64,000 nt of DNA from Perkinsus olseni (Eukaryota; Perkinsozoa; Perkinsida; Perkinsidae), in the NCBI GenBank assembly GCA_013115135.1, contig JABANP010000124.1:61230-125229 (forward strand), in the 5' to 3' direction. The notes under the pieces are model-generated. The model ran no database searches. It worked only from the letters and a program-made list of their open reading frames with translations, and was not told the origin of the DNA. Made by a program: the position numbers and the translations under genes. Positions 1-64,000 of this stretch are shown here, one piece after another; positions within the stretch are counted from its first letter, which is position 1, and every line of letters begins with the position of its first letter.

Positions 1-193
1 CACAAAGCAGGAGTTTAGGTGAAAAGGTTCGTGAAAATGAGCCCTTTGATTGGATCTACTGCAAGCCAAGCCTGCCGCTCTAACATAGGCATTGAAAGAA
101 GTATTAAGAAAAGTCAATCGTCTGCCGAACAGCGTCGGCAATACAACAAATCTTCGAGACCCGGGTTCAATTCCCCCCAGAGACATTTCTCAG

Positions 194-3100
194 TCATTTA
201 TTGATAGATCCCGCACGCCTCAACGATGATATTGGTCTCTTGCTATGCGCCACCGACGGCCTAGTTTTAGCGGAGTGGAAGTTCGACCAGTTCGGGCCAC
301 GGTACAGCGCGGGGTTGGCCGACAGGGGTACGCAACGAGGCAAGACTGACGAAAAGCCTTGATGAGATGCTGACGTCAGGTAACTGAAATAAGAGAGAAC
401 TGCGGGAGGCGGTCTCGTTAAAGTATTGTGCGTATGATTCTCTAGAGTTGTCTCCGTGGCTACTATCCAAAGTTAAAGTCAAAATAATTGTTGATTCCCT
501 CGATCGGTTACCACTAGTTGGTGAATGGGTTATTGCGTTCTTACTCGATTACTGGCCGCAGGCTAGCACGCAACCAAGAAGACTAACCTGTCGATCACTG
601 CAGCTACGTCTCTTCCCTCCGCCAAGGCAGTGACTATGAGACTTGCTCCCCTTCTGCAGTCCCCAGCCGCGAATATCGGAGCCTCGGTGACCGCTCCTGT
701 AGCACTCGTGCCATTCACTGTGTACCTGAACGAGGTGGACACATCTATCAACTAAGAAAATCGATCAAACGGGCGCGCGCTAAATGCTCTATTACGTTCC
801 GTAATCGGCATCGAAACATCCTTCCTTGCGTGGAAGTGCTCCCTGGTCAACATTCTGATCTGGGCCAGTGAACCCCATAGCCAGAAGTGCAAGGTCGCAC
901 GGGTAGGTGTGTTCCGATCCTGACACAGACCGAGTAATCGATAGAGCTTTGCGACTGATGATGATCTGCACTGTCTACACAACACAATGGAGCTGCGCTC
1001 ATACTATTCATTCTATAATAGAATTTCTTTCAACTATCCCACCTTCTTCCTGCTCTATCTCGTTTGCTGCATTACTTGTTTACTCCCGAATTAATTTGGC
1101 AAATTTCGCGCCAGTGAAATTTTCGCTCGCCCATATATCAGTTTGTAGGCATGAAACGGTCACAGTTCTCAAAGAGTGTATTCATATCGTCGTGACGAAT
1201 GGCATGTTGACAAATCGAATTCAATCTCTCAGTAGTTGAGGCGACATTAGGTTTTTAGACTATATTCCAAATTAATTTGGAGCGCTGCACGAGTCAAATC
1301 TACTTGTGTTGTATCCCACAACGAGATGGTGCAGGTAATAGCAAGTTGTGGCTGAGATTCGCGACCAGCCTCAGGCATTCGAAAGCGTTGCGAGCAGCAA
1401 TGGTTGAAACCACAGCAAAAAGAACCTTTTGCTAACACCTCGTCAAGCACTACAATTGCTAATAATTCGTCGCGTGCTATGAGGCCAGTTTTTGTAAACG
1501 GGAGTGTTGGGACGGAGGGAAAAGCTGAAACTCACTCACACGTACTGTATCCATTACTCGTACGATATACTGGAAGCCCGAATCCGAACACTGCGTACAA
1601 AAAGGCAATCCCAAAAATTCGTTGATACTAAGAATGTTGCAATAAGATCTCTTAGCGTTCTCATCAAAAGGCTCGCGGGGCGACCAATACGGCTACTCAC
1701 CTTCGATCGGTTTGGTAGTCCTAGTAACTGGGTCGAAAGAGACCTGCACCGTTTCGATGCCCTTTAGCACGCCATCCTCACCAACGAACGCTCTGGATTG
1801 GACTTCATACTCACGAGGGTCCCTTGAATTCACGGCTTGAACCTAAAGTTGGAGAAGTGCCCCGACCGGGATTCGAACCGGGGGCCTCACTTCTTCATGA
1901 GCATACTCAACCCTATAGACATCCTCATCCCAGTAGGGCCATCTGCTCTTAGGTTTCGATCCGGCCTGGCAAACGGACACTTCGATGGGTGTGTGCCAGT
2001 TTAAAGTCCAACGCATGACGTGCTCAAGCGAAGGAGCTTCGCGACCAGACCGATAAACGATAATACTTTGCCGAAGGGTTGTCATAAGTATATCCCGCTG
2101 ACCCTATCTTGCTCCGATCAGAAGCTACGCTGGAGCTAAGCTAAGTGGCGGATGGCAAAAACCTGGTGTCGTGATCTCAATCGGGCGATCTCGAACAAGT
2201 CCAATTTACATCTGCGGTTGAGATCCTCACCCGAGTGTATCAGGATATATAGTGAGTCGCGAGACTCGGTGAGAATTTCACGAGGAACTGGTTTCTTGAA
2301 TTTTTTCGCGTTCAGCCTTTAAAATGAAAGCCACAACCCACGCGGAAGTTCAAGCAAGATAATATTATGCAAATATAATTCTAGCGGCATTCCGATACCA
2401 CAACTTCCGGAACTCCCGAGAGATTCGAATCGATGCTGAAATACAGAAGAAGACTTACTGGCCTTCGAGAAAACTGAAGCACGCTCTCTGCGCCCAGACG
2501 AATGGCCGTGGCAACACAATCAACGGCAGTGTCGCCGCCTCCGATAACCACCACCTTGCGGCCGGCGCAATCGATGAACCTGATCGAACGATCGTCACGC
2601 GCCACGAAATTACGGACTAAGCTCACTTCTCATCGTCATGTTCCGAGTCGAGCCAGCTCTTCTGGGATAGGGAAAGGAATTCCATAGCCTGAAAACTCAG
2701 ACTGCAGCGCCGTTGAGGTGTGAAAAATCGTGGAGAGCTCCCAACTTCACGATTGCGTTGCTCGTAATAAGGTGAAGTACTACTACGCCCAACTCGTCTG
2801 TCAGACTTCCAAAGGCATATTCGGACACTCTATGCACGCCTTAAAATCGGAACGATGAATGCGGAGAAGCGTACGTGCATGCTCAACGGAATTATAAATT
2901 TACTCGAGGTCGAACCAGCGCCTTTTACTGGTGCGCAGCGACGAACGAAGGCAATTCCGCCCGAGTCAAAGTCGAATCCGTCGGCAAGGCCCTCGCTTCG
3001 GCCCCGGTCCTGCTGCTAAGGCACATGCACAGGTCACCAATTAGCAATGACCCAACTAGCGAACCGAAAGACCCCGAGTTCAATCCCCAGCGCCAACTAA

Positions 3101-5135
3101 TGCGTTCAACTCCCACAGTCTGTCTCACGTCGCCTATTAGCAACAACCAAATGGCCTACCTGGTAGATGCCCTTGAGCTCGCGACCCGGTATTTTGGCCA
3201 GAGAGTCTCGAGACTGAGTAGCTCCAGTAGCCAACAGCACAGCATCGAAGGTGCTCCTTAGGGAGGACAGCGTGTTGGGTTCCACACCAACCTCAATATC
3301 TGAAGGCACACCGTTTGGAAAGAATCCAATAAGCGAAAGGTTTGTAGTGCCGGGCGCTGTTCAGAAGGGGTTTGCTCTCTTCGTTACTTCGTAGTCAAAC
3401 AGAGATGCTGAGAAGCTCACAAAATTTCGAATTTTGCACGATTTCGCCAAAACCACAGCCCTTGCACAGATAAGCACAGCGAAACTGAACCCTGTAATGA
3501 GCAACATAGCAGACAGATGATTGCAAGGGATATAGAAGACGGATTGATGATTGGAAGAAAATAGAGAAAATCGCGGAGCGGAGAACAGCGAGCGTGAACG
3601 AACCTGTCTCAAACTCGATGCCTTCCTGCTGGAGTATCTCAACTCGTCTCTGCACTTTATCGATCTTATCCAATTTCATGTTGGGAATGCCGTACACCAG
3701 CAGACCACCGATTCTGTCCGCTCTCTCGAATACAGTCACCTGAGCCGGAATAATTTCCGCATTCTTAATTCAGTAACGCGCTGGAGGTCATCGCAAACTG
3801 CTGCTTGGAAGCCACACCAACAAGGGAAGATAAGCACACAGACCAACAGACTAGTCGCAGCCATATCTTGCAATCTTGCGCTCACTTGCTCACCATTGTA
3901 TTGATGTGTGCGTAAATTCACAGTGCTCTGAAGGCCCGTATTAACGCTTAGTATACTACTGTCCCCTACAGAAGACTACTGAGTCGAGTTCTACATGTCA
4001 TATTCGGACATATTGGTCAAGTTGACCCGTCAAGCGTGACCAGGTCAACACTCGAGCGACGGCCATTCCCTCACGAAATCGGATGGAAGCTAGCATTGCT
4101 GACGCGTGTATGAGCAGTGTTCAGTCCCCTTACACTATGGCCGGCTTTGTTCAGCTGTGCGGCCGCAATCAGACCGGTCGGCCCGCTACCGACAATCGCC
4201 ACGGTTTTGTAGGTCCTGACCAAATTAGGAATTTCGTGGCGCGTGACGAGTCACACTCCCACCTAGTCAGAGGCGGCATCGGGTGGATCCATCCCTTCTG
4301 GAAGGCATGCTCAATGATCGCCAACTCGACGCTCTTGATGGTCACGGCTGGCTCGTTGATGCTCAGCACGCAGGCCTCTTCACACGGTGCCGGACAGGCC
4401 GTGCCAGTAAACTCCTGAAAGCATCGATGACGGGGATACCATGATGATCATCATTATAATGGAGAAGAGCGAATCAAAGTCCAACGCCGCAATCCGGCCA
4501 ATTCAGACTAGCATCGATGTATGCTTTTTTAAGAGGGAGTTGGTTAAGCAAGTCTACCGTGTCCGCGCTCAGACACGAGGGTGAAGCGGGCCTAAGAAAC
4601 TAAAGCTAGGCTTAGAGACTGAAGCACGCCTAAAGGACTAAGAATAAGACTTCTGGGGGTTGAGTTGACCCAGTGGGTCGTGATAGTATACTGCTAGCAC
4701 ACTGCCTTTTCAATTATACTTCTGTCCGTTCTGTAAGAGTTGTTATGAACGCGTCTGGTGTAAAAGACTAAGAATAAGATCTTGGAAAGCGGATCCGGAT
4801 CCGCGTGAACGAGAGGACCAAGTCAACTAGGCTTCTCTGCAGAAGGGTGACACGTTCCGCTAATATGTGAAAACCACCACGGAGCGATAATCCCTCGGCA
4901 TTTGCCGACCGGAACGCATCTTATGTTGAAGCGTGCTCACCGGGAAATTATTCGTGTCCAGCAGCCTATCCAAAGCGAGCTTCCACTGTCCCTCGTAGAC
5001 GAGTTGGTTAAAAGTTGGTATTCGGTTGCCCAGTGGACATCCGCCTCCGCCATTGTTCGGATAGTGGCACGTGGGAGTGCCGCAGTCCATACACCTGGCG
5101 GTCTGGGTCGTGAGAAGCTGGTCATACCTAGGCAA
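194..5135 (-). CDS. GLT1: GLT1 part 3: NAD(P)H-oxidising beta domain (GltD-like)
   Basis: This is the fused beta subunit that passes electrons from NAD(P)H through FAD and 4Fe-4S clusters. It opens with [21 protein letters not shown] and [11 protein letters not shown] (the 4Fe-4S ligand motif). Next come [20 protein letters not shown], the first dinucleotide fold [22 protein letters not shown] (split by an intron), [30 protein letters not shown], the second fold [16 protein letters not shown], and the C-terminal [20 protein letters not shown] with a conserved end-of-protein pattern. Introns 2580-2626 and 4216-4262 are both 47 nt and each contains the repeated 18-bp core; intron 1843-1890 contains a tRNA T-arm. 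The C-terminal exon (about 380 down to 194) is inferred from splice phase only. Confidence 0.9.
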
Positions 5136-8100
5136 AAAAGCGATAAAAAAGCCGGGCGCCAGGATTCGAACCTACAGTCTCGATCGATGCGGCTTCTTGC
5201 TGTAAATTTCCTCCCAGTCCAGGACTCTGGATTTCGCGGCGCGCGAAATAGTCGGATTCCGTCTCGAATAGAGCTTGAACCCAGCTCGCTTGTCAGGGAA
5301 GGCCACGCTGGCTGGTCGAGGATCTGATAAGCAAAATCTTGATATCTTGCAGTCTTGCAATTCCTCAACGCCTGCCTTACCAGCAACTTCCCTTCCGTGA
5401 GCCGCGACATCCTCGATATCAACGGAACTCCTGGCCGACTTTGGCCCTCTCCAATTCGCCAGAAGGCTTCCTTGAGTGCCCGCCAGCCTCCGCTTCGTAC
5501 TGCCTCTTGGCCAAGGTCCTCACCGCCGGGGTCAACGGATCCCCAGCGCCAGGATTCTGAAGGGAGGCGGCAGCACGCTATGATCTGATACCGTCCATTT
5601 CCGAACGAGAGTCATTTTGATGATGGCGCTCTCTGCTTCACAGTAGAACTCGGAGTTCAATGAAATTCAACAACGCAAAGGAAATTTATAAGAAATTATG
5701 GAAGGATTTAACGTCCAGGGATTTCAAAGGAGAGAAAAGAGAAGGATTTCCAAGCCCGATGCTTTTGCATCTGAGGGGATGCGGGAGCACGCAACGATTG
5801 GATACAATCAAAGATCTCCGAGCGAAGACCAAACTCGATAATGGCGCTCCTCGCATGACATGGTGACTCGGTACTAAACGAAATTTATAGGATTTTTCAC
5901 AAAGAATTTATATGCAGACATTTCCGAAATTCATTTACATCTCAGTCCTGAGCTATCGAGATCCACCTGCAAACTCACCTTCTTGAGTCCCTCCGTGAAC
6001 CTCTTCCACTGGTTGGGAAATTGCTCGGCCAAGAAGCGATCCAGATCGACTCCCCGAAGGAGGTCCTTGGAGCCTTTATAATGGCCCTTCCTCCACATGC
6101 GATACCTACAGGGCCCCGCCTTTATTAAACCGCAAGACTTTGAGTTGTGTCAGAATGAGCGAGACTACTGGGCTACACACCCCCTGTTCAGTAAACTAAT
6201 TGGTTTATTGAACAGCCCCACTGTCTTCCATTATCTGATTCCTGTTATACTCTGTATCCACTACTTATCTTACTTATCAGAAAGGTACGTCGATGGTGCT
6301 AGTCTAACTAAGCCGTACTGTCGTAGGCGTTGGACTTCAAACTCACACGAACTACTCATCTATCACATTCACTCTGTTCTACAGATGAGTGCGGGTCCAG
6401 TTCCAGAGTTGGTTTATTAAACGGCCCCGCTGCCTTTCATCAGTTTATTCCTATGACACTCTTGGTTCACACAGTGTGTCCTTTGGTCGTGCTACGAAAG
6501 AAAGCCTTACCCCATTCGGAATGCCCTGGCCATTCCCCGGCCAGACGCCACACTTTGCAGCAGGTCGCCAACATTGTCTTTCGGGACGTCGCCCAATCCC
6601 AAAGCCTCCAGCGTGTGGTCCTCCTTCCCATCCACCGTACTCCTCCAGAGGTTATACCGTGCTATGATCTGATGGAAGAGTGGTATTAATTAATCTCAAT
6701 TCATAATTATATAATCACAATTTAGGTGTGTCGGGCGCACCGGCATGAAGGTCCTCAGGAAGCGATCCCGACAACCCTCAGATCATCTTTGCAGGAGAAG
6801 GCGAACAATGAGATAATCACATCCTCGTATGCACCCCATCCAAAACATCACGTCTAACGATAAGCATAGTACTCACACTAGCTACATAAGGAACAGCTCA
6901 CAAAAGAGTCATTAGAGGCACGCATGCAGAGTCCTCGCCTCCATGAGAGTTAGTCTCAGTAGCAAAACTCACGCTTTTCGCGGAGGTCTTCGTACTGACG
7001 CATGAGCGGCGCATATTCTCGAAGTCATTGAGGATGCCAGCGGCCACGGTGCTGCCAGTCTTCACATGCTCCACGATCGCCTCTTTCAGCACGCGCTTGT
7101 ACTCGTGGGGGAATACCTGTTGAACAGAAGCAACGTCGCGCGCCACTAAATTACCACGGCCGAGCGGTACCACAGAGAGGGGTGCGGACCAGCTTCGGCG
7201 AGGGGATAAGGGATCAGGCCATGGCCGATCTGTGAATGCCATCGGTTACCTTGGTGAATCGCTCGATAGAGTTGGCCCAGTCAGCGAGGAGCCGTGCAGC
7301 TTTCGGTGAACCCGTCCTTTTAAGATGCTCCGAGAGAAGAGCTTTGAGTGCCACTCTGACAAAGAAGGAGTTGAAGGAGTCGCCTGTTCTGGTAACGTTA
7401 AATATGCTCACGAACTTCCATAATAAAGTCAAGAAACTTTGAAATGCTACACACGGGAGACAGGCAGATTCAGTCGTCGAATAGGGAGCTCAGGATGCCG
7501 ACCAGAGGGGACCGTCGGGCAGGGGAATCCTACTTATCTTCACCAGCATCTCCTCCGAGGGGGTCGAGGTACACAGTTTGCTTGTTGCAGTTGTCGTGGT
7601 CCAAGTCCAGTACGTATGCTAAGCCTCCAGACATGCCTATCATGGGGAACGCACTGTTCGTGAGAACTACATAGTCTCCGCCAAGTAACACTCCAAGATG
7701 ACATACTCGAGCACTGCTGAGCGACAATTACTGGGTGAGTCTCGAGTGGGCGCTGACCAACGAGATCATTTCACTGAAGATCGCTCTCAAGATCGAAAGT
7801 CGTGAACGTCCTGCGATCACGCTGGACTATGTGAGATGAAGGAAGGGAAGTAGAATTGGGAGAGCCCCATGGAACGCCTGCCTGCTGCAAAGTTGCGCCC
7901 GGTAGTGCCAAGGACGACAACAACTCCTCGAGTCATGTACTCGCAGCCATGATCGCCGCAGCCCTCGACGACTGCCACTGCCCCACTGTTACGTACAGCA
8001 AATCTGAAGCGATATGCATCCGGAAAGCCTCAATCGAACCAATTTACCTGTCACCAGCTTGACCGTTCACGAAGAGCCTTCCACCGGTAGCACCATAAAG

Positions 8101-11100
8101 ACAGGCGTTGCCGACAATGACGTTATCTTCCGGGCGGAACTCGGGAGCACAGGGCTTCGGCGGGCGCTGAGCGATGCAGATGGAGGAGTATAATGAGCAA
8201 CGTGGAAATGTGCTCCGGTGGCTCAATGGATAGAGCGTTGGACTTCTAATCCAAAGGTTGCGGGTTCGAGTCCCGCCTGGAGTAACTAAACCTTACTATG
8301 TCAACATCTCCTCCACAAAGACCCTTTCCAACATAATCGTTCGCTTCTCCTTCTAGTGAAAAAGATACTCCCTTCATCAGCCACGACCCAAACGATTGTC
8401 CAGCACTTCCAGAGAATAGGACGAGCAATGATCCTGTAGGAGAAGAGAGACATACTACGTACTGGCCGTAGATTGTCACGAGCGCTAGTCAGGCAATTGG
8501 TGCATGCATATACTGGTGCAAAGTGTGCACCGCACACACGTGTAGTTGTGCAGCGTCACGCTGCAACTCACGTGTGAACTCAGCTCACTGAACTGTCAAG
8601 CAACCGCTCAGCGTGAACTGTTCACACAGTGCCGTGCAGGTTAGTGTCAATACAATTCCCAACAACAATCAACGGACAGTCATCTAATTTCCTGGGATAC
8701 CGAACTGCAGCATACCGAAACCATGTTCGAAGGTCGAAGTCCTTGCCTGATATCGCGAGTCGTGCTTCCATGTCTACGCGGCAAGCTGCTTGAACATCGC
8801 TCTAGTCCCAGTACGACTACTTCTACAGACTTCACGAGTCACACAGCGGCAAACTTCGTTGACAGGCCCATCTCATTAACGACAGCGACGGGATTCCATC
8901 TTGCGCGGGCAGAGCCCAGTGGGTTTCGGGTCCACCTCCTTGACCCCTCAGACACGCTATTCCGCATGCCAGTAGCCGGCCAATTCGAGGGAGATCATCT
9001 TACAACTTCATAGACAACTCAATAACGACAGCGGCAGGATTCGAACCTGCGCGGGCAGAGCCCAGTGGATTTCTAGTCCACCTCCTTAACCACTCGGACA
9101 CGCTGTCTTGCGCATTACGAGATGGCCAGTGCGCAAAAGATCAGCCTGCAACTCCGTGAACAACTCCCAACAACGACAGCGGCAGGATTCGAACCTGCGC
9201 GGGCAAAGCCCAGTGGATTTCTAGTCCACCTCCTTAACCACTCGGACACGCTGTCTCACGCACTGCGAGATGGCCAGTGCGCCGTAGATCAGCGTGTAAC
9301 TTCGTAGACAACCGTCAGCCTTGCGCGAACAGGGGCCCATGAACTCCTGGTCTACCTTTCTAATCATCCAGGCGGCCTTACCAACCCTCGTATTCGGGAG
9401 ATGCCTTTTCAAGCTCCAGGGATGGCCGCTTACGAACAACCCGCCAATCGCAAAGTTTAGCAGAAAATAGATGGATTATAATGGAATCGACGATTCTTTC
9501 CAGCGATCCACAACGGTGATTCAGTTTGACCGTTAATTCAGATGGACTGTTGGCACCGGGAGCATCGCCATCAGAGTTAAACGATGGAGCAGACTCACCC
9601 TCAGGGAGTCCAGCTGATCCTCGCTGTTTGGCGATCTCATAGGAAAGACGAGCGCCGACGGTGCGATCACTGTTGTTGATGAGGATTGGGTCCTTTATCT
9701 GAGCAAAAGACGTAAGGGGATCTATAGAATGGCTGAATAGTGAAAAGCAGAAATCAACCTAAAGTACTAGAGCGCATCACTCTGCTCGCCGACGTCGTTC
9801 TCGCATATGGGCGTTTCGACAACATTAATCGTTAAGACCGTGCTCCGTACCGCCACTGTAAGGTCCCTGTCGTCTCCCGCAATCATAGCCCTCGCTCGAG
9901 CAAGAATACGCTCATCAAGATCCTCAGCCAGCGAAGCTCGCGACTCTGGTGAACCAGCAACCGTCGACTCAGTAACAGATGCATCCTCGAGCTGCCTTCT
10001 GAAAAACCAATCCATCGAGTCCTAGATCCAACCTCTCACCAGAATGCCCACCTTCCCAGCTGCGAGTCTCCTCTCCTCCATGCATCCCAGGTTGGCTTCA
10101 GCATGTCCGACAAATCGATCTCAGCTGTTTTTCTATTCTCGCGCACAACAGACTTCATGCGAAGTAGATCGGTTCGGCCAATCAAGTCCTGAAGAGCCAT
10201 CTTCATCCGGTGATCGACAACCGACAACGAAGTCGCCAAACCGGCGTCACGAAGCGTGAAGTACCGAGCCGAGGCAACAACAAGCCCAGCAGCTGAATGC
10301 CATTTGGTCAACCCAAGTGATAAGGCTGGACCGGATGGTAATAATTGTGGCCCAACATTGTCAATGGAAGAGGTACCAATGGTCGAGATGGTACCGTACC
10401 ATCTCGACCACACGAAGCCTTTCAACACAAAAATGCAAATCCTATAATTTTTCACAGATCCAGCTCATATCATTTCATTGGCCTCGTCTTACAATCTTTC
10501 GAACGTACAATCCTAGCACGCGAAAGGATCTCCCAGTACTACCTGGAATCGCTTTATGCCAAGCCTGGCCATGATCTGCCTAACTTCCCCAGCCATCAGC
10601 CAGAGAAAGTTCACCAGATGCTCGGGCTGGCCAGCGAACTTCTTCACCAACTCGGGGTCCTGGGTTGCAATGCCCACAGGGCAGGTATTAAGGTGACATT
10701 TACGCATCATCACGCAACCCGAGAGTTATCATCGGCACCTAAACGTGGGGAGCACTACGAATCTTCAAGTTCCCACCGAACGACAGCGCCCCCTCGGAAT
10801 GCCACAGACGATGATGCGTGCCCCCCAATACAGTAGTCATGGCGATTTCGTCGCTCCCCAGAAGTCCCGCATACACCACATCACGGGCCGTTCTGATCTG
10901 ACCATCAGCCTGCAGAACCACTCGATCACGAAGGCCATTCAAAACCAGGACCTGAGTTCGGCTGCATAGAAGAAGGCGCGCAAAGAACTCGACAGCACCT
11001 GATGCGACTCGGCCAAGCCCAGCTCCCATGGCCCTCCAGCGTGCTTGATGCTAGTCCACTTCGCTGCACCAGTCCCGCCATTGTTGCCCGAAATAACGAC

Positions 11101-14100
11101 ATGTCCGGCACCGCCCTTGACCAAGCCGGCGGCGATAATGCCTACTCCGATCTTGGACACTAACTTGAGCGATATCCTGGCAGTTGGGTTGGTCTGAGCA
11201 AACCAACGATGATCTACAGAGGAAGTTCGTGAGATACACCACGGGCTATTCTTTAAAACATACGCCCTGCTGGCCCAATGGATAAGGCGCCACCCTCCTA
11301 AGGTGGAGATTCCGGGTTCGATCCCCGGGTAGGGTAATTTTGCAGAACCGACTCCATTCGTTTCATTGGTTCCAGCGCAGGGCTCTAAAGCAATCACCCC
11401 CTAGCCCCACATGTTTCAAATCCGATATCAACTGAGCAACATCCTCAATGCTGTACATATCGTGATGGGGCGGAGGGGATATCAATCCAACTCCCGGAGT
11501 CGACTTGCGAATCTCCGCGATGGCACCAACGACTTTATAACCCGGCAGCTCACCACCTTCCCCTGGTTTAGCTCCCTGACAAAGTGAAGGGAGTTCGAAC
11601 ACACACAATGACGACAGTATACGAGCACGTGAAGCGGGGCATGCGCCTCGAACACTCCTCAGGTACGGGGAACCACCGACCTGAGCAAGTTTGATCTGGA
11701 TTTCATCGGCGTCGGCTAAGTATGCCGCAGTAACGCCGAAGCGTCCAGATGCCACTTGCTTGATGCGGGAGCGTGTCTCATTCTCTTCGCCGAATCTGAA
11801 ACACGGAACAATTGATCTCGTGAGATAGCGAGAATTTCGTGGCGCGTGACGGGAGAGTACCTGGCCTCATCCTCTCCTCCCTCCCCCGTGTTGGATCTTC
11901 CACCAAGGGAGTTCATCGCCGCAGCCAATGTTTCATGCGTCGGTGCCGAGATGGCTCCGAACGAGACGGCACCTGTAGCCACTCCAATTGCGTTGGTCCG
12001 GCTCAGTACCACAATTTCCCCTTTTCGCAGCGACTGTATCTCAGAGTCTCATTCAGCCACATTCAAGCATGCCCAAGTTTCTAACCTTTCTCGAGGTAGC
12101 CACCCGTAGAACTCACCCGTGCAAAAGCGCTTGACAATCTCCGACTCAGTTTCGACAGATTCGACAGGGATCGGGGTGCACTTGTCGTAGCAGATCTCCA
12201 GAAGGCCTCGAAGTTCACACTCGTCGACCAGGGCGTTTTCCCACTCCTCATACTCCTTATATGCCACTGGCGAGTCCTTGCGCGCCGACTCCTACAGCCG
12301 GACGCAGGTTCAAATCCCGCACTCGTCAGTTCTCCGCAATTTTTCCAAACCGACCCACCTGAATCTTCGCTATAACGTCAGGGAGCGTTCATGTGAAGCT
12401 CCGAAGAGTTGCCGACGGAGCGGAAGTGATACATCCCCATCTCCGGAAGAACGTGGCGACTCGTCTCAGCGTCGACCAGTGGAGGCAACGGTCGGGAAGG
12501 ATACGCCTAATTACGTGGCGAGTGACGATTACGTTCGGCGAACACACGTGAACATCTCGGCGAATCGGAGTGCAGACGCAAACACTGTCAAGATACTTTC
12601 TAAGCAGTGTCGACCGACCCGATTCGGGTCACCCGAATTCTCTCGAATTTCACCACCCATCGGCCAACCGCTTTAATTCATCTCAGAACCTTAGGCTAAC
12701 GAGAAAAGTGAAAGCTCACATTGGTGTGCAGCCTTAAGGCGTCTTCCTGTAGAGCTCGGAAGCCTACTCCTCCGAGGGACGACATACAGGCGTCGAAGCA
12801 GAGATTCTTGACGTCAGCGGCAAGGCCGATACACTGGAAGAGCTGAGCTCCCTTGTAGCTGGACAGGCAGGAGATGCCCATCTTCGACATAACCTAGAAA
12901 GGAGTGCACTGTTATCGCATCCTGCCAATAGTGCGGAGTGGGTGTCCCAACTGCGACGAGAAGCATAACACGCGCCCTGCTGGCCCAATGGATAAGGCGC
13001 CACCCTCCTAAGGTGGAGATTCCGGGTTCGATCCCCGGGTAGGGGTATTTTTCACAACTACCCCCACCAGTACTGTAGTTCATCGCGTCTATCGCCCACC
13101 TTAAGTATGCCAGCATGTGTGGCTGCCCTGTAGTTCTTCACCATTTTATTCAAGCTCAGCTCAGACAGAGCCGAGTCCTTCCCCGCACCAGTGCTCGTCG
13201 GGCGTACTCTGAAACCACCACCATTCACGACAGGCCGAGCAAATCTCAAGTGTGTCTCCCACCGCGAACACGACTCGACCTACCGAGTCAGTGCAGCGTA
13301 GGCCAAGTACGGGTAAATAGCGTCGGCACCAAACGCAAGCAGGCAGCACATTTGGTGTATCGACGACACCGAACCAACCTGAAGCTCGAAGATGATCCCT
13401 CAAATACGGCGGCTTATTCGAAAGCCATGACATTTCCATAAATTGCGTATATTGATTTCGCTATTGGACGTAAATGCGTGCAAAAATGCCGACCGATAGC
13501 GAAAGTCGAATCTCTCACACGAACGACTTTTCGCGAATCTCACTAGAGAGCGAACAAGCCAATGAGCTCACCCGAAAAATCAATACTTCAATCCGGACCT
13601 ATTCACTTTCGTTCTAGACTGGGGCTTACCTCAGCAATAATAGCGGTCTGGCTTCTCAAACGACTCTTGATCAGATGATGATGAACCGCGCTCCCACTGC
13701 GAGGAGGGCGTCAACGGGGACTCTGCTGGGACCTGAGATGCATCACCTGCATTCAAGGGACTCGCGTGGCTGTGAGCTGATAGCCCGGCTTGGACTTTCA
13801 CCGATAAACTAATTTCCTCGGAGGCTCTACGAGCAGATCGATAAAGTAATTACGAGGTTGGCATCGTCATGATCACTCGAGGCCGAGCTTGCCAGCAAGA
13901 CACTTCAGAGCCGAAGAATCTCACCTGCCCGCCGGTCGCAGAGGATCAGAATCCCCGCGCCATCATGGACGGCCGCCTCAGCCTCCTCACAAATATCATG
14001 GATTCTCGACTCCAGAGCGCAAGCACCGGAGAAATCTCGCAAAGCTGAGAAGGAAGGACGGAGGTCGCGGGTTCGATACCGGCATGCGGCAACTTTTCCA

Positions 14101-17100
14101 CATGCCTAATGATCCACGACCCGTCGTGAAATTTTCCCGAACCCACCTCCGCTCCGCCTGAAGATCCCTCGCAGCTTCAATCCTGTAAGTGGTGTCCACC
14201 ACACTAAAGGGAAATGTCGTACCATCCCTTTCGCTATCCAAGTCCAGCAGCTGCTGATATCGCCAAGGACACAATATCGGCTCGTCCAGAACCACCCTCC
14301 TCGCCGGATTCGAGCCACACGTGAGCGCGTGCGGTCTGCCGAACCCGGCCGCGCTGCAGCCTTCATCGCAACTCATCAGCTGCGGGCCTATAGGGCACTC
14401 GAGACTCATCACGATCGCCTCCCGGAGAGGGTCAATAGCGGGGTTGGTCGCCTCGGCGAAGAGCTGCTGCATGTAGTAGAAGGAAGACAACGGCAGTCGA
14501 GAGAGGCAGGCAAGGGGAGCGTCGTGGCCCATGGAACCTGATATGATGGCATCGTTCTACCAACCACAATATTCATCAAATATTGTGCTCAAGAGCTTAC
14601 CAAGTATTCACCAAATGCTGCGTGATAGTACTACAATCGAAACCATTACAAGCTTGAATATCATGCTGATAGGAGTTCATTGATAAAATAAAAAAACGAT
14701 CCTCCCGTTCACTTTTACGCGTAAAATGTGCTTCCAGAATCGATTCTGAGTCCCAAAACTCGCTCACTAAACGACCCTTAGAACTTGGTTTACTAATATA
14801 CAGTCCTCCGAAATTACTTGGCACATTTTTCGAGGGACCCTCCGAGATCTCGGCACCCGTTAAGAGTTGTGGTTTGAAATTTTGGGGGACTGGAAGGTGA
14901 GAACACGATTATCCTAATTCATGTGTAGGGCTGTATTATTAGTATCATCATAATCGGTCGAAAGTGATGATGATGGGCCCACTTCGAAAGTGGGTACTGC
15001 TTCACTATACGCTCGAGAATGCACACTTTGAAAGGCCGCCAAGTATCCAGTCAGAACCGCAAGGAATCACTAAGAAGCTGCTTGAAGCAACGGCTCCCCC
15101 AGCCGTAAAATGGGACGGAAATTCCACCGGTACACATACCCATCACGAGCGCAAGTAGCGGTATGAAGCGAACCAACCGAAGATCGAAAAACGCACAGCT
15201 GTCAGGCAGATATTTCTCGGCACACTGATCACGAGGCGAAGTAGCGCTACGGAGAGCGAAACAGAACTCACCCAGTGGCTCCTGGCCAACCCTAGCCATC
15301 GGGCTCAGGATCATATCCAGCATCTCCGCGAAGTAGCCGTGCATGACCAACTGCTCCGTCACAGCCGTCTCCGGCACGTCGAGGATCTCCAACGTAATTG
15401 GTATGCCCTAAACGAATGCGACAAGAATCGTCCGAACCCGATTCGCTCAGGACCACCAGCTGCGCTCGTTGCGCCATCTCGTCTGACGAGGGACAGAGAA
15501 TCCCAGGAGACATCACAGTGCATTCGCATGGAACTCGGCGGCGACTTTTCAAGACGGCAAACTTCACCGGGCACTGCTCGACGTATAAAATGGCTTCTCA
15601 ATCTTCCGATCATGCTGGCATTTCTCGTGAGTAAATTCAACAAGGGGGAAGATCCCTCCAGTATGAGATTTTAACGCACTCGTTTCGAGCCAACCGCTCG
15701 CCCATGGGAGACGCACCTTCTTTGCCTTCCCTCTGGGAGAGCCAAACAAATCATCGTCAACAGTCACCTTCTTGGTTGACTGGGCGTCTATGAAAACAGC
15801 CTGCTCGAGGAACTGTTTGAAGGGAGCGCTGCCGCTGAGGGAATCTTTGATCTCGGAGTCCAGAATAACCCGACCTGACCGAAGACGGGATGCTCAGCCA
15901 ATTCACGCGGGTTGAAGGGAAAACTTTATCACTACCAGTCGCCGGTGTCCTACTAACTCACAAGAAAGGGTTACGCTATCGACTACTACAACAATAACAA
16001 CAAAAAACCGAAGAATGTTTCCTGTTCTGTTTATCGAAAGTGCATGGCCGCATGATGGGCGAGCTCCCGAGTTCGGAACTACAGCTCACCCAATCAAAGA
16101 GATGGTGGTAAGCGCTACAAAAAATGCGAAAAATTCCATCGATATGATTTTTTCAGAGGAATTAAGGGCATGCCAAGCGTCACGCGCCACGAAATTACCA
16201 GCAAGAACTCACCCTGTTTGGTATCAACCAGTATCATCCTGCCCGGGCCAAGACGGCCCTTCTGCACGACTTCCGCTGAATCGACATCAACTACTCCGAC
16301 TTCGGACGAAAGGACGAAGAGGCCGTCCTTGGTGATCATAAACCTGACCATCACTATCGGAAAGAATTGGAAACACGATAGCTGAGGACTTCCACGCAGG
16401 CGAAGTAACAGCTCCGGATTCAGGAAAAACAATCTTCGGCCGTACCATCGGCTCGCGTTACCCAGGAATGACGGTAGTGACCGTTGCGCTACATCGCACT
16501 CCCTCACGTATTCAGATTTTCCGTAGATGTAGCCTACATCGATCGTCTTGTGCATGCGTGCAAAGATGATCCCTTTATTACAATCATCGGAATTCGTACA
16601 GGTTTATCAATATAGGTTCTATATTATTATTCGTAATGCAGTGGATTACATTATATACTGACCAATATATTCTATATTATAGAATACGGTTATCATAATG
16701 ATATATGATAAGTTATACATAATAACGCCCGTAAGCAACAGAAGGGCGACCATTTGCGCGAGAGACGTTGGAGTTCGCGAGGGACGTCATTCAGCCAGCT
16801 GAGAGTTTTCCCACCTGCTAGGTCTGAGGCCGTTCCTATCAAGTGTGGCGCCAAGAACATCGCCGTCCGTAAAGGCCAGCATGGCCGGGCCGTCCCAAGG
16901 CTCGCTCAAGCAGGACAGATACCTGAGAAAAATAATCAAAGAAGCGGGGTTTGCGCAGACACACTGGGGTTCAGAATTGAATCTTCTGATTGAAAAATGG
17001 TAAAAAGTTGGGTTACGAGTAATAAGCAACCGTCCGAAGGAGAGAAACGCCAAAACAGGAGGAGCCCAAGCAGGTCTGACGCAGCCTCGATAATTCTATT

Positions 17101-20100
17101 ACGGTGGCAGTCAAGGAGTCACTATCAACCTCGGTCAAGCGCGGCCGGGAAGGATGATACTGATTCACACCAAACATGATGAGCTCCTGCTGGTATTTTC
17201 GTGGCGCGTGACGCAGTCGTAGTGACGATTTTATCCACATTTTGAATGACGCATCAGAAGGAGTCTCCTACCTGTACATCGCCTTCTGCTCCTCGTTCAT
17301 CGTAGGGTTGCCCCGCCAGGCCTCTCTGACCAGCAGCATCATAGCCATCGGGCACGGGCCAACCACAGATGATGCTCAGCTGCTCGAACAGGTTGTCGAC
17401 CGTAGCCGAGTCGGAACCGATGCCTGAAAACCGCGCGCCACGAAATTCATCGGTCGATCCTCCTGTGTAATAAATCAATCCCGAAACTCAGAATCGATTC
17501 TGAAATTCATTTCAGAATTAGTGAACACTCCCAACAAGTACAATTCTGATGCTGGGAACCGGGGAAGCAGCGGCAGCGGGTGGCTATGTAGGAGTCCCGG
17601 GTTCAATCCCAGCACCCTGCATTTTACCAATAATAAACCAACTCACCTTCGTCGACCGGTGATAGAATCCTCCGAATGACATTTCTTCTGAGCTTCAGAC
17701 ATCCCGCTTGGAAGGATCGGCTGAAAAGATACTATAATGAACTCCGTCACTGCGCCACGAAATTCCCTACCCGTGGAACTAAGTACTACGAGTAGATCAT
17801 CAAATAAATTAAACCCGAGAATTCCACGACCACGATCAGAAAATGCAGTCGGGTTGAGATTAATTTTCCAAACCAGAATAAGTTTGCCGCTCGATCGCCC
17901 GACAGAGATGACCAGATCGGTGAAAATCAATCTCACCTGCAACAGGCTAGTCAAGCCGCCCTCACGACTCCTCAAGGCCTGCTTGTTGCCACTCAAAGTG
18001 TTGATCTCACCGTTATGGCACAGCCTTCGAAAAGGCTGGCTCCTCGACCATGACGGAAGGTGTTGGTACTGAACGACAACATGAGCATGAGGCCCGTGGG
18101 TAGCGAGCTCAATTCAGCCGCACTGCCACAGCCGACCCCGGTACACTACGATGAGACGCCACTAAGGACGACACTCCGCTACCGCGACACGATGACCGTG
18201 TTATGAGAATCTCCATCGGAAATCAATAGCGTGGTCTAGGCCTACTCTCTCCCCGTGGAAATATTCGGAAGAGACGTCGAGTTGCTGTGCCATTCATCAA
18301 CCTTGTCCAAGCACAGTCCCAGACCCGTCCTACCTGAACCTCGAGTGGACCATGGCGAGATGCGTCGCAAAGGCTGGGGTCGTTCAAATCCTTGTAGTAC
18401 TCGAAGAGCTGGGCGCACGTCAGTTGACCTACTCGAGAACTGCGTTCGCAGGACAACGAGCGTTGATCGTGAATAAACAGTGCCTCGAGTTCGCTTGAAT
18501 TCGTCGTGGCTTCGCGACGAGAAAACCCTCATCACCATCAACACCACAACACCAGGGCATTATCATCATCAACCCCTCAGTTCCTCTGACGTCTTCCAAC
18601 CACTGATGTCAAGACCGTATTTTCACACGGGTACACGCGGCAGAAAAATCCCGCATGTAGAGACCCGGAGCCCTTGCCAGGCGCTCTCCTGCGAACTGGG
18701 CATCCGCCTTCGATAATGACCGAGTTTAACCTCAATCTATCACTCGAAGATTTAGCGCTCCCAGACCGCGACGGGCCCGCTGTCATCACCTTTATATGTC
18801 ACCGTCTTCGAGCTCAGTGAGCAGATGAACATCTCGGTCTTCTCTCTCGACCCAGCGGCCTTCCTCAGCAGATAGAGGAGGTACTCCAAAGGAAGCCTCT
18901 CGCTAAACCTCCAAGCTCAACGACCCTCTCGCACGACGCCTCCTTTCGCCTGAGGACCCATAAAAACTGTTCTACGTGCCGCCGGGGTGACACTTCACAG
19001 TCCGCAAAGTCTCAAGAAGTGAGCTTAGTTACCTTCGTATCGCTTTCCTGTTCTATTCGAAGTCGGTTTCAGCTTGCTCCGTTTCATGGCAGTCACACCT
19101 CCGCCACGAGACGCAGCCGATAGGTACCTCTCGTCATCCTGAACAAGACGCATGACATATATTCTGAAGCCTCGTTGCCATCGCCCTGCTGGCCCAATGG
19201 ATAAGGCGCCACCCTCCTAAGGTGGAGATTCCGGGTTCGATCCCCGGGTAGGGTATTTCACCAATAATCACCCTCAGCGTCACTCCTAGTTACTCATGCA
19301 TATCCCCAATCGAGCAGCAATCGATAGGAAGGCACAACCCACCTCTGTCACCACCCGCCCCTCAGTTTCGCTCCCTCCTTCCAAATTCTCCTCACCATTC
19401 GCTCGGCCCACAAAAACCTAATCACAGTCGAATACCCAATTCCCTCCAGCCTTCCCGTCTCACCTGAGCTATGAAGGGCTCAGAGCCCCTCGACGCCGGT
19501 CCAAGTATACCACTTCGCACCTCCAACGGCCACCTCCATCCGAGCACACGAAGGCCAAAACGCCCAGCCAGGCGGTCAAATCTCTGACAGGAAGATTAGC
19601 GAGAGCAAACCCAACGCAAGCTCACCGCAGTGCAATCGAGTCGTCTATTCTCCTCCTGTGGTAGAAAGACATTCCCCACGCCGTACTCGCCATTTGGAGG
19701 CAACGCAGCGCCTTCAGGCAGAAACGTATGGGACAGCTGCCGGTAGTAGGAATCGGGTATTCCTAAATGGAAAATTTTTAGACAAGTACCCAAGATCGAT
19801 ACCGGAGCAAAAAGTTCTTAGGTCAAAAATGAAAAAGATGCTACGCGGAAATTGACCCTTTTTTCGAAGGGCAGAGCGTCACACTGAACTCTGTGGTAAT
19901 TCTTGACACCTATAATTCCAGGGGGTCAGCCGATAGAAGCTTTCCCTGTGCATGGTACAATCGCCGCGTCTCTCAGCGTAAAGGGCGCCAGCTGCGGGGG
20001 CGAGTACGAAGCACGAACCCCACCTATCAAAATTCCAGCGCCATCACCATCCCTCGGGTCGCTCATGAGGCCTCCTCTATGGCTCATCCGGCAAAGCATC

Positions 20101-20419
20101 TCCCTCGCGTCGTCCATTATCTTCCGACAAGGCACACCATTGATGTCCATCACAACGCCAACACCGCAGGAATCCTTCTCGAGACTGGGGTCGTAACTGA
20201 GCCGAAATTCACGGTCAGCCTTTCCGCTACATCACGCCAATGACTCCGCAGAGTTTCTGAGTTCTCGGCCTTCGCCACGACTCATAACTGCGGTTATCAT
20301 CACAGAGCAGTGCGCTGAGCGCACAGCCCGACTCACAGTCCCTGCTTGGGTGGAATCTTTTCCCACTCCGGTTGAGGTTCGGCCTCCTCGAAAGGCTTCT
20401 GGTTGGTGCGAGCGTCCAT
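194..20419 (-). CDS. GLT1: Glutamate synthase (NAD(P)H), large multi-exon gene
   Basis: The gene encodes the fused GltB-GltD type enzyme that makes two glutamates from glutamine and 2-oxoglutarate with NAD(P)H. Exons in family order run down the minus strand for 20 kb. Well-bounded exons are 20419-20337, 20196-20024, 19762-19626, 19583-19464, 18428-18334, 18068-17937, 17720-17647, 17423-17272, 16922-16815, 16343-16213 and 15874-15717; about 30 more are visible. The start ATG at 20419 gives 28 residues in exon 1, then exon 2 with KDSCGVG, whose Cys is the Ntn nucleophile after propeptide removal. The stop at 196-194 is the best-fitting end but the last exon is inferred. Introns range from 42 nt to several hundred and house tRNA genes and short repeats. 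At least five frame breaks are visible and described separately. Identity is certain; some exon edges are not. Confidence 0.93.
1843..1890 (-). other. 48-nt GLT1 intron carrying a tRNA 3' end
   Basis: The intron starts GTGAGG directly after the codons for YAHEE and ends CTTTAG before the codons for VQAVNSRDP, so reading frame is kept across it. Its interior is a perfect T-arm (CCGGTTCGAATCCCGG) followed by a GGGGCA acceptor-like end. No full tRNA can be folded around it. It looks like a tRNA 3' fragment that now serves as intron body. Confidence 0.75.
2580..2626 (-). repeat. 47-nt intron with introner-like core, sense
   Basis: The GLT1 intron begins GTGAGC and ends GATCAG, immediately before the codons for [11 protein letters not shown]. 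The core at 2594-2611 reads AATTTCGTGGCGCGTGAC on the coding (minus) strand. Confidence 0.8.
4216..4262 (-). repeat. 47-nt intron with introner-like core, reversed
   Basis: The GLT1 intron begins GTGGGA after the codons for HPMPPL and ends GGTCAG before those for KTVAIVGSG. The core (4230-4247) is in the opposite orientation to the gene, yet the intron has exactly the same length as that at 2580-2626. Branch-like CTAAT lies near the 3' end. Confidence 0.8.
5155..5175 (-). pseudogene. tRNA T-arm fragment in GLT1 intron
   Basis: On the minus strand the intron before the [11 protein letters not shown] exon contains GTAGGTTCGAATCCTGGC and then two T-runs. No 5' half is seen. Confidence 0.55.
5700..15400 (-). 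CDS. GLT1: GLT1 part 2: central and FMN/3Fe-4S synthase domain, beta-helix
   Basis: This stretch carries the central domain, the FMN-binding barrel and the C-terminal beta-helix of the alpha part. Recognisable blocks are [97 protein letters not shown] then [110 protein letters not shown] and [15 protein letters not shown]. The 3Fe-4S motif cysteines (Cys-x5-Cys-x4-Cys) are present, but a one-base insertion falls at the first Cys codon (about 10716). A second shift lies near 12380. Several introns here contain tRNA genes. Confidence 0.88.
7117..7249 (-). repeat. GLT1 intron with introner-like core
   Basis: This 133-nt intron separates the exon ending ANSIERFTK from the exon starting [13 protein letters not shown], a contiguous family block. 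The core copy at 7135-7152 reads GTCGCGCGCCACTAAATT on the plus strand, with two differences from the consensus, and is close to the 3' splice site. Confidence 0.75.
8212..8284 (+). tRNA. trnR-UCU: tRNA-Arg(UCU)
   Basis: A complete 73-nt cloverleaf can be folded: acceptor GCTCCGG with CTGGAGT, D-arm GCTC/GAGC, anticodon stem TTGGA/TCCAA around loop CTTCTAA (anticodon TCT), T-arm GCGGG TTCGAGT CCCGC. It lies inside a GLT1 intron, antisense to GLT1. No CCA is encoded, as normal for eukaryotes. Confidence 0.95.
8881..8960 (-). pseudogene. Decayed tRNA-Ser, array unit 1
   Basis: The unit aligns with the intact tRNA-Ser genes that follow but has many changes in the T-arm and the anticodon loop. 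It is about 148 bp upstream of the next unit. Confidence 0.8.
9026..9107 (-). tRNA. trnS-AGA: tRNA-Ser(AGA), array unit 2
   Basis: The long-variable-arm tRNA has GACAGCG/CGCTGTC acceptor, anticodon loop CTAGAAA (AGA), variable stem and T-arm GCAGG TTCGAAT CCTGC. It is transcribed in the GLT1 direction within a GLT1 intron. Confidence 0.94.
9174..9255 (-). tRNA. trnS-AGA: tRNA-Ser(AGA), array unit 3
   Basis: It is nearly identical to unit 2 and 148 bp away. The spacer is also conserved (GATGGCCAGTGCGC and ACTCCGTGAACAAC blocks), showing tandem duplication of gene plus flank. Confidence 0.94.
9314..9380 (-). pseudogene. Decayed tRNA-Ser, array unit 4
   Basis: Only scattered tRNA-Ser similarity remains (TTGCGCGAACAG and CTACCTTTCTAA), in the expected position about 140 bp after unit 3. 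Confidence 0.6.
10381..10409. repeat. 29-bp odd palindrome
   Basis: Perfect 14-bp arms (GGTCGAGATGGTAC and its complement) flank a single C at 10395, in a GLT1 intron. Confidence 0.9.
11264..11336 (+). tRNA. trnR-CCU: tRNA-Arg(CCU) copy 1
   Basis: The 73-nt tRNA has anticodon loop CTCCTAA between CCACC and GGTGG, T-arm CCGGG TTCGATC CCCGG and paired acceptor GCCCTGC/GTAGGGT, followed by TTTT. It lies in a GLT1 intron between the exons carrying [13 protein letters not shown] and [13 protein letters not shown], antisense to the gene. Confidence 0.95.
11796..11860 (-). repeat. 65-nt GLT1 intron with introner-like core, reversed
   Basis: The intron begins GTACTC right after the codons for GEGGEDEAR and ends TTTCAG before those for [10 protein letters not shown]. 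An exact core lies at 11833-11850, antisense to the gene. Confidence 0.78.
12509..12526 (+). repeat. Diverged introner-like core
   Basis: AATTACGTGGCGAGTGAC differs at two positions from the consensus core and lies in a GLT1 intron just upstream of the exon carrying the [16 protein letters not shown] block. Confidence 0.55.
12974..13046 (+). tRNA. trnR-CCU: tRNA-Arg(CCU) copy 2
   Basis: It matches copy 1 except for the last acceptor base (GTAGGGG), which loses the first base pair, and it is followed by a TTTTT stop. It lies in the GLT1 intron just upstream of the exon starting [12 protein letters not shown], antisense. Confidence 0.92.
14063..14090 (+). pseudogene. tRNA T-arm fragment in GLT1 intron
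   Basis: GGTCGCGGGTTCGATACCGGC resembles a B-box and T-arm, antisense to GLT1, without a matching 5' half. Confidence 0.5.
15717..20419 (-). CDS. GLT1: GLT1 part 1: class II glutamine amidotransferase domain
   Basis: This stretch holds the ammonia-releasing Ntn domain. Visible blocks in order are [117 protein letters not shown] with [11 protein letters not shown], and [11 protein letters not shown]. All are hallmarks of glutamate synthase. The conserved HSRFSTNTFPSW block is encoded but straddles two opposite one-base shifts (near 18381 and 18051), so the straight reading replaces it with unrelated residues. Another extra base near 17345 breaks the MMLLVREAW block. The exon at 19138-19033 is tentative because it matches the family poorly. 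Confidence 0.88.
16179..16196 (-). repeat. Introner-like core in GLT1 intron
   Basis: An exact core lies about 16 nt inside the intron that begins GTGAGT at 16212, right after the codons for ILVDTKQ. It is in sense orientation with the gene. Confidence 0.78.
16565..16735. other. AT-rich block in GLT1 intron
   Basis: A run of TA-rich sequence with repeated TATATTATTA/ATAGAATA motifs; no gene or tRNA is seen in it. Confidence 0.7.
17195..17212 (+). repeat. Introner-like core in GLT1 intron
   Basis: ATTTTCGTGGCGCGTGAC (one mismatch) lies in the intron between exons 17423-17272 and 16922-16815, antisense to the gene. Confidence 0.7.
17431..17447 (-). repeat. Introner-like core at a GLT1 3' splice site
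   Basis: The core is the GCGCGCCACGAAATT variant and runs almost into the acceptor TTTTCAG of the exon starting at 17423 (GSDSATVDN). Confidence 0.72.
17592..17620 (+). pseudogene. tRNA T-arm fragment in GLT1 intron
   Basis: GTCCCGGGTTCAATCCCAGC is followed by a TTTT run; the upstream sequence does not fold into the rest of a tRNA. Confidence 0.5.
17746..17764 (-). repeat. Introner-like core in GLT1 intron
   Basis: GTCACTGCGCCACGAAATT, with a small change in the middle, lies in the intron between exons 18068-17937 and 17720-17647. Confidence 0.65.
19183..19255 (+). tRNA. trnR-CCU: tRNA-Arg(CCU) copy 3
   Basis: The tRNA body matches copy 1. It lies in the GLT1 intron between exon 19583-19464 and the next exon, antisense. 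Flanks outside the tRNA differ from copies 1 and 2, so only the tRNA body is conserved. No T-run of four follows immediately, so terminator strength is doubtful. Confidence 0.92.
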
Positions 20420-23156
20420 TCTGTTGAAAACGAAGTCTCCGATGTAAAACTACAAATGAAGCGTGAACCATCGTGAACCATAATTGGTGTCCACTCGTGA
20501 GCCATCAATGAGAACGATCCAACCGAACTAGACAGGCTTACCGGAAGACCATAACATCGGCGAACAGTTAGACAATTTGGGGCTACTTCTCAGGTGCCCA
20601 CAGAAATTGGCTCTCCAAAGTACGCCTAACGACGAGTTAGGAGTGCATCGAACAATCTGCCTGTGCATGCGTGCAGCTGAGTTGACGTCACAGGTGGTGA
20701 CATCAACCGGTATCTTCTCTCCCGTAATCATCCTGTTCAATCAGTCCACCTGACCAGACTCCCCAGAAATAATTTCGTGGCCCATCAGTCACGATTTGTC
20801 ACAACCCAAGACGAAAATGGTGAAAGGAACATAGACCTAATCGAGCTCCATAGGCTCCTCCCCTTCAGCTTCATCCTCTTCCAGAACCGTGGCCACGAGC
20901 GCGGACGACCCATCCTGAGGAACAAGCACGCTGCACAAATGCCCATGCGGATGAGAATTCTAAAAACTACACATACATCACTTTCGCATTCGAGAGGCAT
21001 ACGTCATATTAACTCGCCAGGATAGACCTAGGCACTCGCCACGTCACCGTGAGATCCACAGGCACCATCATGTGATCAATCGGGCGCGCGCTATTTACAA
21101 AGCGTATTTTGCCAAGGCCTACGTTTTCAGCTCCAGTGGCATGTCGATCCTTGACAGCAGTCACTTCGTTCGTTCCCTTCGCGGGCATCTTCTCCACATG
21201 AGCTCCGTTTGTGCGACATGAGTAAGTAACTGAATAAGAACACGGGAACAGTGACTCGTTGATTGGGAGCCACCATCGAGCCAAGTTTTGACTGCAGTTT
21301 ATGTGTTGTTTCGATAATACTAGGCGTAGTCTAGTAGTCTAAAACAACGAGTTTCCCTCGACCAAAAACGTAAATTAACACTGTGAGATTGACGACGAGG
21401 GAACAACTGTTTTACAGTAATGCTTAGTGGCCCGAAGGCGCGCCGTTAGGCATTGCTGAAACTCAACACTCAACAGACTTGCACCCACTTACACACTCAA
21501 CAGTGCTGAACGGTGTCAACAGCCAGTGCGGGAGATTTGCAGCAACACGCCGTGCTGTTGGGATAGGGCATACAGTAGCACAGCGAGCGGCCATGGATCC
21601 CTTCAGGATCCTCATGTCTCGAAACACTCTAGGTTTCGATTGAGATGCTCATGCTCAGCCTTCAGATGATCAACAATCATTCATTCTTTTTCCAAGTGGT
21701 GTACCGCGAAGCACCCAAACGCATCGCCAACCCCAGTCGCTCAACTTCCTGTATGCCGCCCACGCCTCTTCGTACTTGGCCTCGACAACCACTTGGGCTC
21801 GTGCAGCCACTGGCATCTGAATAGCTCGCTCATACCGCTCATCACGTCTCAACCGTCTGATAAATCATTGTCAGGTCATGCGTCCCTGGTACGGTTGTTT
21901 TCATCAATCATCTTGAGGTTTCCAACGAAACGTGCTCCGGAATTCCAAGCATAGGCTCTCTTCCGGTGCACTGGTGTACCAGGCAGTTGCTCAACGAGCA
22001 ATGCTCATGCGGCAGGGATATCTTGTGTCTCCCTTCCTATGAAGGGTGGCGCCGCATCAGTTCCCCCAAGGAACGGCTGCGGCAAAATGCATGTGAATCA
22101 ACTGCAGTAGCCCGGGCAGCGGCTGCAGATTCGGCATTGGCAGTAACGTAGGCACCAGCATCGGTCAGCGTCAGTTCGGCATTAGAACCGCGGCGGGTTC
22201 GGCAACCTCAGGAAGGGCGCTGGCATCCTCTCCGTAGACTCCGCACTCTTTCCCGGCCACCGATCCTCAACCCTGTTTCAGGCGCTCCGGGGATGATAAA
22301 CCACGCTCCGCAGAACACTTTCCAATTGATTGCCATACGACAGATCAACACTAGGCTGCAAAGTACCTAGGACGCACCGGCACGACTTCCGTACAAAAGT
22401 AATCGGTGCACTCAAGAATCTCTGGAGGTTTAATCTCATCAACTCCCTCGGCTCATCTCGCGAGGACCCCGCGGTCCACTCGCAGGTCGTCGGAGCTCAT
22501 CAAGGCCGGGCTTGTACCCCACAAATATCTTGGCTCGATCGCAGCTCGGTCGGAGCTGCTTCGATTGGGAGAGCCTATCCCTGTGAATGCCATGAGGGAA
22601 ATTGAATTCCCTCAGGGAACTAACACGGTTCTCCAGCTCAGCAACCACGGATTGGCTGTGACAGCCATGACAGCGGGTAGACAAAGCTTGAGGCGAAAAC
22701 CATCTTCCATACAATTGGTTTCTTGACTTTCAACTATGGGAAACACATTCCCGAAGGATGCAAAAATCGTGTCGGGCGCCACGACACCATTTTCATTAGT
22801 GGAAACGTACAGCCCATCGCATCCATTGCCGGGCCCACGCGTCCGGCAGCTTAAATAGCTCCCAAACCACAGTGCCTTTCCTGCGACTTATACTAGTCTC
22901 AGCGAGGGCTCCGAGGAAGCCCATAGCTTAAGGCTATCAGGATAGTGAGTCCGAGCAGCCACGGATCAGAGGAAAGGACCTAAACTGCTCCCTGATAGGC
23001 ACACCCAGTCTAAGGACGACGCTAGTCGCACCCCCACCTCATGTGGGCCACCTGCGCTGGACAAGTCTATTATCATGCAGCGAAGGTGCACTTCGATTTG
23101 TGGCGCTGGACCAGCGTCGATAGTCGAGCCGCTCGTAGGCCCGCTCACCAGGAAAA
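20420..23156. other. Region between GLT1 and SAE1 without recognised gene
   Basis: Short open frames occur on both strands but none has recognisable motifs or consistent splice signals. TTTTCAACAG directly precedes the GLT1 ATG and could be the acceptor of a 5' UTR intron. A weak introner-like AATTTCGTGGC lies at 20771. Confidence 0.5.
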
Positions 23157-26020
23157 TTATGGATCGTGAAGATTTTCGTAAAAGATGAACATGCAAACAA
23201 TAATCGAAACAATAATCATGCTACAATAGTCTTCTCAATTTTTGCTCCTACCGAGTCACCACGCGGTCGCGGCTAACCATCCATCTAAGCCACTAGAGAA
23301 CCTACCAGTGTTCACCAGGGGTTCATCCCGGCGAGTAACCACCTTGACAACCTCCTGACCCAGTAATCCGCCCACAACCGCAGCACATGGTGGTATCGCT
23401 CCCGCCGAAATCTGCTGCAGCAACCGCGGCTCCGAGAGAATGGGCTCCAGGAACTGACAAGATATGAGGAATCATAATCAAACCGATTTCACTACTGGGT
23501 GAAGAAGCGCAAGTTGAAAAGCGAGCTACGTGCAACACAGCCCGAAAAATAGCCGGTCGTGGATGTGCCAATCAATTGGGAGCCAAGTTAACCACGAAAC
23601 TCGGGATCTCATGCGGGTCAATATTCGCAGATTCTCAAAGTTCTACCGCTCAAAGACGTCATTTGCGCGAGGAAAAGTGATGGACATCGCGAGTGGAAAA
23701 TACATCCCTCGTTTCTCGACTTCTTCACCAGCCACGAGACATTCTCCTCGTAAAAAATTAACACCCTGCCACAGCGTTCGTCATAGTGTTCGAGTAAGAG
23801 CCCGATAGAGAATAGATCACCGAGTCCGAGAATCCGACCAGTGCACACCTTAGCCATAGCGGTATCCGTCGAACTCGCAGTGACAGAGCTTATTTGCTCA
23901 CCGAACTCCTTCTCGGACGCCGGCCACGAGCCCAGCTGGGATCGGATTCGTAGGAGTAGGGGCACCATAGCGCACTCGAATCTGAGGGAGAGACACTCTG
24001 ATTATAGAAAACTTTCCGAAACCATTTTCATGTTCGCTCCGGATATCTCTTCAGTAATTTCGCCAACCATCATGAGAACGAGGCTACGAAGACTCCGACG
24101 TGGGAAATTCTCCGCCAACTCCGAGTCAGGCTGTGTAACACCCCTGAACAAATACGAACAGCGGAAGCAGTAACCGGATACTATAACTATTCAATCGCCT
24201 CTTCAATTCTATCCAAGTCCCGAATAGCCACTAGCTGTACTACTCATGCCTTGCTATTATCATGTCATGCACAGCAGTAAAATGCGATCACTGAGGGGGT
24301 TTGTTGAACGCGCAATACCGCCTTACGGAGCCTTCTTTAATTTAACTCCACCAAGCAGATCCACAATAGGCCTCGAGAGCAAGTCATCAAAAGAGGCAGT
24401 AGTGATCTCCTGAAAAAGAACGCCCTCTACAGGAATTCCACTCCAATAATAACGCTAGAAGTTCCCACACAGCGCAGAGCTTCATCGCATCCATCCGCAT
24501 ATATAACAGATCTGCCAATGGCGAGCGATTCGGGATGTATCGATTCGAATCAAGATTCATAGTGTAGGCACAGCCGAGTCATCTCCGTGCAATGTCTGGA
24601 TAGCAGTAAGAAACTCTGTCAATGGGCCATTAACAGAGTTCTTTACTGCTGAAGGATAACTCAATAATGGCAGCAGTTCAACCCCAAAACTTCCACCTCT
24701 ATAGCTGCCTTGCTCTATCTCATTCACTAATGCCAAGCATGCATGCGAATGCCAATCCGTGCGTTCGATCTTTTCAATTATTGCAACACCTTTTGAATCT
24801 GAGTCTCTACCAACTACAGTTCTCTATGTCGTATTTCACACGCAGACGTTCAGACGGATACAATCCGTTCCACGCTTCGGTCACCATTCAGTCATGAGAA
24901 ATTCCGAGCATCATTCCACGAAATTCACAACGAGAATAAGAGCTTCGTATAACCAACTCACCACTGCTGCCTTATTCCCCAAGGACCTCTCTAACACTCT
25001 GTGCTTCACAAGATCAGCACACCACCATCCAACTCCACCGAACCCAAACGACAGAAAAACCGCCACGCCGGCTTTCCGCGCCGCTTCGGCAAGCCTCTTC
25101 GCTTCAGGAAAGTTGAATTCGAGGTCAATCGAAGCCGCATTGAACTTCTTCATATCAACAGACTTCTCATCAGTGACAGTCACCGCAGCCAGAGGATTCA
25201 TCTCACGCAGGGACGCCGCAGAGGCCTCAGCGAGGGTTTTATAGGCGCTCAAATCTGATGGAAAAGTAGGAATTTGAGCCTGTCAACGATCTCCAATATT
25301 CTCTCGAGAGATCTGCGCGATTCCCCATCAGGCGCACCGGTTCCACGGTGGAACTTCCACCTATCAACCCAAAGCGAAAAGAAATCTCGACGATTATCTG
25401 TATCCCCGTGGAAGAACTTAGGGCCCGCCGAGACCCGAACGAATGATAAACAAACCCGTGAAATGAGATGAGATGTCTTACCCGCTGGCAGAAGGAAGTT
25501 CCAAGCCCGAGCGTCCTCTGTGACTGCACGATCGTCGGCCAGGGTGATGTTCGCTCCGGCTAGGAGGACGTTCTTGGCGACTTCTACGTTGATGGCAGAG
25601 AGACCAAAGATCAGCACCGAGCCCGACTTCAATCGACTGAAAAAAGTAGGAAGGACCACGAAATCTATTAACGACAAAATGTAGTTACTCACGGTAGTGC
25701 GTAAGTAGGACTCAGTCATTGATGTATTGCCAACGACCAAAAGAATCTCAAATCACTACTGTTCCGCAACCGCGCGAGCGTCCGACAATTTTCCACCAGT
25801 AAGTCACTGGTCGGTTGAATGCTACTAGAGAACAGAGAAGGATGAACACACTTGGTGAATTCTGAATGTCTAAGATCATGAGCATCTTCCGCGTGCGCAC
25901 CACAAAGGCTCCCACTACCAATCGGCCAGCTATCACCTCTGCGCATTGCGTCCCCAGAGCCGCAGCTGGCGATCATAAACCTCCTCCTCGCTCGCCGATA
26001 TCTCTTCACTGTTGGCCATG
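23157..26020 (-). CDS. SAE1: SUMO-activating enzyme E1 subunit 1 (AOS1/SAE1)
   Basis: This is the smaller half of the heterodimeric enzyme that adenylates SUMO. Exons: ATG at 26020 with EEEVYDRQLRLWGRNAQR; 25636-25492 with SVLIFGLSAINVEVAKNVLL, the degenerate Rossmann entry typical of this subunit; 25254-25010 with SAASLREMNPLAAVTV and GWWCADL; 24409-24327 with SFDDLLSRP; 23981-23849 with LLLRIRSQLGSWP; and 23453-23306 with PPCAAVVGGLLGQEVVKVV, the signature end of the fold. Splice phases agree through these exons. The final short exon (about 23230 to the TAA at 23157) is a guess; it would give a hydrophobic tail ending FYENLHDP. An imperfect hairpin (24600-24655) and a weak extra open segment lie in the third intron. 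No catalytic Cys is expected in this subunit. Confidence 0.9.
24600..24655. repeat. Imperfect inverted repeat in SAE1 intron
   Basis: Arms of about 22 bp (AGCAGTAAGAAACTCTGTCA and its near complement) with two mismatches surround a short GGGCC loop. Confidence 0.75.
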
Positions 26021-26095
26021 AATCTCCAGGGACCACCTTCAACGCGCCACAAAATTACACCATCAATTCAGAACACTCACGCAACACCCCACAGT
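26003..26095. repeat. Duplicated 5' segment of SAE1, copy A
   Basis: It contains the SAE1 start codon and 5' flank, including GCGCCACAAAATTACACCA (a diverged introner-like core). It matches 27493-27585 over about 90 bp. Confidence 0.85.
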
Positions 26096-26286
26096 GGATT
26101 TGGCAAAACATTTACACAGCATTTAGAAAATTCACGAGTTCGTTGCCAGTGTGCCGCGGCGCCCCCCCAGCCGAGCACAACCTCCTGAGATACAGACATT
26201 GCAACACGCGCACTCATGACAGAGAAAATTTTCCTTCTTTCGTACGGGAAGCTGCCACTCGGCGATCTCGCCGGCCAGTCCAGGCT

Positions 26287-26304
26287 GCTACGACGCGTCG
26301 TAGC
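26287..26304. repeat. Perfect 18-bp palindrome
   Basis: GCTACGACGCGTCGTAGC lies in the region between the two SAE1 5' copies; function unknown. Confidence 0.85.
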
Positions 26305-26420
26305 CCCTAGCTTCGATCACACAGTGTGATTCACGCTGACAAGAGAACGCTTCTGTAGTGCTCCAAGGAATAAGGAATTCCAAAACACGAGTTTTCAAAG
26401 GGGATTCATTTTGGGCGTTG

Positions 26421-26444
26421 CCGTACCATTGGTACGGTACCAAT
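26421..26444. repeat. hAT-type excision footprint, 8-mer CGTACCAA
   Basis: The sequence reads CGTACCA-T-TGGTAC-G-GTACCAA. It is two partial copies of CGTACCAA; the left copy's last base and the right copy's first base are each replaced by their complement, and a 6-nt inverted filler lies between. Two odd palindromes are centred at 26429 and 26436. Confidence 0.75.
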
Positions 26445-27097
26445 CAGCAATGAGCCATAACACGAAGCTCTGCTATCAGTGGCCTACATGGGCACAGATA
26501 AATCGCAAGAGTAGGTCTCAACTCAGGGCAAGCTGCCATTTCTCCTCGTCGGTGCCGTAAGTCTACCTCAGCGCGAGTACAATACCCGCGAACAAGGTCA
26601 CAGATACTATCATGACAGTATGACCACTTTTCCGGGCCTTGCGTACTGGAGACTTCAGTCCGAAGTTATATATCTCCAACTTCAACCAGGAGTACCAAGT
26701 GAGACAAAGGTGATCTCTAGCGGTTAAACTTCCTGAAGTAGCCGGTAGGGGCTATATATCATTCTTATATCATTCTTATAACCAGTAAGGGAGAGAGGAA
26801 ATCCCTGTGGACGATTATCACTTCCTTCCGCGTCGCGGAATCCGCAACAACATAAAAACATGACAAAGTCGACGGGAATCGAAGTGGCCTGAGTCTGAAT
26901 GTGTTTTAGAGTTGTTCCACAACATCCGTTCACTCCTCATAAAATCTGAATTCGGATACCCAAATCTGTTTTCCCCTCTGGCCACTGTCCGGTGTCCCCT
27001 GTCCTAATCACTTCAGGAGGGACAAGAACTGCATAGAAGAAGCCGTCATGCTTGAAGCTTCCCTTGGCGGATCGACCCATGAAACTGAAATACTGGC

Positions 27098-27121
27098 ACA
27101 GATACTATCTGTCAGATAGTA
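27098..27121. repeat. hAT-type excision footprint, 8-mer ACAGATAG
   Basis: The sequence reads ACAGATA-C-TATCTG-T-CAGATAG. Palindrome centres are 27105 and 27112; both end bases are complemented as at 26421. Confidence 0.75.
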
Positions 27122-27253
27122 CTGCGCCTCCATGCCCAGCCTCCCAGTCTCAAGGCTTGTGACACGAGCGATAAGAATCTCAGTCCTAGGAATGTTAGGG
27201 GGCGCTAGGAAAAACTCTGATGCTTCTGAATTTGAAACGTGTTTGATGCATGC

Positions 27254-27276
27254 ACCCTGTCACAGGGTCCCTGTGA
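27254..27276. repeat. hAT-type excision footprint, 8-mer ACCCTGTG
   Basis: The sequence reads ACCCTGT-C-ACAGGG-T-CCCTGTG, with palindrome centres 27261 and 27268. Removing the filler plus one copy restores a plain ACCCTGTG. Confidence 0.75.
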
Positions 27277-27434
27277 TAATGACGGTATCACAGGCTGTCG
27301 CAGCAGTACCTTGAGCAAAACGTGAGAGCGCACTGCTCTGCGACAGAGCGTAAGTAGCTAGGCTAACCATTACCGGGCAGAGCCTCCGCCAAAATTTTAC
27401 CAGCAGAAATTAGTCTCGTTTCTCTCCCAATGCT

Positions 27435-27585
27435 ACCTCCCTAAATTGCGCCCTCAGGTCGCAACTGACGAGCGTGAACGTCGCTCGCCCAAATCGCTTC
27501 ACTGTTGGCCATGAATCTCCTAAGACAATCTTCACCGCGCCACAAAATTACACCACCAATTGAGACCACTCGCGTAACTCCACAC
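27435..27585 (-). pseudogene. Decayed duplicate of SAE1 first exon
   Basis: The start region repeats copy A closely, then diverges. Translation gives MANSEAIWASD...HARQLRPEGAI and a stop, clearly derived from the MANSEEISASEEEVYDRQLR start of SAE1. No downstream E1 exons follow, so the duplicate is a fragment. Confidence 0.8.
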
Positions 27586-27624
27586 ACTAAGAGCGGGAAA
27601 TCGTCTCAAATGATACAGGGTAAT

Positions 27625-28664
27625 TTACGTATTCTCCTCTTGCGAAATCTTGACCTCTTGCTTTTCCTCAACAGTCTTCGCATCCTCCTCTTCTTTCTTC
27701 AATATTGCATTCTTCATCTCTGTTTCCAACCTCTGTACATTAGCCTTTTAGCTTGACCAACACCCTGGCTCAATCTAGCCTCCCCAACCACCGCTGTATC
27801 CAATGACTCCCCCCAAGCGACTCTCTGCTCCGGCCAGACTCACCCGGGCTTGTAATACATCACTGAGACGTCTACTTATAGCGTTCGCACTCGTGGTCAT
27901 CTCTCTCGCCTTCTCCTGAGCCCCGTTCAAACATGCATCCAAAATTTCCTTCCCGCAAAGATCGATATCCTCCCCCTTTTTGCGGCGCTCCGCGATGTAC
28001 TTGATGGCGTATCTCGCTCCCGAGCTTGCCACCACCGGATGCACAATGGCACACAGTAAACCCAACAGTCGCATCAGAGGGTTGTCCGAACCAACCAGCG
28101 TATCCTTCACGTGCGCACTGTCGAATTTCTCAAAAGATTCCCTCGCAGCTATCACTAAACATTCCTCAGGTGTTCTCTTCAATTCATCAGCTAACACTAT
28201 AACCCCAGCCGCGCTTCGCTCCGCTAAGGCCGCTCCGATTTTCGTCACTTCTCCTTCAGTAGGAGGTCTAATGGCCGTACCATCTAGTCGCGTTACCCCT
28301 GAAGGTCGTAACGGGATAAAATATGATCATAATAATCATATGCCGCAGAAACACCAACTTCTGACACGCCTAATCTCATTCGACATTCATCATTTTCCAA
28401 AGAATACCAACATTTCGGCGACACTCCCCATCTCCGAACGAGTAAACTCTCACACTTTCCCACGTTACTTCCATCCGGTGTTTTTCCTGTTGCGGCGCAC
28501 TCGCGGCAAACTGCCAGTACATCACCGTGGCCAGATAGGGTTGGAATGCTCACAGCAAATGCCGTACGGTTACCAACTTTCTGCAAATCTTTTCCGCAGC
28601 CCCAGCAGAAATCCACACCTCTGAAACACGCGCACGCCCACGCGATCGATCTCATTTCGACCAT
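27625..28664 (-). CDS. Zinc-finger and coiled-coil protein, unknown function
   Basis: An upstream exon has CWGCGKD and CRECAATGKT, spaced like a C2-C2 zinc-binding module. Next comes a long helical exon (LADELKRTPEECLVIAARES, LLGLLCAIVHPVVASS, YIAERRKKGEDIDLCG). After an intron starting GTGAGTC, a last exon resumes in frame as NVQRLETEMKNAILKKEEE and ends at 27625; it is charged and likely a coiled coil. I do not recognise the family. The start is uncertain: the acceptor-like GTGTTTCAG just inside the first open frame suggests an earlier exon. Confidence 0.65.
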
Positions 28665-28934
28665 CTCATCACTACCTCTTCTTAGTGTCGACTTCCGGGA
28701 CTCTCCTCTCTTCTCTCAGGCTCCCCCCGATGACATCTAGATGCCGCAGCACAGACCAGACCGCAGTGTTGTAGTCCGACGGTTCGAGTGTCCTGACAGA
28801 TAAAGCGACTTGCAAGGTATGCGCGTTGAGCATTGCGCGACGAAACACGCGCGAAGCTACTCTGGATATAGCTCCGGAGAATGGTATCCTTAGAATACCA
28901 TCTCAGTAATAAGTTCACGCTAACGATGCTCAAT

Positions 28935-31900
28935 CAAAATTATTGATGAGGCGTTAATAACGTCATCGTGACCACTCAACTCGGTGGGGTACGAAGTACA
29001 ATCATCATCATACCCAAATTATCATTCGCCCTTCGCTGGTGAAGCTCGAAGAGCAGATCTGCGAAGTCGCCGATGGTAAGAAGTTCTTACTAAGAACGTC
29101 GGCCAAATACGTGGCTTCTCGCAAGGACTTGATACCAGACATCATTTTCTTAACTTCATCTTCGCCTTCGTTGACGCCGGGAACCACATAGGCCCCCATT
29201 TTGGGACCGATGCCGACCCTTAGAAATCTATCTGTCTTGTGGGATCTCAGATTTGGGGCAATTCGTTTCGCGTCCTTTGCAGACACCATGTACTGCAAAT
29301 CGGTTGCAGTTCTTAGCACTTATAGCTCTTCGCACTCGAGTCACTTGACCGAGATATACGACGCCGTGCTTGACCCTAGCAGTTCCACTGTCGATTGCAA
29401 TTGGCGTGACCCTATCCAGTAGTGTCAAGTCGTACATGTTAACTGAGAACGTTTATACCAAAGGGATAACAGAGTATGAAGTTGAATGATTTGACACCCG
29501 TGCTTTGCATAATGCAAATAGCCGGATTCATATCGGACATGACGTAGGCGAAAGAGACAGCAGTCGGCTCCCAAGAGCCGCAAGCAGCCTCGAGACGCAC
29601 TAGCAGTGCACTATGCGTCACGCGTATCGTGCCAGGCAATGCCTGCCACGTCAATGGCTGCCTGCCTGCCAGGCAGAGTTTCTTCATTGAGTCTTCCAGA
29701 CAAGTATCCCAGATCAAAGAGACTGTAGACCACTGAGAACGTCGTTCCGAAGGGTTTGTCTAAATCTTAGTGGCCAACTGGGCTTCGTCTCGGTCGGGTG
29801 CTGCGAGCTAAGCTCGCTGAGCTTCCAATTCCGGCATTCAACAGATGTGGGCGGTGCTTGGGCCGGAGACTTCCATCGAACTCATGCTCATCCATTGGAG
29901 ACGAGAGAAGCAAGATTGTCACTTTGCGCTGCGGACTGCGAGCAAGAAAGCCAGTTACAGTACAAATAACGAGCCTCATTCTCGTGTTATTCTCGGATGC
30001 AGATTTTCGAGTTATAGGTAATTGCTTGCAACGAAAGATTACCATTGTTGGCAATCCCAGTGAGCTAACCGTTGCTATCATTCAGTAACGCCCATCGTTC
30101 ATTCCAGTTTCTTTAGGAAGTTTTCGAGAGGCTACAATTGGCTACAGCGATGATTATCGGCATTCATCCTGGACGAACCATCGTGGCCCAGTCCGACCAC
30201 TGTCCTTCGTAACAGTAGCTGGCACGCAGCAGCTGCCCGAATCGCACTACACTTTCGCTATCTCCCCCGGCCAGGACTTACTCTCCACCGAGTATCTTCC
30301 GCCGTTTGTCGATATACCTCGCAATGCCCTCCTCCCCGACAGCATCATGTCCGAAAATTCTGGAAATGCTGTCCAGCTCGACCTGGCTCACTGACGCCGG
30401 CTGGAACCACGATGGAAAAGTCTTAGCCGTAGCCATCTCGACACCTGAGAAATCTTTCGATTGTGGACCACCAGAAAATATCAAACGTATTTCAATCACA
30501 ATCATCTCTGTTATCCACAAAAGCCGTACAAGGTGAGTTTTCAAGCAACGACAGAAACATGCTCAGACGGCAAGTTCTCTCCTGACCATCAACAGAGGCA
30601 GCTCACCGGAGCCACTAAAATTTCAGTCTGAAATACAGTGTGGGACTGCGTATCCTACCTGAGACAACTTGACCGGATTGGAGTGGAGTGATTCTCGTCA
30701 GTTTCCCAGCATGCAGACTGCTCTGTACGATATGAGGATCAGATCGCGTGAACACAGCGTCGACTTCTAGAGGATCCAGACTCTGCCGAAAATAAAATAG
30801 ACAGCGGCGTTGTTTCGTTCGAGATCGATGCAAGACATAAGAAACTGTCTGGCTAGCCTGTGACAGACCTGTCAAACCCACGACGCAACAGCGATTCGCG
30901 TTCCACTCACTCACCCCTTTTTTCCGAGCCTGCTCTTCTAAAACGGATGCATCCATGAAACTAAAGATGGAAATATTCCAGCCTGAAATCTTCGACTCCA
31001 CTTATATAGATATGGCAAATGAATTCCACGCTACCCATTTCATTTGGCAAAAGAACTTGTCGATGATCGAACTCTATACCGACGGATGCGAGATCCAACG
31101 TCATCTCCAACTCACCTGTCATTCACCTCAGGACTCATAGGAGTTTCCGATGGGGCTCCTTCGGATTTCGTAGTCTTGGCATCCTCAGCCTTTGCTAGGT
31201 CTGCGTTTACTTGACGACCGAAGTCGTGGAGGGCTGAGAGGAAAACGACAATCTTTCCGAGAAACCACGCCGTGCCTCATCGGCCGGCTACAAACCCGCA
31301 ATAATCACTCAATAAACGATCTTGAAAGATTATGGAAGCAAAACGGCTGAGAGAAGCAGGAGGCGAGTGGGAGTTCCAATCAGCACTGAAAGTTCCAGTC
31401 TGGAACCGCTCCTTCACGCTGATTGTCGTAAGCGAACTCAGTGAACCGAACACAGCACTCATCCGCGGAGCACCAAAGGCTCTTGATACTGGATGGTCCA
31501 GATAAGGCAAAGATATCCGTCGACAGCCCGGTCACCCCTCTGCTTTTCGGTGATCGAGAACTCAACGCCCGAGAGGGTGATGGAGCGAGCGATGCTACTT
31601 GTTCCACGCTATGCTCCAGGAGAGTTGGCGCCCAGCAGAAAATTTCATAGGTAAGTATATTATCCCAACTGAAACTCCATATCTTCAGCAATCCAGTGGT
31701 GTAATGGGATATATCCTTCGTTGATTGTGAACGTTGCGAAGAAGTTCTTCGGAAGAACGCTCGGTAACCCAAGCAGCTTGATTGCATCTCGTGAGCTGTA
31801 CCGCTCACTTATCTCATCTTGTAGTCTACGCAGCCTATCCCTGGCGACCTAAGGGCTTAACCGCCAGCATGCTCAGCAGTTATATCTCTCCTTGTTCTCG

Positions 31901-33200
31901 AAGAGCTTGACGACTCTCTACGAACATCTAGAGGTCGACCGAAGTTCAGGAACACCAAACTTCTCGCAGTCCGTCTTGAAGACGCGGCACCAGACTCGGC
32001 CCCCAACGCGGACTCAAGCTCTTCATCATCAGTAGTAGCCAAACACGCAAGATGAGCTTTCAATAGATTTGCAACGGGTCGCGTGAATACGATCTCACGA
32101 TACTTCAACTCTTACTCTCTCACATCAGAGCACTCTCGCAGTCATCCAATCCGTCGACCTTCTGGGTGAGTCGGAAACAAAGCTGTCCCAAGAGGTGCAC
32201 CCAGAGAACGCCACAGCCCGATGTTCGTAAGCGGAATCCCAGTTCTCTTTCCTCTACAACACAATTGCCGCATAGTCATTTTCATACTGGCGAGGAGCCA
32301 CGGTTGGTGTTGTGTGAAACTCGAGGGGGGCTCTCTCTCCCTGGGGAGAGGCATGCGGCATGCCGCAGAAAAGTTCCGCGAAAGCCAGAGGAACAGGGAT
32401 AAGCCCCCACAAACACGGCGCGAACGCATCGTCACGGAACTTCCGTGACGGAAGGCACATTTCCGAACAATGGATGAATCCGATAACTTGAATCGAAGAA
32501 GAGTTTTCATATCGTCCTCAATGAGGATTCCTCATCTTCATCGACGAACCGCGCCCAAGCTCACCTTTCTCAAGCTCTCCTAGCCCCTTCCGCCGCTTCA
32601 AAAAAGACAGGACGTGCTTGCCAATCGGAAGGCTTCGGTCCTCCTTCCCTTTCTGTCCGACCAACAGAGCTTCTTCCAAGGCGGGTGAAGTTCCGTGAAC
32701 CACAGCAGAATCTTTGCCCTTTGTTTCGGTCACCATCAAGCTGACTCGACCTGACATGGAACGCAAGCAATGGTGGCATGGGTTCTCATTCATCTCAACC
32801 GGCGGCTCAACGTTAACTTGGAGTCTAGAGCTCCACGATGCGATCTACCCTAAGGGTAGATGGGGGTAGTACCCTTCCGCTAAACTCGCACTCAGAGGCA
32901 CATCACGGGTGAAACTCCAGTGATTCTTCGACACTCACGAGTTCATAAAGAACGATTTCGCGTTAACTCACCTCCAGTATTGTGGGTGCTCACAAGAGGT
33001 ACCACTGGAGCCCTCCGGAGCAATCTCGGATCTTTTCCTTTTGTTAACTGCCGAGCCTGTCTCGATTTTGATTCGCCCGGAAGGCGCCGAGTCTCCAGAA
33101 GACTTCAACCGGATTTTCCCCATTTCATCTACAACCACAATGAAGACTGAAAAGTACCCTCACCAGGGACCGAACCCGAGACCTCCCAAAACCCAATGTC
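28935..33200 (-). CDS. Unrecognised multi-exon coding region
   Basis: Several segments on the minus strand look coding and have splice signals, but no family could be named. From upstream to downstream they include GRIKIETGSAVNKRKRSEI (about 33100), NENPCHHCLRSMSGRVSLMV with a CxxC pair (32793-32518), YREIVFTRPVANLLKAHL (32108), LGKIVVFLSALHDFGRQVNA (about 31250), IFSFMDASVLEEQARKKG (about 30960), PSWFQPASVSQVELDSISRI (30540-30287), and YMVSAKDAKRIAP with GPKMGAYVVPGVNEGED (about 29300-29030). The PSWFQP segment faintly recalls the start of a SWIRM domain, but the match is too short to claim. It may be more than one gene. Confidence 0.45.
32430..32454. repeat. hAT-type excision footprint, 8-mer CACGGAAG
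   Basis: The sequence reads CACGGAA-C-TTCCGT-G-ACGGAAG, with palindrome centres 32440 (10-bp arms) and 32447 (7-bp arms). The same 14-nt gain as the other footprints is seen. Confidence 0.72.
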
Positions 33201-33285
33201 CATCGTACTGGGAAACCCACTTAAATGTTATGATGAAATTGACGGCCTGAGAGAACCGGAGGGGCAACGGACATGTATTATGATG

Positions 33286-33303
33286 TCGCGCGCCACGAAA
33301 TTC
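33286..33303 (-). repeat. Introner-like core
   Basis: GTCGCGCGCCACGAAATT lies between the unrecognised gene and the ubiquitin protease; whether it is intronic is not known. Confidence 0.65.
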
Positions 33304-33584
33304 GCAAACGAAAGAGTGGATGGCTATCGTACAAGACCAATGATATCAAGTACAAGTATCTCTATGTTTCGTAAAAAGATTCAAAATAGGTCAGAGCTAT
33401 GACTTAATCGATTATCGACTTCAAACACCTTCAGCGGGCTCCAACGCCCAGCTATTTCGCTTGCTGGCCTTTACTGGCCAGTGCTCTGGGGTCTGACACA
33501 AGGAAACCGTCAGTGGACCACTTTTTGCATGAAACCCGAATCCAGTCTACTCGAGTTGAACTTGAGGGCTCAACTGCAGACACG

Positions 33585-33602
33585 TCCCTTCGCGAAGGGA
33601 CA
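33585..33602. repeat. Perfect 18-bp palindrome
   Basis: GTCCCTTCGCGAAGGGAC lies downstream of the ubiquitin protease exons. Confidence 0.8.
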
Positions 33603-34338
33603 CAAGTTACTCGAATTGCACGAGAATGCTCGATCAAACCAATGCTCAATATTTTCACGAAATCGAAGGGGTACAAGCCATAACGTTTTGAGCAAACCCA
33701 GATGAGACGATGACATACATCAAACTCACGTTTTTCTGCACAAACACAGAAAGAAGATTTTCCCCGGTTGAATCCACGTTCCCTCTCCTGAGTTCCCGCA
33801 GTATGAAATCGCCCTACCGAAAGGCTCTGCTTCCGCATAGCGCCGTAACTGTAAATCCGTCCAGTCGGCATGGGTCTCTCTCTTGGACAAGACGCCAATA
33901 AGCCTTCGCGCGCTAGGAAGATACAGTATCTGTCAAATCCTTATGATAATACCGGACTCCTCCATAAACTACCGCAACAGGAAAAATTCTCAGGCTGACA
34001 GGAATTCATGTGCGCCAGTCAGATGAACCCAGCCCGGCCTCGAAATGATACTCAGGCCACGAGGCACATGAACTACGGCAACAGAAAGGCTCTCAGGCGT
34101 GCCGGGGATTCATGCAGGCTGCAAATATATTTTCTTATTCTCAACACAATAAAATTCATGCTACGAGGCACTCATCAAGAGTATGTTACACTCTAATAAG
34201 ATACCACACATCCACCGAGAATAGGGCAAAGCCGGAGAAGGCGGATCGCCTCAGATGATCCAACGTTTCGTATTGTAACACGGCACCCCGAGCCAGTGGC
34301 TCGGAACCACGAACACAAAGGTACGAGAATGAACTTAC

Positions 34339-37594
<3,256 letters not shown>

Positions 37595-37849
37595 TTAAAG
37601 ATACCTTCAGCCACGTTGGAATGCGGCCAGAGTAAGCTAAACCATAGGAGTTTGAAGGAGACGGTGACATGCCAGAGATTTCCAATAGCATTTTAATCAC
37701 ATTATCGACAGCTGCAAGGTCGAGGCCGTCAACAGAAAACACTGGCTGCAGCTCCAGAAGTCGCGAACAAGTAATCATCAGAAACCTCAGCCAGTGAAAC
37801 CAGAACAGTGCAAAAAAGAGTTTCGGTCTTGACCAAGAGAAAGTACCAC

Positions 37850-38165
37850 TGGGATAAACTTTAGTCTATTTTAGTTTTCTTTACTTTCTAGTTTAACAGA
37901 ACTTAAGTAAAGTTTAACTTTACTTAGTTTCTAGTTTTTTTAGTTCTAACTTTAGTTTGGTTTTTCTAACTTTTGGTATTATTAAGATTGATAATATATA
38001 GTATTATTACGATTATTTATATATCCATAGACTAGTAATAATATATATCATACTGGATAAAATACAAGATTTATATATATTATATCAGGTATTAGTAAAT
38101 AAGTACTATAGTATCTAGTATGATATCATAGTCTATTATTATTAAGATAGATATCTAATAGGTTT
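37850..38165. other. AT-rich low-complexity block
   Basis: About 300 bp of repeated TTTAGTT/TAACTTT and TATTATTA motifs between USP exon groups. No coding signal is seen; probably part of a long intron. Confidence 0.75.
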
Positions 38166-38215
38166 GCTCTCCTCCGGAAGATTTCGGGAAAAAATCGGCC
38201 GTCAGGGCCTTCGGA

Positions 38216-39689
38216 CTAGCCACCTGTCCGCCTCCATAAAGATACCGGTACCAACTTTTCCCCGAAAAATCGCCTGGCGACCCCAACCCACCCCTCAAGT
38301 CCCTCCTGCAGCTCCGCGTTCTTCATGATACACTCTTCGGCAATAGGTGGCGTGGTGCCCATACACAGCCGCTCCGGCATTCCGTCCAAATCCCTGCTAT
38401 CCCGCGGCATCTGAACATACCAAATTTTTCTCAAATATTTTTGAATCACCATTGATGAGTTATGAATTCTTGTACGTGCGAAAGATATCCGCAACCGTTT
38501 CAAAAATATCTTCTCAATAATTTCGGAATCACTTTCAGTAAGCCATGACCTCTCGTACGTGCGAAAGATACCGAAACATATGTGCATGAACGACGGAAAA
38601 ATCATTCCGTGAAAATTACGTCAAGAATAATCATACGCTCAGCTTGGTGTAAACCTTGCACGTGCGAAAGATATCCGCGCGTATCTTCAAAGATACTCAC
38701 ATGAATGATGAAAATCTGTTCTGTGAACGCGCGACTGTTCGACAGGAAATCTACCATACCGCTCGAGGGGTCAATTTTCCGGAAATTTCTCCGACTCACC
38801 AATTCTTCCGCGTGCGCATGCGCGGTATCTTCTCGAGAATCTGAGCCTTCTCCTGATTGCTCTCGACAACCGCCGGCTATCGAAGCACCAGTCGCTCCGG
38901 GATGGACGAAAAGCGATTTCGTAGAGTCGCGGACCTGAAAGGAATCTTTCAACCTCGTGAAATCCGAGCGCAGAAAGATTCCCATCTTCAACTCAAGATT
39001 TCGTGCGCTACAATTTCCACAAAATGGACGGAAAATTCTCCAAATCATTGAAAAAATAATTACTGTTCTCGCCCCCTATTTTTACCGCCATTCTCAAAGC
39101 AGTCCCAAAAATAAGTCGCCTGTGCGATGATTCGATCAACTTCATCGCAGAAAAAAATCCGCGGAAAATTACGAGAACAGTATTTATGTTTTTCAGGATG
39201 TTACCTTAACACTATTTTAAGAGCTGACTTATCCACTCAAGAAATATCGAGAGTCTCACCACAACATTTTGCGCGTGTCAGTTTGAAGTCTGAAGCCGTT
39301 GCCGGCTCAGTAAGACTCAGACACACTCTCGTTTCGCTACGAAATCGCGAGATGTCGTAGCTCCGGATCCCATACGCAGAACTTTTTATGGCGAGCAGTA
39401 AATATTTCCACGCTATTTTTCCCATACCTACTTTCTCCGAATTCCCATCATCCACCCGCCGCCGCCGACCAGACACCGTAGGCTCCCTCACAGCCCTATT
39501 CGCTCGCATAGGGATACAGCACGCGAGGAAATCTTTCAACGGAGCCATGCAGTAAGAAGACGTTGACGTTTGCCTGTTCTCTGTGAGTGCTGATGGTGAT
39601 GATGTCGTCCGCCTGTTAATAGGTTGAGGGGACGTTGCTTGCATAAAACGATTGACAGTAACACTGAAGAACTCACTGACGGCATTCAA
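38216..39689 (-). CDS. Probable N-terminal exons of the ubiquitin protease
   Basis: Open segments in the same direction include RDLDGMPERLCMG with PIAEECIMKNAELQEGLE (about 38410-38270), RDSTKSLFVHPGATGASIAG (about 38930) and YCMAPLKDFLACCIPMRANR (about 39560). The first resembles the linker and helix of a DUSP domain, found at the N terminus of USP4/15-like enzymes. The others are not recognised. Exon edges cannot be fixed. Confidence 0.45.
38470..38680. repeat. Three spaced copies of ACGTGCGAAAGATA
   Basis: Copies at about 38473, 38555 and 38656 each carry ACGTGCGAAAGATA followed by CCG, spaced 80-100 bp. A related ACGTGCGAAAGGCGATC occurs at 54283. Confidence 0.7.
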
Positions 39690-40158
39690 CGCTCTCCTCT
39701 CGAACCCGCCCGTTTAAGACGAAAGGCAGAAGGGCAACAATACGAGATTATAGCCTTGCGAATTAATACGCCTGCCTTCACAAGCGCACATAACGAGCTA
39801 TTTTCGAAGAGCTGGCCCCAAGCGGGAGACAAAGCATCGGGTTGCGTTAACAACAAAATGTTTGTATCGGGAAGAAGAACGACACTTTTTCTCTCTCAAG
39901 AGAAAATCACGATAAAACACACCGGCAAGAGCGGCACGATGGATAGCACCTACGAGTATCTGAATCCCATCCAAGCGTTCCGTCGGATCCGAGATTTTTG
40001 TCGTATCGTGAGGCAAAGTCTGTCGAATATTCATTTTGTATTGCACGACAAAAATGCGGCCGACCCAACAGCGGTCAACCTTGCTGTGAAAGGCATCGCA
40101 TAAGACGACGAAATAGACAATCCCGGGCGGATGAGGATCAGGAAGAGGGGCTCCAGTT

Positions 40159-40664
40159 GCCCCTCACCCGCGAAACCCACTGAGAAGAAGAACGAAAAAG
40201 TTGGTATCGAGAGGTCGATATCTCACTATAACACGACAACCGTGAGAAAGTTGAACTCAACCTTCCTGTGAAGAGCAACGCATAATGCAGACAAACGGTA
40301 GACAGATCCGGGCCCAGTCGATCTACGAACTGAGAATGAGTGATTAGCACCAGCCGCCCTGGCTGCCCCTCACCGGCAACACCCACTGAGAAGAAGAACG
40401 AAAAAGTTGGTATCGAGAGGTCGATATTCCACTATAACACGACAACCGTGAGAAAGTTGAACTCAACCTTCCTGTGAAGAGCAACGCATGATGCAGACAA
40501 ACGGTAGACAGATCCGGGCCCAGTCGATCTACGAACTGAGAATGAGTGATTAGCACCAGCCGCCCTGGCTGCCCCTCACCGGCAACACCCACTGAGAAGA
40601 AGAACGAAAAAGTTGGTATCGAGAGGTCGATATTCCACTATAACACGACAACCGTGAGAAAGTT
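40159..40664. repeat. 206-bp tandem repeat, about 2.5 copies
   Basis: Units start at 40159, 40365 and 40571 with GCCCCTCACC. Units 2 and 3 are nearly identical, unit 1 slightly diverged. The array lies just downstream of the PI4K stop codon (40799). It contains open frames on the minus strand that are a by-product of the repeat. Confidence 0.95.
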
Positions 40665-40798
40665 GCACGAGAAACAAGCGAGCTAAATAGCAACAAGCGG
40701 GTCAAAATGTTAACAAGGAATCCTATACAAGACAACCATCACTAGACTGACTAAAACTAGCTACGATTTGAGAAAGGAGTGGTATGAAATTCACACAT

Positions 40799-42623
40799 TT
40801 ACAGTATCCCATTAGTAATCCGCTGGAACTCATCGTACTGAATCGTCCGCCAGTTGTCCACGCTCGTATCAATCAGCTCCACGATTTTCTGAATGCACGC
40901 TTCCTCCGAAAGATTCCCATAAAACCTCTCGTCCATCTCCTTCACAGTCTGCTCAGGCCCCCCTCCCCTCACCAGGCACTCCATCGTACACCCCGACTCA
41001 GCCAGCATCCTCACCGGAAGCAACAGCCGGTCCTTGTGTTTTCGAGCTTCCAAAAACCCGCGGATGACCAGGGTTCGAAAATACTCGAAATTGTCGCTGT
41101 CCTCTCCCCCTATTACTTCTATGTATTCCTGAGTCAACTTGAAGGGGGCGTTCTCGAAGGGGATATTCCCTGGCGCGCTTGATAGCATAAAACCGAAATC
41201 GATGTCGATCAAGTGACCCTGGCGATCCAGCAGAACATTTCCATTGTGCCGATCTCGCACGGCCAAGAAATATGAAAACAGCGAATACGCCGCGAGACTC
41301 TGTATGAAATTCTTCCGCGCGCGGGCCCAGGAATCTTTCGAATCGCCAAAGGCAAGCTTGAAGATATCCAAAAGATTCTTTTCAGGATACTCTTTTTTTA
41401 ACCCGTCAATCGACGTCGTGTCCACCAGTGGTCACGAGCTGCCCAGCCAAGACCTCCTGCCGAACATCATCCCCTCCCTTCACCATCACCTGTACGCAAT
41501 TCCACGATCTCAAATTCCCATACACGCTCTCCCTTCTCAACCTTCTCTTCTTTATCTCGAAGGGTTCGCCCCAGATGGACTTGCGAATTTTCGCTGGACT
41601 GGGACGGTCTTTCGCGCACTTATTTCCGAGGAGCTTCACGCTGCTCCCCAGAGACATCCTCCCACGACCAGCCGCAGAGGCTCCCAACTTCTGCTTCTCT
41701 TCGAAGACCTCCCTATAGAACATATCACACCATCGTTCTGACGACATATTTTCTGCTGTTCGCAGTAGCTCATCTCGCAGAGCACCCGACCGTTCCTTTT
41801 CCCCACCAGCAGGCGCAGGTTCAATTCCCAGCTCCTTCATTATATACCCACTTGCAACATCACACTTCTCTCGACAACTCCTCGGCTCTTGACCCCTCCC
41901 AAACTCCTCCAACTCTTCCAAATCAACTATCTCAACCGTCACCATAAAGGGGGCCCTCGTGTGCGTCTTGAACACCTTGCAATCATGAATCTTCACAATG
42001 TGCCCCCGAACATTATCCCGTCTATAAGCACACCCTGGCATCCCCTTCGGCAAAGATACGCCCATCAATCGATACGATCCCATCGTCATCGCCACACCCG
42101 CCCGCCTCTCGAACAGCCATTCGTTCAGCAGCGCAATAGCCGACTTCAACTCGAAATTTCTCTCCTCGATTTTCGCCAACGAAACCGCCAAGCCCGTCAA
42201 ATATTTCACAAACGCATTCTGAATTTTCGCATAATCCCACCGCAACAGCCTCTCCATCGCCCGCCGAGATTCCCCGTCGAGCATGCCCGATTCGATCGCA
42301 TCATTCTTCCTAAAACCATTCCGTTCATCCGCGCCCTCTGCCTCAATCATCAAGCTCTCTGTGCCCACCAGAGGGTCCCCAAGATCACTATATACAGCAC
42401 TCACATGCCCCAGTCGATTAATAACGCGATTTCTCGCCCCCCGGGATAGAACCCGCAACCTTTCCAATGGCCGCAGTCCACTCACATTACTCGACGCAGC
42501 AGAGGTGCTCCCTGCCGCCACTGACCTCCCCGCTTCCCTCCGGGCGTTCGGAGGCGAGGTCACCGGCGCTGGATGAGGAACTGAGCAAATGAACCGAATC
42601 ACATCATTCCGCATTCTACTCAT
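40799..42623 (-). CDS. PI4KB: Phosphatidylinositol 4-kinase beta-like, catalytic part
   Basis: It makes PI4P, mainly at the Golgi. The long exon 42623-41406 carries the PI4K-beta linker block (APFMVTVEIVDLEELEE, like the YIIYVEVLE block) and ends in VMVKGGDDVRQEVLAGQLV. The exon 41425-40799 has DTTSIDGLKKEYPEKNLLD, the catalytic loop AVRDRHNGNVLLD, HLIDIDFGFMLSSAPG (DFG motif) and the C terminus WRTIQYDEFQRITNGIL. About 45 residues that normally lie between QEVLAGQ and DTTSIDG are missing, and the two frames are offset by one, with no room for an intron. As read the gene is broken here. The neighbouring USP and SURF1 are in the same direction. Confidence 0.9.
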
Positions 42624-42639
42624 TCCATTGCCACTTGGC

Positions 42640-45495
42640 AGGAATGATCAATTGATATATGACTCCATCCCATTGAATTGAAATATACACATGGTAGCTT
42701 CCAATGGGACGTTTACCAACCCCAGCACCCCCAAACAAACACACAAACTGTGGCCCCGCAAACAACACAGGGAAATCGATGTGAGCAGTATATGTATGCT
42801 CGCTCATTAGACTGAAGTTTTCTTAAATTGCCTTGCGAGGCACCACCATGCCCTTGAGTATACAGTCGAACGCGTGCAGTACTGCTTAGCATTTTTTGCA
42901 GCGGCGTTGGAGTTTCCAACTTGGAAACGAACGTTCCAACACTGTCAGAGTCACAAATAGAGATGGAATACCGTACTGCTTCTTCACGTCTCTGAGACCG
43001 TATAGTCTGCGCCACCAATACTATCGCCTCATTGGCTTCTCGGCTAGAGGGTTACTCATCTGCGAAAAACTTAGCAGACCTCGCAGCGCCAGTGACAGTG
43101 TTAAACATGTATCTTTGAAACTGGAACATGAGAAGTTGTCGCTTCAATCTGTAATCCACGATATCACTGTTGAACGCTTTCACGTAGAATGCAACGGTCT
43201 CACGACCACTCTGCCCGCCATGGCGTTTAGTGAACACAGGCATGACGACATCATACGGCCCTAAGCGCAGTATGTCGCTGCGAGAGAAAGCATCCTTGAA
43301 GCAAGCATAGTTTCTCTATTGTAGAGGAACCAATCACGAGCGCGGCTCATTCTGCTCGGGGGGATCTTCATCCCACTCATTGTGATACGCTCCACATATG
43401 AATGAAGCTTCTTGCGCTGGCCCAGCGGCGCTGTGCTTGCTGTTCCACTGATGATGGGTCCCATCAGATGAGACCGTGCAAATCATTGTTAACCCACGAA
43501 TGACACCGGCCACATAAAACCCATACATCATTCCTATCAAAATCTTCCATCCGTTGCTTGCTACATGTCGTCAGGTAGCAGCTAATTGCCGTCATAGCAC
43601 ATCATATTGAGATCCGCTGACAATCTGCCATGTATATCAACACCAGCACACATGCCCGTCACAAAAGCAGCCTGGGGACTATCCACGTAAGAAAATTTGG
43701 GAGGACAGCGCTGGAGCCTCCAGCATGGAGGACCACAGACGAAAGCAAGTTTGCTGCTCGTCCGTACGGCGTCCAGGTTGGCCGCCCAAAATTTACCGTC
43801 ACGAAAGTACTGTCCAATTTTCCCGGGATGTTTCTCCCGAGTAAAAACTTCCCTTGCAGTGTTGTGCTTTTCTTACCAGCAAGCGCTCCCTCCGATCTTC
43901 CTCTCCGCGCATCATTCTTGCACCTCCAATTACTATTATTCAAGCTCGTCGTTGACCGTGTCCGCCCGCGACCGCGCGCCTCAAATTCACCGATCGCCCG
44001 TCCAGGGAAACGGTCAGGAGCTGACAACAGGACAAAACAAACTCACTCCATTCGGCAAGAAAATCCTATAAAAAGCGACCATGCCAGGATCGAACCCGCG
44101 ACCTCAACCCAGCCCCATTACAATCCTTCAATGGCTTGTCAGCAGCCAGCACTGCCTCCTCGCATGCCTTCATCATCCTCGCAGCTTCAACATGCATCTC
44201 TTTACCAGTCACCGCGACACCATCACCCACAATCGCTTGATACCTGTAAATGCGTAAAAAATCCCGAACAGTCGCTGGAGAACTCGAGTCAGGCGATCGG
44301 CGCGAATTTCCGGAAGGCAAACCTCCGATTGAACCACCAATACTGGACTCGGCAAAAACTATATCCATTAAAAACAACCCCACCGGGATTCGACCCTGGG
44401 ACCTCCTCGATAGCAGCACGCACCACCCTCCTTACAGCCAATGCATTTTAATTGCCAATCCCATCCACTGCGAAGATTCCTTCAATAGGAACTCCTGAAG
44501 CTCCGGGGAGATCTGAAAGTCACCAGAAAAACAGTCGCTCTAAGATACGAGGTTGAACACAGAAAGATCCCGAAAATCCCAGGAGTCCTGGGCCTTAAGA
44601 TGCTACCCAGCATCACAGGATGCGATCTTACCTCCTTCTTCAACGACGCATAGACAAACTGTGGTAAATAGAAGTCAATACACTCAATCTTCATTTCGTA
44701 CCTGGGGAATCCGAGGTTAACCCACCACTTGCCAGGACGAGCAAAAGATTCCCGTGAGTTCGCGTGTCACTCGTGACGATTCCGACACGACAACGAAAGG
44801 ACAAGCTCCATTCTTAGCGGAGCGAAGCTTTGATTTTCCCCAGCCCAAATATTACAACTCATCAGTCAGGAAATCTTTCCCTCGGCCTAGGTCGAGATCG
44901 TCGAGGTAGCGCATGTGAGAGTATATGTTGGTCATCTGAGAGAAAAACCACATCTGCTCTGCCACGAAATTCCAAGAAAATTTCCAGTCATTCGCGCATA
45001 GGGAACCAAGAATCGAATCTGAGCTAGTTGCATGATCCAAACCAGACGCTGAAAAAAACTCCCTCCCAAATCGCTCCAAGAATTGCTTCCACACGACAAA
45101 CTCAGTCCTGGGAACGACCCTTGAACTCAGTCGAGACAGTCTAGTGAACACCCCCAAATATTTCCTCCCGAAGGGAATCCTGAAATTCTCGCGCGCCCCG
45201 AAATTACATCAGATTCCTCCCTTTCAACCCCTTCGGCAAAATCATCGCACACATCCGAATCACTACTCTCCTCATCCTCAACCTCGACGTCCATCAGAGC
45301 CTTCGAATCTTCACCACCCCGCTTCAGCTTCGGTATGCAGCCTGCCATCCATGCTTTTAGCGGAGCGAAGCAAGTCGGTTTCCATCGAGTATTATTTCTC
45401 GCCGCACGATTTGCAGCGATGATTGCCGAGTGTAGACCGGGCCGCCGTTCATTGGCCGTTTCCGGTTTAGAAACCATGTAAATGCAAGAAGACAA
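42640..45495 (-). CDS. PI4KB: Probable N-terminal exons of the PI4-kinase
   Basis: Segments include KIECIDFYLPQFVYASLKKE (about 44690-44630), which fits the helical lipid-kinase-unique block of PI4K beta, followed by SPELQEFLLKESSQWMGLAI (about 44510-44450). Further upstream lie AEQMWFFSQMTNIYSHMRYL (about 44960-44900) and CFAPLKAWMAGCIPKLKRG with an acidic tail DVEVEDEESSDSD (about 45380-45260). Edges are not fixed; introner-like cores at 44959 and 45188 probably mark introns. Confidence 0.6.
44075..44105 (-). pseudogene. tRNA-like 3' end
   Basis: On the minus strand GGTCGCGGGTTCGATCCTGG is followed by a GGTCGC end and a TTTTT run; no 5' partner acceptor is present. Confidence 0.5.
44959..44972 (-). 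repeat. Partial introner-like core
   Basis: TGCCACGAAATTCC matches the right half of the core, within the PI4K 5' region. Confidence 0.45.
45188..45207 (-). repeat. Introner-like core
   Basis: TCGCGCGCCCCGAAATTAC, one mismatch, between two PI4K 5' exons. Confidence 0.6.
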
Positions 45496-45683
45496 CTGGC
45501 AGAAAATGATCCAAAAATTTCCAACAATTTACCGGAAAAATTGCAAAAGAACCTAGTAGCTACTCAATAGTGTCATCGTAGTTCCGTGCATTCAAGCACG
45601 ATTCAAATCTGACTTCTCTACCCGCTCCACCAAATCGATCACCCGATCGATTATCCCACCAAACACCCCCATCCACAGAAACG

Positions 45684-46975
45684 TCACCATCTCCACCTGC
45701 TAACCTCCACAAACTTATACAGGGAGGCCACAAAGATAATCGTTCCCATAATGAACCACTGCATGGCGTAATTAAAATGGACATGTTCATCACAAAAGAA
45801 GACCATATAATCATGCCGCTTCTTAACGTCAAACGGTGGCCTGAAGGCCCGCCTTGCATTCAGTGGGTCATCCTCGTACCTATTTCATAAGAAAAATTTC
45901 GCATCGCTCCGCCTGCGCCAACATTTCCACTACTCTAGGAACCAAATTCCATTCCAAACAACCTCACTGGAATGCTTTTTGACGGAGAAATTCCCTACAA
46001 AATTCTTTATCGTCTTTCAAAATGCCAGTGTCAAAAATGACACAAACCAAAGACGCTTCGCTCCGCCGAAATAACCTAACGAACCGTTGCGCCTGGAAAC
46101 TCTCCATCCGCTAGAAAATTCAAGTAGAAATGCCATGACCCAAACATCCAGTCCCGACCATTCAACTATCTTACAACAAAATCTCGAAAAAAAATCGCTT
46201 CGCTCCGCCCTATTACCTAACATCAGGCATTAATCAACGCCAATCCAGCCTCCGTGTGATTCCTCGCATCCACACACTCCACCAGCTCATCCGGTACCAA
46301 ATACCGGAAATGCCGCGCCGCTGGATTATTCCGCAGTCTCATCATCGACTTCTTAAATGACATCAACTCTCCAGGAATCAACACTCCCCTCACAGTCACC
46401 CATTCGTTCGTTTCTTTCTTTTCCGTCGAAGCCAACCACTCAAAGGCCAGCATTCCTCGATTCACCAAAATCGTGCTGCCGTCAGCCAAGCGGAGCGGTG
46501 TTACCACCAAATACCCCGGTTTTTTCATCTCGTACGGAGTCTGCGCCGGCCGCGGTCCCACCCAGATCTCCTTAGAGTGATCGTAAACTCCCGAGACTTG
46601 CACTACCCGATACTCGTAGTCCGCCAAATTGTTTTCATTCCACGGAAACGGCGACCCTTTAACTTCAATTCTCGGCATATTCAACCTTTCGTGCCGCTTC
46701 TCAATAATTTCTTTTTTAAATTTCATCCGCCGCAACTGCCAAATCCCAAAACTGAATATCAGGCAAGTGCACATCGTCGCAAAACCAACGATAAAATATT
46801 TCTCGTGCCCTCTAATTCCGTACTGGCGATTTCTGACCACCCTTTTCACTGGCGACGTCACCGGGTCGGAAAGACGTACGACGCGGATCACCACCGAACC
46901 TAGAATGAGAAGACCCTCGAACCCCGCTGAGTCGGAATTTCGTGGCGCGCGAGAAATTTCCAACCCTTCAAACAA
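45684..46975 (-). CDS. SURF1: SURF1, cytochrome c oxidase assembly factor
   Basis: It acts in the mitochondrial inner membrane in heme a insertion and COX1 assembly. The main exon (46899-46223) has the first membrane segment and motif IVGFATMCTCLIFSFGIWQL with RRMKFKKEIIEKRHERL, then YEYRVVQVSGVYDHSKEIWV, GYLVVTPLRLADGSTILVNR and WVTVRGVLIPGE. The C-terminal exon (about 45875-45684) has HVHFNYAMQWFIMGTIIFVA, the second membrane segment. The join between the two lacks a GT donor: after LALINA comes TGA, so a one-base error or a non-canonical donor is implied. The 65-nt intron 46964-46900 contains an introner-like core. The 5' exon with the targeting signal was not found. Confidence 0.92.
46900..46964 (-). 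repeat. 65-nt SURF1 intron with introner-like core
   Basis: The intron begins GTTGGA and ends TTCTAG. It contains GAAATTTCTCGCGCGCCACG then AAATTCC: the core is here a near-palindrome of about 26 bp, suggesting that the complete element has inverted ends. Confidence 0.75.
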
Positions 46976-47187
46976 GCGATTTTTCAGAAATCAGTTGGCC
47001 AGCCCAACTTGAGAAACTGCTAGTCAACCCTAGATGAAGATGGAGATGAAGATAATCCACATCCCTCCCGAGAATTTCGGGAACAATCTACCGTCGAGAA
47101 GAGAGAGGTAGCTTCATTCCAAATGGGGACCGTGCGTTCCGCCTTCCACTAAGCACGGCAAAGAGAATCATCCCGACCCCGCCCCTC

Positions 47188-47651
47188 CCCCTACCCACCC
47201 TTTATTACCCTCGCATTCGTGCGGGTCTATATACCGATGATCCGCCTCGGATAGGATCTCTATGTCCTCTTCCGTGGCAGGATAGATAACCTGACCTGAG
47301 GAGAAAGGTTGGAGAAGGTTAGAAGAGAATCTCCGAGCTGCGCAGTGACCACCTATCGGCCGTCGGCCATAGAGTTGGTGGCTCATATAAAACCCCCATC
47401 CACCGGTTTAACAACGGCGTGCTCCTACTGACCGCCCGGACCCTCCCATCCGTTTTTATTTCCACGATCGTACCATCACAACCGTTACTACCAGTAGTAG
47501 ACTCAGTATACAACGTAGGTGGCAGTGCTTCGCTCCGCTCACTCAATCCACCATTTTCGGGTATTTCCGAATGCTCCAGCTCAGCCAGCGGGTGCTGCCA
47601 GTCGCTCTCTCGACCTGTGGGGATCACCCACGACCTCCGAAGTTCAAACAA
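47188..47651 (-). CDS. Unrecognised coding segments, possible SURF1 5' exons or separate small gene
   Basis: FELRRSWVIPTGRESDWQHP and later SSGQVIYPATEEDIEILSEA followed by RYIDPHECEGNKG look coding on the minus strand and end at a stop near 47188. No family is recognised. Confidence 0.4.
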
Positions 47652-47799
47652 ATTATGCGAAATTGGTAACTAACTTTTAATGCGCGCGATTCCAGGCCTC
47701 GCGGGCAACGAGATCACGCGAAAAATCTCCGATCGATGTATTTCAAGAAATCTGCGTGAATAAAATTTCCCCTTCCGCAAACCACGTCGCACCGTTTTA

Positions 47800-49215
47800 G
47801 ACCTCCCTGGTATCACCTTTAATCCTATCCTTAATGCCTTCCAGAGTCCTTTCATCACTCAGGTCCGCTTCCCGCTCGTTTTTCGCCACCACCGACTTAG
47901 ATTCTTCCTTTAATGTCTCGTCGCTCGCCTGACGACCACGGTGAATAACAAACCGAGCCAACTAACTTCAACCGCTACTCCCACGGAACGGTTCGAAATT
48001 TTTTTGCCAAAGTTAGAATTTCTGACCCGTATTTTACAAAGTAATCAACCATCTCAGAAAAAAAAATCCGCATGAACGCTAAGTCAGAAGCGATGGAAGT
48101 TCAGGAAGTCAGGCACGCATGATATTCCGACAAAATTAGCACTTTGCAAATCGATATTACCCCCGGCTTGAAACGCATGAGCCTTCACCCATATGAAGGG
48201 GCAACCGCAGTATGGGCGACATCGAAGCTTTATTCGGCAACTCTCGACAATATTACACAGACTACAACTTGTCGTCTTGCTCACAATAATACACCATCCG
48301 TTTTCACCAGTCATCATCGGCCAGGACAAATCCGCGCCATGAGGAGTTTAGAAGACTTGAAACACATCGAGCGTCTCCATTCACGATGCCCAAAGGCGAA
48401 GCAGCGACATTATCCGCTTTCATCAGTCATTCTCGGCCACGAGAAATCCAACAGGCGTTAAACACTCAAAGCCTTCCCATTCACGATGCAAAAAGCGAAG
48501 CAGCGACAGTATCCGTTTTCATCAGTCATTATCGGCCACGAGAAATCCAAGAGGCGAAAACACACATACAGTGTTCCCATTCACGGTACAAGGCGCGAAG
48601 CAGTGAGCTTTCCAAGCCATGAACTAAAGCGAATCCCGATTAAGACGATGATCAGGCAATTCGATCTCGTCGCCAGCGCCATCCCCTCCCCGGTACCACC
48701 TCCATCGCTCTCGAGGAGCTGCCCAATTTCTCATCGATAATTTTCGATCTCTGTTCTCGTTTCCACACATCCTGTTTCAACTCCCATGCAGATTTGTAGT
48801 CGTAAGGCACTGTGGCGTTAACGTCGGGATTGTACCGCCAATCGCCACCTGCAATAAGAAAGAGAACCAAGGTCGCTCAATTCGAAGGAACCACTATATC
48901 GGCTTTCAAGATTTCTTCAACCAAGTTAAAAGCCTCGGGCGAACCGATCCCGATTTGCAGCAGGGATGAAGATGCATCAACCCTGCAAAATACGGCAAGA
49001 CTCGGCCATCTCCACACGAACGAAAGGCTCCCGTCTAAACTTTGCGGAAATTCCGATACCGAAAATGTCTTCGCCGTCCAAGACAACAGCCGATCTTTCC
49101 ACTCACTATCCGACGCTCCTTTCTTAGTCGAGTACCGGGCCACTTGCCTCAGCCACAGCGGCCGGATGAACACTCTGGAAGAAACGTGAGCGTGACATAA
49201 AACAAAAGTCATCAA
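47800..49215 (-). CDS. Probable mitochondrial protein, unknown family
   Basis: The first exon starts MTFVLCHAHVSSRVFIRPLW with arginines and ends near ARYSTKKGASDSEWKDRLL, typical of a cleavable mitochondrial presequence. A later exon (about 48860-48700) has WRYNPDVNATVPYDYKSAWE and VWKREQRSKIIDEKL, and another (about 47960-47800) KNEREADLSDERTLEGIKDR. The function is not recognised; connection of the exons is inferred from order and strand. Confidence 0.5.
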
Positions 49216-49388
49216 TACATCTGAGGAACTGACTCAGATCAATTCTCAAGGTCGACTCTAACTCGAAACAGAATAAAAGATACGCTACTGTACAGCGAGA
49301 AACTAGCTGGTGAATGCAATCGTATAGGAAACTAGAATTCGTTGCAACGGTGCAGTGGGGTCAGACCATTTCTGCGAACCTGAATGAT

Positions 49389-49440
49389 GGCAGAATCGAA
49401 CCCACGACCTCTCGCTAGACAGCCTGACCGCTCAACCGTT
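49389..49440 (-). pseudogene. tRNA-like sequence
   Basis: GGTTGAGCGGTCAGGC followed by GGTCGTGGGTTCGATTC resembles A and B boxes at tRNA spacing, but the stems are poor. It abuts the stop codon of the SUMO-like gene. Confidence 0.4.
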
Positions 49441-50696
49441 AGTACATTCTAGGAACTGCATCAATCACATCGCCATCGTTCATTTTCAGGTCATAGGGAC
49501 AATTGTCCTCCGTTACTATCTTATCTCCGTAATAAAACGCATATCGACCAAAGGCCGGATCTGAGACAACCGAACTGAACTATCAAGCCAACACCCTGCA
49601 ACGGAAGCAACCCTCCGCGTTCAGCTCCAGACTGGTGAACAAAGGAAGATGCGCTATCGACATTAATCGACCGACTAAGACGAGCCTAGATCGCCGGCGT
49701 GCCACCCACCGGGACATCACGGCGAAATCGAGTACTGACCGGGTGTTCAACAGACCCCTCCTGAATCCCAAGAACGCTCCCAGGACGGTCTCCTAGGAGC
49801 GCTCAAGAGAGGCAGCAGTCTATTGGACACACCCTAAAATTCAATCCCGCCATTAAAATATAAAAATTCGATTCCTCATACAGTCGGCAGCGAACAATCG
49901 CGAACTGTATTCTTTATATTTCCCTTGCATCATGTCACGCAAGTATGTTTATAAAGAAAAAATCTATTCTCATGAGAAATTAGAGAAGCTTAGTTTCTCG
50001 ATGTATTAGTTTATATTATATATAAACTTGTCACGTAAGTTTATATTTCCCATGCAAGTATGAGACGCCACAGACGTGCTCAGCTACTCAAACCCGGTTA
50101 CCAAAATTCTTCAAAAATCAACTAAAATCGGTCCTCCCCAAACCATCTCTAGCGGGTCCCCATTATTACTGTCAGGAGCTTGCGCCTTGCAAAATATCCG
50201 AAACACCGCCCGGAGTTCCTTCGCGTCACTGACCTTGTACGTCGCCGAGAAGCCTGTGGCCTCGTTGCGCAGCGTTAGTTCTATCCGCAATGCCTGGTCG
50301 GGCGCCTTACCTGCAAAAATGAGGCAAAATTCAAAAATACCCAACGGTAAGACTCTCTAGACCGGTGACAGCTTGTCCTAGGGCATCTATCATCCCCAAT
50401 AGACAACAGGGATCATCGACCCCTCCCCTCTTAGGCGGCACTCCTGACCCCTCGCCTGTGACACCAACGCGAGTAAAGCGGCTATCGACAGCCTTTACTA
50501 GGCAAACAGACTAACAGCAGTGGTCAAACTCGACCTCTGTGTAGCACCCAAAGGAGCTCAAACACGACCGGAGGCGAACTGGCGTAAGTGAATCCCTTCC
50601 CAGCAGTATGATATTACCTCTGGGCACCGGCTTGCTAGTGTTGAATAAATGCCGAGAGACCTCGGGGTTCATATACATGAGGCCGATACCCGCCAT
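49439..50696 (-). CDS. Divergent SUMO-like (Rad60-SLD type) domain protein
   Basis: Exon 1 (50696-50618) encodes MAGIGLMYMNPEVSRHLFNT. Exon 2 (50310-50144) joins in phase and gives DQALRIELTLRNEATGFSAT and KELRAVFRIFCKA, which fits the first strands and helix of SUMO folds (V-x-D, K-x-H-F-K, L-x-K-L-x-x-x-Y-C). A third exon (about 49575-49439) gives GRYAFYYGDKIVTEDN and YDLKMNDGDVIDAVPRMY, matching the RFLFDG...MEDGDVIDV end of SUMO. There is no GG processing site, so it is probably an SLD-type protein (Rad60/Esc2/NIP45 class) or a SUMO that lost its end. The phase from exon 2 to 3 is not resolved, so the model is incomplete. SAE1 in the same window is a functional relative. Confidence 0.6.
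49850..50065. other. AT-rich stretch in the SUMO-like gene intron
   Basis: TATATTTCC/CATGCAAGTATG motifs repeat at about 49917-49950 and 50041-50065. Nothing else is recognised. Confidence 0.6.
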
Positions 50697-51339
50697 GATG
50701 GCAGTGGAAGTCGGTAAACAACAACTACAGGACGTGGCATGATGGGAATGGTCGACGCGCCTTGCCTTGAGTCAAGACGCCACAATAGACTAACTATGAA
50801 ACTCTGTAGCGATTTTGGACTTGGCTTTAATTGCGAAACGTGGTCTCAGAACCGATTCTGAGTTTTAGCCTATGTTCTTTGAACAGCACTATTAAGAATG
50901 AGAATTGGCACTTGAACCGCTCTGCCGTCAGTCGTTGGCCACACGCTCGGGCCTCTCGTCTTGGCAAGCAAATGCAATTGATGGGAATGAGTATATACTT
51001 GAATTCTGTAGGGGTTTTCAATAACCCTCCCCTTAGCGCTCCCAAGATAGAATTTAACGTGTGAAAGAGGATCATGGAAGGGTTCTTGAAACTCAGGAGA
51101 GATCTATTGAACACTCGGTGCGCGTCGTTACTCTCGATAACCAAACCAAACATTGGCTTTCGCATAACGATGTTGAAGATCTAAGTCTGTACTTGTCTCT
51201 ACCCGTCTCTTTCCTGTCAGTTGAAAACGCATCGCTCGTCGTCAATTCGAGTCCATTCAATGGCTTACGGTAACACTCTGAGCGGCCATCATAGCGACTT
51301 GGACGGCGCATGTTACCCATCTCCTCTCTCATCCCGATG

Positions 51340-51366
51340 TCCGAGGTTCGATCCCTGCGGGTGTCA
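51340..51366 (+). pseudogene. tRNA T-arm fragment upstream of the NmrA gene
   Basis: CCGAGGTTCGATCCCTGCGG lies 25-45 nt before an introner-like core (51389-51406), so both repeat types are adjacent here. Confidence 0.45.
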
Positions 51367-51388
51367 AATTGACCTTTTATTTTTGACA

Positions 51389-51406
51389 TATTTCGTGGCG
51401 CGTGAC
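51389..51406 (+). repeat. Introner-like core upstream of the NmrA gene
   Basis: ATATTTCGTGGCGCGTGAC, nearly exact, about 385 bp before the NmrA start codon; possibly in a 5' UTR intron. Confidence 0.65.
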
Positions 51407-51969
51407 AGATACTCATTGGCTTGACCATACCGCAACATGAGCAAGTAAGCGGCTTAATTTAAGCCTGAACCGTCAAGCCTCCCCCTTGCGGCTCACCCAG
51501 CGTTCGAGGAGACCTCAACAAGAAGAAAACCAAGTAAAAGGCCATTGTTACCACGTGTGTCTGCGTGCTACTGTGCACGCAGGCACATGTAGCTTTCCCA
51601 ATGCCGCCTCTCACTGGTGTGTCGCAGGGCGAGCAGCCCTACCGTCAAAAGCTTGGCCTTTGGATAACCGATATCCTTGATAACCCTAATCCTATGCTCT
51701 AGTCAGTGTACTGCGGTAGAGCTTTGGAAGCTTCTCGATTTGAAAGGCTCATCCCGCACCATTCGTAAGCTTATTTCCATTCTTCCACCATGTCCTCCAA
51801 GACGTTGGCTGTTATCGGTGCCACCGGGTTGTTCGGGAAGTCCATCAGCCTCGCCCCGCTCAAGCTAGGACACAAAGTGATCGCTGTTACTCGCAGCGTC
51901 TCCGACAAAGCGGCAATTGCCGCCGAACTGGAGAAGGCCGGTGCTCACGTAACCTCCTACCCATCGGAC

Positions 51970-52000
51970 GTTCACGTTTTCATCGCCTTTGTGGTCTCAG
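51970..52000 (+). other. 31-nt intron in the NmrA gene
   Basis: GT to AG removal joins TCG GAC to ATG GTC in frame, whereas reading through would shift the frame (31 is not a multiple of three). Confidence 0.75.
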
Positions 52001-52349
52001 ATGGTCGAAGTGCCAGACCAGACAGACGAGGATGGCTTGGCTTCGGTCTTCCGAGAGCACCACGTAGACACAGTCATCTGCGCAGTGAATGGCGCCGCCA
52101 TCAAAGCGGTCGAAGAGCACATCATTAACGCTGCCGTCGAAAGTGGCATCGTCACGCGCTTTTGCCCCGACGAGTTTGGCGTTCACACAGGAGCCATTCC
52201 GTGGGGCCTGGCCGAGCTCTTCGACGACAAGAAAGAGACGCTCGAGCTACTACACAAGTCCGGCCTGCAGTGGACCGCCATCTTCGTCGGCGCGTTGTTC
52301 GACTACTTCCTCCCGTCGCTAAAGAACGGTGGCGGGGTCGTCAAGACGT

Positions 52350-52419
52350 TTGGTAACAACTTGTTACCAGCGAAGAATACAGCGTCCTTGTTACTAACAA
52401 GGACGCTGTATTCTTCGCT
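52350..52419. repeat. hAT-type excision footprint with long filler, 8-mer GTAACAAG
   Basis: The left copy GTAACAA-C and the right copy C-TAACAAG flank a 33-nt filler. The filler is 9 nt inverted from the left flank plus 24 nt inverted from the right flank, giving a perfect 25-bp-arm palindrome centred at 52394. The net gain is 41 nt inside coding sequence. Confidence 0.8.
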
Positions 52420-52492
52420 AACAGCCTGCAAGACATTGGCATGATGATAGCCCTTGCCGCAGTTGACGAGCGTACAGTCAACAAGTATGTCC

Positions 52493-52516
52493 AGTTTCAA
52501 CTTGAAACTTTCAAGT
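52493..52516. repeat. hAT-type excision footprint, 8-mer GTTTCAAG
   Basis: The sequence reads GTTTCAA-C-TTGAAA-C-TTTCAAG with centres 52501 and 52508. The 14-nt gain shifts the frame; removal restores codons for VQFQVNPTT. Confidence 0.85.
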
Positions 52517-52814
52517 GAACCCAACCACTCAGAGTAAGAATCTCGAAATGGTCCGTGAGATATGGCCGAAGCACGACTTCCCCGAAAGACACCTCGACGA
52601 GGCCGAGCTCATCCGTCTTATGCGCGACGACAAGAACAACCGCTTCTGGTTTGTTGTTTACGCCATCTATTGCCTTGGCCGAATGAACAACTTGGATTTC
52701 CCCGACACCATCCTGGGCAACGAGATTCTCCCTGCTGACTACAATATCACCAGTATCAGAGAGTGTCTCTCGAGCCCTTCATTCGTGTTCCCTGATGGTG
52801 TTCCTGAAAACTAA

Positions 52815-53934
52815 GGTCGGAAACTTCGAGTCTTTGCTGGTCTCTCGACACCGTCAGGTGTAAGGCTCTGCCCCTTTGTTGACCCTTCACAGCTGCCCAT
52901 CGTCGTAGCTTGAACATTCCCTTTCACAAGAGCCCTAACTTTATTTCACATTAACACTCCTAAACGGAATGTCACGAGCTTCGAAGTTTCCTGTGAGTTG
53001 CGTGTAGTTCCCTGAGTGTAATGAGGGGTGACTGATCGGAATTACTGGTGCGCGACGTTACTGACGCTTATTGAAGACAATACATAGTGAGCGTCTCTTA
53101 TTTGACGCTGTTTTGCCCTTGAAAACTCGCTGTGTGTCTGCGAAGACTGGGATGGTCATCCGATGACCATGATACCCACGATGGCCGTCATCGTGGTCCG
53201 CCGCGGGCTTGGCGCTTTTAACACGTCGCCAATGACGTTTGGCTAGTTAAGGTTGATAAGCTTTCACTTGTCATTCGTGTAATGTCAGACCGGTATAATT
53301 TCGTCGCCAGTCGAAAAAGCACTTCACTAAGCCTAGCCGAGCTGAGCCAGCAAGGGAAACGCATTACGAGGATTTTCGGCAATTCTCTCGCTGGGGCAAC
53401 CACCTTAGGGCGATATTTTCCCACTTAAGAAGAGGCGACCACTGGGGAGCATCGGGAACTGTAGTCGTGTCGGCAACGACTCGCCACGCAATGCACAGTG
53501 ACGTCTACTGCTAGCCTCAAGTGATGTGATAGTAGTTGATCTCAAACTTGGCCCATACCTGACTGTTGCGTAACCCGACTTAACAAGGCGGGGAACCCGG
53601 TCTGCCACTTGCCGGAATACACCCCTCCGAAATGATCTTGAATATTCTCTATTTTTGCTTATCCTTTACGAGCTTGGAGAGTTGCGCTATGAAACTGGAA
53701 GGGTGTAAATGGGCCGGCTCCTGTACCGTATCAGTGCGGTTTCAACCTGGAGCAAGCGCCCCAGGCCTGGCGACTGGGACGTTGACCGCGAGGATGGAGC
53801 GAAGATGCAGAAGAAGTCCGTCGAAGCCTTAGAGCCGGAAGACGTGATGACTAATTCATGTATTGCTCGTTATTGAGGACAGTTTCAATCGCGGTTTCAA
53901 CCTAATAATCGAGATTCAGCGTCGCAGCTTCGAA
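52815..53934. other. Intergenic region between NmrA and S28 peptidase genes
   Basis: Two short hairpins lie at 53153-53171 (ATGGTCAT/ATGACCAT) and 53179-53197 (CACGATG/CATCGTG), possibly a transcript end structure. No gene is seen. Confidence 0.55.
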
Positions 53935-56900
53935 ATGCTCTCGGCAATCGTCGTTCTTCTCGGAGTCGCTCATGCGCTGCCGTTGGGCTGGCAACCTACT
54001 GTCGATAACTGCACCGAAGGCTGGATCAAGCAGAATCGCGATCACTTCTCCTTCGGCAAGGACACCGACCCCGGCGAGTTCGATCAGAGGTGAGCTGGCA
54101 CCTTGGGTGTGAATTCAGTTTGAAACCGTTGGCGACGACTAGAATATTTATACGAGTATTCACTCTCTTTATCATGAGGTATTGGAGGTACTCAACTTGT
54201 GGACTACGCCGATTGGTTCGAAGTTTCTCACGGTACGCAGTCCACAGGGGGTTTCAGGAGTGCTCCTAGGATTGAATTTAACGTGCGAAAGGCGATCCTG
54301 GGAGCGCTTCTGATATCCAGGACACCCGGACTTTTTTGAAGTTCGAAATGGTCCGGAAAAACACTCACCGGTTTTTGCGCTTCTGGGCGCATGAGATATT
54401 CGCCGCGTATCCGTACATACAAACAAGGAGTTCAGTGGTACATGATAATGGAGTGCTTTCATAGTGCTCAAGAAAGGTTTTCTGAATACCCTGTTGTATC
54501 CTGGAATGCCGCAGAGGCCACGGAAGAGTACCATTCCCAGCCTGCGAAGCGTAGGTACTTTACATTCACCGACTTCTACCGTCCGGGAGGCCCTCTATTC
54601 TTTTACGTTGGTAACGAGGGACCAGTCGAGATCTATGTGAACCATACAGGTCTCATGTGGGAGCTCGGGTGAGTCACCGAGGGACCAGGAACAGCCAATG
54701 GCATCGAGTTTGATCTGAGTTGAGCCGGTAGCGTCGGACGATCATCACCATCTGTTCGCTGGAACTGGTGTGTGGGCCTCCACCTCGCCCTTGCAAGAAT
54801 GGTCTCTCTAGTAGCAGGAAATGACTCTCGTCAGCGCATGTGAAAATTCGCTGCGCCACGCGGAGAGACTGAAGAACAGTCCTGTTGTGAATAGGTGTTC
54901 GCAAGTTCTCGCGAATCAGTCGTTCGCGATACTGAGAGCTTTCCTGGAGGAGCTCGGCCTCGAAATATTGTTCTTCCGTATGTTGTCAGCTCCGACCTAG
55001 GAGCACTCCTGGTGTTTGCTGAGCATCGCTACTACGGCGAGACACAGGTCTACCCCGACGGAACCCCAGATTGCCTACGCTATCTCACTATTGAACAAGC
55101 CTTGGCTGATTACTCTGTAAGTACCACTCCTCCGCCAAATCTAGCTTATCACCGAGCTAAGCCAGCGAGTGAACGGTATCGCGTCAATATCATTCTCTCT
55201 GAGCTTCGCTGGTAGCACTACTGCTAGGTCCTCATTGACCACCTTTTCGATGAGTACGCCCTGCCAGCCTCGACTGCAACGATCGCTTTCGGAGGAAGCT
55301 ACGGCGGGATGCTGGCCAGCGCCTTCCGATACAAGTAAGGTCCGCTACATTATCGGTCATTATGGTGAGCTGGGATCACCGAAACATGTCAGTGGTGATT
55401 TTGATAAGATGGGTAAATCGCTACTCTTAGAACGGATACAACTAGCGCTAGGAGACATAACGATTGTTCGCTTACACGATCATAGCGAGACCATGACCGT
55501 CCGCAATCGACGAAAGATCATTTTAGTGAAGAGCTGGCGAGGCGAATCCATCAGATACCCGCATATAGTCGACGGAGCCATCGCCGCATCCGCCCCGATT
55601 TTTGCGATCGTTGGTGTGACTCCGGAGCCTAGCAAGGCGTCTTTCAATGAGATCATCACTCGGGATGCCGGGCTAGTGTGTGCAAAGAGGTGAGCAGGCA
55701 CGCGGAATTCGTTACGTTTAGGTGGACTGAGAGCACTTAGTACGCCTACTGCGAGGTTGCGGTCACAGTGAATATTGGGGGGAGTTGGTGAGCGTGTGGT
55801 AGACGGCCAACTACGATATTGAATACGCTGAGGAAAATTGGGGTACATACAGACTGAATATCATTGTTTTCTAACTGAAGTCCTACATATTAAGATATCC
55901 AGTGAATCATAAACACTACTAGCAGCTTGTATGCGATAATGCGCATGATGCGAGTATGTATGGGAATTAACACTCTTATGAGATGGTAGTTACAGCGTAG
56001 CATATCTCAATGAGGGTGTGGGACCAGGCAACGCTCGACACAGCGACGGCATCCTGTTTCGCGCCTCCTTGGTGTTCTTGAGACCGGTACAACAGCGGAC
56101 GAATAGTGCCATTCATTGCGCTTCGGTTGAAGCTTTTTAGACTGGCCGAGCGGTCTGAGTTTCCATGGAATTATGGTCTTCTCAGATTCAAAGACACCCT
56201 GAAGCTGGTATACAAGCTGAGTGAGACCGAGGAAGGCAGAGATCTCCTGCAGACGAATCTTAGGTCGACTCATGCAACTCACGAATCAGTTCATTCCCTC
56301 GCGTCTCTGCCTTTCTCATACCGCTCTGAAGCTTGTTACACTTTCTCGGTCGTTGCTTCATTTTTCTAGTTGTCCCATTATTTTCTCTCAGGTGGTGCAA
56401 CGACTCTCACCAGGCGAATAGCACGTCGCTGGCCGATGATATCGTCGAGTGGGCCAGCGCCCCCTGGGGATATCTCGCTATGGGTGACGCTGGTGCCAGG
56501 GTTTCGTTCCCTAGCAGCCCGCCGAACCAAATTGCGTCCCGGGCTTTTCTGGACTGGTCACGCACGAGTTCCGCGGTGCGTTTACTGTTGAGAACGTTCA
56601 GGGTACCGTAATGGGCTACGGTACCCTAAAAGTGTAAAACGTGTATCGCACGCTGACGGAGCGAGGGTCATTGAAGTACCCCATTGTACGCAAAACTCAA
56701 CATATATTGATAGTTTTAGAAGCCTTTCTGGACTGATCACGCATGAGGTGCGAGGGTCCCAGAGTCGCTCCTGTATCAGGCAATTTCCCCTATCCGAGTA
56801 ACTACATAACGGCCGCCATGAACGTCGGTGGTGGTGCTAACCTCCCTGCTTACCCTGTTCGTGTGGCCTGCGAACCGTTCGTGCGCTTGGAGAATCTACC

Positions 56901-59594
56901 TGGGACAGACGAGGTATGACCGTGCCGAGGCGTTCGGTGGAACGCTTTGGGTGGTTCGATTGACCATCCGTTTGATAGAGGTAACTTGGACCTCAGAATC
57001 GATTCTTGAACTGGTTTCTCGCTCGTGAAATGCGGTTCTAGAATTGATTCTCAGAATTGATATAGAGCAATAGAGCAACTCCCAAACTCAGAATCTGCGC
57101 AATGATTGCGCAAACTTTGATCGCAGAACCCTAGAATCGACGCGAGTTGCCGGATAAATTTTTCTGATGACTTCCTTTTCCGTGAGAAGTTGAATTACAT
57201 ATATTCGTCACCAATTCACAGGAAATGCGCGCTCAGAGTGGGGTTAGTTTGACAGTGTACTCAGCCGTGGTTTCAACGGCGGTTTCGAGTTATGGGTTGA
57301 GAAATTTCGCGATGGTCGCTGGCAGCGACTCGCTGCAGTGAAGTGTGTGTCCGGTCAAGAAAGTTTCTACCTATCGACGGTTCAAGTGGGATACGTTCGG
57401 ACGTGACCCTCTTGAAGAGGGCCTCTTCTCAGCCCCTCAACCGCGCAGGGTTTGTCCATTTTGGGAATAATGGCGCCTTGTTCCCACAACGAAAAATTCC
57501 CCGAAATTCCCGGGAAAAATAGCGGGAAATTTCCCGATTTCCCCCGTAATGGAAAGAAGGGAGAATTGTTTTCCCCTCTTCCCCTCGCGAGAAACCCTGT
57601 CGTTATCGAAGTGGCTTTGTAGGCACATATTCAAGCCTTGGCGGAGTCGCTCAATATATACTACAACGCTTCTGGAGACCTCGCCTGCAACTCTTTCGCG
57701 TGAGGAAAAATCTCCCCTACTCGACGAGCACGAATTCGGCTTTCGGAGAACTGTTTTGGAATGGATCTTTTTTGAGTCCTCGCTTAACGGCCTTTATCTT
57801 GAGCCAGCATCGACATTGGATTCCACTATGGCCAACTTGACGTATTCTCAGGGGCACTGATGGCGGTGGAGAGCCTCTCCCCGAAGGATCTTGCAGGGGC
57901 GACTATGGTTTCCAGACATGTACGGAAATGCCGTGGGGACAGGACTCAGTAAGAGGGGGGGGGCAGCATAGCTGCTTGTACTGTCACCTACGTCGTCGCT
58001 TTATTTTTGAGACCTCCGAGTTTCGACCTAAGTCCGGTCATCATGTAGTTGGGTCTCCGAGTCGGTGTGGTGCACCAGCAGCAACAACGAGTTTTGAAGC
58101 TGCTCATCGACTTGTGGGATATTGTAGTAAATTATGCCGAACCCAGGGCACTCGTTATGAATAAAGGTCGTAGGCTTCACACGAGCTTAAATAACAATAA
58201 CCTTTGAGTAATGCGCTCTAGCCTCACGCTATAAACGACACAGCGAAAACTCAAAATCGGAGACAATTATTGTGCAGTATAGGAACAGTCTCTACGAATC
58301 TTCCGAGTCTCCTCCTCGCGAGCGGATCTGATAGCAAAGGTCTTGTGTGGAGCTTTCACGGTGAATGCAAGCTTCGGGACATACGCTGGTCCTGAAAAGC
58401 GGTTCTTCGAACGATAGCTTCTTTTTCGTGACGAATGATGGGCAAAATCTGTCATTCACTAAGTTCTGAACTTGAAATTAAAGTTCACTCTCTTCTTGGT
58501 CGACTTCTTAACCTCGCGTGTATCTTCCAGGGAGCGGATGAAGATATGTTCTGGCCGCCGAGGTCCTTCGATCCCGTCCAGTACAAGGCAGAATGCACTG
58601 AAAAGTGGGCGGCCACAGGAGCACTGTCTCCCGCAGGAAGGGTCATCGGCTCACTTAGATACGGTGTAAGGAGCGACTCCTGGGCTGGCCTGCAGTTCTT
58701 GCGGAACATGGCCGACGCCGTGGCCAGCATGAGCAACGTTGTGTTCTCTAATGGAAAGTTCGATCCGTGGGGAGGTGAGCACTCGCCCATGGGCCCCAAC
58801 AGGAGTCCCTCTCGGAGAGGCCCCGAGATGAGACCTCTCCCGCCTGACGGGGGGGACCTGCACGCTCTATTTGCCCAGCGCCCGAGCTTCGAGGGTCGAA
58901 AAAATCGAGAGTACGACACTCCCGATGTTCCAACAGTTGGAACATCGAGAGTGTCGTACTCTCGATTTGCTGAACAGAGAGTACGACACAGCGAACAGCG
59001 CACAGCGAACTCATTTGCTATCTTGGTCTGATGAGGCCGAGTTTCGCCTCTTTCTTGCGTTTTTGTCAGTTTAATTTTCTCCTTTTTCTATTTTTTCTAC
59101 TTTCCCAGTGAAAAAATAGCCATTCTTTCATTCGAGAAAAATAGCTTTTCTTTCCGAAGGAAAGAATGAAAGAAATAAAGAACGGCCACCCTCAGAAAGA
59201 ACCACTCAGTTGGAATCCAACCCCATCTCCTAGCTGGATCTATCAGCGTCCTCGTACTTGCTCATTGAAACGCAGTCGGCCTCGTACCCGGGCGGACAGC
59301 CTCCTTCTCAGTGTCCATACCAGACGGGGAAGTTCCGCAAGGAGTGGACTGCCGTGTCATGCCTTGTCCAGAATCTGTAACGTCATTCGTGATGGAGACG
59401 GGGGCTCACCATTCAGACCTGATGTTTACTAGGGAGGAGGTAAATCAGTACACGATTCTGTGCAACATAGGAGGTCCCTTCAGGACGCTGATGATGTGAG
59501 AGCCTGTCGCCGTTTGGAAGCGCATCATATCAGGAGATGGATCGCAGAGAAGCGAGAGAGGCACGGGAGATTCGACCGCTCAATCACCAGGTAA
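53935..59594 (+). CDS. Secreted S28 serine carboxypeptidase (prolyl/dipeptidyl type)
   Basis: Family S28 cleaves after proline near chain ends in lysosomes or outside the cell. The start MLSAIVVLLGVAHALPLGW is a signal peptide. Exons: 53935-54089; 54555-54668 (PGGPLFFYVGNEGPVE); 54990-55116 (LVFAEHRYYGET); 55228-55334 with the nucleophile motif AFGGSYGGMLAS; 55555-55689 (VDGAIAASAPIFAI); 56186-56263; 56392-56484 (EWASAPWGYLAMG); 56780-56913 (NFPYPSNY...LPAYPVRVACEP). Next, near 57627, comes NIYYNASGDLACNSF, then from 57855 FQTCTEMPWGQDS. From 58531 lies FWPPRSFDPVQY and NVVFSNGKFDPWGG with the acid residue, and near 59300-59430 FVMETGAHHSDLMF with the catalytic His. The end is ACRRLEAHHIRRWIAEKRER with stop 59592-59594. 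Ser, Asp and His are all intact and the visible splice phases agree. Confidence 0.93.
58907..58989. repeat. Long foldback with third direct copy, S28 gene intron
   Basis: GAGAGTACGACAC occurs at 58907-58919, inverted at 58951-58963 and again direct at 58977-58989. The first two are the outer parts of a palindrome centred on a single A at 58935 with arms of about 30 bp and one mismatch. Confidence 0.9.
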
Positions 59595-61129
59595 TGCGGA
59601 GTTCGAGTTCCCATCTCATACGCGTCACTGGAAGTGGTTGGGCTGGCGAGAAGATCTTAAGCAAGGGGATCGGAGACTTGAGGAATTTCTCTCGGCCTTG
59701 CCGAAAATGAAGAGCGGATATTCCTTCATTCGTCGAGGCTAACTCCAGCTTTACTGTGCTCTGCGGTCGCCGCCGTTAGGGTTCCTAACTTAGCGACCGC
59801 AATCCCGACTTCTCGAAGTGTGATTGTGGTGTCACCTTTCGCACTTGTTTCCAATGTGGCACATTGGAAGTGACACATTGCCTCCGCCGGCGGTGTGGCA
59901 CCGACTCGGTGGGTAGCACATTGAATGTGCTTTAGCTCAACAGTTAAGCCTTAAGTTAAGGCCCTTCACTGATTCCAGCTAGACTAGCTAGTCTCAATTC
60001 CCTTCTCTGTCGTATTGAACCCAGCTTCCTGGAGAGTTTATGGATCGCTATGGCCAATCTCCACGCTCCCTCACCTTGCTTTTTGACATGGCAGGGCTAT
60101 GCTCAACCTGTCACCGCATTCTTTCGTTGCCCCCGATACCGTAATCTGATTACTTACTCAATCGAGTGACCGCCCTGTGGTCTGTTTCCCTCTCTAGTGC
60201 TCACCTCAGGCCCGCCCAAGCCGAGGACGTTACACCCGAGACTGTTCTGCTCTGATTTCTCATGAGAATATAATTTTTCTTCATCCTTCGGGTTGGGTTG
60301 AACTCAGTGAGAGCAACTGCGTGGCAGCTTCCTTACAAGAATTCCTTTCAGTGTTCAGCAGGTGAGATCTCCTCAGCTAGGGCCCCCTTGGGAGCGGCTG
60401 TATGGTACCCACACAGCTGGGGGCCACAGTATTGGACCATCAACCCACATTGTGGGTGGCGATTCGACGGTAAGTCGGTCTTGAAGGATGTCTTGGTCCC
60501 GCCGTTGAATGGAGCCTGGTCACTCAATTTCCCTTACCACGGGTGGTATGCAGCCATGCATGAGCTTTCAGTGGCCTCGCCGATCCGCCCTATGAGAAAT
60601 CGTCGATCGCTGGTGCGTTAGGATCTGCCTTAGGATCTTGTTAGAATCTGAGCTTGAGTCGAATCGGAGCTGTCAAGGGATCAGCCGCCTCTGGCGAGCT
60701 TTTCTCAAGCCAGCAACTCTCTCAGGTACTTCCTGGGGCATCGCTGAATGGCTCATGGTGGCTCACGGAAAAACAATCAGTTCATCGCGAGGATATGACT
60801 CGCTAGGCAGTAAGTCGCGAGTCGGTGCGTCAGCGTCCAAAGGGGCTGAGCAGGAACTGGACACGGCTGGGCGAAAAGGAACGGAACGGGTATTTACCTG
60901 TGTGTGAAATTCCCAATGACGTAGAGGATGGGACGGATAGATGTAGCTGACTGGCCAAGGTAGCTAGGGCAAAGCGCATTGCGTTGCCGCCAGCAGAACT
61001 GGCGCGGTCCAGACTGTTCAGAACAGCCAGCAAACATGAGGGCAACTCACGATGAGCTGCCAGACAGATCGAACCACAAGGCGGTGGTCGCTGTGGAAAG
61101 ACCCACAGACTGTGACTCACCACACTCCA
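59595..61129. other. Intergenic region, no recognised gene
   Basis: Several hairpins lie at 59750-59960: GCGGTCGC/GCGACCGC, TTCCAATGTG/CACATTGGAA with a 1-nt centre, and AGCACATT/AATGTGCT. Plus-strand open frames near 60300-60900 have no recognisable motifs. Confidence 0.55.
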
Positions 61130-63059
61130 GTCAGCGGTCATCTATTAGGACTGAGAGTGTCTATCAACGAATACAATCCCAAGTCTCTCTGGGGACTTAC
61201 CTCGGGATATCGTTGAAGACAAACTCTAGTCCTACCTCCACATCGAGGGATTGGGCTAGGAAGGGCGCGAAAATATAAGACCAAAAGCCTTGAAAGTCGC
61301 CTTTCCGGTCCCGTCGAGTAGCCACATGCTGTCATTGCCCTTCACGGTATTCAGAGTCAACTTTAAGGAAGCACCGACGCTTCCTTTAGGAATAGATCTC
61401 TCGATGCCCGCTGAAACGTTGAAGCCGACGTTCATAGATTTCTTGGCATACACGTAGCTAGTTGGCGCTGGACCAGCGTCTGCGTCCAAGACGTTTTTGT
61501 TGGCGATGTAGAACTTAATGTGAGGTTCGGCTACGAAGCTGTTCTGCAAGGTACCAAGCATGCCGGGCTGAGGCAGTTCCACGTCGTAGGTCTTTAGAGA
61601 GAAGGCCCAGGGTGGCTGAAATATTTCAAAGTGAAATATTTCAAGAAAGTTTCAGTGAAATATTTCAAATATTTCACCGGAAAAAATTTCAGTGAAATTT
61701 TCACTTTTTACGAAATTTTAGCGATTTTGGCCTATTTCGGCCGTTTTTGGCCATTTCCCGTCAAGTTGCCGATACTCAACACAAACAGTGCAGTAGATTT
61801 CTCAGTACACCTCATTCACAGATTGTAAACACGTGGACTCAACTTCCGAACGTCTAGGACGTTTCTTCGTCTTCGTCAGCAGCGCCTTCTTCCTCGAGGA
61901 GCCGGCTGGTGCTCCACCTGGGAGAGATTTTCGGTGACACATTTCTGAGGTGGACTACCTCGGAAATGCGTCTCTGGAAATTTACTGAAAAGATTTGAAA
62001 ATTTTTAAAAAAAATTGAATTTTTCAATCTTATTGAAAAAATGCTCCCTAGTACCGCACGGACGTTGCTGCATCATGCAGCAACGTCTTGTGCGTGTGTG
62101 GCAGATTTGGTCTATAGTATAGACTCTATACTTGGTACCGGAGAACCCGGCCACCCCCAGCGACGATGACGCTTATAGATCTAGGGGGGAACAACTACTG
62201 AGGAATACCAGACCGGAACTGCACCGCATCGGTGATAGCACAATTAGTGCAAAATGCACGTAGCACCCATTATACGTGGCGCGCGCGCCACGCCCCGCTG
62301 CTCTTGAAGAACAGCTCTTCTACCTACTGCACAAGCTGGGAACGCACTATCGGCCAGACTAGATAGTATCCGGTGGCTACCATCCACAAGCCTGAGAGCC
62401 CATATGAGTGGAAAGCTCTATGAAACCGGCTCAAAATCACTTAAAATGGCTTTTGAAGAAAAATTTCAGAAAATTTCAGAAAAATTCTGAAAAATTCAGA
62501 AATATTTCACTTGAAATATTTCACGGTGCTGCGGGACTAATCTCAGCCACCCTGAGAAGGCCGCCCCGGCCTTCGCCTTGTTGCCAACAAACAGCAGCTC
62601 TGCTTCGCCGCCCGCGTAAGCCTCTAAGTCACGAGCGTTTGCGCCCTCGTACTCAGCTGCAAAGCCGATAACGGTGTTGTCCTTGGGGTCGTTGACATCG
62701 AAGAAGTCGACTATGGCGGTGATATTTTTTTCGTTACCATTTTGACCGCGTTTACCGTGGAAGCAGAAGGGGTAGTTTGCCGGCCTTACCGCTGGGGTAC
62801 AATTAGGCGGGAATGCGAAGCTTCCATCAGCCGAGACCGATGCTAGCTGGGGGCCAGCACTGAACGAGGCAACTCGCTCCTCGTCCATCTTAACCCAGTA
62901 GGCTTCTAGCGCCTTCAAGGAATTGATCAGCTCTGGTGTCACCACCAAATCGTCGATAACAGCGAGAGGGGGCGCTCCGTGAACACTTTCGAGGCTGCTC
63001 ACGATTGCCTCGGCGAGGGAGAGCAGAGCTAGAAGGGGGACGGACCAACCGACGAGCAT
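61130..63059 (-). CDS. Secreted protein of unknown family
   Basis: The first exon starts MLVGWSVPLLALLSLAEAIV, a clear signal peptide, and continues with LVVTPELINSLKALEAYWVK, FCFHGKRGQNGNEKN and DFFDVNDPKDNTVIGFAAEY. After a long intron (about 62558-61618) an exon has LQNSFVAEPHIKFYIANKNV and GSVGASLKLTLNTVKGNDSM. A 26-nt intron (61281-61256) then joins KAF to AQSLDVEVGLEFVFND in frame. The end near 61130 is uncertain. The mixed beta-rich, low-cysteine sequence gives no function. Confidence 0.65.
61256..61281 (-). other. 26-nt intron
   Basis: GTCTTA to TCCTAG; its removal joins GCT TTT G to CC CAA TCC in frame and avoids the TAG at its end. Confidence 0.6.
61612..62560. repeat. Long intron with inverted ends
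   Basis: The two ends share CAGGGTGGCTGA and GAAATATTTC blocks in inverted orientation (61612-61650 and 62505-62560). The interior has a foldback at 62062-62092 (GACGTTGCTGCAT arms around one C) and an 18-bp palindrome CGTGGCGCGCGCGCCACG at about 62275, which looks like two introner half-cores head to head. Confidence 0.6.
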
Positions 63060-64000
63060 CTTTGAGGATTCGAGGAAACCTTAAAGGGGTAACTGAGAAC
63101 CTTCAAGCAGGCTGCACACACTATAACTCAGTGCAGAGTTGAGCGACAATGTAGCGTGCATGTTGAGCAAAATGATAATGTATAGCGTGGGAGTTCAAGA
63201 CACAGAACGCAAAAAAGTGCTAGTATCTAGCAAGCAGTGAAGACGGTTTGCACCATCATTCAGTAGAGGCGCCTCTGCTTCTCTCTAACACTATTGGGTT
63301 ACCCAATTTGGGTAGAGTCCACCCGGCAGACCGCTTGTCGTCGCGGTCTGCCACGAGGAGTCATGAGAAGAATACCATGGATGCTCAGACCGAACACGCC
63401 TTCGAATAGTGGTAGCAGAGTGTTGGGGGTATGCCGCCCTGGACTGAGTGCGGTGCCATTAAAGTTTCACCGAAGAGGGCTAGCTCGAATGGGCACAAGT
63501 CGAACATAGCGAATATGGGCGTTGCACGTATACTCAGGCTCCTTGGTGGAGCGAGGAGGGCCTCCACGGGAGGCGTGCAAGGCTCGTTGTCTACACGTAG
63601 GCAACACAGAAAAACCAGGGACTCTCCTTTCCTAGACTCCTGAAGATTCACTCTTCCGATAAGGTCCATTACTATGAAGCGTCGAAGCGTGGGAGTTCGT
63701 AACGGAACAAGCATCCCAAATCCAGTGTCATTACGAGTAATGAGTCGTGCGTATGAAACCTCTGGTCTCCGAGATGGGGCAAGGCGCGGTACCGCCGCGT
63801 TAATACCGCGCCAGCGTCGGTTCTCCATCTCCGCTCCGTTCAACGGATTCCGTTGTCTTTATATCGCGCCTCTATGTCTTTCCTCGAGGAGGGTTAAATT
63901 CATATGGTAGACGAAACGCAGTTTGGCAATAGGTGGCGCGGCGAACAAGGCGCGTGTTTGGCAATATGGTAGACAATGGCGGACTCTGCCAGGCGGTTCC
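63060..64000. other. Window end, no recognised gene
   Basis: A short direct repeat TTTGGCAATA with ATGGTAGAC nearby lies at 63903-63975. Open frames near 63400-63840 on both strands overlap each other and have no motifs. Confidence 0.5.

What the first reader, a model, noticed from the sequence alone, without database searches (positions are those of the whole stretch)
26421..52522. Six footprints obey one rule: recent hAT-like activity with no element in view
Seen at 26421, 27098, 27254, 32430, 52350 and 52493: an 8-mer in two copies, the inner base of each copy replaced by its complement, and an inverted filler. In five the two palindrome centres are exactly 7 nt apart (net gain 14 nt). The left centre base predicts the last base of the right copy in all six, an internal check that chance palindromes would not meet. 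No hAT transposase or terminal repeats were recognised in this window, so the element must act from elsewhere. This would be a genome-wide mutational signature.
Basis: partly seen in the sequence, partly recalled or inferred. Interest (0 to 1): 0.9.

Follow-up and report, generated by a model that had tools for sequence, protein, structure and literature searches.

The report
Uniform jumping-gene scars litter Perkinsus genome
The genome of what is likely the clam parasite Perkinsus olseni is strewn with one precisely built 22-base scar, about one per 2 kb in perfect form in the stretches examined, which was likely left each time a hAT-type jumping gene was cut out and the two hairpin-capped ends were, by inference, opened and re-joined through their shared 8-base target sequence.

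Summary
The exact rule N1-7, n8, n7-n2, n1, N2-8 (22 nt built from one 8-mer) occurs 13 times in the window (expected 0.0002) and 114 times in 254 kb of the same genome (expected 0.001), with 114 different 8-mers. No other duplication length or hairpin offset gives a comparable signal of its own. Paralogous copies without the scar hold the bare 8-mer (net gain 14 nt). The 8-mers follow a palindromic preference, (C/G)T(C/T)NN(A/G)A(C/G), like that recalled for hAT targets, and the genome encodes hAT transposases. One claim is wrong: an element is in view. A 947-bp non-autonomous element with hAT-like ends and a perfect 8-bp duplication lies at 61608-62554. Best reading: hAT excision capped both flanks with hairpins, nicked 1 nt outside the element. 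These were opened some way from the tip, and the inverted 8-mers annealed in register, giving mostly the same product. The chemistry is that known from Ac/Ds. New, as far as my searches show, are the dominance of one outcome (about 80-95% of detectable hairpin scars, by measure) and the scale: roughly one scar per 150-180 substitutions.

The parts
26422..26443 (.). exact 22-nt scar, inferred 8-mer target CGTACCAA
27098..27119 (.). exact 22-nt scar, target ACAGATAG
27254..27275 (.). exact 22-nt scar, target ACCCTGTG
32433..32454 (.). exact 22-nt scar, target CACGGAAG
52353..52401 (.). out-of-register scar, target GTAACAAG: centres at 52360 and 52394, filler made of two unequal hairpin arms (9 and up to 25 nt), so a hairpin was likely opened far from its tip
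52494..52515 (.). exact 22-nt scar, target GTTTCAAG
25340..25361 (.). exact 22-nt scar, target GTTCCACC (missed)
29076..29097 (.). exact 22-nt scar, target GTAAGAAC (missed)
31737..31758 (.). exact 22-nt scar, target CGAAGAAC (missed)
57315..57336 (.). exact 22-nt scar, target GTCGCTGC (missed)
57407..57428 (.). exact 22-nt scar, target CCCTCTTC (missed)
62110..62131 (.). exact 22-nt scar, target GTCTATAC, inside the resident element; of five other copies compared, all are 14 nt shorter here, four with the bare GTCTATAC and one (L043) with ATCTATAC
63293..63314 (.). exact 22-nt scar, target ATTGGGTA (missed)
10372..10402 (.). out-of-register scar, target GGTACCAT, centres 16 nt apart, filler explained by the two arms (4 and 15 nt)
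62299..62320 (.). scar with 1 mutation, target TGCTCTTC, present at the same place in all six compared copies of the element (so likely older than their dispersal)
62366..62387 (.). decayed scar, target GTATCCAC, present in five of six compared element copies; the sixth (L042) has the bare 8-mer
61608..62554 (.). resident 947-bp non-autonomous element with hAT-like inverted ends (CAGGGTGGCTGA...); at least 8 further near-full-length copies at 90-97% identity elsewhere in the genome
61600..61607 (.). left 8-bp target duplication AGAAGGCC of the element
62555..62562 (.). right 8-bp target duplication AGAAGGCC of the element

Best explanation
The 22-nt pattern is the scar that likely remains where a hAT-type transposon, flanked by its 8-bp target duplication, was cut out. 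Steps. (1) Insertion duplicated an 8-mer N1-N8 (the empty sites show the single 8-mer; resident elements show the duplication). (2) Excision likely nicked each flank one base outside the element and sealed each flank into a hairpin, so the left flank ended N1-N7 then n8 n7 n6..., and the right flank began ...n3 n2 n1 then N2-N8 (inferred from the odd-centred palindromes and the two base checks, and matching the published Ac/Ds hairpin model). (3) The hairpins were likely opened at varied distances from the tip, up to about 25 nt, leaving single-stranded tails (inferred from rare out-of-register scars with arms of 1-25 nt). (4) Both tails carry the same 8-mer in inverted sense, so they would anneal with each other in register. 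Trimming and ligation would then give N1-7 n8 n7-n2 n1 N2-8, net +14 nt, largely whatever the nick positions. That would explain why one product dominates.
For: Single-cell specificity: over target lengths 5-12 and offsets 0-4, only length 8 with offset 1 has a strong signal of its own, 114 against 0.001 expected; the 14 hits at length 10, offset 3 are all length-8 scars with arms longer by one base. 114 distinct 8-mers and distinct flanks, so independent events. Palindromic target preference, T at position 2 in 53 of 114 and A at position 7 in 44 of 114. Empty sites: insertion lengths between paralogous copies peak at 14 (14 listed events, about 10 independent); 12 of 14 hold the 22-mer with at most 3 mismatches, and the other two are copies of one decayed scar. 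At 62110 the window copy has the scar and five other element copies lack it. hAT transposases in the genome; three elements with perfect 8-bp duplications and near-perfect inverted ends in 254 kb. Centres 7 nt apart in 140 pairs against 3-14 at each other distance from 1 to 39; the minimal form (distance 1) is at background, 5. Published Ac/Ds footprints are centred on the complement of the base next to the element (PMC5873905, passages).
Against: No excision was observed, and no element was caught at one of these sites. Scars far outnumber intact elements found (256 non-overlapping with at most 2 changes against 3 elements by strict criteria in 254 kb), so the responsible family is not pinned down. 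In yeast and Arabidopsis the same chemistry gives varied products (PMC5873905), so a repair bias must be assumed here; the tools gave no clear cause (one partial Ku match, one DRMBL match and nine DNA polymerase A matches). After masking scars with up to 3 changes, single-base-centred palindromes with arms of 7 or more still number 86 against 30-38 for loops of 0, 2 and 4, and loops of 3 and 5 also keep an excess (85 and 86), so other products or decayed scars exist. Many low-similarity paralogue pairs align too poorly to show a clean 14-nt gap and were not counted.
Confidence: 0.86

Rival explanations
1. Replication template switching (snap-back slippage) makes small alternating inverted copies without any transposon.
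For: It too yields palindromes with short spacers, and single long odd-centred palindromes exist.
Against: Such slippage has no fixed unit: only unit length 8 with 1-nt centres has a strong signal of its own. The copied 8-mers show a palindromic target preference. Both end-base checks hold in 114 of 130.
Confidence: 0.03
2. Scars of another hairpin-forming transposon or recombinase (Transib/RAG-like, Mutator-like) rather than hAT.
For: RAG/Transib also hairpin the flank (recalled); Mutator-like enzymes share residues with hAT (PMC5225508, passages).
Against: Recalled target lengths are 5 bp (Transib) and 9-11 bp (Mutator), and the RAG hairpin has no 1-nt offset; lengths 5 and 9-11 and offset 0 give no comparable signal once the extended length-8 scars are set aside. 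Muta1 in yeast with its duplications mostly leaves precise excision. hAT genes and 8-bp-duplicated elements are present. I did not search for other transposase families.
Confidence: 0.06
3. Programmed elimination: a domesticated hAT enzyme removes germline segments and the sequenced genome is the processed one.
For: Very many scars, few resident elements.
Against: Scars carry graded mutations (114, 72, 86, 128 hits with 0, 1, 2, 3 changes against 0-55 in decoys), and one is present in all six compared element copies, so they look inherited and old rather than remade each generation.
Confidence: 0.03

Closest known systems
Ac/Ds (hAT) excision footprints in plants, budding yeast and Candida albicans
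   Same: Palindromes centred on the complement of the base next to the element; P-nucleotide insertions; hairpin opening and end joining with microhomology (PMC5873905, passages read).
   Different: There the products are diverse (28 types among 128 colonies in C. albicans, still less varied than in yeast and Arabidopsis; arms up to 20 nt in yeast, per that paper). Here one 22-nt product dominates, and tens of thousands of copies are extrapolated genome-wide.
P nucleotides at V(D)J coding joints (recalled, no call)
   Same: Hairpin-capped flanks opened away from the tip leave palindromic additions.
   Different: No 1-nt offset, no duplicated 8-mer shared by both ends, hence no in-register annealing.
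DNA-transposon excision sites in rice species comparison
   Same: Genome-scale census of excision repair outcomes (PMC4423477, passages read).
   Different: There 94 excisions were mostly deletions and/or filler (8 left just the two duplications), and the part of its table I saw lists no hAT (DTA) excision in O. sativa.
Introner elements of the dinoflagellate Amoebophrya
   Same: Genome-wide small repeat-bearing insertions in a related lineage (PMC7789003, passages read).
   Different: Those are spliced introns with 3-5 nt direct repeats, not 14-nt net scars.

Membership tests
hAT excision footprint | derived from an 8-bp target duplication | tested here: met
   only length 8 has a strong signal of its own; empty sites hold the single 8-mer
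hAT excision footprint | flank hairpin with 1-nt offset (odd palindrome centred on complement of terminal base) | tested here: met
   offset 1: 114; offsets 0, 2, 3 at length 8: 0, 0, 0
hAT excision footprint | hAT-like target preference nTnnnnAn (recalled) | tested here: met
   position 2 T 53/114, position 7 A 44/114 and G 35/114; a preference, not a rule
hAT excision footprint | hAT transposase in the genome | tested here: met
   21 PF05699 matches; 666-aa frame with PF14291 and PF05699
hAT excision footprint | element seen leaving such a scar | not testable with these tools
   needs strains or live excision
non-autonomous hAT element (61608-62554) | 8-bp duplication plus terminal inverted repeats of CAGGG type | tested here: met
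   three of five fetched copies (L041, L042, L044) also have perfect 8-bp duplications, L040 and L043 each show only one clear end
non-autonomous hAT element (61608-62554) | mobile: copies elsewhere end at the element borders | tested here: met
   8 further near-full copies starting at query 7-21 and ending at 955-956 of 963
non-autonomous hAT element (61608-62554) | mobilised by a hAT transposase of this genome | not tested
   ends of the matching autonomous family not identified; the one coding element with clear ends has others (CATAGGCGCC)
Transib/RAG-type footprint | 5-bp duplication, hairpin without offset (recalled) | tested here: not met
   length 5 offset 0: 3 against 0.24, one of them next to a length-8 scar

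The most novel reading that the evidence does not exclude
In this parasite the target duplication itself acts as the repair template: the two inverted 8-mers on opened hairpins anneal in register, turning transposon excision into a predominantly fixed 14-nt insertion. This has been running so long that it is a leading insertion process of the genome, about one scar per 150-180 substitutions and some 25,000 perfect and 60,000 recognisable scars in all.
Probability: 0.6. Interest if true: 0.8.

Novelty: new variant of a known kind. Interest (0 to 1): 0.72.

Why it matters
Excision scars are usually studied by the dozen or hundred in reporters, and come out varied. Here each scar is a self-describing fossil that names its 8-mer target, the cut offset and the repair route, and its mutations date it. 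That gives thousands of natural repair events in a lineage near the dinoflagellates, whose break repair is little studied (my impression, not searched), a clock for transposon activity, and a frameshifting mutation source for strain comparison. It also makes a mechanistic idea testable: that a target duplication can serve as a built-in sticky end for hairpin-capped breaks.

Tried and rejected
Second signature at length 10, offset 3 (14 hits): rejected, all are length-8 scars whose arms happen to extend by one base. Weaker cells of the same matrix: length 7 offset 3 (13 against 3.9), length 9 offset 3 (3 against 0.015), length 5 offset 0 (3 against 0.24), length 5 offset 1 (11 against 3.9), length 6 offset 2 (8 against 3.9), length 11 offset 4 (1 against 0.001), length 7 offset 1 (1 against 0.015); of those listed hit by hit, about half lie on or beside length-8 scars, and after excluding such neighbourhoods a wider matrix (lengths 4-25, offsets up to 12; only cells with at least 2 hits and over 5 times expectation printed) lists three cells, of 2 hits each against 0.24. 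Absence of classical end joining as the cause of uniformity: not supported; a partial Ku exon (28.3 bits, cut-off 25) and a DRMBL nuclease match were found. Depletion in long open frames (1 of 186 scars in stop-to-stop frames of 300 codons or more, 18.1 expected): partly circular, because a 14-nt insertion breaks the frame, so not used as proof of selection. Masking all patterns with up to 5 changes removes palindromes by construction and was not used. Genome-wide search for short elements with CAGGGTGGCYG ends 40-70 nt apart: 0. The 138-bp element of L021 has one other complete copy (97%, duplicated flanks included, so likely a segmental copy) plus partial matches. The coding element L021:3022-5981 has no other long match. 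Clustering of scars at under 100 nt (51 gaps against 29.8 expected) fits local hopping, but regional preference is not excluded. Relaxed element criteria listed 14 candidates, most with poor inner ends and likely chance. Literature: nine searches, of which I saw the listings, at most 25 papers each, and passages of four papers, showed no report of this uniform scar or of hAT scars in Perkinsus; Yu et al. 2004 (PMC321453) is not held. On re-check I lowered the share of in-register scars from 'nine in ten' to '80-95% by measure', because each such scar gives two palindromes and a one-sided scar only one; odds left unchanged.
Full report
WHAT WAS CHECKED. The window is G000:C29:61230-125229 of a 61.48-Mb assembly in 968 contigs. 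A SURF1 exon in the window matches a Perkinsus olseni protein at 100% identity over 90% of its length, and the 666-aa hAT frame at L019:3877-5877 matches a P. olseni protein at 93% over 76%, so the genome is very probably P. olseni (Perkinsozoa) or a very close relative.

THE RULE IS REAL. In the window it occurs 13 times without a mismatch (expected 0.0002). Ten unit lengths (4-13) were tried there; the others give 18 at length 4 (15.6 expected), 1 at length 5 (1.0 expected), 1 at length 7 (0.004 expected) and 0 elsewhere. In 254 kb (window plus 19 stretches of 10 kb, L009-L027, 12 contigs in all) it occurs 114 times. Ten of the stretches (L013-L022) were chosen at or beside hAT gene matches; they hold 52 in 100 kb and the other 154 kb hold 62 (per-locus list), so the density does not depend strongly on that choice. 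It varies from 0 to 14 per 10-kb stretch. The 114 scars have 114 different 8-mers and flanks.

SPECIFICITY. A matrix of unit length 5-12 against hairpin offset 0-4 has one strong cell of its own, length 8 offset 1: 114 against 0.001. The 14 hits at length 10 offset 3 are all the same scars with arms longer by one base; a few other cells are mildly raised (listed under Tried and rejected), and after excluding the neighbourhood of length-8 scars a wider matrix lists only three cells with 2 hits each against 0.24. Two decoys with the same number of constraints give 0 and 0 perfect hits. Of 130 sites with a 6-mer in three alternating copies around single-base centres, 114 satisfy both outer base checks, 15 one and 1 neither.

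EMPTY SITES. Between paralogous stretches with at least 80% ungapped identity (142 alignments, most pairs seen in both directions), the lengths of insertions with clean flanks were tallied without reference to the rule: lengths 1-2 dominate (64 and 28), lengths 3-13 have 1-6 each, length 14 has 14, length 15 has 1, then six more at 21-27 nt that do not fit the rule (139 events in all). Of the 14 events of 14 nt, 12 contain the 22-mer with at most 3 mismatches; the other two are copies of one decayed scar. Removing copies of the same insertion leaves about 10 independent events. The clearest is 62110: the window copy of a transposon has GTCTATA-G-TATAGA-C-TCTATAC; five other copies are 14 nt shorter there, four with the bare GTCTATAC and one (L043) with ATCTATAC. 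At 62366, five copies have a decayed scar and L042 the bare GTATCCAC. I fetched five of the eight further near-full copies, so the other three are untested.

WHAT MAKES IT. The 8-mers prefer C or G at positions 1 and 8, T at 2 and A at 7, roughly symmetrical about the centre; this resembles the hAT preference nTnnnnAn (recalled). hAT genes are present: 21 matches to the dimerisation domain over the family cut-off, a 666-aa frame with PF14291 and PF05699, and a coding element at L021:3022-5981 with ends CATAGGCGCCCAA and an 8-bp duplication GCGGTCGG. The window itself contains a non-coding element, 61608-62554, with ends CAGGGTGGCTGA and duplication AGAAGGCC; eight more near-full copies at 90-97% identity stop at or near its borders, and three of the five fetched have their own perfect 8-bp duplications. 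So the statement that no element is in view is wrong. Which family made the scars is open: scars outnumber elements found by strict criteria in the same 254 kb by about 80 to 1 (256 non-overlapping scars with at most 2 changes, of which about 9 are decoy-level, against 3 elements). Under cut-and-paste movement every departure adds a scar while the element count stays the same, so this is expected for a long-lived activity (inference).

HOW IT LIKELY WORKS. Published Ac/Ds work describes palindromic insertions centred on the complement of the base next to the element, explained by hairpin formation, opening and end joining, with many different products (PMC5873905, passages). That a hAT enzyme nicks one base outside the element and seals the flank is recalled from Hermes biochemistry. 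Here distance 7 between centres accounts for 140 pairs, 114 of them with a perfect filler, against 3-14 pairs at each other distance from 1 to 39 (mean 5.2 at 41-100), and the short form with distance 1 is at background. In-register annealing of the two inverted 8-mers would explain this: opened hairpins expose n8..n1 on one tail and its complement on the other, an 8-nt sticky end that exists because both flanks carry the target duplication. The final sequence is then largely independent of where each hairpin was opened. Rare out-of-register joints show the tails directly: seven joints at distances 9-34, one each, have fillers fully explained by the two arms, which range from 1 to 25 nt; at 52353-52401 they are 9 and up to 25. 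How uniform is the product? By fully explained fillers at distance 7 or more, 114 of 121. By palindromes: after masking scars with up to 3 changes, the excess of single-base-centred palindromes with arms of 7 or more falls from about 385 to about 50 over the even-loop level (421 and 86 against about 36); since an in-register scar gives two palindromes and a one-sided scar one, this means roughly 80%. Footprints with large deletions and precise excisions would escape these tests; the indel tally shows no other clear class, but it is small. Loops of 3 and 5 also keep an excess after masking, which I have not explained.

AGE AND RATE. Corrected for decoys, scars with 0, 1, 2 and 3 changes number 114, 71.5, 77 and 81 in 254 kb (overlapping hits at one place can count twice, and classes 4 and 5 are too noisy to use). 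Constant production with constant decay predicts equal numbers per class; the flat tail fits this and the excess at zero suggests recent activity. About 77 per class means one scar per 254000/22/77, about 150 substitutions. Independently, 33 paralogous alignments hold 1469 substitutions and 8 gaps of 14 nt, about 184 per gap (alignments overlap in part, and some gaps may be the same event). A scar with one change at 62299 is present in all six compared copies of the element. Extrapolation from the 154 kb not chosen for hAT genes gives about 25,000 perfect scars, and from all 254 kb about 60,000 with at most 2 changes; both assume the sample is representative.

LIMITS. No strain comparison, no direct excision, 0.4% of the genome scanned. 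Repair genes do not explain the uniformity: one partial Ku match, one DRMBL (SNM1/Pso2/Artemis family) match, and nine DNA polymerase A matches (eight over the cut-off) were found.

Noticed in passing
window 61600-62562: Non-autonomous hAT-like element, itself carrying scars of other excisions (62110, 62299, 62366), i.e. elements inserted into elements and left again; copy L041 appears to have two adjacent scars where L044 has one.
   Followed up: yes
window 8872-9312: Tandem array of a 148-bp unit carrying tRNA-Ser(aga) genes (two called); three tRNA-Arg(cct) copies lie at 11264, 12974 and 19183.
   Followed up: no
window 40158-40665: 206-bp tandem repeat, 2.5 copies at 98% match, next to a PI3/PI4-kinase exon.
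   Followed up: no
L021:379-532: 138-bp element with CAGGGTGGCCG ends and 8-bp duplication GAGAAGTC; a second complete copy includes the same duplications (C288:24924-25077), close to a copy of the window's element.
   Followed up: partly
L016:9666, L027:5699, window 58934, L014:1082: Single odd-centred perfect palindromes with arms of 11-17 nt and no in-register partner, perhaps one-sided hairpin scars.
   Followed up: no
window and L009-L027: Palindromes with 3- and 5-base loops stay in excess over even loops after masking the 22-nt scars; unexplained, perhaps decayed centres.
   Followed up: no
L009-L027 and window: Scars sit closer together than random placement gives (51 gaps under 100 nt, 29.8 expected), as local hopping would predict.
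   Followed up: partly
L019:702-3233: Open frame of 843 aa that looks by eye like part of a retroelement gag-pol (CCHC motif, protease, start of reverse transcriptase) beside the hAT gene; not searched.
   Followed up: no
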